Assembly (NCBI GenBank): GCA_017649565.1
Contig: JAGCGO010000019.1
Coordinates: forward strand, 62,001-126,000
Length of the DNA: 64,000 nt
From: Fibrobacter sp.
GTDB taxonomy: Bacteria; Fibrobacterota; Fibrobacteria; Fibrobacterales; Fibrobacteraceae
Direction: 5' to 3'
Shown here: positions 1-64,000 of the stretch, piece after piece
Position numbering within the stretch: position 1 is the first letter of the stretch
Layout of the letters: the number at the start of each line of letters is the position of its first letter
Position numbers and translations under genes: made by a program
Notes under the pieces: generated by a model
What the model was told of the DNA's origin: nothing
Seen by the model: the letters and a program-made list of their open reading frames with translations, nothing else
The model's database searches: none

Positions 1-480
1 CACTTCTTTTTCGGCTTGCTTTTTCGCTTCGCCAACGGTTTTACCCTGCTTGACCAGATAGCGAATTCGGTCAAAAGACAGATGCGTCAGAACGTTGATG
101 TTGACATGGTCGAGGTCTTGCAGGTCTACAAGGCTATTCAACGAAATCATTTGTTCAGAACGAAAACCGCTCAACTCGCTGGTAAAGTAACCGTTGGCAT
201 TGAGCCATGCATAGCGATCGTCCAAATCAATGTTTTTCAAGGAGTATTCACCTCGATCGTTATCGATTTCCGTGGAGAAATGGGCCCCCGTTTGCTGCAG
301 CTTTTCATCCATCCCATAAAGGGTCACTTTGGTTCCTTTCGTAAAAGGCCCCTTTTGCGACTTCCCGGAAATAGTTCTTCCAGAGGCTGAACTTCCAGAA
401 CCCGATTCAAACTGGCTGCACGCCGTGAAAAAAGTTCCTGCGACAAGTAACGTAAAAATGGCAAGGTTTATTTTAGACAT
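1..480 (-). CDS. QKGPF-domain lipoprotein, 3' end beyond window
   Basis: Open from ATG at 480 to the window edge, 160 codons visible. The N-terminus is a lipoprotein signal ending at TFFTAC, followed by 'SGKSQKGPFTKGTKV' and the conserved blocks 'GEYSL', 'ANGYF', 'VNINVLTHL' and 'AKKQAEKE' shared with six other proteins in this window. It starts 9 nt after the stop of the preceding lipoprotein gene, with GGAGGA in the gap, so it is the third gene of cassette 1 (regulator, lipoprotein, lipoprotein). Function unknown; probably a surface or periplasmic lipid-anchored protein. The C-terminal module that varies between paralogues is not visible. Confidence 0.85.
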   Translation of the reverse strand, partial: MSKINLAIFTLLVAGTFFTACSQFESGSGSSASGRTISGKSQKGPFTKGTKVTLYGMDEKLQQTGAHFSTEIDNDRGEYSLKNIDLDDRYAWLNANGYFTSELSGFRSEQMISLNSLVDLQDLDHVNINVLTHLSFDRIRYLVKQGKTVGEAKKQAEKEV

Positions 481-489
481 ATATCCTCC

Positions 490-1335
490 TTATTTTCCCA
501 TCCATTTATATATACACCTAAAGAAATCATCATCTCCATGCAGTTCTGCAGAACCTCTCGATTCTGGCAGTTCGCCTGAAGTAGAAAAGACCCGTGCAAG
601 CTCATCAATACCCGCTTGAGCACCACTGCAATCCTCATTGATCTCATAAGCGCAAATAGAACCGCAATATTCACCGAACATACATTCATCGAAATGCGCG
701 CTAATTTGTTCCAGCGCCTTGTCTGTTTCTCCGTCGTTGGCAATATCCAGATTCTCAAAATCATCTGCAAGATTTTCATAGCCAAACTCTTGCATCAATT
801 CTTCACGAGCCTGTTTTTTTGCCTCGGCAAACGATTTCCCGTTTTCAACGAGGTAAAGAGCACGATCGTATTCAAGATGCGTAAGGATATTGATGTTTAT
901 CTGGTCTCGATCTCGGATGTCGGACAGAGCCCTTAAGCTAATCTGGCATACCGTGTTCTCGCCCGTCGTTTCTCTTTTATAATAACCTGTTGCCTTCAGC
1001 CGGACAAACTGGCTTTCCAAATTGATGCCATCTATTTGGAAATCCCCCTTGTCAGTGCGAGTCGTGGCAAAAAATTCTTTGCCCGTGGGTTCAAGGCTAC
1101 CGTCCGCCGACGTTTCCGCGAGGACAATATTTGAGCCCTTTACAAAAGGACCTTTCTGCACCACGCCGGCAATCTGCTTGTTCGTAATTGCGACAACGGC
1201 AGCATCGCCCGAAGCACCGCCAGCGACATCTTTATCATCGGAATCGGAACAGGCAACCACAAAGCCCAGCAAAATGGCAAAAGCCAATGTAAAGGCCAAG
1301 CTTTCTCCTAATACTTTATACACATCCCTTTTCAT
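490..1335 (-). CDS. QKGPF-domain lipoprotein (cassette 1)
   Basis: A 281-residue lipoprotein. ATG at 1335 is chosen over an upstream TTG because AAGGAGGG lies 5 nt before it. Signal peptide ends in a lipobox near 'GFVVAC' (residue ~29), then an acidic linker. The QKGPF domain follows (~55-190) with 'GVVQKGPFVKGS', 'TGKEF', 'DKGDFQIDGINL', 'ATGYY', 'ININILTHLEYDR' and 'AKKQAREE'. The tail is Cys-rich with no FISUMP domain, so this is one of the shorter paralogues. Its start overlaps the end of the TIGR02147 gene by 20 nt, which suggests coupled translation. Function unknown; inferred cell-surface component controlled by the adjacent regulator. Confidence 0.88.
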   Translation of the reverse strand: MKRDVYKVLGESLAFTLAFAILLGFVVACSDSDDKDVAGGASGDAAVVAITNKQIAGVVQKGPFVKGSNIVLAETSADGSLEPTGKEFFATTRTDKGDFQIDGINLESQFVRLKATGYYKRETTGENTVCQISLRALSDIRDRDQININILTHLEYDRALYLVENGKSFAEAKKQAREELMQEFGYENLADDFENLDIANDGETDKALEQISAHFDECMFGEYCGSICAYEINEDCSGAQAGIDELARVFSTSGELPESRGSAELHGDDDFFRCIYKWMGK

Positions 1336-2188
1336 CTTTTCCCTCCTTATCAGATACACGTTTCTTCCCCAACTCTAAGCGTTCGCTCATCGGGAACAGC
1401 TGTACATTCAGGCGATACACCTGTTCCGTTTCGTCGTCTGCAGTAGCAATCGCTACGACACGACGGTAATAATCCTCTGTTTCCTTTTTTATCCGCTCGA
1501 AAGCGCGACGCGTAAGGCCAAGCGTATATCCCGACATGACGCGTTCGGAAATCGGCAAGCCAAGCGACTGGATGGCAAATTCCCCCATCTGGCGCTGCAG
1601 ATCGCGAGCTGCCAACGGCACGGCCTCCACAGGGGCCATTTTAATCGCCTTGTCCGTCTGATGGTAGTTCCCGTTCTTGTCCTTCTTCAAGAGTTTCGCC
1701 TTCACCAAGAAGTCAAGCGTCTCGGAAACTTCCGCTGCCGAAATCTTCGGCTTGCAGGCCTTCGCCATCTCGAGCGGTTTTGCTCCGGGCATGTGCGGGG
1801 CCAATTCGCGAATCACCGAATTTTTCCACGACTTGAAGTAAGCAAATTCTTCATTCCCGAGAATGCGTATCTTGTGGGCATTCGCCATCGCGCACCGTTC
1901 TTCGAATGCGGCTCGTTTTGCCACGTCGCTCTTAGCATGCGCATACGACACCATCAGGATAAAATAGTCGTATTCAAAGCCGACCAACCCCATAGCGCTC
2001 GCCACCGAGCCAGCCGACCCGACACTCAAATTCTTTTTCCCTTCGCAGACATACTTTAGGTAGACATCCGAAGAGAAGCCCGCTTTCTGGGCGAACGCAT
2101 GCCAGGAGAAAGCGGAGCAGCGCTTGCGTTCATCGTAGTAGTCCTGGATGAACTTGCGATAATCTGTATATTCAACGATTTCCTTCAT
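1316..2188 (-). CDS. TIGR02147-type regulator (cassette 1)
   Basis: A 290-residue protein of the Fibrobacter 'second paralogous' family TIGR02147, whose C-terminal part corresponds to DUF4423. It starts MKEIVEYTDYRKFIQDYY. Residues ~23-68 read as an XRE-like helix-turn-helix with second helix 'FSSDVYLKYV'. Residues ~145-185 look like a winged helix ('ISAAEVSETLDFLVKAKLLKK'). The end carries the family motif 'YRLNVQLFPMSE'. No membrane segment or signal is seen, so it is cytoplasmic. It heads cassette 1 and overlaps the lipoprotein start. The role as transcription regulator is inferred from the two DNA-binding-like segments and the operator-like repeats upstream (2218-2318). Confidence 0.88.
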   Translation of the reverse strand: MKEIVEYTDYRKFIQDYYDERKRCSAFSWHAFAQKAGFSSDVYLKYVCEGKKNLSVGSAGSVASAMGLVGFEYDYFILMVSYAHAKSDVAKRAAFEERCAMANAHKIRILGNEEFAYFKSWKNSVIRELAPHMPGAKPLEMAKACKPKISAAEVSETLDFLVKAKLLKKDKNGNYHQTDKAIKMAPVEAVPLAARDLQRQMGEFAIQSLGLPISERVMSGYTLGLTRRAFERIKKETEDYYRRVVAIATADDETEQVYRLNVQLFPMSERLELGKKRVSDKEGKDEKGCV

Positions 2189-2217
2189 GGTAATGAATTT
2201 ATCTTAATTTTTCTAAA

Positions 2218-2318
2218 TTAGAACATAAAATTTGCTTTTTTAGGCAAATTTTACCACTTTTTGGCAAATTACAAAAATTTCGCAAATCTAGAACATGACA
2301 AGCGTGTTCCAGGAACAT
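2218..2318 (-). promoter_or_regulatory. promoter and operator sites of cassette 1
   Basis: GAACAT occurs at 2221-2226, 2291-2296 and 2313-2318, with the inverted half-site GTGTTC at 2304-2309. On the minus strand an extended -10-like TGGTAAAAT lies at 2248-2256, between the first and second sites. The first site is 33 nt from the start codon. Spacings (+70, +83 inverted, +92 and -10 at +27) are identical in front of the cassette 3 regulator, where the half-site is GAATAC. Binding by the TIGR02147 protein is inferred. Confidence 0.6.
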
Positions 2319-2349
2319 GCCCACACCAGGTGACGCAAGAAAGAACGTC

Positions 2350-2387
2350 AAAAAAAAGAGTCCCGACACATAACGCGGGACTCTTTC
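2350..2387 (-). terminator. terminator of the cassette 2 operon
   Basis: An 11-bp perfect stem AAAGAGTCCCG (2355-2365) with CGGGACTCTTT (2376-2386). On the minus strand it is followed by a run of T (plus-strand A at 2350-2357). It lies just downstream of the GLUG gene stop at 2435. Confidence 0.8.
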
Positions 2388-2434
2388 AAATACAAAATAA
2401 CAGACTTACAGCATCAATTGGATTTTTGCTCGTC

Positions 2435-5400
2435 CTACTTTTTGAACATTACGGACTTTTTGACCGCCCTGCCATTGACTTGCAGCACGCCAATATAACG
2501 ACCACGAGCCACATCCCAGGCATTAACCGTTTTGAAGTGCGTTCCGGCAGCACTGCGGCCGAAGTCGGATGTTTTCAGGGTACGCCCCTGCATATCGAAC
2601 AACATAAACCTTACGTTAGCATCGGTCGGTATCTCGAAGCGGATAGCAATATCGCCATTCTGGAACGTAGCGCCGAAAGAACTACCATGCACAAGCACTT
2701 CGTTACGGACTTGCAACGGCGAATCAAACTCTATTTCCGCCTTGGCGGGAGCACTCCAAATAGTATCGGACAAATACAGCATTCCCACCCGGTAACTGAT
2801 TTCGTATGTTCCGGACGCATCCTTGATCTTTTCCAAGGAATCTAGCAAGGATATGCTCGCAGAATCCAGTTTGAGAATCTTTGTTGCACTAGAGTCCATT
2901 ACATAGGCATCATCCAGCAGGCTCTTGCGCACATTCTTTACAAGCGACTTGCCATCTCCAAACGTCAATGACTTGTTTTCTACATAGGGAGCATTCGGCA
3001 CACCGCGGAGCATCGGGTAAGCCTCGCTCTCCTCTATGTTCCACACCGACTTGAAATTGAATTTGGAATATGACTTTTTCAGGAGCATCTTGTCATATGA
3101 AAGGCCCCCTTCCCCTGCCAAGGTGTCAATGCAGTTTTCGGCAAGATAGTAGAATTCATCCGAAGGCTGCGAAATCTTCGGCAATCCGACGCAATAGCGC
3201 ACATTGCTATCAATAACTGCGCCCATAGCGAAACCCCTGACCGTGGTATTGTTGCCATTGGTCGCAATGAAGCCCGAATTTTCCTTGCTTCTGCCTTGCA
3301 GGTAAACATTGCCCACCGAATAGCAGTCTTCGATTGCAAGCTGGTTAATCTCGACAAAGCTCGCCCTTCCATAGACATCGCCCGTAGAATAGGATTGCTT
3401 GATTGTCCCGTAATTGATTCCCGCAAAGCCGGCGGCCCCGTCCACATTTCCCGTCGCAAACGAGCGCTCGATTACGGCCTCGTTCCTGCCGACAAAACCT
3501 CCGGAATAGCCCGCCATGGACTTGACATTAGCCGTAGCGTAGCTATTGGACACCTTCACCGTGTTATACCCGATCAGTCCGCCCACAAAAAGGCTGCCCG
3601 TCAAATCGACAGACGCATGGGCGCTATCTATATCCTTGCCGTATGCGCCACCTATCAGGCCACCCACATAAGCAGCACCCGGAGCGTCAATAGTTCCGGT
3701 CGCCGTAGAACCCGAGACCTTTCCGCTATCAATCGCAACGACGCCACCTACGCCGTCGAACCCGATAGACACATACTGATACAATCCCTCATAATACGAG
3801 ACTTCCCCCGCTCTGCGACCCGCATAATGAGCATCCACCGTGGCAGAACTTCCGCTGACACGTCCGGAACTTCTGTTGAGCCCCGCAATGCCACCCATGG
3901 AACCGCTTTCGGCAACCACATTCGCCGTCACAGTGGCCTTGTCGATAAGTCCGCCATTCACCAGCGCGACACCGCCAAAGCTACTCATGGTTCCACTGAC
4001 ATCCACCTTCGCCTTGGTTATTTTGCCATCGTTGACAAGGGCCATGCCAGCAAAAGAGCTTTCTCCGTTGAGTTCGCCCTTAAACGAACAGTTCTCGATA
4101 GAGCCCCTATTGTAGAAGGCAATCCCGGCGCTGCTATACGTAGAGTCAAAGGTCGCCTCCACATGGACGTTCTTGATGACGCCGTAGTTCGTCCCGACAA
4201 CGCCACCCGCGCTCATGCCCGCGACGGTATAATTCTTGAACGTGAGATTATCTATCACGCCAGACGGCGCCAGCGTATCGATGAATCCAATAGGAGAACC
4301 ATGACCACCATACATCAGAGTGAGATTATCTATGCTGAACCCGTTACCGTAGAACTTTCCGGAGAAGGGCTCCGTATCCTGTTCGCCATAATCCCCGAAC
4401 AGGCGCCCAAAATACTCTATTTCCCCAATAGGCTTGAATCCCTGTGCGGCATTCCATTCAAGGACCTCGGTCGCAGACGCAGAGGCATCGATATCGTTAG
4501 CGAGCTCATACACCGCCGACAACTTGTACTTGCCAAATCCGATAGATTTCAAGTCGCCGTATGTCGTGATAAGGAAAGGATCTTCCTTGGTTCCGGACCC
4601 CGCCATCTGCATCATCGTCGTGTCATAATTCAGGTTGGGGCGGATCTTTTCGTTCCTTGTTTCCGACAGATAGTAGGAATTGTGAATCCAAGCAAAGTAA
4701 GGATATGTCGTATCTGGGGCCATTCTCCAGGTCTTTTCGAAATCCCAGCCCTTGTAGGTTTCCTTCTTGACCATCTGCCGCGAATTGCGAAGTTCGCCAG
4801 CGGCGGTAACGTTCACGAACCAGGGAATGCTGTCGTAATACACCGATGTATACGTGGATTTTGTATCATCGCCAGCAATGCCTCCCCACTTGGAATCGCC
4901 ATCAACGTCGCCTGCGCCAAAGGAATTCTTCACGGTCGCACTATTTGACGCACCGACCAGGCCGCCTACATACTTTGCGCCTATCACATGGCTAATCGAA
5001 TAGCAATCTTCTAAAGTCGCCTGGCCCAAGCTGCCGAACAGACCGCCAACGTATTCGTCACCTGCAACGACATCCCTCGATGCACTCCTCACGATAGAGC
5101 CGCTGGTCTTTTTACCGGCAACGCCGCCCACGTAGTCCGTACCGCGGATATCGTACTTCACGTAGATATTTTCAAGCACAGCTCCGTTGTCGACACCGGC
5201 GAGAGCACCGACATAGTTCTTGCCACGAATGACGCCCTTGGTTTCATTTGAGCTGTACGAATAGTTTTCGCCAAAATGAGAAGCCGTATCAAATACAATC
5301 CCCGTCACCTTGGCACCACTTGCCAACGCACGGAACAGGCCCACGGAATCTTCGTCGGGACGGTTGATATTCAAGCCCGCAATAATCTTGTTGCCGCCGA

Positions 5401-8167
5401 TAAACACGCCGCTGAATTCACCAATCGGTTCGAAGCCCTTGCACAAGCTACTATCGGCATTGCAATTTTCCTTGAACGATCTCGTGGCATCGATATTTCC
5501 CATCAACTTGTAATATGCATCCAGGCCGTATTCGTACTTGCCGACATACTTGAGGTCACCGTAATCGTAAATCTTGTAGGGGTTCGTTTCAGTGCCGGCA
5601 CCGGCAAGCACATTTACCGTACCGTCATCGACAAGCGTTCCCGGCAATATCGGGTCCATGCCCTTGAAGTACGGGTAAGAAACGCCTTCCTGGATTTCCC
5701 AGACCGAATCAAAGTCATAGCCACCGTATGTCGACTGTTTCATCATCTCTGCAGTGGTCTTGCCCTTACGCTCAATTCCTGCAACAGTGCGGTCAAAGAA
5801 ACATGTATTGGTATCTAACATTCTGCTACTACCATTCCCGAGAATCCCTTCGGCAGCGGATTCGGGAGCTTTGAGCATACTTGCCGAATAAATACGAAAC
5901 ATATACGGATTTATATCACTAAAGACATACTGATAATTGTAACCGATAACGCCACCGACATCTTCAATGCCCTTGATTACGTTGACAGAGAATACATCGG
6001 TCATCGCAATGTAGCCATCCATATCACCGATAACACCGCCGACATTCTCCGTACCCTTGACCTTTCCTGTCGTCCCGACAAATTCAACATTGCCAGAAAT
6101 AACGGAACCAATCAAGCCTCCCACAGACTGCTCGCCCTGGACATCTCCGTTCAAAGAAACGACATGGCGCACAGTGACATCGCGTGCTTCGCCAATCAAG
6201 GCGCCCACTACCCAGGAGCCTCTCACCTTCACGTTTTCAAGTTTCAAGTTCTGGATTACACTCGATTCCACATACCCGAACATACCCGTAAAGTCGCGAT
6301 TCGGCTCATCAATCGTCAAATTCTTGATGGTATGGTTCTTGCCGTCAAAATTTCCATAGAATACATTCACGCTATCACCAATCGGTTCAAATTTCGAACC
6401 CGCCGCATCGATATCCTTTGTCAATTCGTAATTGGCCATTAGAGGATAGGCAACATCTTTTCCAATTTTCTGAAATTCGGCAAAAGTCGAAATTTCAATC
6501 TTGTTGGGAACCGCCATATAGCTCGAAGTACCCCAAACTGTATCGCCATCGTTTACAACTCCGATTCGGTAACCGAAATAGAGCGAATCTCTCTTTAACG
6601 TGGTGCTGCCATCAATAGAATCTACATTATCGCTCAATTTCGCCCAGCCAAGCCATTTACCGACAAGTTCGCCATCCACATCAAAAAGCGAGGCAACCTT
6701 CGGAGTCTCTTGCCATTTCGAGGCCGCTGTCGGAAGCGCAATCGGAATCCGGGATTTCTTCGAGAAGGGATTATTTAACAAGTAGGGGAACGATTTCCCT
6801 TCGTCAATGTCCCAATAGCGAATAAATTTTCCCGTTGGACTAGAGCAATAACCTACATACGGATAATACTCGCACGTGTCCGTACCGTCAATGGCATATT
6901 CATTATAACCTAAGGTATCCCAACCTGCAAATGAGGCGAAAGTCATCATCTTTGCAGTCGTAAGGCCCGTGCCACCCGCGCTCGTATCGAGTCCCGAGAT
7001 TTCAGTGTTCCAATAAGAATTCACGATTGAATCCTTGGCATCTCCGACAAGTCCGCCAACGGAACTATCCCCCTGGACAACATTTGCCGCATAGGAATAA
7101 TACATCGTTCCTCTACCCACAACACCACCAACATACTCTTCGCCACGCACTGTTCCCATCGCAAAAGAGAAGAACACCCCGCCTTCTCCGGCAATGCCGC
7201 CAACATAACGCCTGCCCTCAACAGTACCAAGCGCATAAGACTCGCTTACCGAGCCGCCTTCACCGACAATTCCACCGACATCATAATCAAAGTACCAAAA
7301 ACCAAAATGCATCAGGTCCATTGTAGACAAGCAGTGTACAATTCCACCCTCGGCATATCCTGCAATACCACCGACCTCGTCAACACCATCCTGTCCAGGA
7401 AGTATCGTACCACTTGAACGGGATTGTAAAACATCACCCGTCAAATATCCGACAATACCGCCCGCATCCTTTTTCATAATAATGATATTCACATCGGCTT
7501 CCGCACGTAAAACATTCATGTCCGTTTGACCGACAATGCCGCCAACTCTTTGCGAGCCCTTGATATCGCCCTGAAAAGAAACATCTTCGAGAACGGCTTG
7601 TTCGTTGTAGCGTTTTGTACCTTCTCCAACAATACCGCCGACATAATTCTGTCCTTGGACAAAGCCGTTCGTCACATGCACGTTCTTGATGGAGCCTATC
7701 TGCTTGGCAGCAACGCTCGCCACGAAGTTCGCTTCTGTCACTCGGCCTGTTACATGGATATGATCAAAATTCAAGTTGGTAACGGAACCGCCCAAGTAAG
7801 CGATAAAGGCCACATCCCTTTCGCAGGGGAGCCAAATGGTCAAATTGCTAATGGTATGATTTTGTCCATTGATATTGCCCCAGAATATAATACTGTCCGC
7901 AGCGTCCTTATTTTTTCCGATAGGAATGAAGCCGTTGCAACCATCCTCGTTGCACATCTCGTTCTTAGAGTCCGAAGCATCAATGTCCTTCGTCAAGACG
8001 TAATTTGAAGAATAAAGGTAAGCCCCTTTACCGATGGCCTTCAAGTCTTCGTAGTCTTCAATCTGGAAAGGCTTATTGGCAGAGCCGTCGCCCTTCATGG
8101 TTCCGTTTGCGGCAAACGCTTGTGCCGCAAACAGCATTATCAGTGTCAAAAAATGCAGAGCCTTCAT
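2435..8167 (-). CDS. giant GLUG-repeat secreted surface protein
   Basis: A 1910-residue secreted protein. ATG at 8167 has GGAGG just upstream; a longer TTG/GTG start overlaps the previous gene and would spoil the signal peptide 'MKALHFLTLIMLFAAQAFA'. Four modules each begin with a 'G.G....PF.I..Y.DLK.IG' block and 'Y.L..DIDAS' (near residues 20, 555, 855 and 1190). They are followed by 'F.G..H.I.NLTI' and many GLUG-type 'VGG.VG......S.A.G.V.G' repeats, as in bacterial adhesins predicted to form beta-helices. The last ~100 residues ('FMLFDMQGRTLK ... GRYIGVLQVNG') resemble a type IX-type sorting domain, also seen on the GH9. It lies 14 nt after the FISUMP lipoprotein gene, so it belongs to the cassette 2 operon. 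Probable adhesin; ligand unknown. Confidence 0.9.
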   Translation of the reverse strand: MKALHFLTLIMLFAAQAFAANGTMKGDGSANKPFQIEDYEDLKAIGKGAYLYSSNYVLTKDIDASDSKNEMCNEDGCNGFIPIGKNKDAADSIIFWGNINGQNHTISNLTIWLPCERDVAFIAYLGGSVTNLNFDHIHVTGRVTEANFVASVAAKQIGSIKNVHVTNGFVQGQNYVGGIVGEGTKRYNEQAVLEDVSFQGDIKGSQRVGGIVGQTDMNVLRAEADVNIIIMKKDAGGIVGYLTGDVLQSRSSGTILPGQDGVDEVGGIAGYAEGGIVHCLSTMDLMHFGFWYFDYDVGGIVGEGGSVSESYALGTVEGRRYVGGIAGEGGVFFSFAMGTVRGEEYVGGVVGRGTMYYSYAANVVQGDSSVGGLVGDAKDSIVNSYWNTEISGLDTSAGGTGLTTAKMMTFASFAGWDTLGYNEYAIDGTDTCEYYPYVGYCSSPTGKFIRYWDIDEGKSFPYLLNNPFSKKSRIPIALPTAASKWQETPKVASLFDVDGELVGKWLGWAKLSDNVDSIDGSTTLKRDSLYFGYRIGVVNDGDTVWGTSSYMAVPNKIEISTFAEFQKIGKDVAYPLMANYELTKDIDAAGSKFEPIGDSVNVFYGNFDGKNHTIKNLTIDEPNRDFTGMFGYVESSVIQNLKLENVKVRGSWVVGALIGEARDVTVRHVVSLNGDVQGEQSVGGLIGSVISGNVEFVGTTGKVKGTENVGGVIGDMDGYIAMTDVFSVNVIKGIEDVGGVIGYNYQYVFSDINPYMFRIYSASMLKAPESAAEGILGNGSSRMLDTNTCFFDRTVAGIERKGKTTAEMMKQSTYGGYDFDSVWEIQEGVSYPYFKGMDPILPGTLVDDGTVNVLAGAGTETNPYKIYDYGDLKYVGKYEYGLDAYYKLMGNIDATRSFKENCNADSSLCKGFEPIGEFSGVFIGGNKIIAGLNINRPDEDSVGLFRALASGAKVTGIVFDTASHFGENYSYSSNETKGVIRGKNYVGALAGVDNGAVLENIYVKYDIRGTDYVGGVAGKKTSGSIVRSASRDVVAGDEYVGGLFGSLGQATLEDCYSISHVIGAKYVGGLVGASNSATVKNSFGAGDVDGDSKWGGIAGDDTKSTYTSVYYDSIPWFVNVTAAGELRNSRQMVKKETYKGWDFEKTWRMAPDTTYPYFAWIHNSYYLSETRNEKIRPNLNYDTTMMQMAGSGTKEDPFLITTYGDLKSIGFGKYKLSAVYELANDIDASASATEVLEWNAAQGFKPIGEIEYFGRLFGDYGEQDTEPFSGKFYGNGFSIDNLTLMYGGHGSPIGFIDTLAPSGVIDNLTFKNYTVAGMSAGGVVGTNYGVIKNVHVEATFDSTYSSAGIAFYNRGSIENCSFKGELNGESSFAGMALVNDGKITKAKVDVSGTMSSFGGVALVNGGLIDKATVTANVVAESGSMGGIAGLNRSSGRVSGSSATVDAHYAGRRAGEVSYYEGLYQYVSIGFDGVGGVVAIDSGKVSGSTATGTIDAPGAAYVGGLIGGAYGKDIDSAHASVDLTGSLFVGGLIGYNTVKVSNSYATANVKSMAGYSGGFVGRNEAVIERSFATGNVDGAAGFAGINYGTIKQSYSTGDVYGRASFVEINQLAIEDCYSVGNVYLQGRSKENSGFIATNGNNTTVRGFAMGAVIDSNVRYCVGLPKISQPSDEFYYLAENCIDTLAGEGGLSYDKMLLKKSYSKFNFKSVWNIEESEAYPMLRGVPNAPYVENKSLTFGDGKSLVKNVRKSLLDDAYVMDSSATKILKLDSASISLLDSLEKIKDASGTYEISYRVGMLYLSDTIWSAPAKAEIEFDSPLQVRNEVLVHGSSFGATFQNGDIAIRFEIPTDANVRFMLFDMQGRTLKTSDFGRSAAGTHFKTVNAWDVARGRYIGVLQVNGRAVKKSVMFKK

Positions 8168-8181
8168 TTTTTCCTCCAAAC

Positions 8182-9750
8182 TTAATCCTTGACACAACGG
8201 ATAGAGAATCCGCTATCCTTGAACGACATAGACCTATTGTCCATTTGTCCAAACAAGTTTATGAAATAACAGATTCGCCCGTCATTCACATCAGCCAATT
8301 GATCGGTAAGAGCAAAGAAATCGGCACTGCGCGTATCCGCGTACGTAAAGGGATCTCCGCGGTACACTTCCCCGGCGGGGAAGGCAGAAAAACCGTAAGC
8401 GTCCGTACCGTAATCCCAGAGCCACCCCACCTTCGACATGAGATTGGCACTCCCGCCGGCCGTAGCAATCAGGACGTTCCATTCCGTCGTATCGGGCAAG
8501 TGCCAGCCATTCGGGCAAAGCCCCTGTTCCCGGGTAAACTCGCAATACTTCTCGAAACCGCAGGTCCGCGGTTTTTCCGCATCGTTTGCCAACTTGACCG
8601 AATCGATAGCCGCGGCCCACGTGTAGAAGCGTCCCGCGATTGCACAGTATTCGGGGTTGTCTTCGTAGCACCAGCTGCGTCCCAAAAGGCTTGGAGTGCT
8701 CACGCTGTCCGCATAGTTCAAGTTCTGCGCCATCCATACCTGTTCACCAATCGTTACGACCTTATAAACCTGGCCGTCGCGTTCATCGACAATGGAATCG
8801 TACACAATATCGGGATTCAAGTAGGCTTCCTTAGGCCGGCTCCAGTCTATGTCAAATTCGGTTCTCTCATCCTCTTCGCTTTCCTGCTTTTCTTCGAATT
8901 TCTCCATGTAATTTTCAAATTCCGGCAACTCGTCCACATATCCCCAGCTTTCGATGTTCTTGCGAATCGTATCGATCAGACCTTTTTCCTTGGCGGAAGC
9001 TGCCCAATCCGCAAGCTCGGCCTTTTCGCCGTCTCCCAGGGAACCCTTTTCCGCGAATGTCGAGCTGATCTTGTCCAGACGTTCGGCAACATCTGCAGCC
9101 TCTATAGTCTCGGCCGAATCATCCGGCACCTGCATCAGTACGCTCACAGCCAGGAGAGCCGCATTCCCGTCGCCCTGTTCAAAGATGTTCAAGTTTTCAA
9201 ATTCGCCAACTTCGGACACCACATCAAGCGCGGCAAGCACTTCTTCTTCCGCCTGCTTCTTTGCATCTGCAAAGTCCATGTTCTTTTTAGCGACAAGATT
9301 TCTTATGCGGTCGGATTCCAGATGCGTGAACGCATTGACATTTACCGTTTCACGCTCTTTCAAATTCGTCAGCACTCGCAGCGTCATCTTTTCCGAAGTC
9401 TTTTTACCGGAAACTTCGTTGAAGTAGTAACCCTTCGCCTCGATTTCGGCACACGGCGAAGAGAGCGTAACATCGCCAACGACATAGTCGCCCTTGTCGC
9501 TCTGGACCTCGCCCTCGAAAACCTCGTCAGACAATTCGAGTGTTTTACAGTCCATTCCGCGCACGGTCACGTGGGAGCCCTTGGCGAACGGGCCCTTCTG
9601 CAAGACACCAGCCACTTTCTTGTCCTGTACGGCATAGAGGCCCTCGCTTTCTTCGCAAGTCCCTGCGGTATCCTCTTTTTCGGAACAGGCACAAAGCAGA
9701 GCGAACCCTACAAGCGTCCATGCAAACAGAAATTTTCTAATCATCCTCAT
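8182..9750 (-). CDS. QKGPF lipoprotein with FISUMP domain (cassette 2)
   Basis: A 522-residue lipoprotein with lipobox 'FALLCAC' (residue ~22). The QKGPF domain (~45-175) has 'GVLQKGPFAKGS', 'DKGDY', 'AKGYYFNE' and 'VNVNAFTHLESDR'. It is followed by 'GDGNAALLAVSVLMQ' and 'KAELADWA' (~205-260). The C-terminus (~330-522) is a Fibrobacter major paralogous domain, TIGR02145: 'DGQVYKVVTIGEQVWMAQNLNY', 'GRFYTWAAA', 'CPNGWHLPDTTEWN' and the final 'GFSIRCVKD'. Its start overlaps the regulator gene by 14 nt and has AAGGA upstream; ATG at 9744 is an alternative. Probably an exported surface lipoprotein; the FISUMP domain has no established activity that I know of. Confidence 0.92.
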   Translation of the reverse strand: MRMIRKFLFAWTLVGFALLCACSEKEDTAGTCEESEGLYAVQDKKVAGVLQKGPFAKGSHVTVRGMDCKTLELSDEVFEGEVQSDKGDYVVGDVTLSSPCAEIEAKGYYFNEVSGKKTSEKMTLRVLTNLKERETVNVNAFTHLESDRIRNLVAKKNMDFADAKKQAEEEVLAALDVVSEVGEFENLNIFEQGDGNAALLAVSVLMQVPDDSAETIEAADVAERLDKISSTFAEKGSLGDGEKAELADWAASAKEKGLIDTIRKNIESWGYVDELPEFENYMEKFEEKQESEEDERTEFDIDWSRPKEAYLNPDIVYDSIVDERDGQVYKVVTIGEQVWMAQNLNYADSVSTPSLLGRSWCYEDNPEYCAIAGRFYTWAAAIDSVKLANDAEKPRTCGFEKYCEFTREQGLCPNGWHLPDTTEWNVLIATAGGSANLMSKVGWLWDYGTDAYGFSAFPAGEVYRGDPFTYADTRSADFFALTDQLADVNDGRICYFINLFGQMDNRSMSFKDSGFSIRCVKD

Positions 9751-10615
9751 TGCCTTCCTTGCACAGTGGCCCTGTGTCTTTTTTTAAATTATCCTTTTTC
9801 AAATTTTCCGTCAACGGAAAAAGCTGTATATTTAGCCTACAAATTTTATCCGGGTTTTTATCGGCCGAGACAAGCGACACTATACGCTTGCGGCACTCCG
9901 CCAATTCATCCAGGACCTTCGGGTAACTTTCGGTAGTCACGCCCATGGTCAACCCACTGAAATGCCGTTCCGATACCGGGAGTGTATCAAATGCGGCAAG
10001 CGCAAACTCGCCCATCTGCCGCAATAGCGAATGTACGGCCAATGTCACCACCTTCAACTGTCCTGTCGAAATGGAGCGGTTCGTCTGGCGATAATTATCA
10101 TTCGCATCCTTTTCCAAGAAACCGGCACTTAACAAAAAATGCAGACTCGCGCTCACGTCGGATGCCGATATAGGGAGCCGGCACGCCTTCGCCATTTCGT
10201 GCGGTTTCGCCCCGGGCATCGTCACCGCAAGTTCTCGCACCACCGAATGTTTCCAAGTCTCGAAAAAGGTGTACATGTCGCTTCCGAGGATCTTTACATT
10301 GCGTGCGGAGCTCAAAGCCTGCATTTCTTTGAAGCATTCCTTTTTCAACTGATCCGTCTTGGCATTCTCGTACCGGACCATCAAGACGAAATAATCGTAC
10401 TCAAAATCGACGAGTCCCATGGCGGCGGCCGTCTTTTTCGCCCCCTCTTCCACAAGTCGAGTCTTGCCGTCGCAAACCAGTTTCAAATACGAACCCGACG
10501 CGAACCCGGCAACTTTTGCAAACTCGCGCCACGTAAAAGCCGAGGTGCGCTTGCGTTCGCGGTAGTAATCCAATACGTACTCGCGATAGTCCTTGTATTC
10601 GACGACCGATTTCAT
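9737..10615 (-). CDS. TIGR02147-type regulator (cassette 2)
   Basis: A 292-residue TIGR02147 protein. ATG at 10615 (MKSVVEYKDYREYVLDYY) is chosen over a TTG at 10654 by alignment with the cassette 4 paralogue. The HTH-like segment has second helix 'FASGSYLKLVCDGKTR', identical to cassette 4. A winged-helix-like block follows near 145-190 ('ISASDVSASLHFLLSAGFLEK'), and the end has 'CRLNIQLFPLTENL'. It overlaps the FISUMP lipoprotein gene by 14 nt and heads a three-gene operon ending in the GLUG protein. Upstream lies a cluster of ATAAAACAA-type repeats. Predicted cytoplasmic autoregulator of this operon, perhaps also of the divergent lipoprotein gene at 10916 (inference). Confidence 0.88.
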   Translation of the reverse strand: MKSVVEYKDYREYVLDYYRERKRTSAFTWREFAKVAGFASGSYLKLVCDGKTRLVEEGAKKTAAAMGLVDFEYDYFVLMVRYENAKTDQLKKECFKEMQALSSARNVKILGSDMYTFFETWKHSVVRELAVTMPGAKPHEMAKACRLPISASDVSASLHFLLSAGFLEKDANDNYRQTNRSISTGQLKVVTLAVHSLLRQMGEFALAAFDTLPVSERHFSGLTMGVTTESYPKVLDELAECRKRIVSLVSADKNPDKICRLNIQLFPLTENLKKDNLKKDTGPLCKEGNEDD

Positions 10616-10660
10616 TTTCACATAAAAAATACCTAATTTTTCCGCATTTCTCAATGTTTT

Positions 10661-10788
10661 ATAAAAAACAAAAATTGCATATATCTCGCGATTTTTGAAT
10701 AATTTTAGGCGTTAATCCAAAAATTGGCATTTTTCATAAAACAAAAAAGGGGGTTATATAAAACAAAATCGCAATTATATAAAACAAA
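10661..10788. promoter_or_regulatory. divergent operator region, ATAAAACAA repeats
   Basis: Half-sites on the plus strand are at 10735-10745 (CATAAAACAAA), 10757-10767 and 10778-10788 (both TATAAAACAAA), spaced 22 and 21 bp. A weaker copy lies at 10661-10673 (C at 10669). A minus-strand -10-like TAAAAT lies at 10702-10707. The region separates the cassette 2 regulator (minus) from the lipoprotein gene at 10916 (plus), so it may serve both. The same 21-bp-spaced pair occurs at 61908-61939. Confidence 0.55.
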
Positions 10789-10915
10789 TGGCCCCAAAAA
10801 GCGCCTCTTTTCCAAAAAAAGTTTTCAAAAGAGGAAAAAACGGCCTAAAAAACGTTTTCAAAATAACTTATCTTCTTTTCAGCAATCCAAATACACCAAA
10901 AAAAAGGAACCCTAT

Positions 10916-11596
10916 ATGAAATTCAAGATTCTTTTGTTAGCCGCCCTGGCAATGTTCTTTGTGGGCTGCGCCCCAAAAACTTCGGCTTTCTCAATTGACC
11001 CCTCCTGGACCGAGAAGCCCGCCAAGCTGACCGTTCTCTTCACAGATCCGGTCGTTGAGAACCAGGACGACCTCAAGGACGACCTTGCAGAATTCGTCAA
11101 CAACTTTCACGATTGGTTCGGCTCGGAACTTGCAAAGAATTACAGCACCGTCACCAAGAGTTCCATTCCCCTCGACGTTCAAAGGGCTGATGCAGCATCC
11201 TTTACCGTCCAGGCCGACTCCATAGGAAAAATGGAAGTCAAGGTCCCCAAGCCGGCAAACCTGAGCGACGGTTATACCTTGGCCATTGCGAACGTGAACT
11301 TTAGCCGGAAAGAGGAGTCCCACACCAACCAGGCCTACTACAATTCCGGAGCTGCCTACGGCCAGGGAGTCAACCCCGGCCAGAACAGCATGGCTTTTGC
11401 CGGCGAGTCCATTGTCGAAAAGGGGCTCTGGCTCTCTGCCGATTACGCCATATACAATGCCGCCGGACAGCGCGTCGCATTCGGGCACCATGCCATCAAG
11501 AGCAAGTTCCAGTACGCCATGACACGTTCCGACTGGGAAAGATGCGTTACCGCCTTTGTCAAGAAGAGCCTCGCAGGAACTCCTGTTTTAAGGTAA
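10916..11596 (+). CDS. lipoprotein of unknown function
   Basis: A 226-residue protein. ATG at 10916 is preceded by AAAAAGGAAC; the longer frame back to 10724 is Lys-rich and unlikely. Signal peptide 'MKFKILLLAALAMFFVGC' ends in a clear lipobox. The body has no motif I recognise. It contains 'LTVLFTDPVVENQDDL', a Tyr/Asn/Gly-rich stretch ('AYYNSGAAYGQGVNPG') and a final block 'AGQRVAFGHHAIKS'. It is transcribed divergently from cassette 2 across ATAAAACAA repeats and converges on cassette 3. Possibly outer-membrane associated; function unknown. Confidence 0.85.
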   Translation: MKFKILLLAALAMFFVGCAPKTSAFSIDPSWTEKPAKLTVLFTDPVVENQDDLKDDLAEFVNNFHDWFGSELAKNYSTVTKSSIPLDVQRADAASFTVQADSIGKMEVKVPKPANLSDGYTLAIANVNFSRKEESHTNQAYYNSGAAYGQGVNPGQNSMAFAGESIVEKGLWLSADYAIYNAAGQRVAFGHHAIKSKFQYAMTRSDWERCVTAFVKKSLAGTPVLR

Positions 11597-11629
11597 GACT
11601 CCTCTCAGCAAAAAACGAGTTATAAAGAC

Positions 11630-13600
11630 CTACTCGGCTTTAGCGTACTTGTCACAGTCACCATTATAGCCGCCCATAGACACAATATTGAACCGCAGGC
11701 TGTCTATGAGCGGCATCTCGAATGAAAGTCCTCTCACGCTCTTTACCCCCGTTTCACTGTCGAATTCGGACAAGTCCTCGCGCAAAACATATTCCGACAG
11801 GACAAATGACGACCACGGAATTCTCTCCACTCGAACCGTATCAGAGGCAGGCAAAACGGTTTTCACTGAATTGCCGGAATCAACATAGACAGAAATCGTT
11901 TGCGTGGAAGAATACGCGATACAGAGCCCGCCCAGTTCAGAGAAATCATAGGGTCGCGATCGAGGACTGTTCAAATAAACACCATAAGTTAAACCAGAAT
12001 CGCAGACGCCAGACTCACTAACGCAAGTCACCCGAGCGCAAACGCCCTTACACAATTCAACAACCTTCTTGGCTCTGTTTTCGTCATCTACGTCCATTTC
12101 AGACGGTAAGGACAAAGCGAAATCTTCATCAACATCTATATACCACTCAAAAGGTTCGGTTGAAAACGGGAAATACACCTCATCCGAATCCCTCGTTCCA
12201 AACCAAGTCCATCGGGAAAGATCTGCAACAAATTTCCCTTCCGTGCACGTATACTCCATTCCGGTATTTACACCAACTACAGTTCCCCCCTCGACACATT
12301 CTAGGCCCTGGACATCGACATCGGCAACGGTAACATCGCTCAACGTCCACTCTCCTTCCTTGCAAAGATAGCCATCTATAAATTTTTCGGGCATTGCCGA
12401 TGTACATGCACCATATTTCCATTCTATTTCTTTTATGTTGCGCCATGAACCACCATCATAAACAACAAATTGTCCTTGACCTGCATGACGAACTTCACCC
12501 TCTGTTCCATCCGTTAGGCAATATCGAAAACACGGGATAAAATTGGGTGTTGTAGCATCCGCGCCAAACCCAGAAGTGTCCGACAACAGTTCCCACCTTC
12601 CAGACAGGCAGATATACCGCACACTCATATCCCTATAATAATTTATGCTGAGCTCGTTACTATCCGCCGCAATTTCGCCTTCGCGCGATTCCGAACAAGT
12701 CCCGATCCCGTAGTTTTCATACCAGAAATTACGGACATACTTCGCGAAATCGGGAACCGAGCCGAACCCCCATCCATTGATATTTTCCGAAATTCTCAGC
12801 AGAGTCCCGTCAAAATCGGCTTTATTCGCCCAGTCGGCCATTTCCGTCTTCGTTTTCGCGTCATCCCACGAGCCCTTCGAGGCCAGCGCAATCCTGAAAT
12901 TGCCCATACGCTCGGTAAGTCCGGCAACAGATAGATTCCCCTGCATCAGGACGCTTATAGCAAGTAGGGCAGCATTACCGTCTCCCAACTCAAAAATGTT
13001 CAGGTCTTCCGAATTTTCGATATCGCCATCTATGCCGAACACCGACAAGATTTCGCGTTCGGCCTTGGCCTTGGCATCCGCGACGGATTCTCCCTTTTCG
13101 AGAACCAGGTGCATCACGCGTTCGTATTCCAGGTGTGTAAGCAAGTTGATATTCACCTTGTTCCTGTCGCTGAGATCCGTCAACGCGGTGAGAGTCACTG
13201 TACCCGAGGAATTTTCTCCGCTGATTTCGTTACGATAATAACCGGTCGCATCGAGCAAGGCATATTGCGAAGCAAGATTGATGCCTTTGATATCGAAATC
13301 ACCCTTGTCGCTCTTGATTTCTCCTCTAAAGTTCTTGCCCGTCTGATTCAGCGTGAGGCTATCCAGTTCATGCACCATCACCACGGAACCCGTGACAAAC
13401 GGACCCTTCTGCGAAACGCCCGCCACTTCCCAGTCCTTGACTGCATAGATACCGGCATCTTCCGAGGAACCCCCGTCGGTAATCTCAATATGGTCACTCG
13501 AATCCGAACTGGAGCATGCAACCATGAGCACCGTCAAAATACCCAAAACCAAAGTTGTAATCCAATGCACCATTGCCATTTTATGTACACTGTCTTTCAT
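11630..13600 (-). CDS. QKGPF lipoprotein with jelly-roll-like C-terminus (cassette 3)
   Basis: A 656-residue lipoprotein. ATG at 13600 has AAGGAGGA 5-12 nt upstream and lies one base after the regulator stop. Lipobox 'VLMVAC' near residue 29. QKGPF domain (~55-190): 'GVSQKGPFVTGS', 'SDKGDFDIKGINL', 'ATGYYRNE', 'VNINLLTHLEYER'. The second block follows: 'GDGNAALLAISVLMQ', 'TEMADWAN'. Short Cys-containing repeats then appear ('RYICLSGRWELL', 'YLCKEGEWTL', 'YTCTEGKFVADL'). The last ~190 residues ('SRWTWFGTRDSDEVYFPF ... SFEMPLIDSLRFNI') resemble a carbohydrate-binding-type beta-sandwich. That assignment is a guess from the pattern. No FISUMP domain. Confidence 0.88.
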   Translation of the reverse strand: MKDSVHKMAMVHWITTLVLGILTVLMVACSSSDSSDHIEITDGGSSEDAGIYAVKDWEVAGVSQKGPFVTGSVVMVHELDSLTLNQTGKNFRGEIKSDKGDFDIKGINLASQYALLDATGYYRNEISGENSSGTVTLTALTDLSDRNKVNINLLTHLEYERVMHLVLEKGESVADAKAKAEREILSVFGIDGDIENSEDLNIFELGDGNAALLAISVLMQGNLSVAGLTERMGNFRIALASKGSWDDAKTKTEMADWANKADFDGTLLRISENINGWGFGSVPDFAKYVRNFWYENYGIGTCSESREGEIAADSNELSINYYRDMSVRYICLSGRWELLSDTSGFGADATTPNFIPCFRYCLTDGTEGEVRHAGQGQFVVYDGGSWRNIKEIEWKYGACTSAMPEKFIDGYLCKEGEWTLSDVTVADVDVQGLECVEGGTVVGVNTGMEYTCTEGKFVADLSRWTWFGTRDSDEVYFPFSTEPFEWYIDVDEDFALSLPSEMDVDDENRAKKVVELCKGVCARVTCVSESGVCDSGLTYGVYLNSPRSRPYDFSELGGLCIAYSSTQTISVYVDSGNSVKTVLPASDTVRVERIPWSSFVLSEYVLREDLSEFDSETGVKSVRGLSFEMPLIDSLRFNIVSMGGYNGDCDKYAKAE

Positions 13601-13601
13601 T

Positions 13602-14447
13602 TTATTCCTCCTTAACGGATCCAAATTCATTTTTTAAATTCTCGCTCATTGGGAACAATTGCAAGTTCAATCGGTATACCCGCTCCGCATCATCAATTTC
13701 TGTCGCAATCGCCACAACGCGGCGGCGACATTCTGCCAATTCCTTTCTAATGCGTTCATAAGCATCGCGCGTAAGCCCCAAAATAAGGCCTGACATATCA
13801 CGTTCCGAAAGAGGCAAGTCAACAGCCTTTACCGCAAGCTCGCCCATCTGCCGTTGCATTTCGCGAGCCGCTACAGGAACCGCATCCACGGAACCCATCG
13901 ACACGGACTTGTCCGTCTGATGATAGTTACCGTTCTTATCCCTCTTCAAGAGGTTCATCTTCACCAAAAAATCGAGCGTTTCGGAAACTTCCGCCGCAGT
14001 AATGTGCTGTTTGCAGGCGCGAGCCATCTCAAGCGGCTTCGCGCCGGGCATGTGCGGAGCCAATTCGCGCAGCAGCGGGTTCTTCCACGACTTGAAATAG
14101 TCAAATTCCTCGCTCCCGAGCACGTGCACCTTGTGTGCATGCGCCAAGGCACAGCGTTCTTCGAATGCGGCTCGTCTCGCCTTATCGCTCTTGGCGTGCG
14201 CATACGAGACCATCAACACAAAGTAAGTATTCTCGAAACCCGCAAGCCCCATGGCATTCGCTACAGAGCCCGCAACGTTGACACTCAAGTTCTTTTTCCC
14301 CTCGCAGACATATTTCAGATAAACTGGCGACGAGAACCCGGCATCATGCGCAAACTGCCGCCAGGTAAAAGCCGAGCAGCGCTTGCGTTCATCGTAGTAG
14401 TCCTGAATGAACTTGCGGTAGTCCGTATATTCGATGATGTCCTTCAT
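13602..14447 (-). CDS. TIGR02147-type regulator (cassette 3)
   Basis: A 281-residue TIGR02147 protein, a close paralogue of the cassette 1 regulator. ATG at 14447 (MKDIIEYTDYRKFIQDYY) is preferred to a GTG two codons upstream. The HTH-like segment reads 'FSSPVYLKYVCEGKKN' where cassette 1 has 'FSSDVYLKYV': one residue differs in the putative recognition helix. Winged-helix-like block 'ITAAEVSETLDFLVKMNLLKR' near 145-180; end motif 'YRLNLQLFPMSENL'. The stop is one base before the lipoprotein ATG, and that gene's ribosome site lies inside the regulator's last codons, so translation is likely coupled. Probable operators lie at 14478-14577. Confidence 0.88.
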   Translation of the reverse strand: MKDIIEYTDYRKFIQDYYDERKRCSAFTWRQFAHDAGFSSPVYLKYVCEGKKNLSVNVAGSVANAMGLAGFENTYFVLMVSYAHAKSDKARRAAFEERCALAHAHKVHVLGSEEFDYFKSWKNPLLRELAPHMPGAKPLEMARACKQHITAAEVSETLDFLVKMNLLKRDKNGNYHQTDKSVSMGSVDAVPVAAREMQRQMGELAVKAVDLPLSERDMSGLILGLTRDAYERIRKELAECRRRVVAIATEIDDAERVYRLNLQLFPMSENLKNEFGSVKEE

Positions 14448-14477
14448 ACGCACAAATATATATCCTCAAGACAAAAA

Positions 14478-14577
14478 TAGAATACAAATTTCGCTTTTTC
14501 GCACAGATTTTACACATTCGCGTATTATACAAAAAATTTCAGCAATTCAGAATACAAAACCGGTATTCCAAGAATAC
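14478..14577 (-). promoter_or_regulatory. promoter and operator sites of cassette 3
   Basis: GAATAC occurs at 14480-14485, 14550-14555 and 14572-14577, with the exact inverted half-site GTATTC at 14563-14568. A minus-strand TGTAAAAT (-10-like) covers 14507-14514. Offsets (70, 83 inverted, 92 and -10 at 27) and the 33-nt distance to the start codon match the cassette 1 region base for base, while the half-site differs (GAACAT there). Confidence 0.62.
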
Positions 14578-14578
14578 A

Positions 14579-14601
14579 GAAAAGGCCCCGCAAGCGGGGC
14601 C
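14579..14601 (-). terminator. terminator of cassette 4
   Basis: Perfect stem GGCCCCG (14584-14590) with CGGGGCC (14595-14601) and a CAAG loop. On the minus strand a short T run follows. It lies 25 nt downstream of the lipoprotein stop at 14626. Confidence 0.78.
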
Positions 14602-14625
14602 TGAATGAGAGAGATACAAATTATC

Positions 14626-16485
14626 TTAGTTTTTCACGCAGCGGACTCGAGCACTTTCTCTCGGTTCTTCAAGCGCAGAGTCAAATCCCAAAAAGATTCT
14701 AAAAGTTTTGTTATCAAATTCCAAGTTGCCCAAATAACCACTACGATTAAATCCACCCCAAAAACCTTCATTATAAGCAAACGGAGCATTATCATAATAC
14801 ATCTTCAATGTATCTACTTGCGCCTCGATATTTACGTGGAATGATTGATGTGTGTACGTGTGATAATAGGCCATACCGTCTTCCATCGGCAAAAGATTGA
14901 AATCAAGCCTGTCGTAGTGCACACCAGCACCATCCCTCCAGTTTTCATTAAGCAAATTAAGAACACCACCGGCATAAGCGACCAAGGCATTCCAGTCCTT
15001 AACACTAGAGATATGCCAACCATCCGGACAGATTCCTTGATGCACCACGTCAATCACACCATCTTCAACAGGCTCTGTCATGTATTTTGGGTCTATCTGC
15101 ATGGCAGCCGTCCAACTATAAATTCCTTTTTGTTTAACCTTTAACATCATACGGGTTTCACTTACTTCGTAGTTGAGGTCTTCCGCCATCCATTCATATC
15201 TTTTCCCGCCAATCTCAAAACTTACCGTTTTATACACATTACCATCTCGCGGATCTATCATAGTGCCCGATTCATGGTCAATCTTCATTTTGAGAGAATC
15301 TACGTATCCTGTCCTCTTTACTTCCCAACTAGAACCATTGCAAAGAAGATAACCGGACTGCAGAACTATCATTTGATTGGAGGAATTATCGTAAGCAATA
15401 ATAGGTTTATGGAATTCCCTGGACTCGCCCCAAAGATCTTCAGTACAAAGTTCAACTCCCATATAGTTCAAAAATAAACGCTTACTAAATTCGTATTTCT
15501 TTTTCATAACCATAAGTTCCTCGTACGAGCCCGGATCTTTGCGATCTTTTTTTCTCATGTCGGATTCATCTATATCTTCCATATGACTGTACTCACCAGT
15601 AATGCGATAAGCCTGAGTCGCAAGGTCTTGCATAATGGAATCGCTGAGAACACCGTCATCCGCAAAGTCATTGGCAAATGCATCAATATAAGCCTGTAAC
15701 TTGGAACAATCTATATTTTCCAAGAGTATCTCAGGCCCCCATTCATCGCTTGTGCCATCCCAAAATTCCCACGAGCTACTTTCATCCAGCAGAAGACTGA
15801 TGTTGAAAAGTGTTCTATCGGCATCAGAAGTATTAAATATGTTCAAATCTTCAGAAGAACTCACATCGACATCCACCCCGAACGCATTCATAACTTCTGT
15901 GGAAGCCTGTCTTTTCGCTTCAACAAAGTTTTTGCCGGATTTGATCAAGTTCAACACACGTTTGTATTCAAAATGAGTCAAGAGATTGATGTTTACTGTT
16001 TCGCGCTTTCGCAGGTCAGAGACGGCGTCCAGACGCATGGGGCATTCAGAGAAACGTTTTTCTTCTTCAGATCTATTATCATCATCGAAATACACTTCCC
16101 CATCGTGTATATAATAGCCCTCTGCAGAAAGTAGTACGTACTGGCTTACTAGATCAAGACTATCAAAATTGAAATCACCCTTATCATTAATGGTCACCGT
16201 AGTGTATTCTCTGCCGGTGGGTTCAAGGTTGCCCTCTGCCGACGTTTCACGAAGAACCACTTCGGAACCCTTTACGAGCGGGCCTTTCTGCGCCGCGCCC
16301 GAAATCTTTTTGTTCGCAATCGCGACGATGCCTTCGGCCTCTTCGCTGGTTCCGGCAGACCCGCCGATCTCGGAACAACCACTGAACATCGCTCCCATCG
16401 CAAGAGCCAATGCAATTCCAGTTTTCGCCATCATCTTTTTTTCCGGATGGATGGCATTTCTTGTCTCATCATAATTCTCAATCAT
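14626..16485 (-). CDS. QKGPF lipoprotein with FISUMP domain (cassette 4)
   Basis: A 619-residue lipoprotein. ATG at 16485 has AAGGAGA upstream and overlaps the regulator stop as ATGA. Lipobox 'AMFSGC' (residue ~37) follows an unusually long n-region; MM at residues 18-19 is the alternative start but lacks a ribosome site. QKGPF domain (~55-210): 'GAAQKGPLVKGS' (Leu replaces the usual Phe), 'NDKGDFNFDSLDL', 'AEGYYI', 'VNINLLTHFEYKR'. The C-terminus (~400-619) is a divergent FISUMP/TIGR02145 domain: 'DPRDGNVYKTVSF', 'WMAEDLNYE', 'GIYSWTAAM', 'CPDGWHISSVKDWNALV', ending 'ARVRCVKN'. Surface lipoprotein of unknown function. Confidence 0.9.
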   Translation of the reverse strand: MIENYDETRNAIHPEKKMMAKTGIALALAMGAMFSGCSEIGGSAGTSEEAEGIVAIANKKISGAAQKGPLVKGSEVVLRETSAEGNLEPTGREYTTVTINDKGDFNFDSLDLVSQYVLLSAEGYYIHDGEVYFDDDNRSEEEKRFSECPMRLDAVSDLRKRETVNINLLTHFEYKRVLNLIKSGKNFVEAKRQASTEVMNAFGVDVDVSSSEDLNIFNTSDADRTLFNISLLLDESSSWEFWDGTSDEWGPEILLENIDCSKLQAYIDAFANDFADDGVLSDSIMQDLATQAYRITGEYSHMEDIDESDMRKKDRKDPGSYEELMVMKKKYEFSKRLFLNYMGVELCTEDLWGESREFHKPIIAYDNSSNQMIVLQSGYLLCNGSSWEVKRTGYVDSLKMKIDHESGTMIDPRDGNVYKTVSFEIGGKRYEWMAEDLNYEVSETRMMLKVKQKGIYSWTAAMQIDPKYMTEPVEDGVIDVVHQGICPDGWHISSVKDWNALVAYAGGVLNLLNENWRDGAGVHYDRLDFNLLPMEDGMAYYHTYTHQSFHVNIEAQVDTLKMYYDNAPFAYNEGFWGGFNRSGYLGNLEFDNKTFRIFLGFDSALEEPRESARVRCVKN

Positions 16486-17330
16486 CTTTTCTCTCCTTTC
16501 CCATTATTAAATTTCAAGTTCTCGGTAAGTGGGAAAAGCTGCATATTCAAACGGCAAACTTTCTCCACGTCTTTGTCAGCAGAAACAATCGACACAATTC
16601 GTTTGCGGCACTCCGTGAGTTCTTCGACGACCTTTTCGTAGCTTGCGGCGGTCATTCCCATAAAGATGCCGCTAAAATGGCGTTCCGAAATCGGCAACTT
16701 GTCAAAAGCCTCGAGCGCAAACTCGCCCATCTGGCGTAACAGCGAATGCACCGCCACCGAAACGGCCTTTAAGCGCCCCGTAGTCAGCGAACGGTTCGTC
16801 TGATGGTAGGCGCCCTTTACATCCATCGTCAGGAAACCTGAATTCACAAGGAACTTGAGGCTGCTGCTGACATCGGCGGCCGAAATCGGGAGACGGCAAA
16901 CCTTCGCAATCTCGTGCGGTTTCGCCCCCGGCATTGCCACAGCCAATTCGCGGACAACGGAGTGCTTCCACGTCTCGTAAAAAGTGTACAGTTCGCTCCC
17001 GAGGATCTTCACATTGTGCGCCGAGCTCAGCGCCTCCATTTCCTCGAAGCACTTTTTCTTTTCACGATCCGTCTTCGCACTTTCGTAGCGGACCATCAAA
17101 ACAAAGTAGTCGTACTCAAAGCCCAACAACCCCATGGCAACAGCGGTTTTCTTCGCACCTTCTTCACGAAGGCGCGTCTTGCCATCACAAACAAGCTTCA
17201 AGTACGACCCCGACGCGAATCCGGCAATCTTTGCAAACTCGCGCCATGTAAACGCCGAAGTGCGTTTGCGCTCGCGGTAGTAGTCAAGTACGTACTCGCG
17301 ATAATCTTTATATTCAATAACCGATTTCAT
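16482..17330 (-). CDS. TIGR02147-type regulator (cassette 4)
   Basis: A 282-residue TIGR02147 protein, close paralogue of the cassette 2 regulator (MKSVIEYKDYREYVLDYYRERKR). A preceding in-frame ATG at 17333 would add one Met. The putative recognition segment 'FASGSYLKLVCDGKTR' is identical to cassette 2. Winged-helix-like 'ISAADVSSSLKFLVNSGFL' near 145-185; end motif 'CRLNMQLFPLTENL'. The stop overlaps the lipoprotein start by 4 nt (ATGA). ATAAAACAAG-type repeats lie at 17380-17478, and a palindrome array starts at 17529, further upstream. Confidence 0.88.
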   Translation of the reverse strand: MKSVIEYKDYREYVLDYYRERKRTSAFTWREFAKIAGFASGSYLKLVCDGKTRLREEGAKKTAVAMGLLGFEYDYFVLMVRYESAKTDREKKKCFEEMEALSSAHNVKILGSELYTFYETWKHSVVRELAVAMPGAKPHEIAKVCRLPISAADVSSSLKFLVNSGFLTMDVKGAYHQTNRSLTTGRLKAVSVAVHSLLRQMGEFALEAFDKLPISERHFSGIFMGMTAASYEKVVEELTECRKRIVSIVSADKDVEKVCRLNMQLFPLTENLKFNNGKGEKR

Positions 17331-17379
17331 CATGACAGTAAATTAGGTTATTCTCATCCAAGGTGCAACGAAATTCAAA

Positions 17380-17478
17380 AAACAAATATTGCGTTTTTAG
17401 CCAAATTTAGGCATTTTATAAAATGAAATAAAAAAATTTTAAATCTATAAAACAAGCGCCATAATTCCATAGAACAAG
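17380..17478 (-). promoter_or_regulatory. operator-like repeats of cassette 4
   Basis: Half-sites AAACAA at 17380-17385 and 17450-17455 (within TATAAAACAAG, 17446-17456), and GAACAA at 17472-17477 (within CATAGAACAAG). Offsets of 70 and 22 bp match cassettes 1 and 3. A minus-strand TAAATT preceded by GCC (17404-17409) is a possible -10; cassette 2 has a similar GCCTAAAAT. Confidence 0.5.
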
Positions 17479-17528
17479 AAGGCGAAGGTTTGTAGGAAAA
17501 AGCGGCGTTTTTATAAATAAATGCTCAC

Positions 17529-17845
17529 GGGGCGTATAAAAACAGAGAAACGCTCCTATTTATACGCCCCAGCGGCCAAATTACACACAAACTAACACAT
17601 TCCTGGCGACACGGAAAAGGCCCCGACACGTATAAAACAGCAAACAACGCCCCGTTTATACGCCCCTCAGCACAATCACAGCATCCCTCCAGTACCATTT
17701 CCCTATTGTGGGGCGTATAAATCTCTGTAAATTCGCTCATTTATACGCCCCTTACACAAAATAGAGCGTAAAAAAGCAATATAATCTCCCAAAAATGAAA
17801 ATAGGGGCGTATAAAAACAAGGAAAAGCTCCTATTTATACGCCCC
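17529..17845. repeat. array of four 42-bp palindromic units
   Basis: Arms GGGGCGTATAAA and TTTATACGCCCC occur as pairs at 17529-17540/17559-17570, 17710-17721/17740-17751 and 17804-17815/17834-17845. A degenerate left arm at 17625-17636 pairs with an exact right arm at 17655-17666. In every unit the two arms start exactly 30 bp apart. Units begin 96, 85 and 94 bp apart. The loops of units 1 and 4 are nearly the same (AACAxxGAAAxGCTCCTA-like). The array fills the 535-bp spacer between the GLUG/InlB gene and cassette 4. The last unit may end transcription of the former. Role unknown. Confidence 0.85.
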
Positions 17846-17869
17846 GGCCGTTATTTGACGGATGTTTGG

Positions 17870-20800
17870 TTACTTCACAGACACGCGCTGGACCTGAGAA
17901 CCGATGCGAACCAGGTAATTGCCCGCATTATCCATCGGGATAGTGAAATTCCTGCTATAGATATTCCCCTTGCGAAGGACGTGGCCCTGCATGTCAAACA
18001 CAGTGTAGGAACGAGCCGATCCGGCAACGCCCACCACCAAGATGTCACGCCCGGAAGCGGTCACCGAGAACAACGGCGCTTGCGCCATCGCCGGCAATGC
18101 ATCCTTGCCCCTCTTGCTGCTGGAGCTGCTAGACTTGCCCGAGGAACTGCTGGACTTGCCAGAAGAACTCGACTTCGCGCTGCTTGACGACATTGCGCTG
18201 CTGCTGGAAGACTTCGGCGCGACACTGCTGCTCGACATTACGCTGCTTGAAGACACCGGTTCGGACGAAGAGCTGGACAACACACTGCTGGAACTCGAAT
18301 TCAACTTTGCACAAAGTGGATTCCCTTCCAATTGCAAGCGAGGAACAAATATCGTATCCTTCTCGGCAACGAAAGTCAAAACAGGATTCGTATTCGTCGT
18401 ATCGTCTCTCCAATAGCAGAAACAATAACCTGAATCAGGAATAAACTCGACCGTGTCCTTTTCTCCATACGTATAAGTATGATCATCCCTCAAGCCGATA
18501 AACTTTCCTCTCTCCTTACCAAAATAACCACCAGGCTCTAACCAAGGATCGGACGCAGAAATCCTATAGGTTTCCAATTCCCACTTGGCATAAAAATCCA
18601 GGTCACCAGAAGCATCCGCTGAAATTATCTTAACGGAATCGCCCTTATAATCGGCATTGTCGTACCACCCTCTAAAGACATAATGCGGTTGCGACACCAC
18701 TTCACTCTTGAACGGCAACCACTTAGAATATCCCGGGATATAGTAATCGAAATACTTGGCCGTATCGCCTTCAAAGGTATGGAAGGTCACCGACTTCTTG
18801 GCAGCATCCGCATTCTTGATTTCGCCCGAAAGCACAGGATATTCATCGACGCCGACATTCTGGCCCCATATAGCACCTTCCCAGCCATCATGGAGCATCA
18901 CCGCGACCGCCCCATTTTTCAGCAATTCGGCAGACACAGGATTTCCAAGAGTATCAGCAGCCGTTTGAGAAGCCAACGATTCCAGATAATAGGAGTTCGT
19001 AACATCTATATATATCGAGTTCCCTATTTGAGTCTTCCCTTTTACGATGGGCACCCATTCATCCGCAACGATTTTTCCCGCACTGTAACTATTGCTGATA
19101 TAAGCAGCATCACCATATCCAACCCAGCCGACGATTCCACCCACATCGACACCGTACTTGGAAGTATCTTGCAAAAGTCCGAGGTTGTAACAATTAGTAA
19201 CATCCAACGAGCCACCGTCGCCGCCGACAATTCCGCCTATAGCCCCTGCGTAAGAAACCAAGGTGGAAGAGCTGTAGGAATTTTGGATATGCGTCATCAA
19301 ATAATTAGGCTTATTATCCAAGACATATCCGAGTATACCCCCTGCATACGCCAAAATTGAATAGAAATACGAGCCTACAATTCCGACATTCTTGATGACA
19401 ACGGGGTCATCCCCCGTTCCATAGGTTGTTCCTACAAAACCTATTCCTTTTTCGTAACCAACTGATACCCTATCTTCTTCAAAATACAATCCCGAAATCG
19501 TATGCATATTTCCATCGAAAGTTCCCGCGAAGCTGTCCAGCGGATTCCATTGCATAAAACCCGCAGTGAGGGCATCATTGAGCGAGCCATCAGCCTTCAG
19601 GACATCCTCGTTTACGACGATATCCTTCGTCAATTTTCCACAAGCCGTTTTTTCCTTGGTGTTTCCATCGGTTCCGTTCACGATAGATGCAAAACCATAA
19701 AGTTCCGCGGCATCCGAAATGGCATAACATCCGTCAGCATCTTTTGCAGGAGTCTTAATCTTGAGCCACTTGGCATAAAAAGTCATATCGCCCGTCGCCG
19801 TTGCAGAAATACTGTCGACAGCGGTTCCGCTCAGGTCTTCGTTTGTGTACCAACCGGCAAAAACATACCCCTTACGAGAAACTTTAGGCGGAAGTTTCGC
19901 ACCGACCGTGTAAACATAGGAATCCATCTGATAGTACGGATGTACTGTCGCATCTTCCATTTCAAGCGTCACCTTGTATTTTCGTTGGAAAAGTCCCCAA
20001 TATTTCACATCTTCAAGCTGCGTTTCGGGAACATAGGTCACCGGCGTTCCAGAAAGTTCTTCGTTGTCATACCACGCCATCAGTTTGTATCCGTCGCGTT
20101 TCACATTCGGCAACTTGTAGCGCAAGCCTTTCGGGATCCGTTTCGTCCAAGGCACAGTACTTCCCGTATCGAGACTAAGCGTTATCGAAGCAAAAGAGGG
20201 TTCACCCGTAATAGAGCCGCTAAAGTTCGGCAAAGCATCTGCACCCACATTCTGCCCCCAGACGGAGCCATCTACGCTAAAAACATCTTCGTAAATTTTA
20301 CCATCGGCTTCGACTTCTATACCAGAAACAAAATCATGCATCGCCGTCGCGACAGATCCATTTGCAAAATTTTCCGAAGACACAGACTGTCCAATAAGTT
20401 CTTCCGTTCCCGGAGCGAGGTAGAAAACATTTTCGACATACTCTTGATCATCATCTCTTAAATATCCAATCACCGACCTTACATTAGCACCGTCCTCTAA
20501 CGCAGTGACTGATCCCGCATTGAATACATTGTAAAAGAACACGGTACCTTCTACGTCACCAGCAATTCCACCCACATTTTCCCTTGCTGTCACGTTACCC
20601 ACATTATAGACATTGAATAAAGCTACATAAGAAGATTTAGCTATTCCAACTATTCCGCCTACATTATTTTCTCCACTCACAGAAGCCCCGTTGTAACTAT
20701 TCGAGACTTCTAGACCATTCGTCTCATGAAGTCCAACAAAGCCTCCCACATTATAATCCCCAATAAAAACGCCCTCTACGCTACAACCAGAAATCAGCGT

Positions 20801-21343
20801 AATCGAAGAAGTCTGATAGCCAACGATACCCCCTATCGTACGGGCCGACTTAAAGAAAGCATCCCTGATATGGAGGTCCTTTACCGACGCCGTATCGTAG
20901 CGGTCCTCCATAAAGGAATTATAGGATTTTCCATAAAAGCTTCTAAAAAAGCCTACATACCTCGCATCATCACTGTGAGCGTCCTTGTTATAATACAAAC
21001 CCGATATAGTATGGCCCTTGCCGTCGAATGTTCCAACGAAGTTCCGAATAGGTGTCCATACCGCAAAGTTCGCCGTATCCGATTCATTAAGCGCACCGTT
21101 CTTGATGACATTCCGGTTTACAACGATATCGGCAGTGAGTTCGGCACAACCGTAAAAAGGGTCATCATGTTCAAATGACCAGTCATCCATGAAATCCGCA
21201 AAGCCATACAATTCCTCGACACTCGAGATCTGATAGCAATCACCCACTTGTTTAGGCATTTTCGGGGTGATTTCTTTTACCGCATGCGCAACTGTGGCAA
21301 GCATAGCAATAGTAGCAAGCAGGATAGCTTTTTTCGTGAACAT
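17870..21343 (-). CDS. GLUG and Listeria-Bacteroides-repeat surface protein
   Basis: A 1157-residue secreted protein with GGAG before the ATG and signal peptide 'MFTKKAILLATIAMLATVAHA'. Two GLUG-type modules (~30-370 and ~525-830) open with 'DCYQISSVEELYGFADF' and 'GCYAISDAAELYGFASI' and contain 'TFDGKGHTISGLYY'. They alternate with Flg_new/InlB-B-type repeats ending in 'FAGWYTNEDLSGTAV...YAKW' (~450-520) and 'FRGWYDNADYKGDSV...YAKW' (~835-910). A polyserine linker (~1010-1070) precedes a ~80-residue C-terminal sorting-like domain ('YTVFDMQGHVLRKG ... GNYLVRIGSQVQRVSVK'). Polyserine linkers are typical of Fibrobacter secreted proteins. Probable adhesin; single-gene transcript. Confidence 0.9.
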   Translation of the reverse strand: MFTKKAILLATIAMLATVAHAVKEITPKMPKQVGDCYQISSVEELYGFADFMDDWSFEHDDPFYGCAELTADIVVNRNVIKNGALNESDTANFAVWTPIRNFVGTFDGKGHTISGLYYNKDAHSDDARYVGFFRSFYGKSYNSFMEDRYDTASVKDLHIRDAFFKSARTIGGIVGYQTSSITLISGCSVEGVFIGDYNVGGFVGLHETNGLEVSNSYNGASVSGENNVGGIVGIAKSSYVALFNVYNVGNVTARENVGGIAGDVEGTVFFYNVFNAGSVTALEDGANVRSVIGYLRDDDQEYVENVFYLAPGTEELIGQSVSSENFANGSVATAMHDFVSGIEVEADGKIYEDVFSVDGSVWGQNVGADALPNFSGSITGEPSFASITLSLDTGSTVPWTKRIPKGLRYKLPNVKRDGYKLMAWYDNEELSGTPVTYVPETQLEDVKYWGLFQRKYKVTLEMEDATVHPYYQMDSYVYTVGAKLPPKVSRKGYVFAGWYTNEDLSGTAVDSISATATGDMTFYAKWLKIKTPAKDADGCYAISDAAELYGFASIVNGTDGNTKEKTACGKLTKDIVVNEDVLKADGSLNDALTAGFMQWNPLDSFAGTFDGNMHTISGLYFEEDRVSVGYEKGIGFVGTTYGTGDDPVVIKNVGIVGSYFYSILAYAGGILGYVLDNKPNYLMTHIQNSYSSSTLVSYAGAIGGIVGGDGGSLDVTNCYNLGLLQDTSKYGVDVGGIVGWVGYGDAAYISNSYSAGKIVADEWVPIVKGKTQIGNSIYIDVTNSYYLESLASQTAADTLGNPVSAELLKNGAVAVMLHDGWEGAIWGQNVGVDEYPVLSGEIKNADAAKKSVTFHTFEGDTAKYFDYYIPGYSKWLPFKSEVVSQPHYVFRGWYDNADYKGDSVKIISADASGDLDFYAKWELETYRISASDPWLEPGGYFGKERGKFIGLRDDHTYTYGEKDTVEFIPDSGYCFCYWRDDTTNTNPVLTFVAEKDTIFVPRLQLEGNPLCAKLNSSSSSVLSSSSSEPVSSSSVMSSSSVAPKSSSSSAMSSSSAKSSSSGKSSSSSGKSSSSSSKRGKDALPAMAQAPLFSVTASGRDILVVGVAGSARSYTVFDMQGHVLRKGNIYSRNFTIPMDNAGNYLVRIGSQVQRVSVK

Positions 21344-21382
21344 AACTCTCTCCTTCGGATACGTCTATAGAAAATATAATTC

Positions 21383-21408
21383 AAAAAGCCCCCGACAGCG
21401 TCGGAGGC
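21383..21408 (-). terminator. terminator of the decarboxylase operon
   Basis: Stem GCCCCCGAC (21388-21396) with GTCGGAGGC (21400-21408), one mismatch and a 3-nt loop. Five T follow on the minus strand. It sits about 60 nt downstream of the oadB stop. Confidence 0.7.
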
Positions 21409-21419
21409 ATTCTATAAAA

Positions 21420-21448
21420 GGAGATCCCCGGTCAAGCCGGGGATGACA
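21420..21448. repeat. REP-like palindrome, copy 1
   Basis: Inverted repeat ATCCCCGG (21424-21431) / CCGGGGAT (21437-21444) with a 5-nt loop inside a 29-nt element. A copy with 25 of 29 bases identical lies on the other strand at 48852-48880. It resembles dispersed CCCCGG...CCGGGG palindromes known from many genomes. Confidence 0.6.
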
Positions 21449-21470
21449 TCCTTTAATCGCAAAGACAATC

Positions 21471-22631
21471 TTACGCAAGTCTGGAAATCATGTAACCAGC
21501 GCAGACTGCAGTACCGATAACGCCGGCCACGTTCGGGCCCATAGCGTGCATCAGCAAGAAGTTCTGCGGGTCATACTTGGCACCTTCCACCTGAGACACG
21601 CGAGCGGCCATCGGCACGGCGGACACGCCGGCAGAACCGATCAGCGGGTTCACGGGGTTCTTCGGAGAGCACCAGTTCATGATCTTCGCGAGGAAGAGGC
21701 CGGCAGCCGTCGAGAAACCGAAGGCGACCACGCCCATGGCGATGATCATGAGGGTCTGCGGCTTGAGGAAGATGTCGGCAGACATCGTGAGGCCCACGGA
21801 CGTGCCGAGGAAAATGGTCACGATGTTCATGAGCTCGTTGGAAGAGGTCTTCACGAGACGTTCCACGACACCGGCTTCCTTGAAGATGTTACCGAGCATG
21901 AGCATGATGATAAGGGCAGATGCGTCTGGCACCACGAGGATGCACACGATCATCACCATCACGGCGAACACGATACGTTCGGCCTTGCTTACCTTGCGGA
22001 GAGCCTTCATGCGGATCTTGCGTTCCTTGTCGTTGGTCATCAGGCGCATGATAGGCGGCTGGATGAGCGGCACAAGGGCCATGTAAGTGTAAGCAGCCAC
22101 GGCGATGGGGCCGATGAGGTGCTTAGCAAGTTTGTTCGCAGTGAAGATGGAGGTCGGACCGTCGGCACCACCGATGATACCGATGGAGGCCGCTTCACCG
22201 AGAGTAAAGCCACCGAAAGCCACAGCGCAGAACATCGTAGCGAACACGCCGAACTGAGCGCCACCGCCGAGAAGCAGCGTACGCGGGTTAGCGATAAGCG
22301 GTCCGAAGTCCGTCATGGCACCCACGCCCAAGAAGATGATGGGCGGGAAGAGTTCCAGGTGGATACCCTGGCTGATGTAGTAATAGAGGCCGGCCGTCGG
22401 GGTAAACATACCTTCGATGCTCCAGCCGCCATCGTAGAATCCCGCGCTCGGGATGTTCACCGCCAGTGCGCCGAGGGAAATCGGCAAGAGCAGCAGCGGC
22501 TCGTACTTTTTGACAATCGCCAAGTACATCAAGACGAAACTCACGATCCACATGATCACCATGGGTCCGGTGACGTATGCGAATCCGGTATCGCTTGCGA
22601 ACTCGACGACCGATTGCAAGAGTGAACTCAT
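21471..22631 (-). CDS. oadB: sodium-pumping decarboxylase beta subunit
   Basis: A 386-residue integral membrane subunit of the Na+-transporting oxaloacetate/methylmalonyl-CoA decarboxylase family. Decarboxylation of the biotin-bound carboxyl group on this subunit drives sodium export. Family motifs are visible: 'PPIIFLGVGAMTDFGPLIANP', 'GAQFG', 'EAASIGIIGGADGPTSIF' (residue ~165) and 'NPLIGSAGVSAVPMAARV'. About ten hydrophobic segments are present and the length is normal. It is the last gene of a three-gene operon with the biotin carrier (14 nt upstream) and a gamma-like subunit. The substrate (oxaloacetate or methylmalonyl-CoA) cannot be read from this subunit alone; methylmalonyl-CoA would fit the CoA transferase at 34905. 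Confidence 0.95.
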   Translation of the reverse strand: MSSLLQSVVEFASDTGFAYVTGPMVIMWIVSFVLMYLAIVKKYEPLLLLPISLGALAVNIPSAGFYDGGWSIEGMFTPTAGLYYYISQGIHLELFPPIIFLGVGAMTDFGPLIANPRTLLLGGGAQFGVFATMFCAVAFGGFTLGEAASIGIIGGADGPTSIFTANKLAKHLIGPIAVAAYTYMALVPLIQPPIMRLMTNDKERKIRMKALRKVSKAERIVFAVMVMIVCILVVPDASALIIMLMLGNIFKEAGVVERLVKTSSNELMNIVTIFLGTSVGLTMSADIFLKPQTLMIIAMGVVAFGFSTAAGLFLAKIMNWCSPKNPVNPLIGSAGVSAVPMAARVSQVEGAKYDPQNFLLMHAMGPNVAGVIGTAVCAGYMISRLA

Positions 22632-22644
22632 TTATCTGTACCTC

Positions 22645-23004
22645 TTAGGCGATGGTCATCATGGTCTGACCGTCAACGACGGTGTCGGTTTCCTTGACGG
22701 AGATGGAGGTAACGGTGCCGGCGCACGGAGCGACCACCGGGTTTTCCATCTTGAGGGCTTCGATGATAGCCACTTCCTGGTTGGCTTCAACCTTGTCGCC
22801 AACCTTGACCTTCAGTTTGAACACGGAGCCAGCGAGCGGGCTCTTGACTTCGGTACCACCGGCAACGGCAGGAGCTGCGGCAGGAGCGGCAGCGGGGGCG
22901 GCGGCAACCGGAGCAGCAGGAGCTGCAGCAACGGCAGAATCAAGAACTTCCACTTCGACGTCGTAAGTCTTGCCTTCGAAACTGATACGGACTGTTTTCT
23001 TCAT
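22645..23004 (-). CDS. biotin carrier subunit of the decarboxylase
   Basis: A 119-residue biotinyl-domain protein. Residues 1-20 resemble the N-terminus of decarboxylase carrier subunits ('VRISFEGKTYDVEVEVL'). An Ala/Pro-rich flexible linker (~25-48) follows, then the biotinyl domain (~50-119) with attachment motif 'EALKMENP', whose Lys is the predicted biotin site. The usual AMKM is ALKM here. It carries carboxyl groups from the carboxyltransferase (alpha) subunit to the membrane beta subunit. Similar to MmdC-type carriers. It lies between the gamma-like and beta genes. No alpha subunit gene is visible in the window. Confidence 0.93.
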   Translation of the reverse strand: MKKTVRISFEGKTYDVEVEVLDSAVAAAPAAPVAAAPAAAPAAAPAVAGGTEVKSPLAGSVFKLKVKVGDKVEANQEVAIIEALKMENPVVAPCAGTVTSISVKETDTVVDGQTMMTIA

Positions 23005-23050
23005 TTTGATTTTTCCTGGCTTTAAGCCTGTTAAGTTTTAAAAGTTTACC

Positions 23051-23899
23051 TTACTTGACAATCGTCCAAGCAGGGGAGTTAATGTTTCTGTAGGCGGTCA
23101 CGCGGCAGGGCTGACCAATGGCCTGGGTCGCAGCGGCGGTCACCAGGGCGAGGAACTGATCGTTGCTCATGCCGGGGTGTTCTTCCAGGGCGGCGACGGC
23201 GGCAATGCCGAGGAAGGCCTGGAGCTGCTTGTTGGTGAAGCCCGGGTGCATGCTCTTCGCATTCGGGTCCCAGTCACAATGGGCAGGGGCAATCACTGCG
23301 GGAGCAGCGGGGGCAGCCGCAGGAGCAGCCTTGACCGCGGGGGCAGGAGCCTTGTCCTTGTTGAGGCCGAGCTTCGCCATGATGAAGTTCATGAGGTAAC
23401 AGAGCACCGTGAGGCCCACGATGACGCACATCACCACGATAAGGCCGGTCGCCTGGAATTCAACCAGGGAGCCGATGCCGAACGTGTCAGAGTCGCCCTT
23501 GCAGCCCTGTTCGGTGGAATACTGGCCCTTGCAGTAGGTGGACCCAAGTTTCGCCTTCGCGATGGGGAGCACCTTGTGGCCAGCGGCGTTCTCGATGGAA
23601 TCGCGAACATCGCGGGCAAGGACAGCCTGTTCGTATGTCTTGTAAAGGACCGAATGGTTACCGCTGTGGGTTTCCACAATCTTGTAAACCATCGAATCAT
23701 CCATGCCCGGCATGGAAAGCTGCGCCTGGACCTGGGCGGCATCGGAGGGGAGCATGAGTCCGAGCTGTTCGTCGAACTTGCCCTTCACCTTTGCTTCAGG
23801 TTGCGGAGCAACGAGAGCCGGCTGCTGCACGTCCGCTTCCTGGACTGCGGCGGGAGCCACTTCCTGGGATTCGGGTGCATTGTTCTGTGTTTCGTTCAT
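23051..23899 (-). CDS. OadG-like membrane subunit of the decarboxylase
   Basis: A 282-residue protein with a single strong membrane segment (~155-175, 'IVVMCVIVGLTVLCYLMNFIMAKLG') and an Ala/Pro-rich linker after it. This is the layout of OadG/MmdD gamma subunits, which anchor and assemble the complex. It is much longer than a typical gamma (~80-120). An extra N-terminal part (~1-145) contains 'LGSTYCKGQYSTEQGCKGD', and the C-terminal part (~215-282) ends 'GQPCRVTAYRNINSPAWTIVK'. First gene of the decarboxylase operon, 46 nt before the biotin carrier. The ribosome site is weak. Assignment rests on topology and context. Confidence 0.78.
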   Translation of the reverse strand: MNETQNNAPESQEVAPAAVQEADVQQPALVAPQPEAKVKGKFDEQLGLMLPSDAAQVQAQLSMPGMDDSMVYKIVETHSGNHSVLYKTYEQAVLARDVRDSIENAAGHKVLPIAKAKLGSTYCKGQYSTEQGCKGDSDTFGIGSLVEFQATGLIVVMCVIVGLTVLCYLMNFIMAKLGLNKDKAPAPAVKAAPAAAPAAPAVIAPAHCDWDPNAKSMHPGFTNKQLQAFLGIAAVAALEEHPGMSNDQFLALVTAAATQAIGQPCRVTAYRNINSPAWTIVK

Positions 23900-23966
23900 A
23901 TTGGATTCAATCCATTCTTATGGGTTTCTGTTTTGTAAAAATCAGCGCGGGGAAATATAGAATTTT

Positions 23967-24022
23967 AGCAGAAAGCAGGAGGCTGGAAGTAGGAATTGGA
24001 GGGCGGTTATCGGGAGTTAGAT
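23967..24022. repeat. degenerate 7-bp periodic tract A
   Basis: The spacer after the phosphatase lipoprotein gene reads as successive variant heptamers (AGCAGAA, AGCAGGA, GGCTGGA, AGTAGGA and so on). It is the complement of the TCCTACT-type words found in tract B. Periodicity decays toward 24020. Confidence 0.5.
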
Positions 24023-24083
24023 ACGCACAGAAAAGGCGCGCATTTCTTGCACGCCCCAAATGTTAACATTCCTAAACAAAACC

Positions 24084-25547
24084 TTATTCAATGATGGTCA
24101 TTTTACCTTCATCGAGGCCCTTGACCGCATAGAACACCTTGGTTCCGTCCGGCTTCAGGACCACCGCGATACCGGCAAGATAGTTCAGCCAGTGGTCTTC
24201 CGGAGACTCATAGTACCTCAAGTCGATTCGTCCTTCGGAAACATACGACACAAGAGGTATGAGCATAATGTCGTGCGTAATGAACACGCCTATCGTCTTT
24301 CCGGAATTTTCCAGCGCCGGGATAATATGATCTTCCAGCAATTCGGAGCTTCTGCTCTTCAAATCGTAGAACGCATCGTCGTAGCCGCCTTCGAAAGCCC
24401 ATCTCGTCGTGACACCCCTGCCATCGTCATTTTCGTTATAGAGGGCCATGTAGTAGGACATCTGGTTCCTTACGAACCAGCCCTCGTTCAATACTTTTAT
24501 AGTATCGCCAAGCGTATCGGCGTCACCACGGCCTATGGCAATATTATTGTACGTCTGGTGAGTACGGATATATTCCGAACCTGCATAATAGATTTCCGGG
24601 CCACCCACCAACTTAGCCCCGAGCTGTTGGGACTGCAGCCTTCCGTTATCCGTCAGCGGAGTTTCCTTGGTAATCGTGTTCACGCGTTCGGCATGGCGCA
24701 ACATCACCACCAACTTTTCACCTTCGGCGAGCCCCGCAAAGACCTGTTCGACCGGGGTAAAGTCACTGACCGCAGATTGAGTGACATACTGGCTGTTAAT
24801 GACCCCCATCTTCTCCGCTTCAGTAGCTAAGCGCCAAAGGAGCGTTCCGTTGTCGCAATAGAAATAACGATCTTCGCCATTAATGGACGCCACCTTGAGT
24901 TCGCCCTTAGTCGAGTCGTTACACGCGCCCAAGTAATCCTCCGGTCCATGGACAACCACGCTATCCACGACATGGATACTGTCAATCACGTTAACGCTAT
25001 CCGTAATACGCAGGCTATCGATGATATTCAAGCTGTCCACGATATAGATACTATCAATGACGTTCAAGCGAGTCGTCACGCGAAGGCTATCAATATAGCG
25101 CACGACATCCTTATAGCGGACGCTATCGATAATGTTCAAGCTATCGACAAAACGCACGCTATCTTTAATACGCAAACTGTCAAGGTAGCGCGTCACTTCC
25201 CTATACTGGATGCTATCAACAATATGTAAGCTATCGATAATACGCACGCTATCCGTAATGCGCAAACTATCCAGATAACGAGTGACATCCCTATAACGGA
25301 TGCTATCAATAATATTCAAGCTATCCTTAACACGCACGCTATCTTTAATACGCAAACTATCGATATAACGAATGCTGTCCATCAGATTCACACTATCCCG
25401 AATCACGACCGAATCGGAACCAGCAGAACCAGAAGCAACCGCATCCGCGTCTTCCAGGTTTACGGAAACAGTAGCACTGTCATCGCAGGCAGCAAAGAAA
25501 AAGACAAGCAGAGCGCTTGTCAGCAATTTTAGGGCGTTTGATTTCAT
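24084..25547 (-). CDS. hexapeptide-stalk lipoprotein with histidine phosphatase domain
   Basis: A 487-residue lipoprotein with lipobox 'FFFAAC' (residue ~21). Residues ~48-200 are about 25 tandem hexapeptides of the form DS[VIL]x[VI]x (for example DSLRIK, DSLNII, DSIRYR). A short domain follows ('YLGACNDSTKGEL ... RYFYCDNGTLLWRLA'), then a histidine phosphatase domain (~270-487). The catalytic signature 'MLRHAER' is followed by 'YIRTHQT' and the second catalytic His in 'FITHDIMLIPLV', so the domain looks active. Substrate unknown; anchored outside the cytoplasm. A conserved upstream element (25589-25606) is shared with the paralogue at 27065. It is the last of the five paralogues and seems to have its own promoter. 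Confidence 0.88.
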   Translation of the reverse strand: MKSNALKLLTSALLVFFFAACDDSATVSVNLEDADAVASGSAGSDSVVIRDSVNLMDSIRYIDSLRIKDSVRVKDSLNIIDSIRYRDVTRYLDSLRITDSVRIIDSLHIVDSIQYREVTRYLDSLRIKDSVRFVDSLNIIDSVRYKDVVRYIDSLRVTTRLNVIDSIYIVDSLNIIDSLRITDSVNVIDSIHVVDSVVVHGPEDYLGACNDSTKGELKVASINGEDRYFYCDNGTLLWRLATEAEKMGVINSQYVTQSAVSDFTPVEQVFAGLAEGEKLVVMLRHAERVNTITKETPLTDNGRLQSQQLGAKLVGGPEIYYAGSEYIRTHQTYNNIAIGRGDADTLGDTIKVLNEGWFVRNQMSYYMALYNENDDGRGVTTRWAFEGGYDDAFYDLKSRSSELLEDHIIPALENSGKTIGVFITHDIMLIPLVSYVSEGRIDLRYYESPEDHWLNYLAGIAVVLKPDGTKVFYAVKGLDEGKMTIIE

Positions 25548-25588
25548 TTTGTGCAGACTCCTTTTTTACCAACACCATTTGTCAGTAA

Positions 25589-25606
25589 GTTTAAGTTGTA
25601 CGCAAA
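25589..25606 (-). promoter_or_regulatory. conserved upstream element, copy 1
   Basis: On the minus strand TTTGCGTACAACTTAAAC, 42 nt before the start of the 24084-25547 gene. It matches 17 of 18 positions with 28825-28842, 39 nt before the 27065-28786 paralogue. Probably a promoter or regulator site. I see no clear -10. Confidence 0.5.
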
Positions 25607-25806
25607 ATATATTCTAGTCAAAGCACAAAGTCAATCTTTATCTGCAAAGCAGTTCTACAAATAAGGTAAAATTTTTATAAACAATTTATTTGTAATACAC
25701 CATCTGTAATTTGTACAGATTATTTAATTTACAAATAAAAAAAAATGCGCCGACCCGGAGGCCAAGCGCAATACAAAAGGGCGATCCGACAAGCGGATTC
25801 AAAGAT

Positions 25807-25956
25807 TTAGGACTTAGGATTAACTTCGGCGCCGGGGGCGTAGCCGAGTTCGTCGCAATAATCTCCATCAGTGCATTCATTACTGCCACTCAGCAACGGA
25901 GCCTGATGCTTGAGATCCAACACTTCCATTTCCGGAGCTTTGTATTCTTTTTTCAT
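25807..25956 (-). CDS. 49-residue peptide, possibly exported or modified
   Basis: A short ORF from ATG 25956 to TAA 25807, with GGAGGGAAAC directly upstream and 15 nt after the stop of the secreted-protein gene 25972-26940, so the two are probably co-transcribed. The start is MKKEYKAPEMEVLDLKHQAP followed by LLSGS, then an acidic Cys-containing tail (NECTDGDYC, DELGYAPGAEV). From memory, short Bacteroidota and Fibrobacter peptides share an 'MKK-x-Y-x-x-P-E-x-E-V' leader and a small-residue break near residue 22; this was not checked. It could be a secreted peptide or a RiPP-type precursor, but no modification enzyme is nearby. Confidence 0.68.
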   Translation of the reverse strand: MKKEYKAPEMEVLDLKHQAPLLSGSNECTDGDYCDELGYAPGAEVNPKS

Positions 25957-25971
25957 GTTTCCCTCCAAAAA

Positions 25972-26940
25972 TTAACGAACCATTTTCTGTTTTCCGACGT
26001 ACACGCCGTGGTTTGCAGGCTTCCCGTTAATCGCACGGCCGTTGAGGTCGAAGCGGCGGCTGTCCATCTGGATTTCGCCCGTGACCGGGTTTAGCTTGCC
26101 AATAGACAAAGTGCTGTCGCTGTCGATGAGGCGGACCTCGATTGTTTCGGGCAACTCAAAATCTTTTACGTTATCTGAAGATTTCTTGGAAAGAGCACTG
26201 CCATCACCTTGATATTCCAGATAGGCGCGCAGAGGCGGCAGATAGGCACCACTACCAATTTTGACGAACTGGCCTCCAGAAGCTCCATTCGCATCCTTTG
26301 CTGCATAGCCGTAAACCTTTTCGATACCGTCATCTCCAGTATTCCATTTTTTGTATTTGTAAGTTCCCCTTAGGAAGAAATCATTTTTTCCCGTTTCATT
26401 GTTATACAGTGACGAAAAAAGAGGCATACCTTCAGGCAACACGTTGAAATGATCGTCTTTCGGAGTAAACTGTATTTCTGTAAGTGCACCGCACCCTTCC
26501 TTTTCTGTATCAGTAACCATTATATATGGCGTATTTGCATCAATATCGTCCTTGGCATTGTAGCCTATAGCTTCCCATGTTCCATTGGATTTTCCAAAAT
26601 TGTATATTTGATACACTTCGACACAATCATTATCCAACTTTGCCCCAAAAGGAAGTACAATCGTTGAATTTGCCTTGAGTGGAGTATCTCGCAACACAAC
26701 AATCTCCATCCCATTTGAGCCACTATTGGCACAGTCGGCAAAAGGCTGTCCGAAATCAACCTCCGCAGACTCATCAGCGAAAGACTCCAGATAGAGCGTG
26801 TTGTTGGAACTGTAGTAGGCACCGCCCTTAAACGAGCAGGTAGGAGTTCCACTCGGGCGCTCCGCCAATACGGCGGTAGCAGAAAACGCGAGTGAAGCAA
26901 TAAAAACGGCTTTAGCCGTGGTTAGATTGTTGATTTTCAT
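25972..26940 (-). CDS. secreted protein of unknown function with C-terminal sorting-like motif
   Basis: A 322-residue exported protein. ATG at 26940 has AGAAGGGTG upstream; the longer frame to 27039 adds an unlikely N-terminus. Signal peptide 'MKINNLTTAKAVFIASLAFSATAVLA'. Body features include 'GGAYYSSNNTLYLESFADESAEVDFG', 'VLRDTPLKANSTIVLPFGA' and 'YLPPLRAYLEYQG'. The end 'RRFDLNGRAINGKPANHGVYVGKQKMVR' resembles the last strands of type IX-type sorting domains. It sits between two phosphatase lipoproteins and is followed by the 49-residue peptide gene. I recognise no enzyme motif. Confidence 0.85.
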   Translation of the reverse strand: MKINNLTTAKAVFIASLAFSATAVLAERPSGTPTCSFKGGAYYSSNNTLYLESFADESAEVDFGQPFADCANSGSNGMEIVVLRDTPLKANSTIVLPFGAKLDNDCVEVYQIYNFGKSNGTWEAIGYNAKDDIDANTPYIMVTDTEKEGCGALTEIQFTPKDDHFNVLPEGMPLFSSLYNNETGKNDFFLRGTYKYKKWNTGDDGIEKVYGYAAKDANGASGGQFVKIGSGAYLPPLRAYLEYQGDGSALSKKSSDNVKDFELPETIEVRLIDSDSTLSIGKLNPVTGEIQMDSRRFDLNGRAINGKPANHGVYVGKQKMVR

Positions 26941-27064
26941 TTTTTCACCCTTCTTGTTACCCTTGAAAATATAAAATCTGCTTACAATTTTCAATAGGAA
27001 AATAAAAAACAGGGCCCGTTTAGGCCCCATTTTCTTCATTTATTCGAATTTCAGCCAAGAAAAA

Positions 27065-28786
27065 TTACATCGTACCCGATTCAAGACCCTTCACCGCATA
27101 AAACACCTTGGTTCCGTCCGGCTTGATGACAACGGCAAAACCCGCAAGATAGTTTACCCAGCGATTTTCGGAAGAAACGTAATACTTCAAGTCGATATTC
27201 CCATCGGAAACATACGCAATCAACGGCAAGAGCATCACATCGTGCGAGACGAACACCCCGATGGACTTTCCGGATTTTTCCAATGCCGGAATGAGATGTT
27301 CCTCTATCAATTCCGAACTCCTTTCGGCCAAGTCGTAGAATGCATTGGTGTATCCGCCCTCGTACGCCCACTTGGAGAGGAGGTTGAAGGCATCCCCCCC
27401 CACCTGCCACGATGCAGAAATGTAGGCACTCTGGTTCTTTACGAACCAATTGTCATTCAACACAGACAGGGTATCGGCCAACGTATCGGCATCGCCATGA
27501 CCCTTGGCAATGTTATTGCACGTCTGGTGGGTACGAATGAATTGCGATCCTGCATAGTAGATAGCCGGGCTGCCGATCATTTTCGCACCAAGTTCCTGAG
27601 ACTGGAGTTTTCCATTTTCCGTAAGCGGGCCCGTCCTGGAATAATCGGAACCACGTTCGGCATGGCGAACCATCAACACCACTTTCTCGCCTTCAGCGAG
27701 CCCCGCAACGACATCTTCGAACGGCGTGAAATCCGTAACCGCAGACTGCGTCACAAAATAGCTGTTCAGGTCATGCCCGGCAGCAATACGCCAGAAGAGA
27801 GTACCCTTGTCGCAAACGTAATAGCGATTTTCCCCATTGATGGTGACGGTCTTTATCTCGCCGGCATTGGCTCTGCCGCACATGCCCAAATATTCCTCCG
27901 GGCCATGAAGCACGATGCTGTCCACGAGACGGGTACTGTCCTTATAGAGGATACTATCAATCAAATTCAAGCTATCCTTAATGCTGATACTGTCGATGAT
28001 GTTCAGGCTATCCTTGATGGAGATGCTGTCGATAACATGGATGCTATCGATAATATGCAGGCTGTCCTTGATGGCGATACTGTCAATAATGTGCAGGCTG
28101 TCCCTGATGGCGATACTATCGACAATGTGCAGGCTGTCCCTGATGGCGATACTATCGACAATGTGCAGGCTGTCAATAACGTGGATACTGTCAATAACGT
28201 TGATGCGGTCAATAACATGAATACTATCAATGACGTTGATGCTATCAATAACGTGGACACTATCGACGACATGGATACTATCGATGATGTGCAAGCTGTC
28301 GGTAATGCGCAAGCTGTCGAGGAAGCGCGTGACGTCCTTATAGCGGATGCTGTCAACAATATTCACGCTGTCCGTGATGCGCAAGCTGTCAACAAAGCGG
28401 ACAACATCATTGTAACGGACGCTGTCGACGACATTCAAGCTGTCCTTAACACGCAAGCTATCAACATAGCGGACAACATCCTTGTAACGAACGCTGTCGA
28501 TGATGTTCAGGCTGTCCCGAATACGCAAGCTATCCGTAATGCGCAAACTGTCAAGGAAACGCGTCACCTTCTCGTAGCGGATGCTATCGATGATATTCAC
28601 GCTGTCGACAATACGAACGCTATCTACGTAATGCACACAGTCTATCCAGTTTATGCTATCACGGACAACAACCGAATCGGCAGCAGATTCGCCTTCATTT
28701 TCCAGATTAATCGCCGTGTCCTCGCACGCAGCAAATACAAAAACAAGGGAAGCGCTCAACAGGGCTTTAAAGATTTTTGATTTCAT
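27065..28786 (-). CDS. hexapeptide-stalk lipoprotein with histidine phosphatase domain, longest stalk
   Basis: A 573-residue lipoprotein with lipobox 'VFVFAAC' (residue ~21). ATG at 28786 is chosen by analogy with the 25547 paralogue; an ATG three codons upstream is possible. Residues ~40-290 form about 42 tandem hexapeptides (DSLRIT, DSIHVI, DSIAIR, DSLHII). The distal half is highly uniform at DNA level (18-bp units, 27960-28260). Then 'YLGMCGRANAGEIK ... RYYVCDKGTLFWRIA' and a histidine phosphatase domain (~350-573) with 'LMVRHAERG', 'FIRTHQT' and 'VFVSHDVMLLPLI', all catalytic His present. Predicted surface phosphatase held away from the membrane by a rod-like stalk (inference). Confidence 0.88.
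   Translation of the reverse strand: MKSKIFKALLSASLVFVFAACEDTAINLENEGESAADSVVVRDSINWIDCVHYVDSVRIVDSVNIIDSIRYEKVTRFLDSLRITDSLRIRDSLNIIDSVRYKDVVRYVDSLRVKDSLNVVDSVRYNDVVRFVDSLRITDSVNIVDSIRYKDVTRFLDSLRITDSLHIIDSIHVVDSVHVIDSINVIDSIHVIDRINVIDSIHVIDSLHIVDSIAIRDSLHIVDSIAIRDSLHIIDSIAIKDSLHIIDSIHVIDSISIKDSLNIIDSISIKDSLNLIDSILYKDSTRLVDSIVLHGPEEYLGMCGRANAGEIKTVTINGENRYYVCDKGTLFWRIAAGHDLNSYFVTQSAVTDFTPFEDVVAGLAEGEKVVLMVRHAERGSDYSRTGPLTENGKLQSQELGAKMIGSPAIYYAGSQFIRTHQTCNNIAKGHGDADTLADTLSVLNDNWFVKNQSAYISASWQVGGDAFNLLSKWAYEGGYTNAFYDLAERSSELIEEHLIPALEKSGKSIGVFVSHDVMLLPLIAYVSDGNIDLKYYVSSENRWVNYLAGFAVVIKPDGTKVFYAVKGLESGTM
27960..28260 (-). repeat. 18-bp tandem repeats encoding the stalk
   Basis: Near-identical 18-bp units encode hexapeptides such as DSIAIR-DSLHIV and DSIHVI. 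Adjacent 36-bp pairs are almost identical (28066-28160), which could allow repeat number to change by recombination or slippage. Confidence 0.75.
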
Positions 28787-28824
28787 TTGGCACATCTTCG
28801 TCGCCACCGCGACTAGGTAATTTT

Positions 28825-28842
28825 GTTTAAGTTGTGCGCAAA
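28825..28842 (-). promoter_or_regulatory. conserved upstream element, copy 2
   Basis: On the minus strand TTTGCGCACAACTTAAAC, 39 nt before the start codon of the 27065-28786 gene. It is the counterpart of 25589-25606, with one mismatch. Confidence 0.5.
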
Positions 28843-28907
28843 TTTACTTTTTTCTTATAATTATTTCAAGGCCGTTTTTCTGTTTAGTTTAATTTACTTT
28901 GTATTAA

Positions 28908-30215
28908 TCAAGACGATATTCTTCCGGCATCCAGGCCCTTGACGGCATAGAAAACGCGGGATCCATCCAGTTTCAGAACAATGGCAAATCCGGCGAGGTA
29001 ATTCAGCCATTTATTGGACTCGTAATGCTTGATATCTATGTTTTTAGCCGAAACATAGACAACCAAGGGCATTATCAGCAAGTCATGCGTCGCAATGAAC
29101 GCCACATCCGTTCCGGCCCGCTCTGCAAAAGGGATAGCCACCGAATCAATCCATTCAGAGCATCGCGGTTCAAAATCATAAAACACATCCGAATAACTGT
29201 TTTTATAGGCCCACTTGGAAAGAATATCCCAACTGCTGTTGCTATTCTTTGCCGTATTGTAGGCTGCGGCATCCTTCACATACCAGGATTCCCCCATATG
29301 GGAAAGCGTATCGACTGTGAGATCGGCAATAGTATCGACGCCTGCACGACCCGCGGCAATATAGCGGCAAGTCTGCTGGGTGCGAATGGAGCCCGAAGCT
29401 CCATAATGGTATTCCAGGCTAGAGGCGAGTTTTCCGCCAAGTTCTAAAGCCTGCTGCACCCCGTTCGCGTTTAAGGGCGTCGAAGACGAAGAATCGGAAT
29501 TCCGTTCCGCATGACGAATCACCACGACAAGTCTTTCGCCCTCTGCCAAAATGCCGGCAACCGAATCCAAACGGACAAACTTGGTAACCGCCGATTTTTG
29601 GACATAGTAATTGTTCACATCGACGTTGCTTGCGGCACGCCACATTACCGTCCCTTCGTCACAAAAAAAATAGCGGAGTTCTTCCTGAATGACAGTCGAC
29701 TTGAGCGTTCCCTTATTTTCTTGGCTGCATTTCCCTAGAAAATATTCTGGATCCCGGACGGCAACGCTGTCTTTCACATTCACACTATCCACAACATGGA
29801 CGCTATCTCGCACTTTCACGCTGTCAATGATACGAACACTATCCTTCACATTCACGCTATCAATAATGCGCACGCTATCCTTCACGTTCACGCTATCAAT
29901 AATGCGGACACTATCCTTTACAACCACACTGTCTTTAATGCGGACGCTATCCTTCACGACCACGCTGTCTTTAATGCGGACACTGTCCTTCACGATCAAG
30001 CTATCTTTGATACTGACGCTGTCCTTCACATCCAGGCTGTCAATGATGTGAACACTATCAATCACATTCACGCTGTCATGAACGACAACCGAGTCACGCA
30101 CTACTTCGTCGGAAACGTCCGTACTAACTGACGCTTCCGAGTCTCCGCTGCAAGAATCAAACAATATCAAAAAAGATAAACTGAGCAGGGCTTGGGTTAA
30201 TTTTCTCTTTCTCAT
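28908..30215 (-). CDS. hexapeptide-stalk lipoprotein with histidine phosphatase domain
   Basis: A 435-residue lipoprotein with lipobox 'LILFDSC' (residue ~22). The stalk (~40-155) has 19 very regular hexapeptides alternating DSVRIK/DSVVVK and DSVRII/DSVNVK. Then 'YFLGKCSQENKGTLK ... RYFFCDEGTVMWRAA' and the phosphatase domain (~220-435) with 'VIRHAERN', 'SIRTQQT' and 'FIATHDLLIMPLV'. It starts 21 nt after the stop of the upstream paralogue, so it is likely the last gene of a three-gene operon (34763 to 28908). No clear Shine-Dalgarno; the leader is A-rich. Confidence 0.88.
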   Translation of the reverse strand: MRKRKLTQALLSLSFLILFDSCSGDSEASVSTDVSDEVVRDSVVVHDSVNVIDSVHIIDSLDVKDSVSIKDSLIVKDSVRIKDSVVVKDSVRIKDSVVVKDSVRIIDSVNVKDSVRIIDSVNVKDSVRIIDSVKVRDSVHVVDSVNVKDSVAVRDPEYFLGKCSQENKGTLKSTVIQEELRYFFCDEGTVMWRAASNVDVNNYYVQKSAVTKFVRLDSVAGILAEGERLVVVIRHAERNSDSSSSTPLNANGVQQALELGGKLASSLEYHYGASGSIRTQQTCRYIAAGRAGVDTIADLTVDTLSHMGESWYVKDAAAYNTAKNSNSSWDILSKWAYKNSYSDVFYDFEPRCSEWIDSVAIPFAERAGTDVAFIATHDLLIMPLVVYVSAKNIDIKHYESNKWLNYLAGFAIVLKLDGSRVFYAVKGLDAGRISS

Positions 30216-30236
30216 TTTTTGTTTTATGTTGTTCTG

Positions 30237-32534
30237 TTACATCGTCATCGAACCGGATTCTAGACCCCTCACCGGTTCATAACGAACATCTCCCTTTGAG
30301 TTCACGATTATCGCGACACCCGCAAGATAGTTTATCCAACGTTGATTGTCAAAGTACCTTAGGTTCACTCGCTTGTCTGTACAGTACACAAGAAGGGGCA
30401 GAACCAGCTGATCGTGAGAAATCAGCACATTTACGCGCTTCATGTTCGGAATAGACGGTAGAATCTTTTCCTTGATGAATTCTTCGCTCTTGGTATCGAG
30501 GTCGTACAGCGCATCGGTATAGCCACCTTGGTAGGCATACTTGGAGAACACGACCCAGCCACCACCATCGGAGTTCCTGTATTCCTCGAGGCGAGAAGAG
30601 TTCTTGACATACCAGTCGCCGAGAAGGAACGGCAGGGAATCCTGCTTTATGGTCGTCATTCCGTTACCCTTGCCGACTCCTTCGCAGGTCTCGATAGTCC
30701 TCGTATAGCCGGAGTTGGCCAAGTAGATGTCGACGCCCTTGAGTTTCGCACCGACCGATTCGGACTGCTTCTTGCCGTTGTCGGTCAGGTGACCGTTCTT
30801 GCCGGTATCGTCGGTACGTTCCGCATGGCGCAGGATGAACACGACCGTTTCGTCGGCAGCGAGGTTTTCGTAGACATCCTTGATGTCCGCAAACGGCAAG
30901 ACTTCCTTGGAAGTGGCCTCACGCCAGGAACGCTTCGACTGCTCGTACACGTAATACTTGTCGACATTGATCTTTCCGCCGCGGACCTGTCCGTCGTAGG
31001 TGCCCATGCCAAAGCCGACGGTGTCCTTCTCGATATCCGTGGCCACACGCCAGGACTTGAGCGACTTGTCGCAGATGAACCTGACTTTGGGGCTGTCGGG
31101 ATGGTCGTAGTACGGGGCGAAGTAGGCACTGAGGCTCGTGTTCACGTTCTTGACCTGGCCCGCGGTGTAGTCGTTGCAGGTTTCAAAGCCATAGGCTTTC
31201 GCCCAGAAATTGCGCAGGTGCTTCTCGAATTCGGGAGCCTTCCCCATGCCCCAGGATTCCACCACGCTGCGGATATAGTCGTAACCGCCACTGGCATCCA
31301 GTTCCATGAGCCAGTCCGCCAGATCGGCCTTCGCATTGTTGTCGTCCCAGTTGCCGTTGCCCTTGATCCGTTCGGCAATGCCGTCGGCATAGCTCACCAT
31401 CTCGGAGCCCGAACCACGGCGCTGCATCATGATGGACACGGCAAGCAAGGCACCGCTATAACCGTCTCCGTCGAAAAGGCCAATCTCGTCCGCCGTCTTG
31501 GACGTCGTCGAAGTCGTGGTCGTCTGTGTCTGGCTGTTACGGCCGCCCCAGCCACTATTGCCGCCATTGCCCCCAAAGAACCAGCCGCTATTATTGTTAC
31601 CGCCCGACGAGCCACCACCCAGGTTAATCTCGAAGGCCGAAAGGACATCCTTCAACGACTGCGCCTTCATGTTGCGGATGGGCTGGTTGAAGCCGGAATT
31701 CTCGACGAGTTTCATCAGACGCGGGGATTCCAAGTGAGTCAGCATGTTGACGTTCACCGAATCACGTTCCGTCAAATCCGTCACGGAATGGAGCGTAACC
31801 ATGGAAGTCGAAAGTCCGCCAGAAATTTCGTTGCGGTAGTACCCGTTCACTTCGACACGTACATATGGAGAGACAAGGTTCACGCCCGGGAACGCATAGC
31901 TGCCGTTACCCGACGCGATGCAGGACTCGTGAACCCTCTTGGAATCGGCCATGCGCATCGCGCTGTCCAGCTCAACAATCTTTACGGAGGCGCCATAACG
32001 GAACGGGCCCTTCTGTGCAAGACCTGCCACCGGCACGCCTACCCTGCGATATGTCCCCGCCAAAGCCGGGTCTTCTTCTTCGGCGATGTCGCTCGGAGCA
32101 AACGGATCCACTGTCAGGACACCATTACTGCAAGACGCCTTGACAAGACCGATAATGGAAGTTCTCCATTCGCCATTGATACAGAAGTAGAGGGCACTTT
32201 CCTCGTCGACCATAAAGGTCTCGCCCTCGTTTGCGGCCGTACAGGCCGGGAGTTCGTTCTTGGACTGAACGACACTCGTATCCAGCACCAGGGAATCAAT
32301 CACAGGCGGATTGATAATTCCACCCAGGCCGGATGTATCGAACGAATTCTGCTTGGAATCGGACGAGCCCCTCCTGGAACTGCTGGAATAGCCGTGCCTG
32401 TGGCTATGTCCCGTATGGGTCGAGTCGATATCCGTACTGTCGGACATGGCTTCTTCCTCCGGAGAGTACGACTTGTCGTCTCCACATGACATCGCAAACA
32501 ATGCGACGAGGAATGTAAGCCAAAGCTTCTTCAT
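30237..32534 (-). CDS. lipoprotein with QKGPF and histidine phosphatase domains
   Basis: A 765-residue lipoprotein. ATG at 32534 is preferred to a TTG at 32579. Lipobox 'LFAMSC' (residue ~17), then a Ser/His-rich linker. QKGPF domain (~165-300): 'GLAQKGPFRYGASV', 'VNGYYRNEISGG', 'VNVNMLTHLESPR'. A Gly/Asn/Trp- and Thr-rich low-complexity segment (~305-350) is inserted, then 'GYSGALLAVSIMMQ' and 'KADLADWLMEL'. Two Cys-containing domains ('RFICDKSLKSWRVA', 'YYVYEQSKRSWREA') follow. The C-terminal phosphatase (~570-765) has 'ILRHAERT', 'YTRTIET' and 'VLISHDQLVLPLL'. It links the cassette lipoproteins to the stalk phosphatases. Middle gene of the 34763-28908 operon. Confidence 0.88.
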   Translation of the reverse strand: MKKLWLTFLVALFAMSCGDDKSYSPEEEAMSDSTDIDSTHTGHSHRHGYSSSSRRGSSDSKQNSFDTSGLGGIINPPVIDSLVLDTSVVQSKNELPACTAANEGETFMVDEESALYFCINGEWRTSIIGLVKASCSNGVLTVDPFAPSDIAEEEDPALAGTYRRVGVPVAGLAQKGPFRYGASVKIVELDSAMRMADSKRVHESCIASGNGSYAFPGVNLVSPYVRVEVNGYYRNEISGGLSTSMVTLHSVTDLTERDSVNVNMLTHLESPRLMKLVENSGFNQPIRNMKAQSLKDVLSAFEINLGGGSSGGNNNSGWFFGGNGGNSGWGGRNSQTQTTTTSTTSKTADEIGLFDGDGYSGALLAVSIMMQRRGSGSEMVSYADGIAERIKGNGNWDDNNAKADLADWLMELDASGGYDYIRSVVESWGMGKAPEFEKHLRNFWAKAYGFETCNDYTAGQVKNVNTSLSAYFAPYYDHPDSPKVRFICDKSLKSWRVATDIEKDTVGFGMGTYDGQVRGGKINVDKYYVYEQSKRSWREATSKEVLPFADIKDVYENLAADETVVFILRHAERTDDTGKNGHLTDNGKKQSESVGAKLKGVDIYLANSGYTRTIETCEGVGKGNGMTTIKQDSLPFLLGDWYVKNSSRLEEYRNSDGGGWVVFSKYAYQGGYTDALYDLDTKSEEFIKEKILPSIPNMKRVNVLISHDQLVLPLLVYCTDKRVNLRYFDNQRWINYLAGVAIIVNSKGDVRYEPVRGLESGSMTM

Positions 32535-32594
32535 AATCTTATAGATATAGTAATATTTCGCTGAGAAGCAAGCCCCCAAAAAGGGAACTTTATG

Positions 32595-34763
32595 CTACCA
32601 GCCCTGGAAATAGGCATCTTTTAGGCCCTTGAAGGCCACATAGCGCCGATTTCCGGATTTATCCCAGATTATGGCAATTCCGGCGAAGTAATTTATCCAG
32701 GTTCCGCCGCCGTTAGGCGTTACGTTCATGTTGATTCTCAGCTTCGAGCAGTATGCCACGAAGGGGACCATGAGCTTGTCATGGGAACTGAGCATAATGA
32801 AACGGTCGGGTTCGTCCTTGTACTTATTATACAAAAGCTCAATCAGTTGGGCAGAGCGATTTTCCAGGTTATAGTAGGCCTGAATTCTCGCCGTGTCGCC
32901 GGAATACCTCCCGGTATAGGTATAGTACGAAGTCGCTTCCCAGCCGCCACCGGCCTCGGATTCCGCCTGGTTCACAAGCTGCCTGTCGATCATGTACCAG
33001 TTGTCGTTCAGCTCGGGAATCGTATCCGAAATAGTCGTGTCCTGTCCGCGGCCCATGGCAATGCCAATAACCGTCTGCTGGGCACGGTAGAATTCCGAGG
33101 CTCCGAGCCTCATCGGTTCGTTGAATTTCGTCAACCTTGAACCCACAGCCTTCGAAGAATCGAGACCGGCCTTCGAAAGACCGTCTTCCTTACTCGTGGC
33201 GTTCTGGTCACGTTGTGCATGGCGGAGCAAGAAGATAACCCTCTCGTCGGGCTTGATGCTCTCGTAAACTGTCTGTAGGTCAACAAAATCAGTAATGTTG
33301 GACTTGTTAACAAAGTAAGTATTGATAGCCAAAGCGGAGTTGTCCGCACGCCAGCTGTCGCTCGTCGCATTGTAGGAATAAAGGTTGCCCGCATTGACTT
33401 GGCCCTGACGGATTTCCCCATCCGTGCCTTTGCCAAATCCATAAGTATCCTTCTCTTCGTCATCCGCCTCGCGCCATGTCTTCGTTTTCTTGTCGCAAAT
33501 AAAACGTGCCGACGTAACGGACACATCGGACAGTTCCGAAGCGTAATAGGCGCTGAACGGGTTCTTCGAGAAGAAGATGGTGCCGACGTTTTCGTCAGAA
33601 CAGGCATCAAGGCCCAATTCCGCGCGGTAGAACATCCTGATGTACTTTTCAAAGGGAGGCACAATCCCAAGACCCAGCCTTTCGACATTCTTGAGAACCG
33701 TTTCGAAATCGTCATTCACGTCTTCGTTGAACGCCCAGTCTGCAATCTTTGCGCGGGCCAGGGAATCATCCCAGGAACCGTCAGCAAAGTCGGACGCCAC
33801 TTTCCACAGGTTGGCAACGGTATCGTTCGCGAGGGACTGCATCATGATGGTCGCGGCAAGCAAGGCCGCTGCATTCGGCTCGTTCCCGACAATCGAAGTC
33901 ACCGAGTCAACATGGCCAAGGCTATCCGCATCAAAGTTAAACATCTTCCACACCGCGCCCGACGCCTTTTCGGAAGCCTTCGTCTCGGTCGTGGATCCGG
34001 ACTTCTTCAACAGGCTCTGCATGTACACCGACTTCAGGTATGTCAGCACATTGATATTGGCATGGCCGTTCTTCCCACTGGTAGCCACAAGTGCATACAA
34101 AGTATCCTTCAGCTGTGTCGTACCACCGCGCACCAGGTCGACGGCCTTCCCCTGGACATACGCCCTTGCATAGGGCGGGGTAAAGCTTACGTTCGAGGCC
34201 GTATAGGTTCCCTCCGCCGCAGAAATCGTTGCGGGGAAACTTGTCCCGGTGCTCTTGAAAGATTCATCCAAGGCCTCCACGGCAACCGTGGCCCTGGAAT
34301 CGAATATACCATAGCTGAACGCACCCGAGACCTTGACCTTTTCAAGCAACACGGGTTCCTTGCCAGACTTTTCAGATGTGTCGGGCGAAGTGACTTTAGA
34401 AGTATCCTGATGTGTCAACGTATCGACCGATACGGAATCCTGACCCTGGGGATCCGCAATCTTTGCCGAATCCTGGCCAACCACGATTTCTTTCTGCTTT
34501 AAGGAATCTGTACTAAGGCTGTCTGCAGAGGTGCTATCCGGCAACTTGAGCCATTCACCCGCATTGCAAATATAGTGGATACCGTCCAGCGAATCGACAG
34601 TCCCTTCGGTCGTTTCATCGCAGATGTGCATTTCATACTTTGGATCCGCACTGTTCGAACTTTCGTCACCACACGACGCCAAAAAGCACAATGTACAGAC
34701 GAAGTACACTGCAAGCCCCAAGACCTTCAAACCAACCAGTCTACCCAAGCATTGTTTTGACAT
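32595..34763 (-). CDS. lipoprotein with divergent QKGPF-like and histidine phosphatase domains
   Basis: A 722-residue lipoprotein. ATG at 34763 has AAGGA 7 nt upstream. Lipobox 'LCFLASC' (residue ~31), then 'HICDETTEGTVDSLDGIHYICNAGEWLKL', a short sugar-binding-like repeat. A divergent QKGPF-type domain (~140-260) has 'VSGAFSYGIFDSRATV', 'PYARAYVQGK' and 'ANINVLTYLKS'. The second block 'AALLAATIMMQSL ... AKIADWAFNE' follows. The C-terminal phosphatase (~525-722) has 'LLRHAQRD' (Gln replaces Glu), 'FYRAQQT' and 'MLSSHDKLMVPFV'. First gene of the operon; 60 nt before the next paralogue. Confidence 0.85.
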   Translation of the reverse strand: MSKQCLGRLVGLKVLGLAVYFVCTLCFLASCGDESSNSADPKYEMHICDETTEGTVDSLDGIHYICNAGEWLKLPDSTSADSLSTDSLKQKEIVVGQDSAKIADPQGQDSVSVDTLTHQDTSKVTSPDTSEKSGKEPVLLEKVKVSGAFSYGIFDSRATVAVEALDESFKSTGTSFPATISAAEGTYTASNVSFTPPYARAYVQGKAVDLVRGGTTQLKDTLYALVATSGKNGHANINVLTYLKSVYMQSLLKKSGSTTETKASEKASGAVWKMFNFDADSLGHVDSVTSIVGNEPNAAALLAATIMMQSLANDTVANLWKVASDFADGSWDDSLARAKIADWAFNEDVNDDFETVLKNVERLGLGIVPPFEKYIRMFYRAELGLDACSDENVGTIFFSKNPFSAYYASELSDVSVTSARFICDKKTKTWREADDEEKDTYGFGKGTDGEIRQGQVNAGNLYSYNATSDSWRADNSALAINTYFVNKSNITDFVDLQTVYESIKPDERVIFLLRHAQRDQNATSKEDGLSKAGLDSSKAVGSRLTKFNEPMRLGASEFYRAQQTVIGIAMGRGQDTTISDTIPELNDNWYMIDRQLVNQAESEAGGGWEATSYYTYTGRYSGDTARIQAYYNLENRSAQLIELLYNKYKDEPDRFIMLSSHDKLMVPFVAYCSKLRINMNVTPNGGGTWINYFAGIAIIWDKSGNRRYVAFKGLKDAYFQGW

Positions 34764-34838
34764 ATTGCATCCTTGCCGACAAAGCCAACAAAGCATCCCA
34801 AAAGCCCTCGGGCCGATTCCGGCCCAAACGCTCTTTAA

Positions 34839-34867
34839 AAAATAAATTTTTTGTAATAAGAATTCAA
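34839..34867 (-). promoter_or_regulatory. possible promoter of the phosphatase lipoprotein operon
   Basis: On the minus strand TTGAAT (34862-34867), a 17-nt spacer and TATTTT (34839-34844), about 75 nt before the start at 34763. Match to the vegetative consensus is modest. Confidence 0.35.
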
Positions 34868-34904
34868 GGTTGCCCGGTGTCTATAATAGACCCGCCGGAC
34901 CATT

Positions 34905-36392
34905 TTAAAGCATTTTCCCCGTTTCCAGGAACCGATTGTGCATCTCGAACGCGCGGGACAAAGCCAGCGGGAGGTGCACCCCCTTGGCATGCTTCAGCCC
35001 GAATTCAAGCACGTCGGTCAGCTCGTCGCGGAAATCGGGATGGGCGCAGTTCTTGATAATCAGGCGAGCACGCTCCTCGGCAGGCAAGCCACGCAAGTCG
35101 GCCAGGCCCTGTTCGGTCACGAAAATCATCGTGTCGTGCTCGGTATGGTCCACATGGCTCACGTAGGGGACCACCGAACTGATGGCGCCATCCTTCGCAA
35201 CCGACGGAGTGAGGAAAAAGCCGAGAGCGCAGTTCCTCGCGAAATCCGCCGAGCCGCCGATGCCGTTCATCATGGCGGAACCGCAGACCAGCGAACTGTT
35301 CACGTTCCCGAAAATATCCATCTCGAGCGCCGTGTTCATCGAGATGACGCCCAGGCGCCGGATAACGTCCGGACTGTTGCTCACTTCCTGCTGGCGCAAG
35401 ACGAAATGCTTTTTCCATTCGGCACTGTTCTCGACAAATTCCTGCTGGGCAGCCTGCGAAAGAGTAAGTGCCGTCCCCGAAGCGACCCCCAGCTTGCCGC
35501 GCTTGAGGAGCGGCAGACAAGCTTCCTGGATGACTTCGGTAAACAAGTCTATCTGTCCCAGGCGATCGTCTTCGGCCATGGCGCAGAGCACGGCGTTCGC
35601 GACCTTGCCGACACCGCTCTGGTAGGCAAGTCCCTTCGGAATGCGACCATGCGATTCCTCGAAACGGATAAAGTTCAAGATGCGCTCGCCTATATTTTTC
35701 GATACCTCGTCGGGTTCGACAAACGGGGTCACTTCGTCAAAGCGATCCTGCTCGACAATAGCGACAACCTTGTTTACATCCACCTGGACAAGGCCTTCGC
35801 CTACGCGGTCGCCGGCAGAATAGATCGGAAGCGGCTTTGCGTGGGGCGGAAGTTCAGGCAGGGCAATATCGTGCATGCCCAGGCAGCTGTCGCCAAGGCG
35901 GGTGTTCAGTTCCAGGATGATCTTTTCGGCCATGTCCAGGAAACAAACCGAGTTTCCGCCCGAAGTGGAAAGGCACACGCGACCGTCCGGCAAGATGGCG
36001 GACACTTCGATGATGGCAACCGTCGGTGCCGGCACGACCCCAGTACGCACAAGGTAACCCATCTTTCCGAGGTGAGCGTCGATGTAACGGATGCTGCCGT
36101 TGTTTATCGCCTTACGCAAGTTCGGGTTGGACTGGTAAGGCATGCGGAGACTTACAGCATTGGCACGGGCAAGAGCGCCGTCGCAGCTGTCGCCGGTCGA
36201 AGCTCCCGAAAAAATCGTCACCTTGAATTCCTGACCCATTTCGTGGAGACGGGCCGCTCTTTCGGCAAGCGCCGAGGGCACCGCCTTGGGGTAACCGGCC
36301 AGCGTAAACCCGGAAAGGCCGAGAACATCCCCGTTTTTTATCATTCCTGCAGCAATTTCGGCACTGCATTTCCTTGAAGTAATCCAGTCCAT
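34905..36392 (-). CDS. acetyl-CoA hydrolase/transferase family (succinate CoA transferase type)
   Basis: A 495-residue enzyme of the acetyl-CoA hydrolase/transferase family, closest by motif to succinate CoA transferases that swap CoA between succinate and acetyl- or propionyl-CoA. Visible motifs: 'GLSGFTLAGYPKAVP' near the N-terminus, 'TIFSGASTGDSCDG', the likely catalytic Glu in 'LFTEVIQEACLPLL' (~285), 'MNTALEMDIFGNVNSSLVCG' and 'GIGGSADFARN'. No signal peptide; cytoplasmic. With the sodium-pumping decarboxylase at 21471-23899 it could serve a succinate-propionate route (inference). It is divergent from the GtrA-like gene with only 26 nt between starts. Confidence 0.9.
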   Translation of the reverse strand: MDWITSRKCSAEIAAGMIKNGDVLGLSGFTLAGYPKAVPSALAERAARLHEMGQEFKVTIFSGASTGDSCDGALARANAVSLRMPYQSNPNLRKAINNGSIRYIDAHLGKMGYLVRTGVVPAPTVAIIEVSAILPDGRVCLSTSGGNSVCFLDMAEKIILELNTRLGDSCLGMHDIALPELPPHAKPLPIYSAGDRVGEGLVQVDVNKVVAIVEQDRFDEVTPFVEPDEVSKNIGERILNFIRFEESHGRIPKGLAYQSGVGKVANAVLCAMAEDDRLGQIDLFTEVIQEACLPLLKRGKLGVASGTALTLSQAAQQEFVENSAEWKKHFVLRQQEVSNSPDVIRRLGVISMNTALEMDIFGNVNSSLVCGSAMMNGIGGSADFARNCALGFFLTPSVAKDGAISSVVPYVSHVDHTEHDTMIFVTEQGLADLRGLPAEERARLIIKNCAHPDFRDELTDVLEFGLKHAKGVHLPLALSRAFEMHNRFLETGKML

Positions 36393-36418
36393 GCCCGTAA
36401 TTTAGTTATTTTGCGCTC

Positions 36419-36835
36419 GTGCTTCACTTTATCAAATACAATATCATCGGCATTCTAAATACCCTGATCACGCTTATCGTGGTCTGGATTCTCCACCAGA
36501 TTCTCGACTGGAACCTGGAACTTTCAAACTTCCTCGGATTTGTCGCGGGTGGCCTGAACAGCTATCTCTGCAACCGCATCTGGAATTTCAAGAGCACAAA
36601 CAAGAAGCGCACCGAAGTCATCCGCTTCGCCATCGTTTTCCTGTGCTCGTACTCGATAAACCTGCTCGTTCTCGAAGGCTGCGTCTACCTGTTTGCACAT
36701 GTTTCCTGGTGCATGAGCATCAGCAACTTCATGTCGCGCTTCATGAAGCCCGGCTACCTCGCAAACATCATCGCCAACGTGGTGTACGTGATCGTGAGCT
36801 TCATGCTCTACAAGAAATGGGTCTTTAAAAAGTAA
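36419..36835 (+). CDS. GtrA-like membrane protein
   Basis: A 138-residue protein with four hydrophobic segments, the size and layout of the GtrA family (PF04138), thought to flip polyprenyl-linked sugars or assist cell-surface glycan synthesis. It begins 'FIKYNIIGILNTLITLIVVWIL' and has 'SNFLGFVAGGLNSYLCNRIWNF' and a Lys-rich end 'YKKWVFKK', all typical. The start is GTG; no in-frame ATG is near. Followed directly by a strong bidirectional terminator. The partner glycosyltransferase is not adjacent. Confidence 0.85.
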   Translation: MLHFIKYNIIGILNTLITLIVVWILHQILDWNLELSNFLGFVAGGLNSYLCNRIWNFKSTNKKRTEVIRFAIVFLCSYSINLLVLEGCVYLFAHVSWCMSISNFMSRFMKPGYLANIIANVVYVIVSFMLYKKWVFKK

Positions 36836-36849
36836 CTCCACAAAAAAAA

Positions 36850-36875
36850 AGGCTCCGCCATCGCGGAGCCTTTTT
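36850..36875. terminator. bidirectional terminator
   Basis: Stem GGCTCCGC (36851-36858) / GCGGAGCC (36863-36870) with T run on the plus strand (36871-36875) and A run before it, serving both the GtrA-like gene and the convergent OmpA-family gene. Confidence 0.88.
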
Positions 36876-36892
36876 AGCATTCAAGTCCTTTC

Positions 36893-39304
36893 TTACTGGA
36901 ACACGACCAGCTCGATGCGTTCGGCCTTGCCGCTCTTCTTGGCGGCTTCTTCGCCGCTGAAGCTTGCCGTGCGGAGGCGGCTGGCGTCGACACCCTTCGA
37001 CATCAGGGTGCTCTGCACCGTAATGGCGCGATCCTGGGCGAGCTTCTTGTTCCTTTCGTCATTGCCCTTGCCGCCGACATAGCCCTGGATTTCGAGCTTC
37101 AGGGTCGGGACCTTCTTCATGAGGGCGACGATGTTCGCAATGGAGTTGGCACTACCCTTGGAAAGCACCGCAGAGCCCTTCTCAAAGGTCAGGCCGCGGC
37201 CGAGAACTTCGAGGTCTTCCTTCTTGCTGGCCGAGCAGCCCCTGGCATCGACAGAGATTCCCTTCGGGGTACCCGGGCACTTGTCCTTATAATCCGGAAC
37301 AAGGTCACCATCGCTATCCAGAGAGCAACCGGTGGAATCCACAGGAGCGCCCTTCGGAGTGTTCGGGCACTTGTCCAGGCCATCGGCCACGCCGTCCTTG
37401 TCGCTATCCAGGTCGCAGCCGACGCTGTCCACCTTTGCACCCGGCAGGGTGTTCGGGCACTGGTCGATCTGGTCGGGGACGCCGTCCTTGTCATAGTCGA
37501 GAGCGCAACCGACGCTGTCCACCGTGATACCCTTCGGGGTCTTCGGGCACTGGTCCTGCTTATCAGAAACGCCGTCCTTGTCTTCATCCTTCACGCAGCC
37601 GAGGCTATCCACATCGAAGCCGGCCGGAGTGTTCGGGCAACGGTCCACGCCATCCGGTACGCCGTCCTTGTCGAAGTCCGGTTCGCAACCGAGAGTGTCG
37701 ACCTTGGCACCCTTCTTGGTGTTCGGGCACTGGTCGATGCCGTCGAAAACGCCATCCTTGTCAGTATCCGTCGGGCAGCCCGTAGAGTCAACCTTGGCGC
37801 CGAACGGGGTGTTCTGGCACTTGTCGAGATAATCTGCAATGCCGTCCTTGTCCGTATCAACAGGGCAACCGTCAGTAGTCACCTTGATGCTGTCCGGAGT
37901 GTTCGGGCACTTGTCGAGCATGTCGGCAACGCCATCCTTGTCAGCATCGAACGGGCAGCCGAGGGAATCCACAGCAAAGCCCTTCGGAGTAGCCGGGCAC
38001 TTATCGAGGTCGTCCATGACACCGTCGTCGTCGCTATCGCCGACGCAGCCCACATCGTTGACCTTCACGCCCTTCGGAGTGCCGGGGCACTTGTCATCAA
38101 TATCAATCACGCCATCGCCGTCGGTATCGATACCGCAGCCGAGGCTGTCAACAGTTGCACCGGGCTTGCTGTACGGGCACTTGTCCTTAATGTCGGGAAC
38201 GCCGTCGCCATCGGAGTCGACAAACTGCTTCGAAGCGAGCTTGTCACCCTTCGTAATGATGGTCGGATCGTCGTAGGCCTTCTTGCGGACATCGAAATGC
38301 CAGACAAGGGCTGCCACACCGGCGATGATCGGGGTCGAAGCGTAGCAGTAGGTGGCCGACTTGCCATCCTTGCGGAACTTGACCTGGTAATTCTTGCAGT
38401 TTTCGCGTTCATCACCCGAGTCGTAGCCGGGGTTGCTGAAGAAGCGAGAAGAGAAGTCGACACCCATGGTCAGGTCGACATGTTCGCCCAAGTGGGCGCG
38501 GAAGCCCGGAGTAACGAGCATCGGGTCAACAAAGGGATCGCGCGGGTAATCGGTCTTTTCCACGCGCATTTCGCCGGAGAATTCGACAAAGAAGTCGACC
38601 GCGTTGCCAGGAACCAGGTTAAAGGCAGTGGCATAGGAGACTACGTTGGCCTCGTCATGTCCGAGGGCCTTGAGGAAGCCGCCGCTCAGGTTCCAGCGAA
38701 GGGGGAAACCGAACTTGGTGAAATCAAGAGAAAAAGCAAGGGATGCGGAAAGGGCCATTCCTTCGCCAGAATAGGCGGAAGTTGCACCGGCATCGTCAAG
38801 ATACCAGGCATGGCGGGGGCGCACACCGGCACCGTCGGTTCCAGACGGGATATACATCTCGAGGAAGGTGGCTACGCCAAAGAAAAACTTGTCATCGAAC
38901 GGAACGCGGAGCTTTGTCCAGACATCCACGTCACCCATACCCGAGGACCACATCTTGTCGCTAACCGCAGTCCCATTGTCCGAGTTGGCATGGTCATAAT
39001 AAACCGGCAGGCTAGCACCGATATCCCAGAAACTCAGAAGGCCAATGCCCAGGTTCACGTTTCCAGACAACGAGGCATCGTCCGCATTGAATGAAGAAGT
39101 CTTGCCGTTTTCATCGGTATAGGTACCGCCGCGACTGAGAGACCAGGAATCCAATGCAAAATCACCACCCAGACCGAAGGAGAAGTTCCATTGTCCCAGC
39201 GTTTTGGCATTCACCTGATGAAGACCATCTGATCCGCCCTGCAGACCGGTCTGTGCAAAAACCATCCCGGCGGAGAGCAGCGAAAGAGCTATTAACTTTT
39301 TCAT
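36893..39304 (-). CDS. OmpA-family protein with eleven thrombospondin type 3 repeats
   Basis: An 803-residue outer-membrane protein. Signal peptide 'MKKLIALSLLSAGMVFA', then a beta-barrel-like N-terminal part (~20-355). Eleven ~30-residue calcium-binding TSP3 repeats follow (~360-690), each D-x-D-x-D-G-V-x-D-x-x-D-x-C-P then a closing V-D-S-x-G-C. The C-terminal OmpA peptidoglycan-binding domain (~700-803) has 'LTFEKGSAVL', 'LEIQGYVGGKGNDERNKKLAQDRA' and 'SKGVDASRL'. It likely ties outer membrane to cell wall through a rigid calcium-loaded stalk. AAGGGATGATAG precedes the ATG. Single gene. Confidence 0.93.
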   Translation of the reverse strand: MKKLIALSLLSAGMVFAQTGLQGGSDGLHQVNAKTLGQWNFSFGLGGDFALDSWSLSRGGTYTDENGKTSSFNADDASLSGNVNLGIGLLSFWDIGASLPVYYDHANSDNGTAVSDKMWSSGMGDVDVWTKLRVPFDDKFFFGVATFLEMYIPSGTDGAGVRPRHAWYLDDAGATSAYSGEGMALSASLAFSLDFTKFGFPLRWNLSGGFLKALGHDEANVVSYATAFNLVPGNAVDFFVEFSGEMRVEKTDYPRDPFVDPMLVTPGFRAHLGEHVDLTMGVDFSSRFFSNPGYDSGDERENCKNYQVKFRKDGKSATYCYASTPIIAGVAALVWHFDVRKKAYDDPTIITKGDKLASKQFVDSDGDGVPDIKDKCPYSKPGATVDSLGCGIDTDGDGVIDIDDKCPGTPKGVKVNDVGCVGDSDDDGVMDDLDKCPATPKGFAVDSLGCPFDADKDGVADMLDKCPNTPDSIKVTTDGCPVDTDKDGIADYLDKCQNTPFGAKVDSTGCPTDTDKDGVFDGIDQCPNTKKGAKVDTLGCEPDFDKDGVPDGVDRCPNTPAGFDVDSLGCVKDEDKDGVSDKQDQCPKTPKGITVDSVGCALDYDKDGVPDQIDQCPNTLPGAKVDSVGCDLDSDKDGVADGLDKCPNTPKGAPVDSTGCSLDSDGDLVPDYKDKCPGTPKGISVDARGCSASKKEDLEVLGRGLTFEKGSAVLSKGSANSIANIVALMKKVPTLKLEIQGYVGGKGNDERNKKLAQDRAITVQSTLMSKGVDASRLRTASFSGEEAAKKSGKAERIELVVFQ

Positions 39305-39420
39305 CTATCATCCCTTGTTGTTAAAGGTTTGTGATGAAAAATATATTTTTTTGACAAAAAGTTTGCATCCGGGCCCTAAAACAAGGCATCTAATTAGGCA
39401 AAAAGGAATTTATTTTAGAT

Positions 39421-40170
39421 ATGCCCCCTATTCTTTCTATACAGAACCTGCGTCGCGACTTCAAAATGGGCGAAGAGACCGTCCATGCGCTCCGAGGCGT
39501 CTCTTTTGACATATATAAAGGTGAATTTGTAACCATTATGGGGGCAAGCGGCTCCGGGAAGTCCACCATGCTGAACATTCTCGGCTGTATGGACCGTCCG
39601 ACCGATGGACACTATATATTGGATGGAGAACACACCGAAAAGCTGAAAAGGGACGCCCTGGCCCGTATCCGGAGCCAGAAAATCGGCTTTGTTTTCCAAA
39701 GTTACAACCTCCTGAACCGTACCACGGCCATCGAGAACGTGGAACTGCCGCTCCTGTACAATTCCAAGGTTTCCTCTGCCGAAAGGCACCGCCGGGCCGT
39801 CAAAGCCCTCGAGATGGTAGGCCTCGAAAGCCGCATGAACCACCTGCCGAACCAGCTTTCGGGCGGTCAGCAGCAGAGAGTCGCCATTGCCCGGGCCCTG
39901 GTAAACGACCCCGTCATCATCCTCGCCGACGAAGCGACCGGAAACCTCGACACGCGCACAAGCTACGAAATCATGATGATTTTCCAGGAACTCAACAGGC
40001 AGGGGAAAACCATCGCCTTCGTGACTCACGAACCCGACATCGCGACTTTCAGCGGGCGCACCATTACGCTACGCGACGGGCTCCTGAAAAAAGACGTCGT
40101 GAACGAGAACATCCAGGACGCCAAGGCCGCATTCGAAGCCCTGCCCCCACCGGAGGAATTCGAGGAATGA
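39421..40170 (+). CDS. MacB/LolD-type ABC transporter ATP-binding protein
   Basis: A 249-residue ATPase. Walker A 'GASGSGKST' (~41-49), Q-loop 'FVFQSYNLL', signature 'LSGGQQQRVAIARAL' (~140), Walker B 'VIILADEATG' (~163) and H-loop 'FVTHEP'. This is the MacB/LolD/FtsE class that works with FtsX-type permeases on substrates at the outer face of the inner membrane. The permease follows 61 bp downstream; that gap is filled by a 7-bp periodic tract. Substrate unknown. The C-terminal ~25 residues are an acidic extension. Confidence 0.93.
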   Translation: MPPILSIQNLRRDFKMGEETVHALRGVSFDIYKGEFVTIMGASGSGKSTMLNILGCMDRPTDGHYILDGEHTEKLKRDALARIRSQKIGFVFQSYNLLNRTTAIENVELPLLYNSKVSSAERHRRAVKALEMVGLESRMNHLPNQLSGGQQQRVAIARALVNDPVIILADEATGNLDTRTSYEIMMIFQELNRQGKTIAFVTHEPDIATFSGRTITLRDGLLKKDVVNENIQDAKAAFEALPPPEEFEE

Positions 40171-40228
40171 GACGAGAGGCTCCTAACCACTAACCACTTC
40201 CTACTTCCTACTTCTAACTTCCTACCCC
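40171..40228. repeat. degenerate 7-bp periodic tract B
   Basis: It begins at the stop codon of the ATPase gene with GACGAGAGG, then variant heptamers in phase (CTCCTAA, CCACTAA, CTACTTC twice, and others). By hand, 31 of 42 lag-7 comparisons match (40180-40228). It leaves no Shine-Dalgarno before the permease ATG. Confidence 0.7.
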
Positions 40229-40231
40229 CCC

Positions 40232-41437
40232 ATGTCCCCTATTACCCTTATCAAGATTTCCCTCAAGGCCCTGCTCCGCAACCGCATGCGCACCTTCCTC
40301 TCGGTGCTCGGCATCGTCATCGGTGTCGCAGCCGTCATCACCATGGTCGCCATGGGCGAAGGATCCAAGAAATCCATCAAGGAACAGATGACCGCGATGG
40401 GCACGAACGCCATCATCATCATGCCGAACCGCGACCGCCGCGGCGGCGTGCAGATGGAATCCTCCGAGATGCTCGAAGAAGCAGACGTCATCGCCATCCA
40501 GGAACAGGCGACCTATATTAACGGCGTTTCACCGATGATGACCGTGAGCGGGCAGGCCATCGTCGGCAACAACAACTCCCCCACGTCCCTGAGCGGCGTC
40601 TCGTCGGACTACCTCAAGATACGCAACTACGAAATCGAGGACGGCGTGATGTTCGACGACGAGGCCGACCGCATGGCAAAAGTCTGCGTCATCGGGCAGA
40701 CCGTCGTGAAAAACCTCTTCCCCGACGTAGACCCCATCGGAAAGACCATCCGCTACAAGAGCATCCCCCTCAAGGTCATCGGCACCCTGAAAACGAAAGG
40801 TTCCGGCGATTTCGGCCAGGATCAGGACGACGTCATCTTCACGCCGTACCAGACCGTAATGAAACGCTTCTCGGCAACGACAAACATCCGCCAAATCTAT
40901 GCGAATTCCATCGGTGAAGGCTATGCCGAGAAGGCGACCGAAGAAATTATGGGAATTTTGAAGGAACGCCGCAGCTGGACCAAACCCACCGACCCCTTCC
41001 GCGTCTTTACGCAGGAAGAAATGATCCAGATGGTCACGAGCACCTCCGACCTGCTCTCGCTCGTGCTGACCGCAATTGCCGGAATCAGCCTGTTCGTGGG
41101 CGGTATCGGCATCATGAACATTATGTACGTTTCCGTTACCGAACGCACCAAGGAAATCGGGCTACGCATGGCTATCGGCGCCCGCGGGCGCGACATTTTG
41201 CTCCAGTTCCTGTTCGAATCCGTCATCATCAGCCTGCTCGGCGGTGCCATCGGCATTGCGCTGGGCATCGCAGCTTCCGAAATCGTGAAAAGGTTCATGA
41301 ACTGGCCCATGAGCGTCTCCATCACGAGCGTCATCGTGAGTTTTGGCGTATGCTTTGCCACCGGAGTATTCTTCGGCTGGTACCCCGCCCGCAAGGCTAG
41401 CCGCCTGGACCCGATAGAAGCGCTCCGCTTTGAATAG
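40232..41437 (+). CDS. MacB-like ABC transporter permease
   Basis: A 401-residue FtsX-family permease. One N-terminal membrane segment (~22-42, 'FLSVLGIVIGVAAVITMVAMGEGSKKSI') is followed by a MacB-type periplasmic domain (~45-265). Three more segments lie in the C-terminal third, with 'ISLFVGGIGIMNIMYVSVTERTKEIGLRMAIGARGRDIL' and the closing 'GWYPARKASRLDPIEALRFE', both diagnostic. It partners the ATPase upstream and probably exports a lipid, peptide or envelope substrate. The membrane-fusion partner seen with true MacB is not adjacent. The leader before the ATG is C-rich without a ribosome site. Confidence 0.92.
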   Translation: MSPITLIKISLKALLRNRMRTFLSVLGIVIGVAAVITMVAMGEGSKKSIKEQMTAMGTNAIIIMPNRDRRGGVQMESSEMLEEADVIAIQEQATYINGVSPMMTVSGQAIVGNNNSPTSLSGVSSDYLKIRNYEIEDGVMFDDEADRMAKVCVIGQTVVKNLFPDVDPIGKTIRYKSIPLKVIGTLKTKGSGDFGQDQDDVIFTPYQTVMKRFSATTNIRQIYANSIGEGYAEKATEEIMGILKERRSWTKPTDPFRVFTQEEMIQMVTSTSDLLSLVLTAIAGISLFVGGIGIMNIMYVSVTERTKEIGLRMAIGARGRDILLQFLFESVIISLLGGAIGIALGIAASEIVKRFMNWPMSVSITSVIVSFGVCFATGVFFGWYPARKASRLDPIEALRFE

Positions 41438-41482
41438 CCACAAGGTGGCGTGACTAGGCTCACACAATTGGGGCCCACATTT

Positions 41483-41511
41483 TTGCAGAATAAAGTAAAT
41501 AGTGTTATATT
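41483..41511 (+). promoter_or_regulatory. likely promoter of the GH9 gene
   Basis: TTGCAG (41483-41488), a 17-nt spacer and TATATT (41506-41511), 24 nt before the GH9 start. GGAGG at 41525-41529 is the ribosome site. Confidence 0.5.
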
Positions 41512-41534
41512 ATCTTCTATAGCCGGAGGATGAT

Positions 41535-44500
41535 ATGCACCTATACAAAAAAGGCGCCCTAGCTGCCATTTCCACATTAGCGGCCCTTGCAGCCACTGCA
41601 GCATTCGCTGCCACAACCCCTTACGACCTGATCCGCCCCACCTGGCCGTTAAGTTGGGACTCGACAGTCTTTAACGACTTCGACACCACGGTAACCAAGA
41701 AAATCGGCGTTCTGAACATCGACAAGACTCCGGCAAGTTTCAAGGCGGGAGCGCTGATGCCCGACACCTTGGACCAGGCCTACCTGGACGCCATCAACAG
41801 CAAGATTTCGCCTATCCGCGTGAACCAGGCGGGCTATCTCAAGAGCGACAAGGAACGCCAGTTCTATTTTGTCGGTTCCAAGGCAACTGAATTCGAAGTG
41901 GTCGATGCCGACGGCAAGTCGCTTTCCACCAAAGTGACCGGGACATTTACCGCTAGCGAAACCAATGTGGTAACCGAATGGACCATTGTCGCCGGTACAG
42001 ACGAAGCGACAGCCGACCAAAAAAGATACTCGGTGAATTTCTCAGGACCTTCCGGCAAAATTTTTGTGGGAAACATTCCCCAGTCCGTACCTACCGACAA
42101 GCGCCTGCGCATCAAGGTCGGCGAAGAAATCTCCAGCACCTTTATTGTAAGTGATGACGTCTACACCATGGCAAAGGACGCTTCGCTCAAGTTCTTCGGC
42201 ATCCAGCGCAGCGGCAACTCGCAGTCCTGGTTCCACGGTCCCAGCCACGTAAAAGACGGAAGCGGTTCCGTAGTCAACAATATAACGGACAAAGACGTAT
42301 CCAACGTAATTTCACCAAAGGCGGGAGACCTGCAGGGCGGCTGGTACGACTGCGGCGACCACCTAAAGGAATCCCAGACGCAGGCATTTGCCTTCATGGC
42401 TCTTGCCGTGATGTCCGCCTCGAACCCCACCAAGGACGTTGACCACTACGCATACAACCAGGCCGAATTCGTGAAAACGGACGGCGTGCCGGACATGCTG
42501 CGCGAAGCCAAGCACGGTGCCGACTTCTTCTTGAGGGCGTTCCGCGTGGCCAAGGGCGTCGTTGACAACATGCCTGTTTCTATCGGAAGATTTGGAGCAG
42601 ACCACGGCTGGTGGGGACGTCCGGAAACCCAGGATTACGTTACTCAGGAACGTCGTGGAGGGCCCGCTGAGCGCGACATCCGACTGGGCGAACTAGGTTC
42701 CAACGTCTCCGCGGAAATCGCGGCAGGCCTTGCCATCCTGGGCAAGAACTACGCCCAGTACGACTCGGCTTATGCGGACAGCTGCCTCATGGTCGCCAAA
42801 AAGATGTACGAATTCGCCAAGAACCTTAAGCTTGGCAAAGGCAAATACGACGGCGACAAGAGCTACGTCAACAACACCAGTGCGGACGGATGGGGTTCCG
42901 ACGCCTATCCTGCTGGCAACGACGCTTCACACGACGACCTGGCCGTCGCGGCGATTGCGCTCCATTACGCCACTTACGAGACAACCAAAAAAATGGACTA
43001 TCTGAACGATGCCGCAGAAGACACCACGATAGGTGTCGAGCAGCAGCCGGGCCTCGGATTCTTCAAAGGCGGCTGGATGGCATTGAAGCGCGAAGGCATG
43101 TACAAGTCCTCCAGAACCACAGGCTGGGCCAATAGCCATACATATGCCCTGTACGCCTTTTACAAAATGCTCCTGAAGGATTCTACAACCGCCGCCAAAT
43201 ATGGAATTTCCGATAAAGCCCGCATTAACTATATCGAGAATACCGTCAGTGCCATGGCAATCAACTTGGCATATATAGGCGACAACGGGACTTCAACAAT
43301 CGAACTTCCCGCAGGAGCCTCAACATTCTCGTTTGACGACACTTGGTACACAACACACAATCCATCGCCTTGGACGTACAACAATTATCTAATAGGCAAC
43401 ATATTCGACGTCTTCGCCTATGCAGACATTGCGAAGGATATCGAGAAGCAAGGGGACGCACTCCCCAACATAGCGAAGGCAAGCCTAAAGACAAGCGAAA
43501 TGTTCCAGTTCGGCATCAACGAACTGAATTACCTGTTCGGCGTGAACCCGTGGGATGTCTCTCTTGTATATGGCGTTGGCGACAAGAACGACGCGCATCC
43601 CCATCATAGGGCAGCAAACCCCGAAGGAAGAATGACTCCCGGACAAGCATACAATTACGTTTGTCCCACCGGAAGCCTCTGGGCCGGGCATGAGCCCAAA
43701 GATACCAGCATCATCGACAATGGCGAAAGCATGGACTGGCAACATTATAATACTTCAGAACCATGCCTTTACGCTTCGGCGCTCCTCACATCGGTCCTCA
43801 CCATTGCAAGCAACGGCGGCAGCGACTACTACGAAAAGAAGTGCGACAACTGCAAAACGGACACACCCACGCCTTTTGGCGAAGACAGCGTATATGCGGC
43901 GGCCTACCGTTACGAATTTATCGACTTGGAATCATTCAACGTTCTCATCTATAACGGCACCCTCGAAGAACTGGACAGCGTTACAGCCTACATCTACTTC
44001 GAAGCCACCGATGAAGACGTTGATTCCTGCAAAATTTTATTCGATGTGGACATTTGCCAAGTCCGAGATATTGCGGGATTCAGCAAGATATGTCCCGATG
44101 ATACAACATTACGAGTTGCTTTCAGAAATAGCGTCGGCACAAGGCTGGACGAAACCTACGACAAGAAAAAGAAGACATATACCTGGGTGAAAGAGATTCC
44201 TATCGGAAAAATCGACGTTGGAAACAAAATCCGGCTGGACATTTCCACTTCATCCGGCATAAAAGGCAACGGAAAGTGCGAGACGCTCAGAGAACCCACC
44301 AAAATCAAGGTCCGTGACGGCTGGAGTTTCACCAGCCACGTCGAAACTAACGACGCCCCCGCCTACGCTGGCGCTCCCGAATGGGAGAAGGACCAGGGAG
44401 ACTACCAGGAACCTCCCAAGGATCCCTACATTGTCATCCGCAGCAAGGGCCAACTCCTGTGGGGTTACGGGCCGGGCAACACCACCGACGACCGCGTAGG

Positions 44501-44753
44501 CTTCGTGAACGTGGTTGGCGCAGGCAAGGCACACATGCAGGTCAGCGGCAACAGGCTCTTTGTCCAGGCAACTGCGCAGGGGACAAAGACCGTAAAGCTT
44601 TTCGACATGCTCGGCAACCAGCTGATGGAAAAGACCTTTGACGGGTCGTACGCCGAAATAAGTCTTGCAAAACTGTCCCACCGTGGAACCATGGTTGCAA
44701 AGCTCTCCTCTAACGGCAAGTCACTTGCAACCCAGACATTCAAAGTGAAGTAA
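41535..44753 (+). CDS. secreted GH9 cellulase with C-terminal sorting-like domain
   Basis: A 1072-residue secreted endoglucanase or related beta-glucanase. Signal peptide to 'AATAAFA' (~27). An Ig-like CelD_N domain ('PIRVNQAGYLKSDKERQFYFVG', ~92-190) precedes the (alpha/alpha)6 GH9 catalytic domain (~200-770). Catalytic features: 'GGWYDCGDHLKE' (the family DAGD is DCGD here), 'NPWDVSLVYGVGDKNDAHPHHRAANPEG' and 'DWQHYNTSEPCLYASALL', whose Glu is the likely acid. A beta-rich module (~790-960) and a ~70-residue sorting-like end ('VKLFDMLGNQLMEKTF ... SLATQTFKVK') follow. It cleaves beta-1,4-glucan outside the cell. The eda gene starts 4 nt after its stop. Confidence 0.95.
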   Translation: MHLYKKGALAAISTLAALAATAAFAATTPYDLIRPTWPLSWDSTVFNDFDTTVTKKIGVLNIDKTPASFKAGALMPDTLDQAYLDAINSKISPIRVNQAGYLKSDKERQFYFVGSKATEFEVVDADGKSLSTKVTGTFTASETNVVTEWTIVAGTDEATADQKRYSVNFSGPSGKIFVGNIPQSVPTDKRLRIKVGEEISSTFIVSDDVYTMAKDASLKFFGIQRSGNSQSWFHGPSHVKDGSGSVVNNITDKDVSNVISPKAGDLQGGWYDCGDHLKESQTQAFAFMALAVMSASNPTKDVDHYAYNQAEFVKTDGVPDMLREAKHGADFFLRAFRVAKGVVDNMPVSIGRFGADHGWWGRPETQDYVTQERRGGPAERDIRLGELGSNVSAEIAAGLAILGKNYAQYDSAYADSCLMVAKKMYEFAKNLKLGKGKYDGDKSYVNNTSADGWGSDAYPAGNDASHDDLAVAAIALHYATYETTKKMDYLNDAAEDTTIGVEQQPGLGFFKGGWMALKREGMYKSSRTTGWANSHTYALYAFYKMLLKDSTTAAKYGISDKARINYIENTVSAMAINLAYIGDNGTSTIELPAGASTFSFDDTWYTTHNPSPWTYNNYLIGNIFDVFAYADIAKDIEKQGDALPNIAKASLKTSEMFQFGINELNYLFGVNPWDVSLVYGVGDKNDAHPHHRAANPEGRMTPGQAYNYVCPTGSLWAGHEPKDTSIIDNGESMDWQHYNTSEPCLYASALLTSVLTIASNGGSDYYEKKCDNCKTDTPTPFGEDSVYAAAYRYEFIDLESFNVLIYNGTLEELDSVTAYIYFEATDEDVDSCKILFDVDICQVRDIAGFSKICPDDTTLRVAFRNSVGTRLDETYDKKKKTYTWVKEIPIGKIDVGNKIRLDISTSSGIKGNGKCETLREPTKIKVRDGWSFTSHVETNDAPAYAGAPEWEKDQGDYQEPPKDPYIVIRSKGQLLWGYGPGNTTDDRVGFVNVVGAGKAHMQVSGNRLFVQATAQGTKTVKLFDMLGNQLMEKTFDGSYAEISLAKLSHRGTMVAKLSSNGKSLATQTFKVK

Positions 44754-44757
44754 AAAT

Positions 44758-45387
44758 ATGGATCTGCTTGAATTTTTAAAACCGATGCCGGTCGTGGGCA
44801 TTCTCCGCGACATTCCCCAAGGCGCCGAAGAGGACTGCGTAAAGACAGCAGTCCAATGCGGCCTCAAGGCCATCGAGGTCACCATGAATACGGCGAATGC
44901 CGCAGCAATCATCGCCTCGCTCAAGGCCGCCGCCAGGCCCTACGAAATTACCGTAGGTGCCGGTACCGTCCGCCACGGGCACGACCTGGAAAAGGCGCTC
45001 GCCGCCGGAGCGGAATTCATTGTCACGCCGAACACGCGTAACGAGATTATCCGACTTTCCTGCACTGCGGGCGTCCCCATCATCCCGGGAGCCCTCACCC
45101 CGACCGAAGTGCAGAAGGCGTTCGACCTCGGCGCCACAGCCGTGAAGATTTTCCCGGTGAACTGCGTGGGCGGTCCCGAATACATCAAAGCGCTGCGCGG
45201 CCCGTTCCGCGACATCCCGCTGATGGCCTGCGGCGGCGTGAATTCGGAAAACGCCCAATCCTATTTCAAGGCCGGAGCGAACCTGGTCTCGTTCGGGGCA
45301 AGCATATTCGACCCGAAACTGATGACGGCAGGCGATTGGAAAACCATTGCAGAAAAGCTAAACAAACTGCTTGATGCAATAAAGTAA
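44758..45387 (+). CDS. eda: 2-keto-3-deoxy-6-phosphogluconate/4-hydroxy-2-oxoglutarate aldolase
   Basis: A 209-residue class I aldolase of the KDPG/KHG family, normal length. Visible residues: catalytic Glu in 'AIEVTMNT' (~42), 'VGAGTVRHGHDLEKALAAGAEFIVTPN', and the Schiff-base Lys in 'AVKIFPVNCVGGPEYIKALRGPF' (~130). It splits KDPG to pyruvate and glyceraldehyde 3-phosphate (Entner-Doudoroff or uronate routes) and may act on 4-hydroxy-2-oxoglutarate. It starts 4 nt after the GH9 stop with no obvious ribosome site of its own, so translation may depend on the cellulase gene. No edd or kdgK is nearby. Confidence 0.94.
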   Translation: MDLLEFLKPMPVVGILRDIPQGAEEDCVKTAVQCGLKAIEVTMNTANAAAIIASLKAAARPYEITVGAGTVRHGHDLEKALAAGAEFIVTPNTRNEIIRLSCTAGVPIIPGALTPTEVQKAFDLGATAVKIFPVNCVGGPEYIKALRGPFRDIPLMACGGVNSENAQSYFKAGANLVSFGASIFDPKLMTAGDWKTIAEKLNKLLDAIK

Positions 45388-45403
45388 TCCAGACAAATAT
45401 AAA

Positions 45404-45423
45404 TGGCGGGCTCAAGCCCGCCA
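45404..45423. terminator. hairpin between eda and the GGDEF gene
   Basis: Stem TGGCGGGCT (45404-45412) / AGCCCGCCA (45415-45423), between convergent genes. The following tract is only moderately T-rich on either strand. Confidence 0.65.
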
Positions 45424-45449
45424 TAATTGTTCCTGTATTCCCGAGGATC

Positions 45450-46319
45450 CTATTTCCGACCTGCGTGCATCTGCTTCTTGCACTCGTACATGGAAGCATC
45501 CGCACTGTGCAGCATGTCGTCCATGTCCTTGTAGTCATCGGAGGAATGAGCCACACCGTACGCGAAGGTTACGGACTGGTCCACGATGGTAATGCCCGCA
45601 ACAGCCTTCTGCATGCGTTCCGCGCAGGTCAGGGCCCCCTGCCTGTCGGTATCGGGGCAAAGCACCATGAACTCGTCGCCACCCATACGGAACAGCACGT
45701 CGGAGTCGCGCAAAAGCTTCTTGACAACGCCTACCACGCTACGCAGCAGCAGGTCGCCGGCCTGGTGACCGTACTTGTCGTTGACCAGCTTGAGTCCGTT
45801 CAGGTCGAAGTACACCAGCGAGAACGTCGTCCCGTAACGCTTGCTGCGGGAGAACCATTCCCTGAGCGTGTACATGGCATGACGGCGGTTGTAGCACTTC
45901 GTCAAGTCGTCGGTCAGCGAGATGTCGCGCAGGAATCTGAGCGTTCTCGACAGGCGGATATGCACGTTGACGCGTGCGAGCAATATATCGGCGATAGCGG
46001 ACTTGCTGATGAAATCCGAAGCCCCGGAATGGAAGCCCTTCGTCACGCTGTCGGAATCCTCGCGGCTCGTGAGGAAGATAATCGGAAGATCGTCCAGGGC
46101 GTACATCTGCCGGATACGCAGACACACCTCGAACCCGTTTAAGCTCGGCATATTGATGTCAAGCAGGATAAGGTCCACCCTTTCATGTTCAAGTCGTTCA
46201 AGAGCCTCTTCGCCGGACGTGCAGGTCACGACACTGTAGCCGACATGCGACAAAAGCTCGCTGGTTTTGTCCAGCATTTCGACATTGTCGTCGACAATTA
46301 GAATTCTTTCCTCAACCAT
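45450..46319 (-). CDS. receiver-GGDEF diguanylate cyclase
   Basis: A 289-residue two-domain signalling protein. ATG at 46319 has GAGGGAAAC upstream; the longer frame is discarded. Receiver domain (~1-120): acidic pocket 'LIVDD', phospho-acceptor Asp in 'LILLDINMP', Thr in 'IIFLTSRE' and Lys in 'FISKS'. GGDEF domain (~130-289): 'SLTDDLTKCYNRRH', 'YFDLNGLKLVNDKYGHQAGD' and active site 'MGGDEF'. The Arg-x-x-Asp at the inhibitory site five residues before it is present ('RDSD'). It should make cyclic di-GMP from GTP under phosphorylation control, with product inhibition. No histidine kinase gene is adjacent. Confidence 0.95.
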   Translation of the reverse strand: MVEERILIVDDNVEMLDKTSELLSHVGYSVVTCTSGEEALERLEHERVDLILLDINMPSLNGFEVCLRIRQMYALDDLPIIFLTSREDSDSVTKGFHSGASDFISKSAIADILLARVNVHIRLSRTLRFLRDISLTDDLTKCYNRRHAMYTLREWFSRSKRYGTTFSLVYFDLNGLKLVNDKYGHQAGDLLLRSVVGVVKKLLRDSDVLFRMGGDEFMVLCPDTDRQGALTCAERMQKAVAGITIVDQSVTFAYGVAHSSDDYKDMDDMLHSADASMYECKKQMHAGRK

Positions 46320-46499
46320 GTTTCCCTCGCTGCGGAACACTACGAAACGCACCACAGCACATCTAATCTAATATTCTTTTGAAAAAAAAGACACCCCTGC
46401 GCAAAAGGAAATCTAGATACTCTTTTTTTTCGCCAAAAAAAGCCGTTTTTCCCATATAATGTAACATCTTTATAACAAACGTTGCTCTTACTGGGACCT

Positions 46500-47318
46500 C
46501 TAGAGGAATTCCAGCCGAGGAACTTCGGGCACCACGCCGCGGCGGAAAGCATACTCGAAAAACAACTTTAGCGACTCCTTGCGCTGATCCGTGAACCGGT
46601 AGTCCAACGCATTGTAGTATTCGTCCACTACAGGCCGCGGGAGGTTCACCGGGTACCGGGCCAACCAGCGGTCAAGTGCGGCGGTCTTGTCGTCGCGGAA
46701 CTTCGCGATGCTCTTCTGAGTCAATTCCATATAACGTTCCACGACCGGCCGGGTTTCTAGGCCGAGCGCCGACTTGGAAATGACCCACGCCCCGAACACG
46801 AACGGCACACCCTGCCAGGCCTGCCACAGCGTACCGAGGTCGTAACTGAAAACAAATCGATGCCGTTCGTTTTCCTCGAGTGCCTGGTCGCCAATCAGGA
46901 GACAGGCATCATCTTCCGGAATAACGGGGCCGCCATAGGCATAGACCGGCTTCAACGAGAACCGGTCTTCCAGGAGGATCCGTAACAGGGTAACGGAGGT
47001 TTCGCTCTGAGCCGTCATGCGGATGGACCTTCCGGAAAGATCCTCGATGGGAAACCTCGAGAAAAGCTTTACCGAACGGACTTCGAAACCGCAGGACGTG
47101 CAAAGGTCCGGCGAAAGGACGAACGCCCCGGGCTTCTGCGCGAACGTGATGGACGACGACGGGGACAGGTGGATGCGGCCTTCCTTGAGTCCCGCACAAT
47201 GGGCGCTGGGCGGCCCGTCCACAAAATCGACGCCGGGCACACCGGCACCTTCTCTCAAAAAGTCATGAAAGAACGGCGCACAGACCAAAAAAGGAATTCG
47301 ACCAACACAAATGTTCAT
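46500..47318 (-). CDS. mqnA: chorismate dehydratase, futalosine menaquinone pathway
   Basis: A 272-residue MqnA-type protein, which converts chorismate to 3-[(1-carboxyvinyl)oxy]benzoate, the first step of the futalosine route to menaquinone. It opens with the family pattern 'VGRIPFLVCAPFF', continues 'GLKEGRIHLSPSSSITFAQKPGAFVL', and has 'SETSVTLLRILLEDRF', 'ACLLIGDQAL' and 'DLGTLWQAWQGVPFVFGAWVI' as in MqnA/MqnD periplasmic-binding-protein folds. No signal peptide, as expected. A ribosome site is not obvious. Other mqn genes are not in the window. Menaquinone would serve fumarate reduction in a succinate producer (inference). Confidence 0.9.
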   Translation of the reverse strand: MNICVGRIPFLVCAPFFHDFLREGAGVPGVDFVDGPPSAHCAGLKEGRIHLSPSSSITFAQKPGAFVLSPDLCTSCGFEVRSVKLFSRFPIEDLSGRSIRMTAQSETSVTLLRILLEDRFSLKPVYAYGGPVIPEDDACLLIGDQALEENERHRFVFSYDLGTLWQAWQGVPFVFGAWVISKSALGLETRPVVERYMELTQKSIAKFRDDKTAALDRWLARYPVNLPRPVVDEYYNALDYRFTDQRKESLKLFFEYAFRRGVVPEVPRLEFL

Positions 47319-47397
47319 GCAAAAAAATTAATTTTTCTTCGCTAGCCTAATAAGGCAATCCACTGAACAAACGATTAAAGATAGTGATTAAGGTATA

Positions 47398-47688
47398 ATG
47401 GCTGTATTTCACGTTAAGAAAACCTCCGTTGGGGATGACCAAACGAGTCTGGTGTTCAAGGGAAAAATCGTCGAAGGGCCTATTAGCAAGGGCATGACGC
47501 TCGAAATTCCCGTGACCCAGGAAGCCGTCATCAAAATGGAAATTTTCAATGTCGTCCAGTTCGAAAAGCAGAAGGACGAAGACAAGAAAGTCGGGCTCGT
47601 CGTTGATTTCCGCGACCTCCCCGACGACATGGAAGTCATCATGGGACTGAACATCGCCGACGAAGACCTGACGGTCATCGGCGAATAA
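47398..47688 (+). CDS. small protein resembling a translation-factor beta-barrel domain
   Basis: A 96-residue protein from ATG 47398. 'TSLVFKGKIVEGPISKGMTLEIPV' and the closing 'DDMEVIMGLNIADEDLTVIGE' recall the domain 2 beta-barrel of EF-Tu-like factors ('G.V..G.I..G..v.i'), but no GTPase domain is present. Cytoplasmic, acidic. It lies 21 nt before the GH5 gene and is probably co-transcribed with it. Function unknown; the fold suggestion is weak. Confidence 0.75.
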   Translation: MAVFHVKKTSVGDDQTSLVFKGKIVEGPISKGMTLEIPVTQEAVIKMEIFNVVQFEKQKDEDKKVGLVVDFRDLPDDMEVIMGLNIADEDLTVIGE

Positions 47689-47709
47689 AAAAATCGGGAA
47701 AGGGATGTT

Positions 47710-48783
47710 ATGAAAAGAGAACGACTGCGCGGAGTGAATTTGGGCGGCTGGTTCAGCCAGGTAGACTGTATCGAAGAAAAGGACCCGGCTGGGTTCCCCG
47801 GAATTCTTGAACACATACGCACGTTCCTCTCTCCCGACGACTTCAAGCGAATCCGCGAGGCGGGGTTCAACCACGTGCGCTTGCCCGTGGACTACTTTAA
47901 CCTGTTCGAAACAGACAGTCTCAAGCCCAAGGACGAATTTTTTGTACTGCTGGACAAGGCGCTCAAGGACATCCAGGCAGCGGACCTCGATGTCATCCTC
48001 GACCTGCACAAGTGCCCCGGCCACGACTTCCACCTGGGATCGTACCAGGAGCAGCCCTTCTTTGTGGACCCAAAGGCCCGCGAAGGCGCCTGCAAGGTAT
48101 GGGCGTACATGGCCGAACGCTACAGCAACCAGCCGCGCGTGATGATGGAGCTCCTGAACGAGCCCGCCGGTACCGACTCCAAGGTTTGGGACAAGGTAAA
48201 AGACGAACTTTTCTGGACCATCCGCAAGCATGCGCCCAGGAACACCATCGTGGTGGGCAGCAACAAGTGGAACAGCGCCCGTGAATTCCAGTACCTGACC
48301 CCGCTCGACGACGACAACGCCATCTACAGTTTCCACACCTACACCCCGGTGACATTCACGCACCAGGGCGCCGCCTGGATTAGCGACCCGTTCTTCAAGA
48401 TCGAACGTCCCTGGCCCGGCGACTATGCCGCACCCGAACAGGGCGGCACCACGCGACTGGACGTAGAATACGGCAAGTGGGACAAAGCGAGATTGCAGGC
48501 AAGCATCCAGAACGCGCTAGACTTCCGCGCCAAATACGACCTGCCTGTCGCCTGCAACGAATTCGGCGTATACGTACAGGTCCCGCGCAAGTACCAAATC
48601 GCCTGGATGAAGGACTTCCTCGACATCCTGCGCGAAGCCGACGTGGGCTACAGCTACTGGAACTACAAGAACCTCGACTTCGGCATCGTCTCCAAGGGAG
48701 AGTCGCTGCACAACAGCCTGCCGCAATACGACAATCCGGATAGACTCGACAGCGAAATGCTGGAGATGCTGGCGAGAGGCTAG
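47710..48783 (+). CDS. GH5 glycoside hydrolase, no signal peptide
   Basis: A 357-residue GH5 enzyme. 'RGVNLGGWF' at the N-terminus, 'FNHVRLPVDYF', acid/base Glu in 'MMELLNEPAG' (~145) and nucleophile Glu in 'LPVACNEFGVY' (~285) are intact. Also 'IYSFHTYTPVTFTHQGAAW' and 'GYSYWNYKNLDFGI' of the barrel. GH5 enzymes of this type act on beta-1,4- or beta-1,3-linked glucans. The start MKRERLRG follows GGGATG, and no signal peptide or lipobox is present, so it is predicted cytoplasmic, perhaps acting on imported oligosaccharides. It follows the 96-residue protein gene. Confidence 0.93.
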   Translation: MKRERLRGVNLGGWFSQVDCIEEKDPAGFPGILEHIRTFLSPDDFKRIREAGFNHVRLPVDYFNLFETDSLKPKDEFFVLLDKALKDIQAADLDVILDLHKCPGHDFHLGSYQEQPFFVDPKAREGACKVWAYMAERYSNQPRVMMELLNEPAGTDSKVWDKVKDELFWTIRKHAPRNTIVVGSNKWNSAREFQYLTPLDDDNAIYSFHTYTPVTFTHQGAAWISDPFFKIERPWPGDYAAPEQGGTTRLDVEYGKWDKARLQASIQNALDFRAKYDLPVACNEFGVYVQVPRKYQIAWMKDFLDILREADVGYSYWNYKNLDFGIVSKGESLHNSLPQYDNPDRLDSEMLEMLARG

Positions 48784-48793
48784 ACGAGAGAAC

Positions 48794-48880
48794 GCTCGCA
48801 AGCGAGCTACAGACGAAAGACGAGAGAGGTTAGTAGTTAGGATCTAGGGATTGTCATGCTCGGCTTGGCCGGGCATCTCC
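48794..48880. repeat. heptamer tract C1 and REP-like palindrome copy 2
   Basis: The spacer after the GH5 stop holds a short palindrome (GCTCGC/GCGAGC, 48794-48807). Heptamer-phased words (AAGACGA, GAGAGGT, TAGTAGT, TAGGATC) fill 48812-48851. The second copy of the 29-bp REP-like element lies at 48852-48880 (25 of 29 identical to 21420-21448 on the opposite strand). Confidence 0.6.
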
Positions 48881-48902
48881 TCTTGTTCTGTGAAGAAGGA
48901 GG

Positions 48903-48969
48903 TCCCCGACCATGCTTCAGCGTTGCTCACTTCGGCAAAGCTCAGTACAGGCAGCACAGGCGTCGGGGA
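48903..48969. repeat. inverted repeat in the GH5-OMP spacer
   Basis: TCCCCGAC (48903-48910) and GTCGGGGA (48962-48969) enclose 51 bp. The 320-bp spacer 48784-49103 holds no plausible gene; it is made of this element and the flanking heptamer tracts. Confidence 0.45.
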
Positions 48970-48990
48970 AGACATCTAATTAAATCATCT

Positions 48991-49102
48991 CATTCCACAT
49001 CCCACATTACACATCCCACATTTCTCATAGCTCACGGCTCATAGCCGACAGCAGACACCTCGTGCCTCGTGCCTCGAACCTGGAGCCTCGAACCTCGAGC
49101 CT
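48991..49102. repeat. degenerate 7-bp periodic tract C2, 16 heptamers
   Basis: Sixteen consecutive heptamers in strict phase. They drift from CATCCCA-type words through CATAGCT and GACACCT to CGTGCCT and CGAACCT. By hand, 74 of 105 lag-7 comparisons match, against about a quarter expected. The tract ends next to the stop codon of the convergent OMP gene (49104). Read from that gene it begins AGGCTCG, AGGTTCG, like tract E. Confidence 0.85.
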
Positions 49103-49103
49103 A

Positions 49104-49565
49104 TTACAGCTCTACCAATATGCCGGCTTGCAGATAAACGTATCCCTTGCCTCGGTCCTCGAGGAACTGGAAGCCGCCCATCAACAGGATAGAGGAATAG
49201 TCCCCGTTCTTGATATCGAAACCGCCGCCGGCGCGCCATATCATCTGGCTGTCGTCGCCAAAGGCATAGCCGATATCGCCAGTCACTACAGGCAACGTCT
49301 GCCCGCCAATCGGCAAGCGGATCCAGGCCGATGCCATCACGGGAATGTACCCGACGTTGTCCAGCTCGTTGTAACCGCCGCCAATGCCAAAGAACACCAT
49401 CTGGTCGATAGGATACCAGACATGCCCGAACACATTCAAGTTGAACGATGTCATGTCGCTCACCGCGTTTACGATACCGCCCTGGACATCCATGGTGAAA
49501 GCGTTCGCCTTCGTCGCCGAAAACGACAAGGCACAGACAAACAGGATTGCAAGCAAGCGTCTCAT
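49104..49565 (-). CDS. small outer-membrane beta-barrel protein
   Basis: A 153-residue exported protein. Signal peptide 'MRRLLAILFVCALSFSATKANA'; alternating strands with Gly/aromatic girdles ('VFGHVWYPIDQMVFFGIGGGYNEL', 'SSILLMGGFQFLEDRGKGYVYLQAGILVEL') suggest a small 8-strand barrel. AGGAGATGAA precedes the ATG. It starts 8 nt after the stop of the glycosyltransferase gene, so it is the last gene of the clpP-ftsY operon. Function unknown. Confidence 0.85.
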   Translation of the reverse strand: MRRLLAILFVCALSFSATKANAFTMDVQGGIVNAVSDMTSFNLNVFGHVWYPIDQMVFFGIGGGYNELDNVGYIPVMASAWIRLPIGGQTLPVVTGDIGYAFGDDSQMIWRAGGGFDIKNGDYSSILLMGGFQFLEDRGKGYVYLQAGILVEL

Positions 49566-49573
49566 TTCATCTC

Positions 49574-50743
49574 CTATGCGTCATCGTCACCGCGGGCCTC
49601 ACGGGCCCAGCCGCCACTCTTTTCTTTTTTGAACGAAAGAAAGAAACCTTTCAACATCGCCACGTTCATCGTGATGAAATAATACGCGTGAGGAACCATG
49701 CGCGACACGCCCACGATGATGCATAAAACTATCACGCCAAAGAAAACCTGGTAAAACAGGCCCTTCGGCAAAAGAATCGCGTTACATAGCGCAAGCAAGA
49801 TGAAAATATGGGGAGAGAACCAACGCACGACTTTATGGCAGAAGAACAGGTACGCCCGCAGCGGGCGGAGCGGATTCAACAGCGGGAGATACGAAATCAG
49901 GTAGTTGAAGTTGGCACGGCCGATACGGACCTTGCGGCGATACTCGCCCGAGGATTCCTTCGACGTCTGTTCCGTACCGATGGCACTGCCCACGAACGTA
50001 CTGTAATAACCCTTCTGCAGAATCTTTGTTGTAATGTAGAAGTCGTCCATGACGCTCTTCTTCACCGGAAGTTCCGTATAAAGTTCCCTGCGGATTGCAT
50101 AGAGCGCACCGTTGCCGCCAATCAACAAGTCCAGCGCACCCTCGAACTTTTTCATCTCGGATTCCAGGTCCCAGTAGGAACTTTCGCCCTTGCCCAAAAC
50201 GCTGCCGCTACGGTCCGACAAAATGAGGTGACCACAGACGCAACCCATCTTATTGTCGACAAACGGGCCCACCAGTTTACGTACCGCATTGGGGAAGAAC
50301 ATCGTATTCGCATCGCTAAACACGAGGATGTCGCCTGTCGCATACGTGACAAGCCTATTCAGCATGGCGGCCTTGCCTGCATTCTTGGGAGCCTTTACCA
50401 GCGTAATTCCCTGGTCGGCATAACTGGCGACAATTTCTGCAGTCCTGTCCGCAGAGCCGTCATCACCGATGAGGACCTGCAACTTTTCCTTGGGATAGTC
50501 TATCGAGAGGACATTGTGGATCTTGCGTTCGATGACCGCTTCCTCGTTATAGGCCGAAACCAATATGGAGACTGTCGGCAAATAACTCGACGAAGGCTGC
50601 GGCTTGCGCCTACGCTTGAAAATCTCGCTTACGAACGGGAGCGTTATCGGGAACAGCGCATAGCAAAGCACCAGCAAGGACAACGATATCCAGAAGCCGA
50701 TCTGCGCCACAAAATAAACCTGTTCCATTACCGCGCTATCCAT
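49574..50743 (-). CDS. family 2 glycosyltransferase, membrane-bound
   Basis: A 389-residue processive-type GT2. Hydrophobic N-terminal segment (~8-30), cytosolic GT-A domain (~50-290) with 'PTVSILVSAYNEEAVIE', 'IGDDGSADRT', 'VFSDANTMF' (DxD-like), 'GGNGALYAIRR' and 'MDDFYITTKILQKGY', the acceptor-site Asp. 'RRKVRIGRANF' stands at the usual QxxRW position without the Trp. Two to three C-terminal membrane segments follow (~305-375). It probably builds an envelope or exopolysaccharide. Start is ATG 50743, overlapping the thioredoxin gene; ATG 50728, overlapping its stop as TAATG, is equally possible. Confidence 0.9.
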   Translation of the reverse strand: MDSAVMEQVYFVAQIGFWISLSLLVLCYALFPITLPFVSEIFKRRRKPQPSSSYLPTVSILVSAYNEEAVIERKIHNVLSIDYPKEKLQVLIGDDGSADRTAEIVASYADQGITLVKAPKNAGKAAMLNRLVTYATGDILVFSDANTMFFPNAVRKLVGPFVDNKMGCVCGHLILSDRSGSVLGKGESSYWDLESEMKKFEGALDLLIGGNGALYAIRRELYTELPVKKSVMDDFYITTKILQKGYYSTFVGSAIGTEQTSKESSGEYRRKVRIGRANFNYLISYLPLLNPLRPLRAYLFFCHKVVRWFSPHIFILLALCNAILLPKGLFYQVFFGVIVLCIIVGVSRMVPHAYYFITMNVAMLKGFFLSFKKEKSGGWAREARGDDDA

Positions 50744-51192
50744 TCTTTTTCTTTCGTCAAAAATTGATTCAACAAGAACCGCATATCCGAGACATCCAGC
50801 GACTGCGTGAGAGTCAAGATGCTCATCCCCTTCGGGGCAACCAGCACGTATGACGGCACCGCAGACAATTCCCACACATCAAAATAGCATCGTTCCACCG
50901 TTTTGGCCTGGCCATCGCACATAATCGAGTCCTGAGACTCGGCATTCAGCTTTACCGGGATGAACCTGGAATTCAAAAGCGTCGCCACACTGGGGTCCGA
51001 GTACACGTTTTTCTCCATGACCTGGCAGGGGATGCACCAGTCGGCATACACCGACACAAACATGAGCTTCGATTCCTTCGCGGCCTTCTTGAGCCCCTCC
51101 GTGTAGGAAAGCCAGTGGACCTTAGTGTCCTTCTTCAGAGGCACCGCGAAAGCGAAACAGGCGCTCAGGAGCATCAGCAGGGCTATCCTCAT
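50728..51192 (-). CDS. exported thioredoxin-fold protein
   Basis: A 154-residue protein with signal peptide 'MRIALLMLLSACFAFA' and a thioredoxin-like fold. 'KLMFVSVYADWCIPCQVMEKNVYSDP' holds the redox pair C-I-P-C (~57-60). The cis-Pro lies in 'SAVPSYVLVAPKG'. This resembles the DsbD C-terminal/thioredoxin_7 group that reduces or transfers electrons in the periplasm. An extra Cys pair ('IMCDGQAKTVERCYF') could form a second disulfide. The start overlaps the upstream lipoprotein stop by ATGA, and its own stop overlaps the GT2 start, so it is co-translated in the operon. Confidence 0.9.
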   Translation of the reverse strand: MRIALLMLLSACFAFAVPLKKDTKVHWLSYTEGLKKAAKESKLMFVSVYADWCIPCQVMEKNVYSDPSVATLLNSRFIPVKLNAESQDSIMCDGQAKTVERCYFDVWELSAVPSYVLVAPKGMSILTLTQSLDVSDMRFLLNQFLTKEKEWIAR

Positions 51193-51548
51193 TTTTTCTT
51201 TCCCTTCTTTCCCGGCGTTTCGAGCGGATTCCCGAGCAACGAATCGATATGGCGGACAACGGCCTGCTCGAACGGGACCCAGCGGCTATCGTCTTCAAGG
51301 ATTTCGTCGACGGCTTTCTTGTAGGATTCAAGCGTGTAGCCGTGCTTTTCGACAATGCTCTTGCGGGCGAGCCGCGCTTCCGGGGTCTCGGTCCCGAGGG
51401 ACTGTTCCATGACCCGGATGTCCACGTAAGTGGTAACAAGCCTGGAATCTATCGAGGGGGCTCCCTGGTCACAGGCGCAGAGCATACAGCCCAAGACGCA
51501 AAGCAACACAGCGCATATTCGCCATGTCCATTGCCGTCCAAACCGCAT
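51189..51548 (-). CDS. small lipoprotein, DUF4296-like
   Basis: A 119-residue lipoprotein; ATG at 51548 is preferred to a GTG four codons earlier. Lipobox 'LGCMLCAC' (~26). The rest is helical and charged: 'VTTYVDIRVMEQSLG', 'ARKSIVEKHGYTLESYKKAVDEILEDD', Lys-rich end 'GKKGKKK'. The pattern of a short helical lipoprotein with 'Y...HG...E.Y..A...' recalls DUF4296 lipoproteins of Bacteroidota, a tentative link. It lies 18 nt after ftsY and overlaps the thioredoxin gene by 4 nt. Confidence 0.8.
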   Translation of the reverse strand: MRFGRQWTWRICAVLLCVLGCMLCACDQGAPSIDSRLVTTYVDIRVMEQSLGTETPEARLARKSIVEKHGYTLESYKKAVDEILEDDSRWVPFEQAVVRHIDSLLGNPLETPGKKGKKK

Positions 51549-51566
51549 CCAGCCCTGCACCTTCGG

Positions 51567-52487
51567 CTACCTCGCCTCTTCGAGGGCGTTCTCGAAAAGT
51601 CCGTCGATATATTCGCGCTTGTTGAATTCCACGAGCTGGTCAATCTGTTCGCCCATGCCCACCCAGCGGATGGGAATCTGGAGTGAGCTCGTGATGGAGA
51701 GCACCGAACCGCCACGCGCCGTGCCGTCCAGTTTGGTCACGACAAGACCGGTGAGCGGGAAGCTCTGGTTGAAAATCTTCGTCTGGTTGATAGTGTTCTG
51801 GCCGGTGTTTCCGTCGATGACGAGCCACATGTCCTGCGGGAAGTCCGGATTTACCTTCTTCATCACGCGGACGATTTTCTTGAGTTCCTCCATCAAGTAA
51901 TCCTTGTTGTGGAGGCGCCCCGCCGTATCGACGATAAGGACATCGCAACCGCGCGCAACTGCCGCCTGGCAAGCATCGTAGGCAACCGCAGCCGGATCGC
52001 TGCCTTCCTGGTGCTTCACGAACTCGGCACCGCTGCGCTGCGCCCAGGTCTCGAGCTGGTCAATAGCCGCGGCACGGAACGTATCGCAGGCGGCGATCAT
52101 CACCTTCTTGCCTTCGTTCTTCCAGCGGGCGGCGAGCTTGCCGATAGTCGTCGTCTTGCCGGCGCCGTTCACGCCGATGACAAGAACCACATGAGGCTTG
52201 CCCTTGAGTTCAAAAGCGGGAGGATCCTTCAGGAGGCGTTCGGCCTCGCTGCGCATGATATCGAGCACCTGCTCCGTCGTGAGCGACTTGCCGAGCGCAT
52301 TTTCGCGGAGGGCGTCCGTCAGCAAAAACGCGGCCTCGACACCCACGTCCGCCTTGATCAGGTGTTCTTCCAGTTCTTCCAGGGTGTCGTCGGTAATCTT
52401 GCCGGCGCCGACAATACCCTTGAGTTCGCCTATCAGGGCGTCACGGGTCTTCGAAAGCCCGTTCTTTATCGCAGAAAATAAACCCAT
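51567..52487 (-). CDS. ftsY: signal recognition particle receptor FtsY
   Basis: A 306-residue SRP receptor GTPase that docks ribosome-SRP complexes at the inner membrane. N domain (~1-85), then NG GTPase: G1 '[15 protein letters not shown]' (~105), '[15 protein letters not shown]', G3 '[20 protein letters not shown]', G4 '[11 protein letters not shown]' and '[14 protein letters not shown]'. The acidic A domain of E. coli FtsY is absent, as in many bacteria. The ATG overlaps the clpP stop by one base (TAATG). Confidence 0.97.
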
Positions 52488-53068
52488 TAGATAAGACTCT
52501 CGACTTTGTCCACAAGACCGTAGGCCTTAGCCTCTTCCGCCGACATGAAGTTATCGCGTTCCGTATCCCGGTCGATTTCCTCGATGGTATGTCCGGTCGT
52601 CTCGGCAAGGATCTTGCCCGTGATTCCGCGGATGCGCAACATCTCTTCGGCCTGGATCTGGATATCGCTCGCCGGGGCGACGATTTCGCCGTGGATGAGC
52701 GGCTGGTGGATCATGATGCGGGCGTTCGGCCATGCGGCACGCTTGCCCTTGGCACCGGCAGTCAAGAGGACGGCACCCATGGAGGCCGCCTGGCCGCAGC
52801 ACACCGTGACCACGTCACTCTCGATAGCGTTCATGCAGTCATAAATGGCAAGACCGCTACTGATAACGCCACCCGGGCTGTTGATGAAAAGCACGATGTC
52901 GTCGTGGTTCAGGGAATCCAGGTACAGAAGTTGCTGCACGACCTTTGCCGCGCTGTCATCATCGATGGCGCCCCACAAAAAGATGCGGCGCTTCGAAGAC
53001 AGATACTCTTCGGCCTTCTTCAAAAATTCCGGGGTGGACTTCTCGTTCTTGTCTTTGCAATCTGCCAT
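52487..53068 (-). CDS. clpP: ATP-dependent Clp protease proteolytic subunit
   Basis: A 193-residue ClpP serine protease subunit; it forms the two-ring chamber that degrades proteins unfolded by ClpX/ClpA. The catalytic triad is visible: Ser in 'GQAASMGA' (~98), His in 'RIMIHQP' (~123) and Asp in 'DRDTERDNFMS' (~172). 'LFINSPGGVISSGLAIYDCM' is typical. AAAGGAATACTT precedes the ATG. Here clpP leads an operon with ftsY and envelope genes instead of clpX. Confidence 0.96.
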   Translation of the reverse strand: MADCKDKNEKSTPEFLKKAEEYLSSKRRIFLWGAIDDDSAAKVVQQLLYLDSLNHDDIVLFINSPGGVISSGLAIYDCMNAIESDVVTVCCGQAASMGAVLLTAGAKGKRAAWPNARIMIHQPLIHGEIVAPASDIQIQAEEMLRIRGITGKILAETTGHTIEEIDRDTERDNFMSAEEAKAYGLVDKVESLI

Positions 53069-53165
53069 AAGTATTCCTTTTCTTTACAGCGACAAGTTAG
53101 CAATTTCGCAGGCGCTCTGCCGAGCCACAGCATCGGCAGAACACCATTTTTAGTATCTTTGCGGC

Positions 53166-53948
53166 ATGCAGAGAAAGGACGCAAGCAAGGCTACGAAGAA
53201 GAACCTGGTTGGGCTCATCAGCCCGCATGTCCTTTCCGCGGCCGAGGCCGATCCAATCAGCCCGGTGGTCATGGACCTCCAGGCCTGCGACATGCTCGAA
53301 ATCCGCTACGACTGGTTCGAAAAAAGCCTGTGGCCAGGCCTTTCCGCCCGTGTCCGCAAGATTGCCCCGGACGCAGAACAGATCGGCACGATCCGCCTCG
53401 CCCGCGACGGCGGAACATTCCCCGACGACAGTGCCGTGGAACGACCCGCGCTATGGCAATCCATCTTTGCCGCACAGGAAGTCCCCGAATGGATGGACCT
53501 CGAGCGCGACTGCCTCCACGACTACGACGCCCTGGCCGAACTTGCCACGCCGCACGGCACGCGCATCATCGTCTCGGAACACAACTTTGTTCGCATCCCC
53601 ACGCTTCTCGAACTGAAAAAGTTCGCCCAGGACGTCCAGCGGGTCAAGGCGGCGGGACTCAAGATCGCAGCCATGAGCAACGGTCCGCTCGACTGCCAGA
53701 GACTCTACCAGTTCATAAGCAAGAACGCCAAAAATTTTGAAATGTTTGCCGCATTCGGTATGGGCAAAACGGGCAAGCCGTCCAGGATATGGTCGCTCCA
53801 CGAAGGAGCAAACCTTACCTACGGGTCCATAGAGATCAATGCCGCCCCCGGACAAATCGACGTCATGACCATGAAAAAAGCCATAGACGCCCTCGGCAAT
53901 TTTTCTTCCGAAAACGATATAGCGGCGTTTTTGAACAAATTTGAGTAA
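53166..53948 (+). CDS. aroD: type I 3-dehydroquinate dehydratase
   Basis: A 260-residue class I enzyme of the shikimate pathway (3-dehydroquinate to 3-dehydroshikimate). Motifs: 'DMLEIRYDWFE' (~42), catalytic His in 'IIVSEHNF' (~140), Schiff-base Lys in 'GLKIAAMS' (~165), and the Arg/Gln substrate site in 'MGKTGKPSRIWSLHEGANLTYGSI' and 'APGQIDV'. Length is normal. It is divergent from clpP with ~97 bp between. Confidence 0.93.
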   Translation: MQRKDASKATKKNLVGLISPHVLSAAEADPISPVVMDLQACDMLEIRYDWFEKSLWPGLSARVRKIAPDAEQIGTIRLARDGGTFPDDSAVERPALWQSIFAAQEVPEWMDLERDCLHDYDALAELATPHGTRIIVSEHNFVRIPTLLELKKFAQDVQRVKAAGLKIAAMSNGPLDCQRLYQFISKNAKNFEMFAAFGMGKTGKPSRIWSLHEGANLTYGSIEINAAPGQIDVMTMKKAIDALGNFSSENDIAAFLNKFE

Positions 53949-54066
53949 ATTTGCCTACTTTCATACTACAATTTTGGCACATTTCAGTATTTTCTCGTAA
54001 AAACCTCGTCAAAATTCAATTTTTTTGCTAAAATATCAAGTTGAACAATATAAGAGGTTTCACCAT

Positions 54067-54531
54067 ATGAGACTTTCCGAAAGATTTGTTGACAACTGCA
54101 TCTTGATCAACTCTGCCAGCCAGACCAAGGAAGCTATCCTGAACGAGCTGGTGGACACGCTCTGCAGTGCCTACAAACTGGAACACAGGGACGAAATATT
54201 CGAAGCCGTCTGGAACCGCGAAAAGAGCCGTTCCACCGGTATCGGATGTGGGCTCGCCGTGCCGCACGCAAAGATCGACTACGTCGACCGCATGTGCATG
54301 GTGGCAGCCACCGTCGAAAAGGGCCTGGATTTCGAGTCCTTCGACGGGGAGCCGGTCTACCTGATTATCCTCATCGTAAGCCCGGGTAACACCGTGGGAC
54401 CGCACCTCAAGGCGCTGTCCTCCGTAAGCCGCCTGCTGGCCGACGGAACCGTGCGCAAGGACCTCATCGAGGCAAAGACCCCGTCCGAGTTCCTGACCAT
54501 CCTCCGCGCCGCCGAAGATAAGTTCTTGTAG
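54067..54531 (+). CDS. ptsN: PTS EIIA-type (PtsN-like) regulatory protein
   Basis: A 154-residue EIIA domain of the fructose/nitrogen type. ATG at 54067 has AGAGG upstream. The phosphorylated His lies in 'GIGCGLAVPHAKIDYVDR' (~66), with 'VYLIILIVSPGNTVGPHLKALSSVSRLL' as in PtsN. No EIIB/C transport domain is attached or adjacent, which favours a regulatory role in PTS(Ntr) signalling. Confidence 0.88.
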   Translation: MRLSERFVDNCILINSASQTKEAILNELVDTLCSAYKLEHRDEIFEAVWNREKSRSTGIGCGLAVPHAKIDYVDRMCMVAATVEKGLDFESFDGEPVYLIILIVSPGNTVGPHLKALSSVSRLLADGTVRKDLIEAKTPSEFLTILRAAEDKFL

Positions 54532-54621
54532 GGATGAGGATCTAGGGGCTAGGACCTGGGGGGCGGCCTTGCCGCGATTATTTGCTCTAGCCTCTAGTCT
54601 CTAACCCCTAATCTCTAACAT
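54532..54621. repeat. degenerate 7-bp periodic tract D with hairpin potential
   Basis: After the ptsN stop, purine-rich words (GGATCTA, GGGGCTA, GGACCTG) at ~54538-54560 face five phased pyrimidine heptamers (CTCTAGC, CTCTAGT, CTCTAAC, CCCTAAT, CTCTAAC) at 54585-54619. The second half scores 21 of 28 lag-7 matches. The two halves are roughly complementary around a GGCGGCCTTGCCGC-like centre and could fold into a long imperfect hairpin. Confidence 0.65.
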
Positions 54622-54665
54622 CACTTGACAACCTTTCCGCCCTTTACTATATTTGCTCCCACCTC

Positions 54666-54740
54666 GGACGGTTAGCTCAGTTGGTTTAGAGCGCTGCTTT
54701 CACACGGCAGAGGTCACTGGTTCAAATCCAGTACCGTCCA
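54666..54740 (+). tRNA. tRNA-Val (anticodon CAC)
   Basis: Cloverleaf of 75 nt: acceptor GGACGGT (54666-54672) pairs with ACCGTCC (54733-54739). D-arm contains AGCTCAGTTGG. The anticodon stem CTGCT/GGCAG encloses loop TTCACAC with anticodon CAC. T-arm contains GGTTCAAATCC. Discriminator A at 54740; the following bases are CTA, so CCA is not encoded. It reads the GUG Val codon. Confidence 0.95.
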
Positions 54741-54744
54741 CTAG

Positions 54745-54776
54745 AAAGGCCGCCCGCAATGGCGGCCTTTGTTTTT
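54745..54776 (+). terminator. terminator after tRNA-Val
   Basis: Perfect 10-bp stem AAAGGCCGCC (54745-54754) / GGCGGCCTTT (54761-54770), 6-nt loop, followed by GTTTTT. Confidence 0.88.
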
Positions 54777-54845
54777 CCCCATACAAAATATTGCTATTTT
54801 CCCCGCACGACGCAACGAAACCCCGCAGAGAGGCATCTAAAAGGC

Positions 54846-56141
54846 ATGAACACGAAATTAGCGATTCTTCTTGGGTTACTGGTCCCGGCCACCGCCGCCT
54901 TCGCAGGCGGCACATGGACGCTCGCGGACTGCCTCAAGCAAGCCAAAGAAAAGAGCCTCTCCCTGGAATCGGCCAAGCTCCGCGAACAGAAGGCGGACAT
55001 CAGCGTCAAGCAGGCGAAGTCCAGCAACTCCCCGACCGTGAATGCGAACATCCAGAACACCCTTTACGACCATCCCTTCGTTGACGACGGGGACCACTAC
55101 CGCCTGAACCTGGGCATTTCCGGATCGTACACCCTCTGGGACGGCGGGGCCAACAGCCTGAACGTCGAGGCAAGCCAGCTTTCGAAGGAAGCGGCAACCC
55201 TTTCTACCAAGCAGACCGAACGTTCCGTGCAGGAAAGCGTCCTGAACGCCTACATGTCGCTGCTCGCCGCCATGGAAAACCTGCGCACGGCGAACGCCTC
55301 CGTCGAACTTTCCCAGGCGGAATTCGAGCATTACGGCAAGCTCTACGAGGCCGGGTCTATCACCAAGAAGGAACTCACCCAGAGCCAGTCCAACGTGTTG
55401 CAGAAGCAGGTGGCGCAACTTTCCGCCCAGCTTTCCGTCAACAGTGCGAAGACGGCGCTACGGCAGCTGCTTGAACTGGGCGACAACGAGGAATTCGAAA
55501 TCACGGCCCCCGAGAGCAATATCGAAAGTCCCGACTCGCTCCCCCCGTTGCCGACACTCGACGAGCTCCGGAAGACGGCCAAGGAATCGCATCCGGGCCT
55601 CAAGTCCGACAGCGTGAGCGTCAAGGCCGCAAAGAAAAACACGCAGGTCGCCGGCAAGGCAAGCTCCATCACCGTAACGCTGGGGGCAAACTCCAGCACG
55701 GGACTCCAGGCCTGGGAATCCGACCGCTACGGACGCCAGCTCAAGAACGGATGGCAAAACTCCATCACGCTTGGCATCAACATCCCCATCATCGACGGCG
55801 GGGCGACCGACAACAAGGTGCTGCAGGCGCAGGTCACCGAGGCCGAGACGCAGATCAGCATGCAGGAAACCGCCAAGAGCATTGAGAACAACATAGAAAA
55901 GCTACACATCAACGCCGTCAGCGCCGACATGCAGTGGAAGGCCGCGGCACTCCAGGTGCTGGCCGAAACCGAGGCCCTGCAGGTCGCCGAAGAGCAGCGC
56001 AACGCAGGCGCCCTCACCTACACCGACTACCTCACGCAAAAGAACAACCTCGAGAAGGCGCAGATTACGCAGACCAACGCCAAGTACACGAGCCTGCTCG
56101 CCAGGAAGATGCTGGAACTGTACCAGGGAAAGCTGGATTAA
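54846..56141 (+). CDS. TolC-family outer-membrane efflux protein
   Basis: A 431-residue TolC-type protein. ATG at 54846 gives signal peptide 'MNTKLAILLGLLVPATAAFA'. 'WTLADCLKQAKEKSLSLESAKL' opens the first of two outer-membrane-efflux repeats (~25-215 and ~265-430), each with a long helical pair and barrel strands ('LNLGISGSYTLWDGG', 'ITLGINIPIIDGG'). The trimer would form a channel from the periplasm to the outside with an inner-membrane pump; none is adjacent. Single gene, ending at heptamer tract E. Confidence 0.92.
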   Translation: MNTKLAILLGLLVPATAAFAGGTWTLADCLKQAKEKSLSLESAKLREQKADISVKQAKSSNSPTVNANIQNTLYDHPFVDDGDHYRLNLGISGSYTLWDGGANSLNVEASQLSKEAATLSTKQTERSVQESVLNAYMSLLAAMENLRTANASVELSQAEFEHYGKLYEAGSITKKELTQSQSNVLQKQVAQLSAQLSVNSAKTALRQLLELGDNEEFEITAPESNIESPDSLPPLPTLDELRKTAKESHPGLKSDSVSVKAAKKNTQVAGKASSITVTLGANSSTGLQAWESDRYGRQLKNGWQNSITLGINIPIIDGGATDNKVLQAQVTEAETQISMQETAKSIENNIEKLHINAVSADMQWKAAALQVLAETEALQVAEEQRNAGALTYTDYLTQKNNLEKAQITQTNAKYTSLLARKMLELYQGKLD

Positions 56142-56207
56142 GAGAGGTTCCAGGCTCGAGGCTCGAGGTGCGAGGAGGAAGATTCCAAGCTCGAGGTGCG
56201 AGATTTC
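56142..56207. repeat. degenerate 7-bp periodic tract E
   Basis: It starts directly at the stop codon with GAGAGG, then nine phased heptamers (AGGTTCC, AGGCTCG twice, AGGTGCG and variants; 56145-56207). By hand, 33 of 56 lag-7 comparisons match. The word family matches tract C2 read in reverse complement. Confidence 0.72.
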
Positions 56208-56379
56208 ATCATAAAACGGCCCGTGTTTCGTCTTTGAAACGGCGGGCGTTTCTGTTTGAAAGCCCGTCCCCCTGAATTTTTTCAGGCAGAGACGTCCAAT
56301 GGCCGATTTCGGCCCAATTTCGGCATATTTTTGAAAAATTCAGCCTTTTTTTTCGAAAAAAAGCCCAGAGTCGGCACTT

Positions 56380-56397
56380 TTGGCACGGCGTTTGCAT
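56380..56397 (+). promoter_or_regulatory. sigma-54-type promoter of hsp20
   Basis: TTGGCACGGCGTTTGCAT matches the -24/-12 consensus TGGCACG-N4-TTGCA, with the GG and GC pairs at standard spacing. It lies about 70 nt before the hsp20 start. A GGAGG ribosome site is at ~56453-56457. Confidence 0.72.
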
Positions 56398-56465
56398 ATA
56401 CCCTAGCGAAAACAAATGGGCCACGCGGCGAACGCCGGGGACCCGAAAACCACGGAGGTATTCCA

Positions 56466-56846
56466 ATGATCAACACTCAACTCTTCCCGACAGCTTTCTA
56501 CGGTATCCAGAACTTCCTCGACAGCCTCAACAACGCCTCCAACGCGCAGGGTGAATGCTCCTACACGCCCAAGGCCGACTACTACGAGGTAGAAAACGGC
56601 TTCATGCTGGAAGTGGAACTGCCCGGCGTCAAGAAAGAAGACCTGGACATCCAGATCGAAAAGAACATCATCACGGTCAAGGCCACCCGCGCACGCAAGG
56701 ACAGCAAGTTCACCTACGAGCGCAGCTTCCGCCTGGCGGACGACATCGACACCGAGAAAATCAAGGTCTCCCTCGAAAACGGCGTCCTCTCGTTCGCGCT
56801 TGCCAAAAAGCAGCAGGCCGCAGCCAGAAAGCTGACCGTCGAATAA
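56466..56846 (+). CDS. Hsp20/alpha-crystallin small heat-shock protein
   Basis: A 126-residue small heat-shock protein; ATG at 56466 follows GGAGG, and the longer frame is discarded. The alpha-crystallin domain (~30-126) has 'PKADYYEVENGFMLEVELPGVKKEDLDIQIEKNIITVKA', 'YERSFRLADDIDTEKIKVSLENGVLSFALAKK' and the end 'ARKLTVE'. ATP-independent holdase that keeps unfolding proteins soluble. The upstream sigma-54-like promoter is unusual for this gene class. A strong terminator follows. Confidence 0.95.
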   Translation: MINTQLFPTAFYGIQNFLDSLNNASNAQGECSYTPKADYYEVENGFMLEVELPGVKKEDLDIQIEKNIITVKATRARKDSKFTYERSFRLADDIDTEKIKVSLENGVLSFALAKKQQAAARKLTVE

Positions 56847-56887
56847 GCAAGATTGCTCCTCCTAAAAGATCATACTGCACCCCAACC

Positions 56888-56924
56888 GGGGGAAAGGAGT
56901 TAGGACCTCCTTCCCCCTTTTTTT
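56888..56924 (+). terminator. terminator of hsp20
   Basis: Long stem GGGGGAAAGGAG (~56888-56899) with CCTCCTTCCCCC (~56906-56917), then eight or more T. Confidence 0.85.
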
Positions 56925-57106
56925 TGTCCCGTTTTTGTGCGTTTTTGCCCTTTTTGAGCGAATTTCGCAAAGTAGTTACAAGTGTAAACATTTCGTTATG
57001 GACGATTTATCCACGTCCGCCTATTCCTTGAATCGGAAAACCCACCAATTCCAGTATATGTTATTGAAGTGGTTTAACAGGTTGCATGGGGCAACATGGA
57101 GTAGTT

Positions 57107-58696
57107 ATGAAAAAGTCAATCTCTTCAGCAATCCCGTTCGCAGTAGCGGCATTCCTCTGTTCTTCGGCTTTCGCCTACACCTTAAGCGGAAACGTAAAAG
57201 ACGAAGCCGGAACCCCCGTCCAAGGGGCTTCCGTAACACTTATTGAGCAGAACAAGTCGGTTCTGACCGACGTCCAGGGAAATTTCTCCTTCCAGGGAGA
57301 AGACAACAAGACTGCGATCCAGTCGCAAAACCACTCATTGGGCTTTATCAGCATCAAGGACGGAGTACTGGATTTCGCACAGGACGGGAACACCCCCGTT
57401 CAGATTCGAATTTTTGACATGATGGGCAACCAGGTGCTGAACCATTCCATCACCGGCTCCGGCAGAGTAGACCTGCGTCAAGGCGTCAGCGCCCAGGGTT
57501 CCTACCTCGCCCGCGTCCGCATGGGCAGCGCAGAACAGTCCGTCCGCTTCACGGCCAACGGCAACTACAGCAGCGCTTTCAAGAACAGGCAGGGCAATGC
57601 GCTGTTCCTCATCAAGCAGGGCAACTCCGGCAACCTCCGCGTTACCGCCACCGGATTTGATTCTCTCCGCGTGTACCTGCCCAACCTCGACACCGTGCTG
57701 GCACTCACGCTCAAGAAGGCGGGCACCACTCCCGTGGCGACCTCCAGTTCCTCCGGAACCAACCCCGCTTCTTCTCCTGCTTCTTCTCCCGCATCCTCTT
57801 CCGAAGTTAGCTCGGGCGAACAGACCTTCGCTTTCGGCTATGCGCTGAAGAACGATCCGCGCCCGAGTGCGGGCTGCGGCAAGAATTCCACACTGCAGAA
57901 GACCAGAAGCGTCGAGAACGGTGACCGTTTCGAAATGAAGGTCAACGGCGAAAACCGCGAATACTTCATCACGTTGCCGAAGAACTACGACAACAACAAG
58001 CCGCACAAGGTGCTGTTCGCCATGCACTGCATGGGTTCCAACGCCGAAGACTTCGTACACCACAATCCGGACCAGGACCATCCGAGTCCGTACTATGGCC
58101 AGCAGAAGCTTGACACCAAGGGCGAATTCATCTTCGTCGCCCCGCGTGGCGATACCGACGGCATGCCGTGGAGCATGAACAGCGACAAGGACCACAAGTT
58201 CATCGACCAGTTGATTACGACCATCAACGAGAACTACTGCGTCGACACCACCCGTATCTTCATGACGGGCTTCAGCTTCGGCGCCATGGTCACGAACTCC
58301 ATGGCCCAGGACATGCAGCACCGCCTCCGCGCCGTGGCCGTGTACGCAACCGCCGACTTCAACATCTACCTGCCCAAGAACAAGGGTAAGCCCATTGCCT
58401 GGATGGCCGTGCACGGCAAGAGAGACGGCACCTGCCCCTATGACAAGGCACTGACCAGCGCCCTTCCGAGAATTCTCAAGAACAACGGCCCGAACGGGAC
58501 CGACGTAAGCTCCGAAAAGCCGCAGGAAGTCGGCGGCAGCGGTCACCTCTGCTACGACTTCAAGAACGTAGACCCGCGCTTCCCGGTCAAGTGGTGCAGC
58601 TGGAACGGTGAGCACCAGTGGACCGCTTACGACAACGGCAACTGGCAGAGCACCTGGGTCCCCGAAGAAGTCAACAAGTTCTTCGGCCAGTTCTAA
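57107..58696 (+). CDS. secreted CE1-type carbohydrate esterase 1
   Basis: A 529-residue secreted esterase. ATG at 57107 has GGAG upstream; signal peptide 'MKKSISSAIPFAVAAFLCSSAFA'. Residues ~24-205 combine a carboxypeptidase regulatory-like fold ('LSGNVKDEAGTPVQGASVTLIEQ', closing 'LRVTATGFDSLRVYLPNLD') with an inserted sorting-like unit ('VQIRIFDMMGNQVLNHSI ... GSYLARVRMG'). A Ser/Pro linker (~210-240) leads to an alpha/beta hydrolase (~260-529). Nucleophile Ser is in 'GFSFGAM', with Asp likely in 'HGKRDGTCPY' and His in 'NGEHQWTA'. This matches CE1 feruloyl/acetylxylan esterases, which remove side groups from plant xylan. Two paralogues follow; the linker is unique to this copy. Confidence 0.9.
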   Translation: MKKSISSAIPFAVAAFLCSSAFAYTLSGNVKDEAGTPVQGASVTLIEQNKSVLTDVQGNFSFQGEDNKTAIQSQNHSLGFISIKDGVLDFAQDGNTPVQIRIFDMMGNQVLNHSITGSGRVDLRQGVSAQGSYLARVRMGSAEQSVRFTANGNYSSAFKNRQGNALFLIKQGNSGNLRVTATGFDSLRVYLPNLDTVLALTLKKAGTTPVATSSSSGTNPASSPASSPASSSEVSSGEQTFAFGYALKNDPRPSAGCGKNSTLQKTRSVENGDRFEMKVNGENREYFITLPKNYDNNKPHKVLFAMHCMGSNAEDFVHHNPDQDHPSPYYGQQKLDTKGEFIFVAPRGDTDGMPWSMNSDKDHKFIDQLITTINENYCVDTTRIFMTGFSFGAMVTNSMAQDMQHRLRAVAVYATADFNIYLPKNKGKPIAWMAVHGKRDGTCPYDKALTSALPRILKNNGPNGTDVSSEKPQEVGGSGHLCYDFKNVDPRFPVKWCSWNGEHQWTAYDNGNWQSTWVPEEVNKFFGQF

Positions 58697-58726
58697 AAAA
58701 GTATAACTCTCCAACCCCAACAACCT

Positions 58727-58763
58727 AAAGTCCCCTTCGCATTCGTGCGGGGGGGGACTTTTC
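58727..58763 (+). terminator. terminator of esterase 1
   Basis: AAAGTCCCC (58727-58735) pairs with GGGGACTTT (58753-58761), inner loop TTCGCATTCGTGCGG; T-rich after it. Confidence 0.75.
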
Positions 58764-58911
58764 CTTTATATGCATTTTTTGTCTAAAAATGGCACTTGGG
58801 AAAATTTTGTTTACCAAGCCAATTCCATTCTTTTGGAATTTATTTTAATAATTAAAAGTTATCGGCCCAAATCGGCTGCCCCCAGGTTGGTTTGGGGAAG
58901 GAGACAAACAA

Positions 58912-60396
58912 ATGAAAAGAGCAATCTTTTCCGTTTTTCCTATTGTGCTGGCAACAGCATTTACGGCGGCATCCGCATTCACGCTGACTGGGACTGTCAC
59001 CGACGAAGCAGACGCCCCTGTCGCGGGCGCAACGGTGAAACTCCTCGCTAAGGGAGACTCGACCTCCACCGATCAAGACGGTAAATTCTCAATCCAGTCT
59101 GGCGACCAGCTTTCCCTATTTTCTGACAATTTCAAGCCCGGCCACATTGACATCGTCGACGGCGTGCTCCGTTTTGCGCAAAGCAGCAATGCACCGGTGC
59201 AGGTAAGCATCTTCGACATGGTGGGCAACCTTGTCCTCCGCCAGGAACTGCACGGCTCGGGCCAGGTGGACCTGCGCCAAGGCACGACGGCCCCGGGCAC
59301 CTACTTCGCGAAAGTCCGCGTCGGCAGCGCCGTCGAGACGGTCAGATTCGCCACGGACGGCTCCCGCTTCAGCAGCGCCATCCACCAGGATCGCGGGCGC
59401 AAGGCGCTCCTGAAGCCCGGCGACGGCGACACCCTCAGCGTCACTGCCTCCGGATTCGACCCCCTGAAGGTCGCCCTGCCGAACCTCGACACGGCGGTAA
59501 CCCTGAAACTCACGAAGGCGGCCGACGAACAGACCTACGCCTTCGGCTACGCGCTCAAGAACGCACCCACCCCGAGCAAGGGCTGCGGCAAAGATAACAC
59601 GCTGAAGGACAACTTCGTATACACCAGCGAAGGCATCGAGCACGAAATCTACCTCACCCTGCCCGAAAACTACGACAAGAACAAGCCCTACCGCCTCGTG
59701 TTCGGCATGCACTACATGGGCGGCTCCGCCGAGGCCGTTGCGAAGAGAGAAGCCTACTACGGACTCCGAAACCAATCAGGCGCCAAGGAGAACACCATCT
59801 TCGTCGCCCCACACGGATACACGGACGAAAAAGATCCTCGATCCTCGGAGACAAAAAGCAATCCATGGCGCTGCTATGACGACAAGGACCACATCTTCTT
59901 TGACGAGTTCCTCACCTACCTGAACGAAAACCTCTGTATTGACACTTCGCGCGTGTTCTCCGTCGGGTTCAGTTTCGGCGCCATGTTCTCTAACGCTCTC
60001 GCACAGGATTTCCAAGACCGCCTGCGCGGCGTGGTGGTTTTCGCGACCATGGACATGGTCATCTACATGCCCAAGAACAAAGGCCTCCCCATCGCATGGA
60101 TGGGAACCGTCGGCATGGAAGACCCCCTCTGCACGCCCGAGCTCGGCCGCAGCGCCCGCGACAGGATCCTGAAGAACAACGGAAAGCCCGATGCAGACGG
60201 AAAGTTCACCGACGCCAGGGGCGAAGAGGCGGAAGAATACACCGGCGGCAAGCACGTGTGCTACGACTACAAGACGGTCGACCCGCGCTTCCCCGTGAAG
60301 TGGTGCACATTCGACGGCAAACACGCATACAACGCCAGCGACGACGGCAAGGTATGGACAACACCAACCGCCTGGGAATTTATAACACAGTTCTAA
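58912..60396 (+). CDS. secreted CE1-type carbohydrate esterase 2
   Basis: A 494-residue paralogue. The leader GGGGAAGGAGACAAACAA before the ATG is repeated exactly before the third esterase, and the first ~80 residues are nearly the same there, so the pair is a recent duplication. Signal peptide 'MKRAIFSVFPIVLATAFTAASA'. It has the same split regulatory-like/sorting-like N-terminal unit (~22-200), no Ser/Pro linker, then the esterase domain (~205-494). Nucleophile is in 'GFSFGAM'; likely Asp in 'VGMEDPLCTP' and His in 'DGKHAYNA'. 'YDKNKPYRLVFGMHYMGGSA' is the oxyanion side. Role as for esterase 1; specificity may differ. Confidence 0.9.
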   Translation: MKRAIFSVFPIVLATAFTAASAFTLTGTVTDEADAPVAGATVKLLAKGDSTSTDQDGKFSIQSGDQLSLFSDNFKPGHIDIVDGVLRFAQSSNAPVQVSIFDMVGNLVLRQELHGSGQVDLRQGTTAPGTYFAKVRVGSAVETVRFATDGSRFSSAIHQDRGRKALLKPGDGDTLSVTASGFDPLKVALPNLDTAVTLKLTKAADEQTYAFGYALKNAPTPSKGCGKDNTLKDNFVYTSEGIEHEIYLTLPENYDKNKPYRLVFGMHYMGGSAEAVAKREAYYGLRNQSGAKENTIFVAPHGYTDEKDPRSSETKSNPWRCYDDKDHIFFDEFLTYLNENLCIDTSRVFSVGFSFGAMFSNALAQDFQDRLRGVVVFATMDMVIYMPKNKGLPIAWMGTVGMEDPLCTPELGRSARDRILKNNGKPDADGKFTDARGEEAEEYTGGKHVCYDYKTVDPRFPVKWCTFDGKHAYNASDDGKVWTTPTAWEFITQF

Positions 60397-60444
60397 TTTT
60401 TTATATTTGATAAACAATGGTGGTATGGGGAAGGAGACAAACAA

Positions 60445-61905
60445 ATGAAAAGAGCAATCTTTTCCGTATTTTCGATCACGCTGGCAACAGCATTCACTGC
60501 GGCATCCGCATTCACTCTAAACGGAACCGTAACTGACGAAGCAGACGCACCTGTCGCAGGCGCAGCGGTGAAACTCCTCGCTAAGGGAGACACTGCCACT
60601 ACCGACCAGGACGGCAAATTCACAATCAGCGAAGACGATGCTCTGGGACTTTCTTCCGGAACATTCAAGCCCGGTCACATCGATATCGTCGATGGCGTGC
60701 TCCGCTTTGCGCAGAGCACCAATTCGCCCGTACAGGTGAGCATATTCGACGTCGTGGGCAACCAGGTCCTACGCCAGGAACTACTCGGCTCGGGCCAGGT
60801 GGACTTGAGGCAGGGAGTGACCAGCCAAGGAACGTTCTTCGCCAAAGTCCGTGTCGGCAATGCCATCGAAACGGTCCGCTTTACCTCGGACGGGAACCGC
60901 TTCAGCAACGCCGTTCGCCAGAATCATGGCCAGAAAGCCCTGCTGAAACCCGGTGAGGGAGACACACTCCGTGTCATCGCCGATGGTTTTGACACGCTGA
61001 CAGTCGCGCTGTCCAACCTCGACACAACCGTAACCCTGAAACTCGCGAAGCCCTCCAACGAACAGACCTACGCATTCGGCTGGGAAAAGGGGAACGCCCC
61101 CGTTCCGTCCAGCGGCTGCGGCAAGGAAACGCAAATGTCCAAGTCGGGCCAGTTCAAGTTCTCATGGACCTACAAGGGCGAAAATACCACACGCGACGTC
61201 TATTACGACCTCCCGAACAACTACGACAAGAACAAGCCCTACCGCCTTATCTTTGGCATGCAGTGCATGGGCGGTTCGGCACAGAACGTGGCCCGCAACG
61301 AGAACTACTACGGCATGAAACCGTTTGACAAGGAAGGCACGACCATCTTCGTGGCTCCCGACGGAAAGTGCCACGAGAACATGTGCGCCCCGTGGGAAGA
61401 AAAGGACTACGCCTTCTTCGACGAACTCCTGGCGAAACTGGAAAGCGAACTTTGCATCGACTCTTCCCGCGTGTTCTCCTCCGGCTTCAGCTACGGTTCG
61501 ATGTTTACCAATGGTCTTTCCAGGAACCATCAGCACGTCCTTCGCGCCGTCGCCGTCTATGAGACTGCCGACGTGAACATCTGGCTCCCCGATGTCGTGA
61601 ACAAGCCGATTGCCTGGATGGGCGTGCACGGAATGAGCGACGGGCTCTGCACACCGGACATGGGACGTTCTGCCCGCAATACGGCACTGAAGAACGCAAG
61701 CGCTGAAGGCAAGGACGCCACTAAGGAAAACGCGCAGGAATCCAACAGCGGCCAGCATATCTGCTACGACTACAAGGATGTCGACGAGCGCTTCCCGGTG
61801 AAGTGGTGCACGGACAACGCCGGCCACCAGTGGGATCACAGGGATCCGGGTCAGGGCCAGTCCTGGGTTCCGCAGACCACCTGGGAATTCTTCACACAAT
61901 TCTAG
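60445..61905 (+). CDS. secreted CE1-type carbohydrate esterase 3
   Basis: A 486-residue paralogue, 48 nt after esterase 2 and probably in the same transcript. Signal peptide 'MKRAIFSVFSITLATAFTAASA'; split N-terminal unit to ~200; esterase domain (~205-486) with 'SSGFSYGSMF' (Ser), 'VHGMSDGLCTP' (Asp) and 'NAGHQWDHRD' (His). Cys residues in 'APDGKCHENMCAPW' are specific to this copy. Predicted to de-esterify hemicellulose outside the cell. Confidence 0.9.
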   Translation: MKRAIFSVFSITLATAFTAASAFTLNGTVTDEADAPVAGAAVKLLAKGDTATTDQDGKFTISEDDALGLSSGTFKPGHIDIVDGVLRFAQSTNSPVQVSIFDVVGNQVLRQELLGSGQVDLRQGVTSQGTFFAKVRVGNAIETVRFTSDGNRFSNAVRQNHGQKALLKPGEGDTLRVIADGFDTLTVALSNLDTTVTLKLAKPSNEQTYAFGWEKGNAPVPSSGCGKETQMSKSGQFKFSWTYKGENTTRDVYYDLPNNYDKNKPYRLIFGMQCMGGSAQNVARNENYYGMKPFDKEGTTIFVAPDGKCHENMCAPWEEKDYAFFDELLAKLESELCIDSSRVFSSGFSYGSMFTNGLSRNHQHVLRAVAVYETADVNIWLPDVVNKPIAWMGVHGMSDGLCTPDMGRSARNTALKNASAEGKDATKENAQESNSGQHICYDYKDVDERFPVKWCTDNAGHQWDHRDPGQGQSWVPQTTWEFFTQF

Positions 61906-61907
61906 GA

Positions 61908-61939
61908 TATAAAACAAATCCTCGCTTAGATAAAACAAG
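61908..61939 (+). promoter_or_regulatory. orphan operator pair of the cassette 2 type
   Basis: TATAAAACAAA (61908-61918) and GATAAAACAAG (61929-61939) start 21 bp apart, the same motif and spacing as 10757-10788. The pair lies ~124 nt before the OMP gene at 62063; in cassette 2 the distance to the plus-strand gene at 10916 is ~128 nt. A terminator (61951-61987) lies between the pair and the OMP gene. Confidence 0.4.
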
Positions 61940-61950
61940 ATTTTCCCCAA

Positions 61951-61987
61951 AAAGGCTTTCCTTCCCGGAAAGCCTTTTATTTTTTTT
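61951..61987 (+). terminator. terminator of the esterase 2-3 transcript
   Basis: AAAGGCTTTCC (61951-61961) / GGAAAGCCTTT (61967-61977) with a 5-nt loop, then a long T-rich run. Confidence 0.88.
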
Positions 61988-62062
61988 CACTTTTTCTCTT
62001 GTACTATTGTATGAAATAAATTAGATTTCCCGTACAAATTTTTTTACTTTTAGGGGTTCTTT

Positions 62063-62878
62063 ATGGACGTACTCAAAACAGCAGCATCTGCTCTTCTCAT
62101 CGCCTCCACGGGCGTTCTCGCAGCCGAAGGTTTCCACATGGGTGCCAAGGTTGCCGGCACCTACAACATGTTCTGGAACACGGACGTCACCATTGATGCA
62201 AACTCCCTCGGAGTCAGCGCAGAAATGATTGACATGAGCAGCGACGAAAAGGCCAAAATCAAGGGTTTAGACAAAGCCGGCGGCTTGGGTGTCGATTTCG
62301 GTCTGACCTTCATGCTCCCCTTTACCAGCAGCCTCGCTCTTGAATCCGAACTCCTTTTCTCTTACCGCTCCCGCAGCGCGGACCTGACACTCTCTGCGGA
62401 AGCCGGAGGTTCGTCCAACACAAGCAACTCGTCTTACGGCTATGACTACGATGATGACGACTACTATGGCAGCATGTCCGAGTCTTTCACGCTGACAGAC
62501 GTCGAGTTGATTCAGTGGTACATAGAAATTCCTCTCATGCTCCGCGTCACTACCGCCCCCGGCGTCTACCTGGGAGCTGGCCCTGTATTCTCGCTGAACC
62601 TGGATACCGAAGGCAAGGTCATGTTCATATCGCAGGATATTGACGACTACACCTCCACTCTCATCGTCGGCGTTGCAGCAGACCTCGGCTATGCCCTGAA
62701 ACTTCCCAACGGTCATCAGCTGGACTTCGGCTTCCGTTTCCAGATGGGCCTCACCAGCATCATCAGCGACGAAATTGAAATTCCTTATGACGAAGTCAGC
62801 ATGAAAATTGACGGAACTAAGCTGCTCGATCCCAAAGACCTCATCTTCAGTCTGGGCGTAGGCTACTGGTTCCTGTAA
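62063..62878 (+). CDS. outer-membrane beta-barrel protein
   Basis: A 271-residue exported protein. Signal peptide 'MDVLKTAASALLIASTGVLA'. The body resembles OMP_b-brl/PorT-like barrels: 'HMGAKVAGTYNMFWNT', 'GLGVDFGLTFMLPFTSSLALESELLFSYRSRS', 'IEIPLMLRVTTAPGVYLGAGPVFSLNL' and a terminal aromatic 'LGVGYWFL'. An acidic Tyr/Asp loop ('YGYDYDDDDYYGSM', ~130) probably faces outside. It may be controlled through the operator-like pair at 61908-61939. The next gene begins 23 nt downstream. Confidence 0.87.
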   Translation: MDVLKTAASALLIASTGVLAAEGFHMGAKVAGTYNMFWNTDVTIDANSLGVSAEMIDMSSDEKAKIKGLDKAGGLGVDFGLTFMLPFTSSLALESELLFSYRSRSADLTLSAEAGGSSNTSNSSYGYDYDDDDYYGSMSESFTLTDVELIQWYIEIPLMLRVTTAPGVYLGAGPVFSLNLDTEGKVMFISQDIDDYTSTLIVGVAADLGYALKLPNGHQLDFGFRFQMGLTSIISDEIEIPYDEVSMKIDGTKLLDPKDLIFSLGVGYWFL

Positions 62879-62901
62879 TCCCGATTCTCCTTTTTGCCGC
62901 A

Positions 62902-63657
62902 ATGGCCACGACCCTTCGAGCAGAAGCTCCGAAGGGTTTTGATGTTGTACAGCCCTACCACCTGGGCATCACCGCCTCCGGGACGTACATCGGAATTTGG
63001 CACCTGAACAACGACGTTTACGTCAAGAAGGAAGACAACGAGACAGAGACCGACGACGGACTCGAAAAGGAACATTACGAGCAGTACCTTTCCGGGGGCG
63101 ACGACTTCAAGGGCATCGGATTCAGCTTTGGCATTTCAGGAATGAGGGACATGGGGGAATGGTTTGCTCTGCATGCGAACCTGTACATCTCCCTGCGTCA
63201 CCGCTTTGTGAATGCCAAGGAACACCACTGGAGAGAAACCGAATACTACGTGGGCGATTCCCTGGACCATACCGAAAACAAGAAGGGAAGCAAGGGACGA
63301 TACGACATCGTGCTGAACTACTGGAGTGTTGACCTGCCTGTCGGCATACGGTACAAGGCCCCGAGAGGCTACTTCATCGAAGCGGGCGGACTGTTCGCCT
63401 ACATCGTTTCCGCAAACCTCAAGGTAGACCTGATTTCGCTAGACTTCCATTCGTACGCGGCAGGCCTTGAACTGGGCGTTTACACCACCATAGGAAAGAC
63501 CTTCCCGCTTCCGGGAAACAGGGCGCTGGAACTGTTCTGGAACTTCACCTGCGGGCTGACTCCCCTGCTGAACGACAGAGTCGCCAACTACCTTTACGAC
63601 CAAATCCGCCCTCGCGAGTGGCTCGCACAAGCCGGCGCCACCCTCTGGCTTTTCTAA
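62902..63657 (+). CDS. outer-membrane beta-barrel protein, start uncertain
   Basis: A 251-residue protein from ATG 62902, with barrel-like strands ('HLGITASGTYIGIWHLNNDVYVKKED', 'WSVDLPVGIRYKAPRGYFIEAGGLFAYI', end 'AQAGATLWLF'), related in style to the gene before it. From this ATG it has no signal peptide. The frame stays open upstream and reads V-P-V-I-P-I-L-L-F-A-A before the Met, which would be a good signal peptide, but no ATG, GTG or TTG is present; CTG at 62866 or ATT at 62884 are the only candidates. No Shine-Dalgarno is seen near 62902. Function unknown. Confidence 0.78.
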   Translation: MATTLRAEAPKGFDVVQPYHLGITASGTYIGIWHLNNDVYVKKEDNETETDDGLEKEHYEQYLSGGDDFKGIGFSFGISGMRDMGEWFALHANLYISLRHRFVNAKEHHWRETEYYVGDSLDHTENKKGSKGRYDIVLNYWSVDLPVGIRYKAPRGYFIEAGGLFAYIVSANLKVDLISLDFHSYAAGLELGVYTTIGKTFPLPGNRALELFWNFTCGLTPLLNDRVANYLYDQIRPREWLAQAGATLWLF

Positions 63658-63734
63658 CCCGCTCTAACGCAGCATAGCGATGGCTCTGTGAGCAACAAGC
63701 GCCCCGTATTAACGAGGCGCGGTTGCGAGAGCGA

Positions 63735-63765
63735 GGCTCTATGTAGCGTCAGCTACTAAAGAGCC
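63735..63765. terminator. possible hairpin between convergent genes
   Basis: Nested stem GGCTCT (63735-63740)/AGAGCC (63760-63765) and GTAGC/GCTAC. A second GCGCC/GGCGC hairpin lies at ~63699-63718. No clear T run, so terminator function is uncertain. Confidence 0.4.
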
Positions 63766-63774
63766 GAGCGGTCA

Positions 63775-64000
63775 TTATATAAGTTTTTCGACTTTACTGC
63801 ACAAAGCCTCGGCCTCTTCTGCAGTCGGTGCCTCAGCAATCACGCGGATGACGGGCTCAGTATTGCTCGCACGCACGTGCACCCAAGACTTTTCGCTGCC
63901 GAGCCAGAGGCCGTCGCGCTCGTCGGTTTCCCAGCCGGCAAATTCGGCCTTGACCTTCGGAAGGATGTCCGCGACTTTTTTGTCGCCAAGTTCAAACTTC
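63775..64000 (-). CDS. phosphomannomutase/phosphoglucomutase family, C-terminal part
   Basis: 75 codons to a TAA at 63775-63777; the 5' part is beyond the window. The visible end is domain IV of the alpha-D-phosphohexomutase family: 'DGLWLGSEKSWVHVRASNTEPVIRVIAEAPTAEEAEALCSKVEKLI'-type, with the phosphate-binding R-x-S-N-T-E-P loop. It interconverts sugar 1- and 6-phosphates for glycan or glycogen synthesis; exact substrate not determinable. Confidence 0.9.
   Translation of the reverse strand, partial: KFELGDKKVADILPKVKAEFAGWETDERDGLWLGSEKSWVHVRASNTEPVIRVIAEAPTAEEAEALCSKVEKLI

Follow-up and report, generated by a model that had tools for sequence, protein, structure and literature searches.

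We analyzed a 64,000-nt stretch of DNA from a 3.45 Mb Fibrobacter genome (C30:62001-126000). By "the window" we mean this whole stretch. The window contains four cassettes, each with a gene for a TIGR02147-type regulator followed by a gene for a lipoprotein. The original prediction had placed the four pairs at these positions, and the coordinates of the open reading frames (ORFs) confirm this. All four regulators belong to TIGR02147 by its curated cut-off. The genes, in window coordinates, are:

1..480, minus strand: second QKGPF lipoprotein of cassette 1; leaves the window leftwards, with FISUMP further on
490..1335, minus strand: lipoprotein partner 1, with lipobox, tag and QKGPF domain (ORF coordinates, fold model)
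1316..2188, minus strand: regulator 1, TIGR02147 (331 bits) and DUF4423, helix-turn-helix (HTH) type FSWH
2435..8167, minus strand: GLUG-repeat protein of cassette 2 (PF07581), 14 nt past the lipoprotein stop
8182..9750, minus strand: lipoprotein partner 2, QKGPF and FISUMP (TIGR02145, 163 bits)
9737..10615, minus strand: regulator 2, TIGR02147 (284 bits), HTH type FTWR...ASGSYLK
11630..13600, minus strand: lipoprotein partner 3, QKGPF; C-terminal part without a Pfam domain
13602..14447, minus strand: regulator 3, TIGR02147 (320 bits), HTH type FTWR; structure model
14626..16485, minus strand: lipoprotein partner 4, QKGPL and divergent FISUMP (TIGR02145, 74 bits)
16482..17330, minus strand: regulator 4, TIGR02147 (277 bits), HTH type FTWR...ASGSYLK

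The stop codon of the regulator and the ATG of the lipoprotein give a 20-nt overlap in cassette 1 (1316/1335), a 14-nt overlap in cassette 2 (9737/9750), and an ATGA in cassette 4 (16482/16485). In cassette 3, the second ATG of the lipoprotein leaves a 1-nt gap (13602/13600), and the first ATG (13630) would give a 29-nt overlap. These are the junctions that had been claimed. The additional genes reported behind two of the copies, for the GLUG protein (2435-8167) and the second QKGPF lipoprotein (from 480 leftwards), are also present. The lipoproteins were said to vary at their C-termini, and they do, but the tally of FISUMP domains was too low. Partners 2 and 4 both score above the TIGR02145 cut-off of 41.65 bits and partners 1 and 3 do not, so FISUMP is found in two of the four partners instead of one.

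Two other features lie nearby. A second GLUG-type repeat protein is encoded upstream of cassette 4 (17870-21343, minus strand), and the C-terminal ends of both GLUG proteins resemble a type IX secretion tail. Also, a divergent putative lipoprotein gene (10724-11596, plus strand; ..MFFVGCAPKTS..) shares its intergenic region with regulator 2.

The four regulators match TIGR02147 over its full length (277-331 bits, positions 1-271 of 272; curated cut-off 50) and also match PF14394, or DUF4423 (82-99 bits; gathering score 30). In a structural model of regulator 3 (pLDDT 79, with the C-terminal part poorly modelled), residues 6-89 are similar to lambda-repressor-like HTH domains (HigA, RghR, DdrO, and the 434 repressor; Z about 6-8), and residues 108-183 are similar to winged helices of the YodB, MntR, and MarR types (Z about 6-7). 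We predict that the regulator has two DNA-binding domains; Z scores of at most 8 are modest, and both halves are consistent with this prediction. Sequence matches to repressors were weak, as were the Foldseek E-values (best 0.037), and a sequence search for a solved homolog found none. Neither Pfam nor fold comparison recognised a ligand domain. The regulators end in a conserved QLN.QLFP stretch. (We also considered a toxin-antitoxin system of the HigBA type, but the partners are lipoproteins and there is no HigB-type toxin. A defence or toxin-antitoxin function has no support from PADLOC, which matched only one regulator, to HTH_IX at E 0.008.)

TIGR02147 genes and their lipoprotein partners

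The genome contains 36 TIGR02147 genes. In a genome-wide search, their preference for a neighbour was essentially absolute: all 35 with readable downstream DNA have a lipoprotein gene next, on the same strand, at a distance of -82 to +13 nt (depending on the choice of start codon or ORF). A lack of such a preference had been named beforehand as grounds to reject the original idea, and this check did not reject it. Lipoproteins were called by pattern (a signal peptide with a lipobox Cys), and six of the 35 were called partly by eye. A stricter lipobox test passed 9 of the 35 partners and was replaced by one that passed 29. With this automatic test, 29/35 partners were lipoproteins, as compared to 26/321 co-directional downstream genes from the same genome (Fisher p = 1e-21). 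If the gap is limited to 15 nt or less, the baseline is 8/148.

The pairing extends across the phylum. In other Fibrobacter genomes, an ORF with a lipobox is next in 111/111 cases (distinct regulators from 77 loci with readable downstream DNA). In other families of Fibrobacterota, a lipoprotein is next in 29/29 readable loci, of which some were judged by eye and three are apparent only in the right frame of GC-rich DNA. TIGR02147 is present in 156 of 167 Fibrobacterota genomes, the highest count being 85 matches in a single genome. Outside the phylum, a single match on a Bdellovibrio plasmid, a DUF4423-like gene (L271 2986-4538), has a 4-nt ATGA overlap with the gene for a signal-peptide protein that has no lipobox. 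From this one case, the coupling of regulator and exported protein may predate Fibrobacterota.

The partner had been described as a QKGPF lipoprotein, and this does not hold genome-wide. Although every readable regulator has a lipoprotein next, only about 12 of the 35 partners have a QKGPF-type domain and 11 have FISUMP, or about a third each. The unit is a regulator with a lipoprotein in general, not with a QKGPF lipoprotein. Pfam also finds CarboxypepD_reg-type sandwiches in up to 9 partners and, in one case each, pectate lyase, laminin-G, CBM, and Ig-like domains. Nor are these domains confined to cassettes. FISUMP has 139 matches in the genome, most of them outside cassettes, and is absent from 24 partners. 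The QKGPF domain occurs in about 20 proteins: the 12 or so direct partners, two second lipoproteins of cassettes, and six elsewhere. (Two QKGPF proteins of the window lie away from TIGR02147 genes, at 31623-32039 and 33834-34352 on the minus strand, or C30:93623-94039 and C30:95834-96352.)

According to one published report (PMC4704652), FISUMP is a putative cellulose-binding protein, perhaps analogous to cohesin, and has many copies in the phylum. Envelope proteomics of F. succinogenes found many regulated lipoproteins, CarboxypepD_reg types among them (PMC6851124). In a model of partner 1 (pLDDT 84), the QKGPF domain is a beta-sandwich followed by helices. Its best fold match is a PgcA domain (E 2.5e-4), followed by carbohydrate-binding and transthyretin-like folds with weak E-values. 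The predicted fold would fit a binding module, and it proves no ligand.

The partners also have an 11-residue tag in common, roughly GG[STA][TS]E[EDT]xN; in most of them it begins 5-12 residues past the lipidated cysteine. A rigid regular expression missed half of the partners, and we used a trained profile instead. (The profile was trained on a sample of the phylum that included other genera and some Fibrobacter genes.) In the window's genome, 24/35 partners score at least 0, as compared to 1/26 other lipoproteins (p = 4e-7), so the tag is largely absent from non-partners. About a third of the partners fall short on this profile. The tag may serve in sorting or in feedback signalling.

Half-sites upstream of the regulators

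The DNA upstream of the regulators contains an inverted repeat whose right arm is repeated 70 nt downstream. The candidate operators in the window are:

2221..2319, minus strand: operator 1, with CATGTTC (2313-2319), CATGTTC (2291-2297), and TATGTTC (2221-2227); spacings 22 and 70 nt
10663..10766, minus strand: operator 2, with TTGTTTTAT (10758-10766), TTGTTTTAT (10736-10744), and TTGTTTTTT (10663-10671); spacings 22 and 73 nt
14480..14578, minus strand: operator 3, with TGTATTC (14572-14578), TGTATTC (14550-14556), and TGTATTC (14480-14486); spacings 22 and 70 nt
17377..17477, minus strand: operator 4, with TTGTTCTAT (17469-17477), TTGTTTTAT (17447-17455), and TTGTTTTTT (17377-17385); spacings 22 and 70 nt

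An inverted copy lies between the first two half-sites in operator 1 (GGAACAC) and operator 3 (GGAATAC). For operators 2 and 4 we also examined orthologs, and the clade of regulators 2 and 4 mostly has spacings of 21-22 and 70-73 nt. Relative to the ATG, the predicted half-sites of the four regulators are at about -151/-131, about -129/-109, and -56/-39.

The same geometry recurs in 96 non-redundant Fibrobacter regions. An inverted arm with a repeat of the right arm shows a single peak at 68-72 nt (29, versus 0-5 in other 5-nt windows), and direct copies spaced by 19-23 and then 68-72 nt occur in 47/96 regions, versus 5-24 at other spacings. (Scans for exact 5-mer inverted repeats were swamped by A/T runs; we applied GC and spacing filters.) The 70-nt spacing was not seen in a set of 47 regions from the top-scoring Fibrobacter genes and distant families, so we limit our claims about operators to part of Fibrobacter. 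Within the window's own genome, the architecture is clear for only part of the 36 genes.

The proximal half-site overlaps the -35 region or lies shortly before a TTGAC hexamer. In 19 of the 36 genes, the start of a -10-like hexamer is 12-17 nt ahead of the ATG and a Shine-Dalgarno sequence is missing; with the hexamer so close to the start in about half of the promoters, these messages look leaderless. Six other genes have a Shine-Dalgarno sequence. (At another locus, L038 (C97:8689-28138), four cassettes in tandem have Shine-Dalgarno leaders in place of leaderless starts.) In one clade, a box, GGTAAAATTTG, is conserved between the distal and proximal sites (as in 14447-14578). This box may represent a second promoter, similar to the TAnnTTTG type of Bacteroidetes.

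The sequence of the half-sites is specific to the paralog and tracks one residue of the HTH. ATGTTC operators go with FSW[HQ] regulators, and GTATTC or GTGTTC operators with FTWR regulators. We searched 80 genomes for composite patterns, blind to the positions of genes; some of these species had also been used to derive the patterns. GAATAC..GTATTC..GTATTC had 14 matches, of which 12 lie before TIGR02147 genes of the FTWR type, all with Arg after the HTH Trp. GAACAT..ATGTTC..ATGTTC had 24 matches, of which 18 lie before TIGR02147 genes of the FSW[HQ] type, all with His or Gln at this position. We reject the other six as operators; they are coincidental, within leucine-rich-repeat coding sequence. 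In the 80 genomes, neither a reversed-pattern control nor a mixed composite had any matches.

One of the two remaining GTATTC composites is a chance match. The other is perfect and lies directly before an orphan lipoprotein gene whose product has the tag MGGDTEEYSEVV, with no TIGR02147 gene between them (L207, 1500-1700). This implicates the lipoprotein as the target. Either the regulator was lost or the lipoprotein is regulated in trans.

A caveat is that the correlation between operator and HTH rests on two related clades, and so on few independent changes. Given this and the shared source of the patterns, the search is strong evidence for the identity of the operators but says less about how many changes occurred independently. 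From this covariation, we predict that the regulators bind their operators in a sequence-specific manner.

A proposed switch for envelope lipoproteins

Computation gave us the pairing, the operator geometry (in part of Fibrobacter), the paralog-specific half-sites, their correlation with the HTH, and the tag motif. The best explanation is probably that each cassette is a self-regulated expression switch for one cell-envelope lipoprotein, with a private operator. The first gene would encode a two-domain DNA-binding protein (a lambda-repressor/XRE-like HTH and a winged helix). This protein would bind spaced half-sites within its own promoter. The first two are direct repeats with a spacing of about 22 nt, and one clade has an inverted copy in the interval; the third follows after about 70 nt and is located at the -35 element or slightly upstream. 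By binding there it would control its own transcript. The distal and proximal sites may be brought together by looping, and repression seems slightly more plausible than activation. The output would be the lipoprotein, which is probably translationally coupled to the regulator through its overlapping or abutting start. The lipoprotein may be exposed at the surface, with a role in adhesion or substrate binding. Since the operator half-sites have diverged in step with the HTH residues, we propose that the paralogs are insulated from each other. Many copies, including all four in the window, are preceded by an "address" sequence of their own, and many surface proteins might therefore be switched independently. 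The original idea of self-regulated surface-protein switches is thus favoured, as judged from sequence, by the covarying, paralog-specific operators and by the phylum-wide pairing, once the restriction to QKGPF is dropped.

A simpler account is that these are plain autorepressed adhesin operons with no sensing, in which the regulator merely buffers the level of the lipoprotein. The position of the operators, over or beside the -35 element, and the lack of a recognised ligand domain would fit. But taken alone this would not explain why one genome has 36 copies whose operators differ. It seems more likely that the cassettes are used conditionally, and we consider plain buffering somewhat unlikely.

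Alternatively, the loop could be closed: the lipoprotein would also be a sensor, and its tag or its failed export would feed back on the cytoplasmic regulator, as in anti-sigma/sensor pairs. Outside partners the tag is largely lacking, and both the tag and the pairing are conserved across the phylum. Also, where regulators are 80-90% identical, no part of the lipoprotein follows the regulator as closely as the first 35 residues past the cysteine: the lipoproteins' identity is 33% in the signal peptide, 65% from +1 to +35, 52% from +36 to +200, and 33% in the rest, where values near 30% are the background for such alignments. However, a sorting signal would be conserved too. Furthermore, the tag and the regulator are on opposite sides of the inner membrane, and the cassette encodes no transmembrane relay. 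We view such feedback as improbable. We see a similarly small chance that the cassettes form a phylum-wide system of one-regulator/one-lipoprotein signalling, in which the tag lets the lipoprotein report export, arrival at the surface, or ligand binding to the regulator. If so, each cell would have dozens of orthogonal surface-sensing switches, insulated by co-evolving operators.

Two other explanations fare far worse. A pheromone system as in Enterococcus (PrgX and the signal peptides of lipoproteins) would fit the XRE-type regulator next to lipoprotein genes, but the signal peptide is the least conserved part of the partners (30-33% identity even where regulators are 60-90% identical, and 32-33% at 70-90%) and the cassettes showed no gene for an importer, which makes a pheromone very doubtful. 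Finally, tandem duplicates do exist (C97, C36, and the window), but it is scarcely credible that the genes merely hitch-hike in duplicated blocks with no regulatory link, given that regulators with a similarity of about 80% can be paired with unrelated lipoproteins (as in C27/C33), that the pairing nevertheless persists across the phylum (29/29 in distant families), and that the operators are matched.

Fibrobacter is one of the main fibre digesters in the rumen, and little is known of how its many surface proteins are regulated. A self-regulated switch would give a testable function to one of its largest paralogous families, with operators predicted for individual genes. The family is also a natural set of DNA-binding proteins that are encoded beside their own targets, with diverging and possibly orthogonal specificities. 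A role of the tag in sorting or signalling is directly testable.

The regulators are members of TIGR02147 (Fsuc_second) and PF14394 (DUF4423), which are family names without a function. A literature search, mostly outside subscription journals, found no paper that mentions TIGR02147 or describes the paired system; DUF4423 was mentioned once, in a table entry for Bdellovibrio. The partner gene, the tag, and the operators are described here. FISUMP (TIGR02145, Fib_succ_major) is shared with 11 of the 35 partners, but most of its matches in the genome are outside cassettes. In Bacteroidetes, switches that combine ECF sigma and anti-sigma factors with surface lipoproteins (SusCD) come as many paralogs, each of which has one surface protein under its control. 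The cassettes are also a large paralogous set, but they have no sigma factor, anti-sigma factor, or TonB receptor. With autoregulated lambda-type or XRE repressors, including HigA, the cassette regulators have in common the N-terminal HTH fold and an operator upstream of their own gene, at the -35 element. Unlike those repressors, they have no toxin, add a predicted winged helix, have three spaced half-sites over about 100 nt, and number in the dozens per genome, where their operators differ.

Follow-up and report, generated by a model that had tools for sequence, protein, structure and literature searches.

The 64-kb stretch of Fibrobacter DNA analysed here (the window) holds two regulator–lipoprotein cassettes that raise a simple question: ahead of cassettes 1 and 3 the repeated sequence words have changed, but the geometry in which they are set has not. 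Both cassettes lie on the minus strand and pair a regulator of the TIGR02147 family (cassette 1, 1316–2188, carrying H30 and D41, NCBIfam TIGR02147 330.9 bits, with a predicted N-terminal lambda-repressor-like fold; cassette 3, 13602–14447, carrying R30 and P41, 320.3 bits, aligned to its counterpart in cassette 1) with a partner lipoprotein gene (490–1335, an open reading frame with a lipobox read from the sequence and coupled to its regulator as is typical of the family; 11630–13630, an open reading frame). In cassette 1, the proximal word ATGTTC (2221–2226, minus) covers the −35 position, a distal ATGTTC lies 70 bp upstream of it (2291–2296, minus), and beyond this are an inverted copy, GTGTTC (2304–2309, plus), and an outer ATGTTC 22 bp further upstream than the distal word (2313–2318, minus). 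Cassette 3 carries GTATTC as its proximal (14480–14485), distal (14550–14555) and outer (14572–14577) words, all on the minus strand, with the inverted copy at 14563–14568 (plus).

The original prediction, that these eight words share one layout, proved exact: every word is present at the coordinates it gave, the offsets of 0, +70, +83 (inverted) and +92 are common to both cassettes, and so are the 33 nt from the ATG to the first base of the proximal word. In cassette 1 three of the four copies are the exact word, the inverted copy GTGTTC (GAACAC on the coding strand) being an imperfect inverse of GAACAT. It had also staked its case on the words not being commonplace at random spacings. Single words are in fact frequent, with 18–33 copies of each in the window, whereas the 3.45-Mb assembly contains each of the exact inverted pairs, GTATTC-N3-GAATAC and ATGTTC-N3-GAACAT, a single time, in both cases inside a TIGR02147 spacer. 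A search for the degenerate pair RTRTTC-N63-66-RTRTTC was uninformative (69 matches versus 35 in the control). The spacers of the two cassettes are homologous (53% identity, ungapped, between regulators that are 73–74% identical), so the shared geometry of this pair alone could be inheritance.

The window holds two further cassettes on the minus strand with the same spacings and a third word, GTTTTAT. Cassette 2 comprises a regulator with a GSYLK helix (9737–10612, matching the TIGR02147 profile) and a partner lipoprotein with a FISUMP domain (8182–9750, TIGR02145 163.3 bits). Its proximal word, GTTTTTTAT, lies at 10661–10669, and its distal element (10736–10785) consists of three GTTTTAT words at 10736–10742, 10758–10764 and 10779–10785, 22 and 21 bp apart, followed in the direction of transcription by a lag of 73. 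Cassette 4 likewise joins a profile-matched regulator (16482–17330) to a FISUMP-domain lipoprotein (14626–16485, TIGR02145 74.4 bits); its proximal GTTTTTT (17377–17383) is preceded by the distal words GTTTTAT (17447–17453) and GTTCTAT (17469–17475), together spanning 17447–17475, at lags of 70 and 22. All four window regulators score 277–331 bits against TIGR02147 (Fsuc_second), above the curated cut-off of 50.

We then compared the spacers before 233 distinct TIGR02147 genes with upstream DNA from Fibrobacter, relatives being drawn from 12 further Fibrobacter assemblies and a genome collection; the source assembly alone has 36 such genes, and Fibrobacter genomes carry about 6 to 45 copies. 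The geometry claimed for two cassettes turned out to be general. Unrelated paralogs with different words (ATGTTC, GTATTC, GTATCAT, GTTTCAT, GTTGCAT, GTATAGT and others) share one set of spacings, in which a single distal word or an inverted pair of words is separated by about 70–73 bp from one proximal copy, itself at the −35 or immediately upstream of it. Read with transcription, the order is distal element, spacer of about 63 bp, single proximal word, promoter and ATG. The distal element is often the reverse complement of the word, five bases and the word; such an inverted pair with a 5-bp gap occurs in 23 of 41 spacers outside the clade of cassettes 1 and 3, and with a 6–7-bp gap in 26 of 31 spacers of that clade, where an additional outer word copy makes a 15-bp palindrome.

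Across 55 clusters (<80% identity), a scan for exact repeated 7-mers in which the lags were not specified in advance found 20 at lags 70–73 (about 1.7 in shuffles) and seven at lag 21 (0.6 in shuffles). When proximal words were compared at lags 69–75 with their own distal region, they scored 12.27, as against 8.14 with the distal regions of other paralogs (z = 9.9, 100,000 permutations), and an exact 8-mer was shared by the proximal and distal positions of the same spacer in 28 of 52 cases versus 7% with other paralogs. Control lags of 49–55, 59–65 and 79–85 gave z between −0.3 and 1.2; z = 2.6 at lags 89–95 is expected because a third word copy stands at +92. A local-alignment version of the test with fixed proximal and distal regions gave a weak signal because leader lengths differ, and the lag-anchored test was used instead. 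Since the distal copies are not perfect, a tight scan of the genome for ATGATAC-N-GTATCAT returned zero matches. Before TIGR02147 genes that encode an HAH[LI]K recognition helix, one palindrome close to GTTTACTNGAGTAAAC takes the place of the two-site layout (upstream regions L010, L064, L077, L088, L089, L093, L103, L129, L137 and L141).

What kind of protein might read these words? The AlphaFold model of regulator residues 1–105 (pLDDT 94.2) has helices at 10–24, 29–36, 43–49, 56–65 and 70–83, including a helix 2-turn-helix 3 unit. The closest solved folds found by Foldseek are NHTF, lambda cI on DNA, DdrO, SinR and C-proteins, with modest E-values that are all above 0.1 (best 0.13); 6rnz is closest (TMt 0.74, rmsd 2.0) and 1lmb is also near. 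A Pfam search of the regulators returned zero helix-turn-helix matches and a PDB sequence search no convincing match. By the helical arrangement of this high-confidence model, the N-terminal domain has a predicted lambda-repressor-like (XRE) DNA-binding fold. The C-terminal half is Pfam DUF4423 and models as helices and a small strand hairpin, a winged-helix-like element; neither Pfam nor the model places an RNPP TPR-like peptide-binding domain there.

The DNA between the two operator positions is itself distinctive. In cassettes 1 and 3 the AT-rich spacer occupies 2227–2290 and 14486–14549, respectively, the former with phased A-tracts and probably curved. Phasing was measured on the set of spacers: their A-tracts recur roughly every 10 bp (z about 12–13.5 versus shuffles), and the A-tract signal at 10 bp is higher in power by a factor of 3.5 than in 294 other AT-rich stretches of the same DNA (p = 5e-31), so that the spacers are probably bent. 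The lags are spread over 69–75, about half a helical turn, and phasing is therefore not strict.

These observations suggest a model in which the N-terminal domain of the regulator would read a word of 6–7 bases in a bipartite operator, whose distal full site is an inverted word pair, or word repeats 21–22 bp apart, and whose proximal half-site lies 70–73 bp downstream, on the −35 or immediately before it. Bound at the distal site, a dimer or tetramer could then reach the proximal half-site by looping the curved A-tract spacer, and the loop would set transcription of the regulator's own regulator–lipoprotein operon, repression being the most likely outcome. Duplicated copies would keep the geometry, while residues 30, 41, 46 and 52 of the helix-turn-helix region and all word copies of a spacer change together, giving several regulator–operator specificity classes per genome. 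The computation shows the words, their geometry, the curvature signal, the covariation and the success of prediction described below; from these we infer that the adjacent protein binds the words, oligomerises, loops the DNA and represses. As a whole, this looping autoregulator with co-evolved words is the explanation we favour, with moderate confidence; that the words are the regulator's operators seems very likely, and looping between the two positions seems fairly probable. The looping anticipated by the original prediction has indirect support, in the 70–73-bp pair, the A-tracts phased at about 10 bp and the pairing of a distal full site with a proximal half-site as in PrgX and RcoLS20.

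The same prediction had the sites flanking the promoter, which was not borne out: both operator positions lie upstream of the −10, and the promoter is downstream of the proximal word. The TAAAAT (coding strand) it had noted at +27 is present in both cassettes and is a phased A-tract within the spacer; as a −10 it was dropped in favour of a TATATT-type element seven bases 5′ of the ATG (TAAATT at 2196–2201 in cassette 1 and TATATT at 14455–14460 in cassette 3, both minus). The gap from −10 to ATG is exactly seven bases in 48 of 51 members of this clade, and only 1 of the 51 has a Shine-Dalgarno-like string, so the regulator messages of the clade look leaderless. The LKYVSE clade differs, with a long leader carrying AGGAGG.

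The build of these promoters bears on whether the regulator would repress or activate. In most other clades TTGACT-N17-TATATT follows directly after the proximal word, which starts 35–38 bases before the −10 and just upstream of the TTGACT. Such near-consensus promoters, strong unaided, suggest repression, which we hold to be somewhat the better reading. The same regulators and words could instead work as activators, the protein on the proximal half-site substituting for a −35 by contacting sigma region 4, and the operon becoming switch-like through positive autoregulation. This would suit the clade of cassettes 1 and 3, where the word covers the −35 without any TTGAC, its start stands a very constant 25 bases before a TATATT-like −10 (32 of 51 members), and the distance is one helical turn shorter than in the TTGAC-bearing clades; a lambda cI-sigma4 complex is also among the fold matches. 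Set against the self-sufficient promoters of most clades, we consider activation a tentative and rather unlikely alternative.

If the words are operators of the adjacent regulator, they should follow its helix-turn-helix residues, and they do. The window regulators differ at positions 30 (H/R) and 41 (D/P) and their words at bases 1 and 3, H30/D41 going with ATGTTC and R30/P41 with GTATTC. Words were extracted by a register rule, junk words being removed by hand, and among 700 background-corrected residue–base pairs the top three were 30 with base 1, 41 with base 3 and 46 with base 4. The pairing of residue 52 and base 6 came ninth after correction and had the highest raw mutual information among the pairs printed. 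In the helix-turn-helix alignment residue 30 is at the beginning of helix 2, residue 41 immediately precedes helix 3, residue 46 belongs to helix 3 and residue 52 lies in the loop that follows. R30 goes with G at base 1 in 56 of 57 cases and Q, H, K or P30 with A or T; P41 with A at base 3 in 43 of 43, S, G or C41 mostly with T, D41 with G and A41 with A or G; L or Y46 nearly always with T at base 4, V46 with G and M, T or D46 with C; S or T52 mostly with A at base 6, K52 with C and F52 with G. Within the clade of cassettes 1 and 3, base 1 is G in 37 of the 38 spacers that go with R30 and A in all 28 that go with H30 or Q30, and the AVF helix is found with both base-1 letters, which residue 30 separates. 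We rate a contact between residue 30 and base 1, or its equivalent, as likely.

The signal is centred on the helix-turn-helix. With the remainder of the N-terminal 100 residues controlled for, the partial Mantel correlation between word and helix is 0.399 (0 of 5000 permutations as high); between word and remainder, with the helix controlled for, it is 0.108. None of 2000 random sets of eight other columns reached the helix correlation. Independent contrasts on a tree built without the helix-turn-helix columns, pooled over four traits, gave about 10 changes in the same direction and 0 opposite, with no single trait significant. Residue-to-base rules were fixed from the training set before they were scored on 50 genes from later-fetched loci, mostly in unused assemblies and differing from training by >3% over the first 100 residues. 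Words matched their own prediction at 9.06 of 10, whereas permuted predictions scored 8.25 (z = 9.0, or 5.9 when the GTTT classes are left out), and under a strict criterion, both copies fully as predicted, 17 of 50 succeeded versus 0.7 expected; the rules fail for S41 in VH-type helices. The proposal that words co-evolve with their protein is therefore well supported across the family.

Ordinary recent duplication, with spacing kept by descent and words changed by drift rather than co-evolution, accords with the homology of proteins and spacers but predicts neither the agreement of word copies within a spacer (mean purity 0.96), nor their tracking of helix-turn-helix residues, nor success on held-out words above chance; contradicted on each count, it is very improbable. 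Equally hard to credit is the idea that the words serve another protein, for instance an alternative sigma factor or a recombinase: the proximal word does overlap the −35 in one clade, but the words covary with helix-turn-helix residues of the adjacent gene, most clades carry their own −35/−10, and direct-repeat main copies would delete, not invert, the spacer, for which reason recombination or an invertible promoter was also dropped.

PrgX is controlled by a lipoprotein-derived peptide. On Enterococcus faecalis pCF10 this RNPP-family regulator uses a full site, XBS1, and a half-site, XBS2, in a phase-dependent manner (PMC5552905). The arrangement before TIGR02147 genes resembles it, with a full palindromic distal site and a half-palindrome at the promoter, and PrgX has been proposed to loop DNA as a tetramer with helical-phase dependence (PMC5552905). 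Unlike PrgX, TIGR02147 proteins have DUF4423 in place of an RNPP peptide-binding domain and occur in dozens of paralogous copies, each coupled to its own lipoprotein gene. In RcoLS20 of Bacillus subtilis pLS20, the operators are 75 bp apart with phased A/T tracts, measurement showed a static bend and inserting 5 bp abolished regulation (PMC4207663); here the distance is 69–75 bp and the bend is predicted. RcoLS20 is, however, a single regulator acting on divergent promoters through arrays of CAGTGAAA motifs, whereas TIGR02147 cassettes have a co-directional promoter and many word classes. The features expected of a short loop of the PrgX/RcoLS20 type, two positions some 70–75 bp apart on a spacer predicted to bend, are thus present. 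Restriction-modification C-proteins and lambdoid repressors share the lambda-repressor-like fold, autoregulation and word-specific recognition (here predicted), but not operator arms about 70 bp apart or many paralogous classes per chromosome; we saw no restriction, methylase or phage genes in the cassettes, whose partners are lipoproteins.

The open-access literature that we searched contained no paper on what TIGR02147 proteins do, and regulation of cellulose degradation in Fibrobacter succinogenes has been described as an open question (PMC3079729). For TIGR02147 the analysis predicts a binding site, describes the promoter anatomy and gives a residue-to-base table that can be tested, and the family offers natural material on how duplicated regulators split their targets with operator geometry unchanged. 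A private word for each regulator would be too strong a claim: by eye, the source genome has roughly 14 words over about 28 main-clade genes, six paralogs sharing GTATCA and two sharing ATGTTC, so insulation is by class and not by gene.

Nearly all main-clade regulators are followed by a lipoprotein gene, which in most cases overlaps the regulator gene or lies no more than about 15 bases from it. One lipoprotein gene that stands alone, with no TIGR02147 gene beside it (L232; G000:C32:64567-64642, minus), has the GTATCAT two-site AT-rich layout and a TATATT promoter; a regulator can therefore probably act in trans in at least one class. It is conceivable, though improbable, that the pairs form one network of specificity classes choosing which surface lipoproteins are displayed, with cross-regulation within a class and feedback from the partner, for example if the DUF4423 domain senses a fragment of the partner's signal peptide or its export state. 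Several partners (L005, L012, L017, L026 and L107) carry a motif like GxTEEPN, TTEPN, SSEDPN or DEQPN some 10–20 residues past the lipobox cysteine, perhaps an export or sorting signal. Elsewhere in the window, upstream of cassette 1, 2435–8197 encodes a protein of 1920 residues with numerous repeats of the VGGIVG type (by eye, GLUG-like), and 24084–30215 contains three neighbouring genes for lipoprotein-like proteins in which many DSxxIxDS repeats precede a histidine-phosphatase-like RHAER segment.

Follow-up and report, generated by a model that had tools for sequence, protein, structure and literature searches.

Operator half-site letters follow helix-turn-helix residues in the TIGR02147 regulators of Fibrobacter lipoprotein cassettes

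The four lipoprotein cassettes found in the 64,000-nucleotide stretch of Fibrobacter sp. DNA analysed here (the window) are the visible corner of a larger pattern. In 228 regulator/promoter pairs the letters of an 8-bp operator half-site follow residues of the N-terminal helix-turn-helix (HTH) domain of the regulator, and at the level of sequence a handful of these residues is enough to predict them. Each cassette is probably a self-contained feedback unit in which the HTH reads its own half-sites across a spacer expected to be curved.

Results and discussion

All four cassette regulators belong to TIGR02147/DUF4423, matching over their full length with 277-331 bits in an NCBIfam profile search (cut-off 50). 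A Pfam search of the regulators gave only DUF4423 (E up to 0.1), and no sequence match to the Pfam HTH families. The family was found in every Fibrobacter genome searched: 36 paralogues are present in this genome, about 30 copies in rumen Fibrobacter and 5 to about 45 per genome across the genus. The regulator genes are translationally coupled to lipoprotein genes, the next ORF lying at a median of -4 bp and mostly having a lipobox. No paper naming the family ('Fsuc_second') was found, and the papers searched describe no function, DNA site or code for it. DUF4423 gave a single literature match, a table entry for a Bdellovibrio protein, and the passages found of the paper on the F. succinogenes genome contain no mention of the family.

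Window coordinates are on the minus strand unless marked (+). Cassette 3 consists of a regulator gene (13602..14447; TIGR02147 320 bits, cut-off 50; Pfam DUF4423) and a lipoprotein gene (11630..13630) that overlaps its 3' end. M1 of the regulator is at 14447; the ORF list begins at an earlier GTG, 14453. The HTH specificity region (residues 28-54, 14286..14366), defined by the co-change test described below and by AF2 helices 29-35 and 43-48, contains the code residues R30 (14358-14360), P41 (14325-14327), Y46 (14310-14312) and K52 (14292-14294). Upstream lie the proximal half-site D, TGTATTCT (14479..14486; geometry scan and word analysis), a 62-bp spacer (14487..14548), for which the 10-bp A-tract phasing is a family-level result, the distal half-site C, TGTATTCT (14549..14556), the inverted half-site B, GGTATTCC (14562..14569 (+)), and the distal half-site A, TGTATTCT (14571..14578). 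The dyad TGTATTCNNNGAATAC occurs once in the 3.45 Mb genome, at this cassette's own promoter.

The other three regulators, each a match to the NCBIfam profile, are arranged similarly. In cassette 4 the regulator gene (16482..17333) shares an ATGA overlap with a FISUMP lipoprotein gene (14626..16485) and is preceded by half-sites D, TGTTTTTT (17377..17384), C, TGTTTTAT (17447..17454), and A, TGTTCTAT (17469..17476). Cassette 2 has a regulator gene (9737..10615), a FISUMP lipoprotein gene (8182..9750) and half-sites D, TGTTTTTT (10663..10670), C, TGTTTTAT (10736..10743), and A, TGTTTTAT (10758..10765), with an extra upstream copy of TGTTTTAT (10779..10786). Cassette 1 has a regulator gene (1316..2188; H30 at 2099-2101, D41 at 2066-2068), a lipoprotein gene (490..1359) and half-sites D, TATGTTCT (2220..2227), C, CATGTTCT (2290..2297), inverted B, CGTGTTCC (2303..2310 (+)), and A, CATGTTCC (2312..2319).

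A preliminary description of the four cassettes quoted the interval 13602-17330, which holds cassettes 3 and 4; cassettes 1 and 2 lie outside it. It had noted that cassettes 2 and 4 have the segment FASGSYLKLVCDGKTR in common together with TTGTTTTAT/ATAAAACAA words, and this was found to be so (10736-10787; 17447-17477, one of them TTGTTCTAT). The differences that it gave between cassettes 1 and 3, FSSDVYLKYV against FSSPVYLKYV in the protein and CATGTTCT (AGAACATG) against TGTATTCT (AGAATACA) in the operator, were also confirmed. Within the quoted segment these two regulators differ by one residue, as described, and in the HTH outside it positions 28, 30, 31, 34 and 35 differ as well; residues 28-35 read SWHAFAQK in cassette 1 and TWRQFAHD in cassette 3, a difference that had gone uncounted.

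The promoters share a fixed architecture. Distal half-sites, two or three in number, are direct repeats 21 bp apart or are inverted; a spacer of 61-66 bp follows, and a single proximal half-site, 70-73 bp downstream, coincides with the -35 position or adjoins it. Repeated 6-mers in 215 upstream regions showed two peaks of spacing, 70 bp (weighted 47.6; shuffles 2.35) and 21 bp (37.9; shuffles 3.2). With the geometry scan, 81% of sequences exceeded the 95th percentile of shuffles and 57% the maximum of 645 shuffles; a de novo 8-mer search of single sequences without geometry was weak, only 20% exceeding the null 95th percentile. The geometry by which the half-site words were located had itself been derived from these promoters, and the words are registered on p1-p3 and p8. 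A-tracts recur in the spacers with a period of 10.0 bp (power 10.3; shuffles 2.3), and AT-rich control promoters of the same genomes are 10-bp phased too (median 9.5 vs 12.6). As the spacer is AT-rich with A-tracts every 10 bp, the stretch is expected to be curved.

The operon would most likely be autorepressed. The layout suits an activator almost as well, and there is a lesser, though real, chance that the regulator activates its own operon in a positive feedback, the proximal half-site of the cassette clade standing in for a missing -35 in a class II-like manner. The promoters of this clade have no TTGAC, and 16-18 bp separate the end of the proximal word from the -10 downstream of it; the word of the other clades immediately precedes a TTGAC element, at about -45. 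Both arrangements would fit an activator. Against it, promoters in the other clades, with good elements at -35 and -10, should need no help, and the activator would have to work at two distances from the -10. In the cassette promoters the -10 is some 7 bp 5' of the ATG, which suggests that transcripts start nearly leaderless.

The relation between protein and operator was examined by a co-change test, in which 261 protein columns were compared with operator positions on a tree built from the C-terminal domain only, with the HTH excluded; p4, p6 and p7 were left free in the words used. For p4 and residue 41, 17 changes coincided in their branch (P = 2e-15), and residue 41 was by far the best of the 261 columns. 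Likewise p6 was paired with residues 52 (P 4e-11) and 43 (P 3e-10), p2 with residue 34 (P 4e-10), tracking residues 28-35, p7 with residue 52 (P 2e-8) and p5 with residue 46 (P 6e-5). The best columns for p2, p4, p5, p6 and p7 thus all fall within residues 34-52, and an earlier, smaller set also placed the best columns in the HTH. The proposal that a specificity code points to the N-terminal HTH, drawn originally from four pairs, is borne out, and the suggested correlation of helix with word over the paralogues gave the dependence seen in the 228 pairs. Mutual information within clades was clear for residues 28/30 and p1/p2 and gave no sharp answer for p4-p8.

The letters themselves were tabulated against the residues. 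At p1p2, CA goes with His or Gln and TG with Arg at residue 30 (R30 with TG in 134/139, H30 with CA/TA in 24/24). Among R30 regulators, those with P41 have A at the proximal p4 in 41/45 and those with S/G/C41 in 0/55. At p7, K52 gives C (96/96), F52 gives G (26/26) and S/A52 gives A (45/46). There are also natural swaps, for example one in which C-terminal domains that are 93% identical accompany TWRDFARD with TGTATTCC in one case and SWHAFAQK with CATGTTCT in the other. Identical helices with different words, named beforehand as a case that would speak against the code, do occur: regulators with SSAVF have CATGTYCY if residue 30 is Gln, and TGTRTTCT goes with the identical SSAVF segment if it is Arg. 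They are reconciled only by adding residue 30.

That Asp/Pro at residue 41 alone decides between CATGTTCT and TGTATTCT, as the comparison of cassettes 1 and 3 might suggest, is unlikely. Residue 41 is indeed the best column for p4, and in several clades Pro41 is accompanied by A at p4, but the CA/TG part of the difference follows His30/Arg30, and regulators with Q30+A41 or H30+A41 (the latter in L074_-10796) retain CATGTTCT. In the training set Asp41 is always found together with His30, so its own effect is inseparable in natural sequences. If the multi-residue code is true, D41P in cassette 1 would move p4 alone (to CATATTCT) and keep p1p2.

A further 115 pairs were added later as a hold-out. 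With the rules fixed beforehand, 24/26 held-out words were predicted correctly at p2, 25/26 at p4 and 24/26 at p7; the corresponding means under permutation were 19.2, 17.9 and 15.8. The p5 rule was uninformative, its permuted mean equalling the observed value, because nearly all p5 letters are T. The KYVSEG clade failed at first with the geometry scan (p4 10/18), apparently because the scan mis-registers the words of this clade. In a post hoc analysis they became clear once anchored on the -35 element, with a pattern that restricts the anchored words to T at p3 and p5 and A or G at p4 and p7.

An AF2 model of the regulator (pLDDT 87) contains a five-helix HTH (helices 10-24, 29-35, 43-48, 56-65 and 71-84). 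It overlays on the 434 repressor-DNA complex (2or1) over 62 residues at 2.2 A and on Stl (6h49) over 56 residues at 1.8 A, both with a moderate Z of about 6, and on SinR-DNA over 62 residues at 2.3 A. A sequence search of the PDB gave no relative (best E 0.13). Residues 41, 43 and 46, which co-change with operator letters, sit at the start of helix 3 as in HTHs of the lambda/434 type; as there is no sequence match to Pfam HTH families, the kinship with this (XRE) type is classed as working like it and not as sequence membership. If VCEGK is aligned with LENGK, residues 41/42/46 would correspond to Gln28/29/33 of the 434 repressor.

The regulators resemble the phage 434, lambda, P22 and 933W repressors in their predicted five-helix HTH, several operator half-sites and proposed self-regulation. 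In the 933W repressor E51, outside helix 3, sets a base in its model (PMC3317979), and the cassette regulators likewise appear to have a base-setting residue outside helix 3. Unlike the phage repressors, they form a chromosomal multi-copy family coupled to lipoproteins, lack sequence matches to Pfam HTH families, have operators at 70 bp spacing, and carry a possible winged helix in place of the phage repressor C-terminal domain. This last assignment comes from the C-terminal model, in which some 58-75 residues match winged helices of MarR/ArsR/Fur/BlaI at 2.0-3.5 A (Foldseek E 0.007 at best; best Z 6-8, over about 60-75 residues). For fold matches of Z 6-8, the HTH ones included, the tool itself warns of a possible common arrangement. 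The winged-helix resemblance might suggest that the DUF4423 domain reads the words and the HTH has another role, but no C-terminal column is best for p2, p4, p5, p6 or p7, which makes this very improbable. That regulator and word are merely co-inherited, related regulators having related words, is less credible still: regulators adjoin their promoters and word classes partly follow clades, but at equal C-terminal identity (60-80% bins) agreement at p2 is 1-9% if residue 30 differs against 96-100% if it is the same, and in the co-change test, despite its HTH-free tree, HTH columns far outperform C-terminal ones.

Correlated protein and operator columns have been used to infer contacts in MerR, GntR and IclR, with motifs and regulons from comparative genomics reconstruction (PMC5045206, PMC4494728, PMC8222616). 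In the present case the sites come from the regulators' own promoters, all within one paralogous family that is lineage-specific, and a hold-out prediction was made.

Conclusions

Operon, promoter architecture, code, held-out replication and A-tract phasing are all shown by the sequences. In the mechanism proposed, a two-domain regulator and a lipoprotein gene form one translationally coupled operon, and the N-terminal HTH, similar in type to that of the phage 434 repressor, would bind the 8-bp half-site copies in its own promoter. The letters would be set at the DNA face of the HTH by residues 28-35 in helix 2 (p2), 41 just before helix 3 (p4), 43 (p6) and 46 (p5) in helix 3, and 52 in the following loop (p7). 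Inverted half-sites occur, and the regulator may act as a dimer. Given the spacer between them, which is expected to be curved, distal and proximal complexes probably meet across the bend, by looping, and set the transcription of the operon, and the C-terminal domain may sense or contact something.

We lean, by a small measure, towards a wider reading, in which the 20-30 or so autoregulatory loops of each Fibrobacter genome arose there by radiation of a single lineage-specific HTH scaffold, with about ten operator words between them and a nearly residue-by-base code (30/34-p2, 41-p4, 46-p5, 43-p6, 52-p7), each loop controlling one surface lipoprotein across a curved 70-bp spacer. Several paralogues within one genome have TGTATCAT in common, so some of the cassettes are not insulated from one another.

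To our knowledge, HTH recognition is usually said to be without a simple code. Here hundreds of natural proteins and their matching operators, built on a single scaffold in which independent changes recur, make a code readable, predictable and testable. This would be the first function hypothesis for the TIGR02147 family and may provide a parts set for bacterial switches, and it would become testable how the multiplying paralogues of one family escape crosstalk or tolerate it.

Results and discussion

Four minus-strand cassettes lie in the window, each with a TIGR02147/DUF4423 regulator gene (1316–2188, 9737–10615, 13602–14447 and 16482–17333 for cassettes 1 to 4) whose 3′ end is overlapped by a lipoprotein gene. 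The genome is of the Fibrobacter type, from the same genus as rumen Fibrobacter assemblies, and has 36 paralogues of the regulator family, which was found in 80 of the 80 genus genomes searched. FISUMP domains occur in two of the four partner proteins. Where enough sequence downstream of a regulator was available, the next ORF lies a median of −4 bp away, and a lipobox pattern is present in 107 of 143 cases. On contig C36 of the same assembly, the contamination of which is 6.1%, cassettes 4 and 1 have near duplicates with identical words (L002 and L005); these are either a second cluster or a strain mixture. Several adjacent ORFs at 24084–34796 form a second, lipoprotein-like paralogous cluster; they bear long repeats of the KDSL/NIIDSI type close to the N-terminus, together with a (V/L)RHAER motif reminiscent of histidine phosphatases. 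The stretch that separates cassette 4 from the next gene contains, at 17529–17848, a repeat family of four tandem imperfect palindromes (GGGGCGTATAAA...TTTATACGCCCC; 42–45 nt, spacing 85–96 bp).

The upstream DNA of 228 regulators was analysed. With no motif assumed, 6-mers repeated in direct orientation were over-represented 70, 21 and 92 bp apart, and inverted ones 9, 11 and 13 bp apart; peaks at 7, 14, 28 and 42 stem from a single tandem array in locus L147, a 7-bp unit (CCAATGA) about 200–140 bp 5′ of the regulator and upstream of the distal operator. A geometry scan gave a median score of 18, against 6.5 in shuffles, and 81% exceeded the shuffle 95th percentile. The half-sites, distal A, B (inverted) and C and proximal D, are 8-mers (p1–p8) in which p1–p3 are mostly TGT and p8 mostly T. 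Most proximal sites of the cassette clade end 18 bp upstream of a −10 resembling TATATT, itself about 7 bp from the ATG; those of the other clades mostly lie 29–31 bp 5′ of the −10, frequently with an intervening TTGAC.

A-tracts in the 61–66 bp spacer between C and D, which is presumably curved, recur every 10.0 bp (power 10.3, shuffles 2.3), in a register similar in several clades; the phased spacers of the window are at 2228–2289, 10671–10735, 14487–14548 and 17385–17446. As AT-rich intergenic DNA elsewhere in these genomes is also somewhat phased, more weakly (median 9.5 vs 12.6, P = 8 × 10⁻⁶), the spacer phasing is a stronger form of a common feature.

The preliminary description, whose sequence details were all correct although its interval spans only cassettes 3 and 4, had predicted that the helix-turn-helix (HTH) reads the DNA. 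A control tree was built solely from the part of the protein that starts at residue 80, and the parsimony changes of every operator position were set against those of every protein column (242 pairs, 261 columns). The best columns all support that prediction: 41 for p4 (17 joint changes, P = 2 × 10⁻¹⁵), 34 for p2 (4 × 10⁻¹⁰; next 35, 30, 33 and 28), 46 for p5 (6 × 10⁻⁵), 52 and 43 for p6 (4 × 10⁻¹¹ and 3 × 10⁻¹⁰) and 52 for p7 (2 × 10⁻⁸), these P values being a ranking and not exact because branches were treated as exchangeable. In this set no column co-changed with p1, p3 or p8. Pairwise comparison at matched C-terminal identity was concordant.

The letters could be assigned to residues, numbered as in the cassette 3 regulator. 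Among 174 registered regulator/operator pairs, p1p2 was TG in 134 of 139 with Arg30 and CA or TA in 24/24 with His30, while Gln30 gave A at p2 in 9/10; with Val46, p5 was G in 9/10, other residues giving mostly T. At the proximal site p4 was A in 41/45 with Arg30 and Pro41 and in 0/55 with Arg30 and Ser, Gly or Cys41; within the Arg30/Tyr46 group alone, Pro41 and Ala41 (11/12 vs 22/35) did not differ significantly (P = 0.08). The letter at p7 went with residue 52 (Lys, C in 96/96; Phe, G in 26/26; Ser/Ala, A in 45/46), and in the KYVSEG clade a post hoc comparison linked residue 43 to p6 (Tyr, T in 25/25; Phe, C in 10/10; His, G in 10/11).

The importance earlier given to the Asp/Pro position, residue 41, is thus borne out. 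The single difference named between cassettes 1 and 3 exists, but further HTH residues differ too and it does not by itself explain their words, the CA/TG change following residue 30. Identical SSAVF segments likewise occur with either of two words, according to whether residue 30 is Gln or Arg. Asp41 is seen only together with His30, so its effect is inseparable in natural sequences.

Rules fixed from the 174-pair tables were tested on regulators fetched later. Of the 26 that shared the HTH type and in which a word was detected, some (L227, L228, L233 and L239) belong to other genera of the family and many others are orthologues of training members; p2, p4 and p7 were correct in 24, 25 and 24 (permuted words: 19.2, 17.9 and 15.8), Ala41 being scored right for either A or G at p4. 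For the KYVSEG clade the hold-out did not succeed with the geometry scan, and anchoring on the −35 was needed to recover it.

The regulator model (pLDDT 87) has a 434-type HTH at residues 7–85. Residues 41, 42 and 46 presumably fall at Q28, Q29 and Q33 of 434 repressor, if VCEGK is aligned with LENGK. In 933W repressor one base is proposed to be set by a residue outside the recognition helix (PMC3317979), comparable to residue 52 here. The modelled DUF4423 half (13602–14147 and equivalents) resembles MarR/ArsR/Fur winged helices; the C-terminal part is possibly a winged helix, and the regulators may hence hold two DNA-binding folds.

The cassette 3 dyad occurs once in the genome and that of cassette 1 at its own promoter, a paralogue and one further place, a distribution that suggests local autoregulation. 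A cassette-1-type dyad, CATGTTCGGAGAACA, remote from any listed regulator (G000:C61:2724–2738), is a possible extra target. Several paralogues within one genome share TGTATCAT, and therefore the loops are not all orthogonal. Most likely, each regulator would engage the distal half-sites and the proximal one jointly across the bend and control its own operon, with repression only slightly favoured over activation.

Follow-up and report, generated by a model that had tools for sequence, protein, structure and literature searches.

Degenerate heptad tracts between Fibrobacter genes are probably the arms of small dispersed palindromic elements

The degenerate 7-bp tracts found between genes in a Fibrobacter sp. 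genome are probably arms of non-coding palindromic elements that are small (about 40–150 bp), REP/MITE-like in character, dispersed between Fibrobacter genes and divided into several families, a reading to which we assign a probability of roughly 70%. A typical element would start with degenerate 7-bp units in a purine-rich array, continue through one or two central hairpins, and finish with related units in a pyrimidine-rich array. These elements are dispersed, replace one another between species, change arm length in 7-nt steps, hold stop codons in the phase of their arrays and carry self-complementary hairpins. The tracts came to light in a stretch of 64,000 nt, here called the window, from an assembly of 3.45 Mb in 120 contigs with an estimated completeness of 90% (the source genome), and the relatives compared were Fibrobacter sp. 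and F. succinogenes. The initial annotation of the window read the tracts as phased degenerate heptads with common word families, distinct from simple tandem repeats and from coding DNA, and that reading stands. It did not recognise the heptads as arms belonging to dispersed palindromes that have hairpins or cores inside, and it missed their purine-left/pyrimidine-right polarity, the stop codon in array phase and the wholesale exchange of families between close species.

The clearest tract, 48991–49102, has 74 lag-7 matches out of 105, the same as an earlier count by hand, vs. a maximum of 47 among 1000 dinucleotide-preserving shuffles, and no other lag-7 run in the window is as strong. Six spacers had been described as phased heptamers, with lag-7 autocorrelation against shuffled controls proposed as the check; five of them passed it (40171, 48812, 48991, 54532, and 56142, each 0/1000 shuffles), including 22/44 matches over 48812–48862 and 39/81 over 54532–54619, and other non-coding lags were mostly empty. 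The sixth, 23967, was dropped because its lag-7 score is weak (25/57, matched by 11/1000 shuffles) and the spacer has equal length and nearly identical sequence in the nearest species. The window-wide mean at lag 7 (0.2426) is not raised and the signal is therefore local.

In the source genome and its relatives, the periods elevated in non-coding DNA are 7 and multiples of 7. High self-match clusters in 461 kb of the source genome numbered 22 at lag 7, 13 at lag 14, and 11 at lag 21, with one at lag 22 and none at lags 4, 5, 8, 10, 11, 13, 16, 17, 19, 20, and 23; lags that are raised by coding repeats (6, 9, 12, 15, and 18) gave clusters as well. Based on a codon-model gene caller, 856 kb of the same genome contained 47 non-coding tracts at lag 7 and 27 at lag 14, compared with two at lag 6, one each at lags 12, 15, and 16, and none at lags 4, 5, 8, 9, 10, 11, 13, and 17. 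A global lag spectrum made with a crude ORF mask had given a weak lag-7 signal, probably because the mask swallowed the arrays, and is superseded by the cluster counts and the codon-model gene calls. Other Fibrobacter samples showed the same lag-7 behavior at densities of 12 to 88 tracts per Mb, Bacteroidota loci had 40 lag-7 tracts per 1.01 Mb (20 at lag 14 and at most five at each remaining lag listed), and nine loci from other Fibrobacterota yielded one. A simple assembly artefact is an unlikely source of the tracts because independently assembled genomes carry the same elements at the same places. One contig of the source assembly starts within CTCTCGT/CTTCCTA arrays (G000:C32:2-141), and arrays may therefore break metagenome assemblies. 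The window also contains tandem repeats inside genes, of 18, 36, 72, and 90 bp in long minus-strand ORFs at 25105–25371, 27950–28531, and 29773–30078 (the 25105–30078 family, with units like GCTATCAATAATACG) and of 90 bp at 37350–37960 inside ORF 36893–39304.

Table 1. Heptad tracts and associated palindromes in the window
Feature	Position	Strand	Basis
Heptad tract between ABC ATPase stop and MacB/FtsX permease start	40171..40231	+	Lag-7 34/54, 0/1000 shuffles
GACGAGA-family element, internal hairpin GCTCGCAAGCGAGC	48784..48826	+	One of 38 genome copies of flank pattern
Short purine-rich heptad arm (TTAGTAG, TTAGGAT, CTAGGGA)	48827..48851	+	Sequence
REP-like palindrome TGTCATGC..GCATCTCC	48852..48881	+	Sequence; similar stretches recur in other spacers of the source genome
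Pyrimidine-rich heptad arm (CATCCCA, CTCATAG, CCTCGAG words)	48984..49102	+	Lag-7 74/105 over 48991–49102
Purine-rich left arm, CTAGNNN-type dyad, from PTS EIIA stop codon TAG	54532..54560	+	Lag-7; RNA fold
Inner hairpin GCGGCCTTGCCGC	54563..54575	+	Terminator-like scan match; fold
Pyrimidine-rich right arm CTCTAGCCTCTAGTCTCTAACCCC, upstream of tRNA-Val promoter	54585..54619	+	TRF period 7/14
Purine-rich GAGGCTC-family arm, directly 3' of outer membrane efflux gene stop codon	56142..56208	+	Lag-7 34/60, 0/1000 shuffles

The 40171 tract, at which mainly one arm is visible, begins with a single GACGAGA word followed by a CTAACCA/CTTCCTA pyrimidine-rich arm. It splits the ABC ATPase from the MacB-FtsX permease, as had been claimed for it, and in many relatives the ATPase stop abuts the permease start, with an upstream-gene end resembling GAGGAGGA just 5' of the ATG. 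The flank-pattern copy of the 48784 element lies on the minus strand (C30:110783-110815, window 48783–48815), and the long pyrimidine-rich arm beyond it extends to the convergent gene's stop codon. The two arms of the 54532 element pair in its RNA fold; fold z-scores for two window elements were modest (−1.55 and −1.52), which speaks against a simple hairpin model. At the Rfam gathering score a tRNA was the sole match in the window, and the tracts match no Rfam family.

Comparison of the spacers of the source genome with one another showed that 94/408 have a repeat in common with another spacer, so that a large share of them is touched by elements, and exposed the centres between the arms as hairpins and REP-like palindromes. 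Arrays adjoining a gene 3' end were purine-rich on the strand of that gene in 23/29 cases in the source genome and 6/7 in the relative G008, with 0/2 in G003, 2/3 in G005, and 10/16 in other Fibrobacter. Those adjoining a 5' end were pyrimidine-rich (14/16 in the source genome, 1/1 each in G003 and G005, and 10/12 in other Fibrobacter). A spacer therefore tends to run from the stop codon through a purine arm, the centre, and a pyrimidine arm to the next gene. We considered and rejected the idea that the arms are kept as one long stem: in the source genome and G008 arms from the same locus were no more complementary than arms from different loci (2/42 stood out), nor were they in other Fibrobacter (0/36), and there is therefore no visible selection on a long stem there. 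Same-locus complementarity was clear in Bacteroidota loci alone (9/25). In Chitinophaga solisilvae, two long and almost perfect hairpins carry AATTACG heptads in their outer arms (L117:4830-4995 and L117:6450-6602), the outer arms being identical and the inner stems different yet each self-complementary; the first folds at −110.8 kcal/mol (z −23.5).

Selection for gene-end function would offer another account, in which the tracts are transcription terminators or 3'-UTR stabilisers, that is, fast-evolving gene-end stem-loops, bidirectional and conserved in structure but unconstrained in sequence. Such a role accords with tracts that abut stop codons, with hairpins that vary yet remain self-complementary, with a purine-left, pyrimidine-right polarity that suits both strands, and with the excess of tracts in convergent spacers of the source genome (17 tracts in 57 spacers vs. 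9 in 97 divergent and 19 in 227 co-directional, counting spacers of at least 40 nt). However, many orthologous spacers have no tract, one tract lies within the operon-like ATPase/permease pair, the terminator-like count in 48700–56400 is no higher than in shuffles, and arms of one locus pair no better than arms of different loci. We consider this account unlikely, and any putative role of the dispersed palindromes in termination or mRNA 3'-end protection would be secondary. An explanation by Rho sites was weighed too and set aside.

The tendency of tracts to begin at a stop codon, noted from the outset, was confirmed and can be stated more sharply, as the stop codon is in array phase in 21.5/42 arrays abutting gene 3' ends vs. 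6 expected, with the gene's stop codon omitted when the array consensus was built. This excess corresponds to P of about 4e-8 if the arrays are independent, but the 42 arrays have words and relatives in common and the tests overstate their independence. The match in phase amounts to 0.55 for the stop codon and 0.36 across the final 7 coding bases, falling to background beyond 14 nt upstream. TAG is used at 20/42 array-adjacent stops vs. 407/1324, and all three frames are closed within 25 nt in 19/42 arrays vs. 4% of shuffles. A universal stop-codon explanation fails for GACGAGA and GAGGCTC words, which contain no stop codon, and is retained as a contributing factor.

Comparison of orthologous spacers, also proposed earlier, revealed that close species carry different families or none between well-conserved flanks. 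At the window sites the 150-nt flanks are 78–99% identical to those of the compared relatives and the tract is exchanged. Seven relatives at the 54532 site carry the GCTATGA type (G008, G063), the GACGAGA type (G067), arms of CTAGGGG around a different centre (G013, G046), or no tract, the stop codon then lying almost at the tRNA-Val promoter (G005, G022). The 56142 site has the same family in slightly shorter form in G067, another family with GACGAAA words in G013, and no tract in G008, G063, and G046. At the 40171 site, G008 has a complete dyad of other words (GCTATGA/CTCATCG), L091 has the words of the window tract in more copies, and L096 has an 11-nt spacer. Four further clean site comparisons agree on swapping (L024, L339, L347, and L348), one being the 48784 site again; they come from 90 partly redundant loci tried, of which eight gave usable matches and six of those eight were examined. 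The swapped loci L345 and L346 are not clean in that neighboring sequence differs too. Between the source genome and G008, the 23 array-less orthologous spacers have a median identity of 0.91, against 0.33 and 0.48 for the two in which both genomes have an array, based on 28/29 orthologous spacers classed (one of >700 nt was excluded), few of them contributed by G008 contig C9. Three spacers were scored as having an array in the source genome only, and for one of them (34632–34904) the flag reflects no more than a chance GACGA-type word. From species to species the word families change sharply, and elements are replaced between species with genes about 90% identical at these sites, so that they dominate the evolution of gene boundaries there.

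These comparisons also bear on the possibility that the tracts are plain heptanucleotide STRRs, arrays that expanded on site by slippage starting at a local seed and have since decayed, with common words arising by convergence. The tracts are tandem 7-bp units between genes, as such repeats are, many arrays have the stop codon as their first unit, which is expected of a local seed, and orthologous copies differ in unit number by 7-nt steps, both in Fibrobacter and, by eye, in Bacteroides (L146/L150 and L148/L150). On the other hand, unrelated loci have multi-unit strings, cores, and hairpin flanks in common, the family at one site is swapped wholesale between close species, and several array-less relatives have almost no spacer to seed from. 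The units are moreover degenerate and of mixed words, and the arrays flank hairpins or cores, so they are not free-standing runs of near-identical units. Growth in place is thus quite improbable and, because the cores are dispersed, is already disfavoured as the whole story, although slippage may shape the arms. The Bacteroides arrays are of the TAAGTAT type (L146:4342-4510, L150:4310-4477, L148:3987-4057, and L150:9928-9991), and orthologous members show single 7-nt unit differences by eye.

The dispersed-palindrome reading draws on a family in which CTAGNNN heptads surround a two-hairpin core about 58 nt long. Matches to this element were found in 13/61 Fibrobacter genomes (E<=1e-8) and reach at least 16 per genome, all counts being lower bounds from 14 first-look candidates scored. 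The element lies between different genes at 30 loci, a few of which represent the same site in several species, with the core kept and the heptads varying. Alignment of 37 distinct copies with differing flanks gave 80–100% identity in most core columns, and one stem pair is C-G in 26 copies and T-A in nine. Like MITEs, this family has many dispersed copies with defined ends. The left arm at one orthologous locus has, counted by eye, six heptads in G046, two in G063, and three in G067 (L381, L405, and L407). G069 (L281-L295) has a dispersed family of its own, in which CTAG heptad arms accompany a conserved core about 75 nt long; it was found at many of the 15 loci examined there.

A second family keeps its flanks and varies its hairpin. 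The arrangement CGTCTGTAG, hairpin, GTTCNNTCGTC occurs 38 times in the source genome, where the reversed string does not occur, and the pattern is present in 51/61 genomes. The 46 distinct sites in the Fibrobacter DNA examined have constant flanks around 37 different hairpins, 36 of the sites having perfect stems and ten imperfect ones; shuffling arms between hairpins of the same length gave a mean of 12.1 perfect stems and a maximum of 18. Loops of the perfect stems are GNA in 29/36 cases, and GNA loops form very stable DNA mini-hairpins. A recurrent imperfect type, e.g., GCGAGCTTGCGAGC, has a left arm that looks inverted (GCGAGC for GCTCGC) and tandem G-A oppositions.

GTAG stands immediately 5' of the short palindrome of this family, a tag that together with its many extragenic copies is typical of REPs, which raises the possibility that a Y1 transposase (RAYT) mobilises the hairpin as a REP. 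Y1_Tnp is encoded in the source genome, and a GACGAGA hairpin lies within about 1.5 kb at 4/27 Y1 loci. However, Y1_Tnp was detected in 20/61 genomes only and is absent from the array-rich G008 at 99% completeness, the remaining 23/27 Y1 loci have no such hairpin nearby, and the stems are not conserved as those of a REP would be. These observations weaken RAYT as a universal driver and make this explanation very improbable.

We infer that the palindromic elements spread as REP/MITE-like non-autonomous mobile DNA, with slippage lengthening and shortening the arms in 7-nt steps. Hairpin stems may be rewritten as units, perhaps via template switching in the palindrome. Insertions would be tolerated at gene ends, partly since stop codons at period 7 close all three frames, 7 not being a multiple of 3. 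No mobilising transposase and no caught transposition were found in the genomes compared. It is conceivable, if somewhat doubtful, that the heptad-armed palindromes of the Fibrobacterota-Bacteroidota group are mobile DNA of an unrecognised class, perhaps also underlying cyanobacterial and Beggiatoaceae heptamer repeats, docking on stop codons with all-frame stops, growing by 7 nt, rewriting hairpins as whole palindromes, and driven by an enzyme or replication mechanism with a 7-nt step. The presence/absence series at defined sites make it testable why bacterial intergenic repeats favour seven, and the variable-stem hairpin with constant flanks provides a natural series for palindrome rewriting.

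Among known systems, MITEs are small dispersed non-coding elements with inverted ends, and the Fibrobacter elements are likewise small, non-coding, and dispersed with inverted ends; by eye, filled/empty pairs at orthologous sites of the window show no target-site duplication, and no parent transposon came to light in the genomes compared. The P6b stem of the Nostoc tRNA-Leu intron contains heptanucleotide repeats and similarly places repeat motifs on a quickly varying stem-loop, but at a single locus, within a group I intron. No description of these elements was found in the part of the literature on Fibrobacter repeats that was covered. GTAG- and CGTC-tagged REPs are many-copy short palindromes located mostly downstream of genes, some families having units that differ in stem and loop, according to the sections of Di Nocera (2013; PMC3733652) drawn on here; the main text of that paper contains no occurrence of Fibrobacter. 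The GACGAGA family shares with REPs so described the high copy number, the position mostly 3' of genes, and the GTAG before the stem, and the window palindrome at 48852 resembles members of the CGTC-tagged superfamily. The Fibrobacter elements differ in having heptad arms, near-complete stem turnover with constant flanks, GNA loops, and apparently no consistent RAYT. Cyanobacterial heptanucleotide repeats, which the initial annotation had named as the nearest analogy, are an apt comparison. Intergenic 7-bp units are reported from cyanobacteria, Xanthomonas, and Beggiatoaceae in portions of PMC4692102 and PMC4679880, and resemble the Fibrobacter tracts in their species-specific positions, 7-nt indels between close strains, and relatives without them. 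As portrayed there, however, those are mostly single-word arrays without cores, whereas the Fibrobacter units are degenerate, draw on several words, and form the arms of hairpin-core elements. On these partial descriptions the Fibrobacter elements are a variant apart from both REPs and heptanucleotide repeats, and they connect the two literatures.
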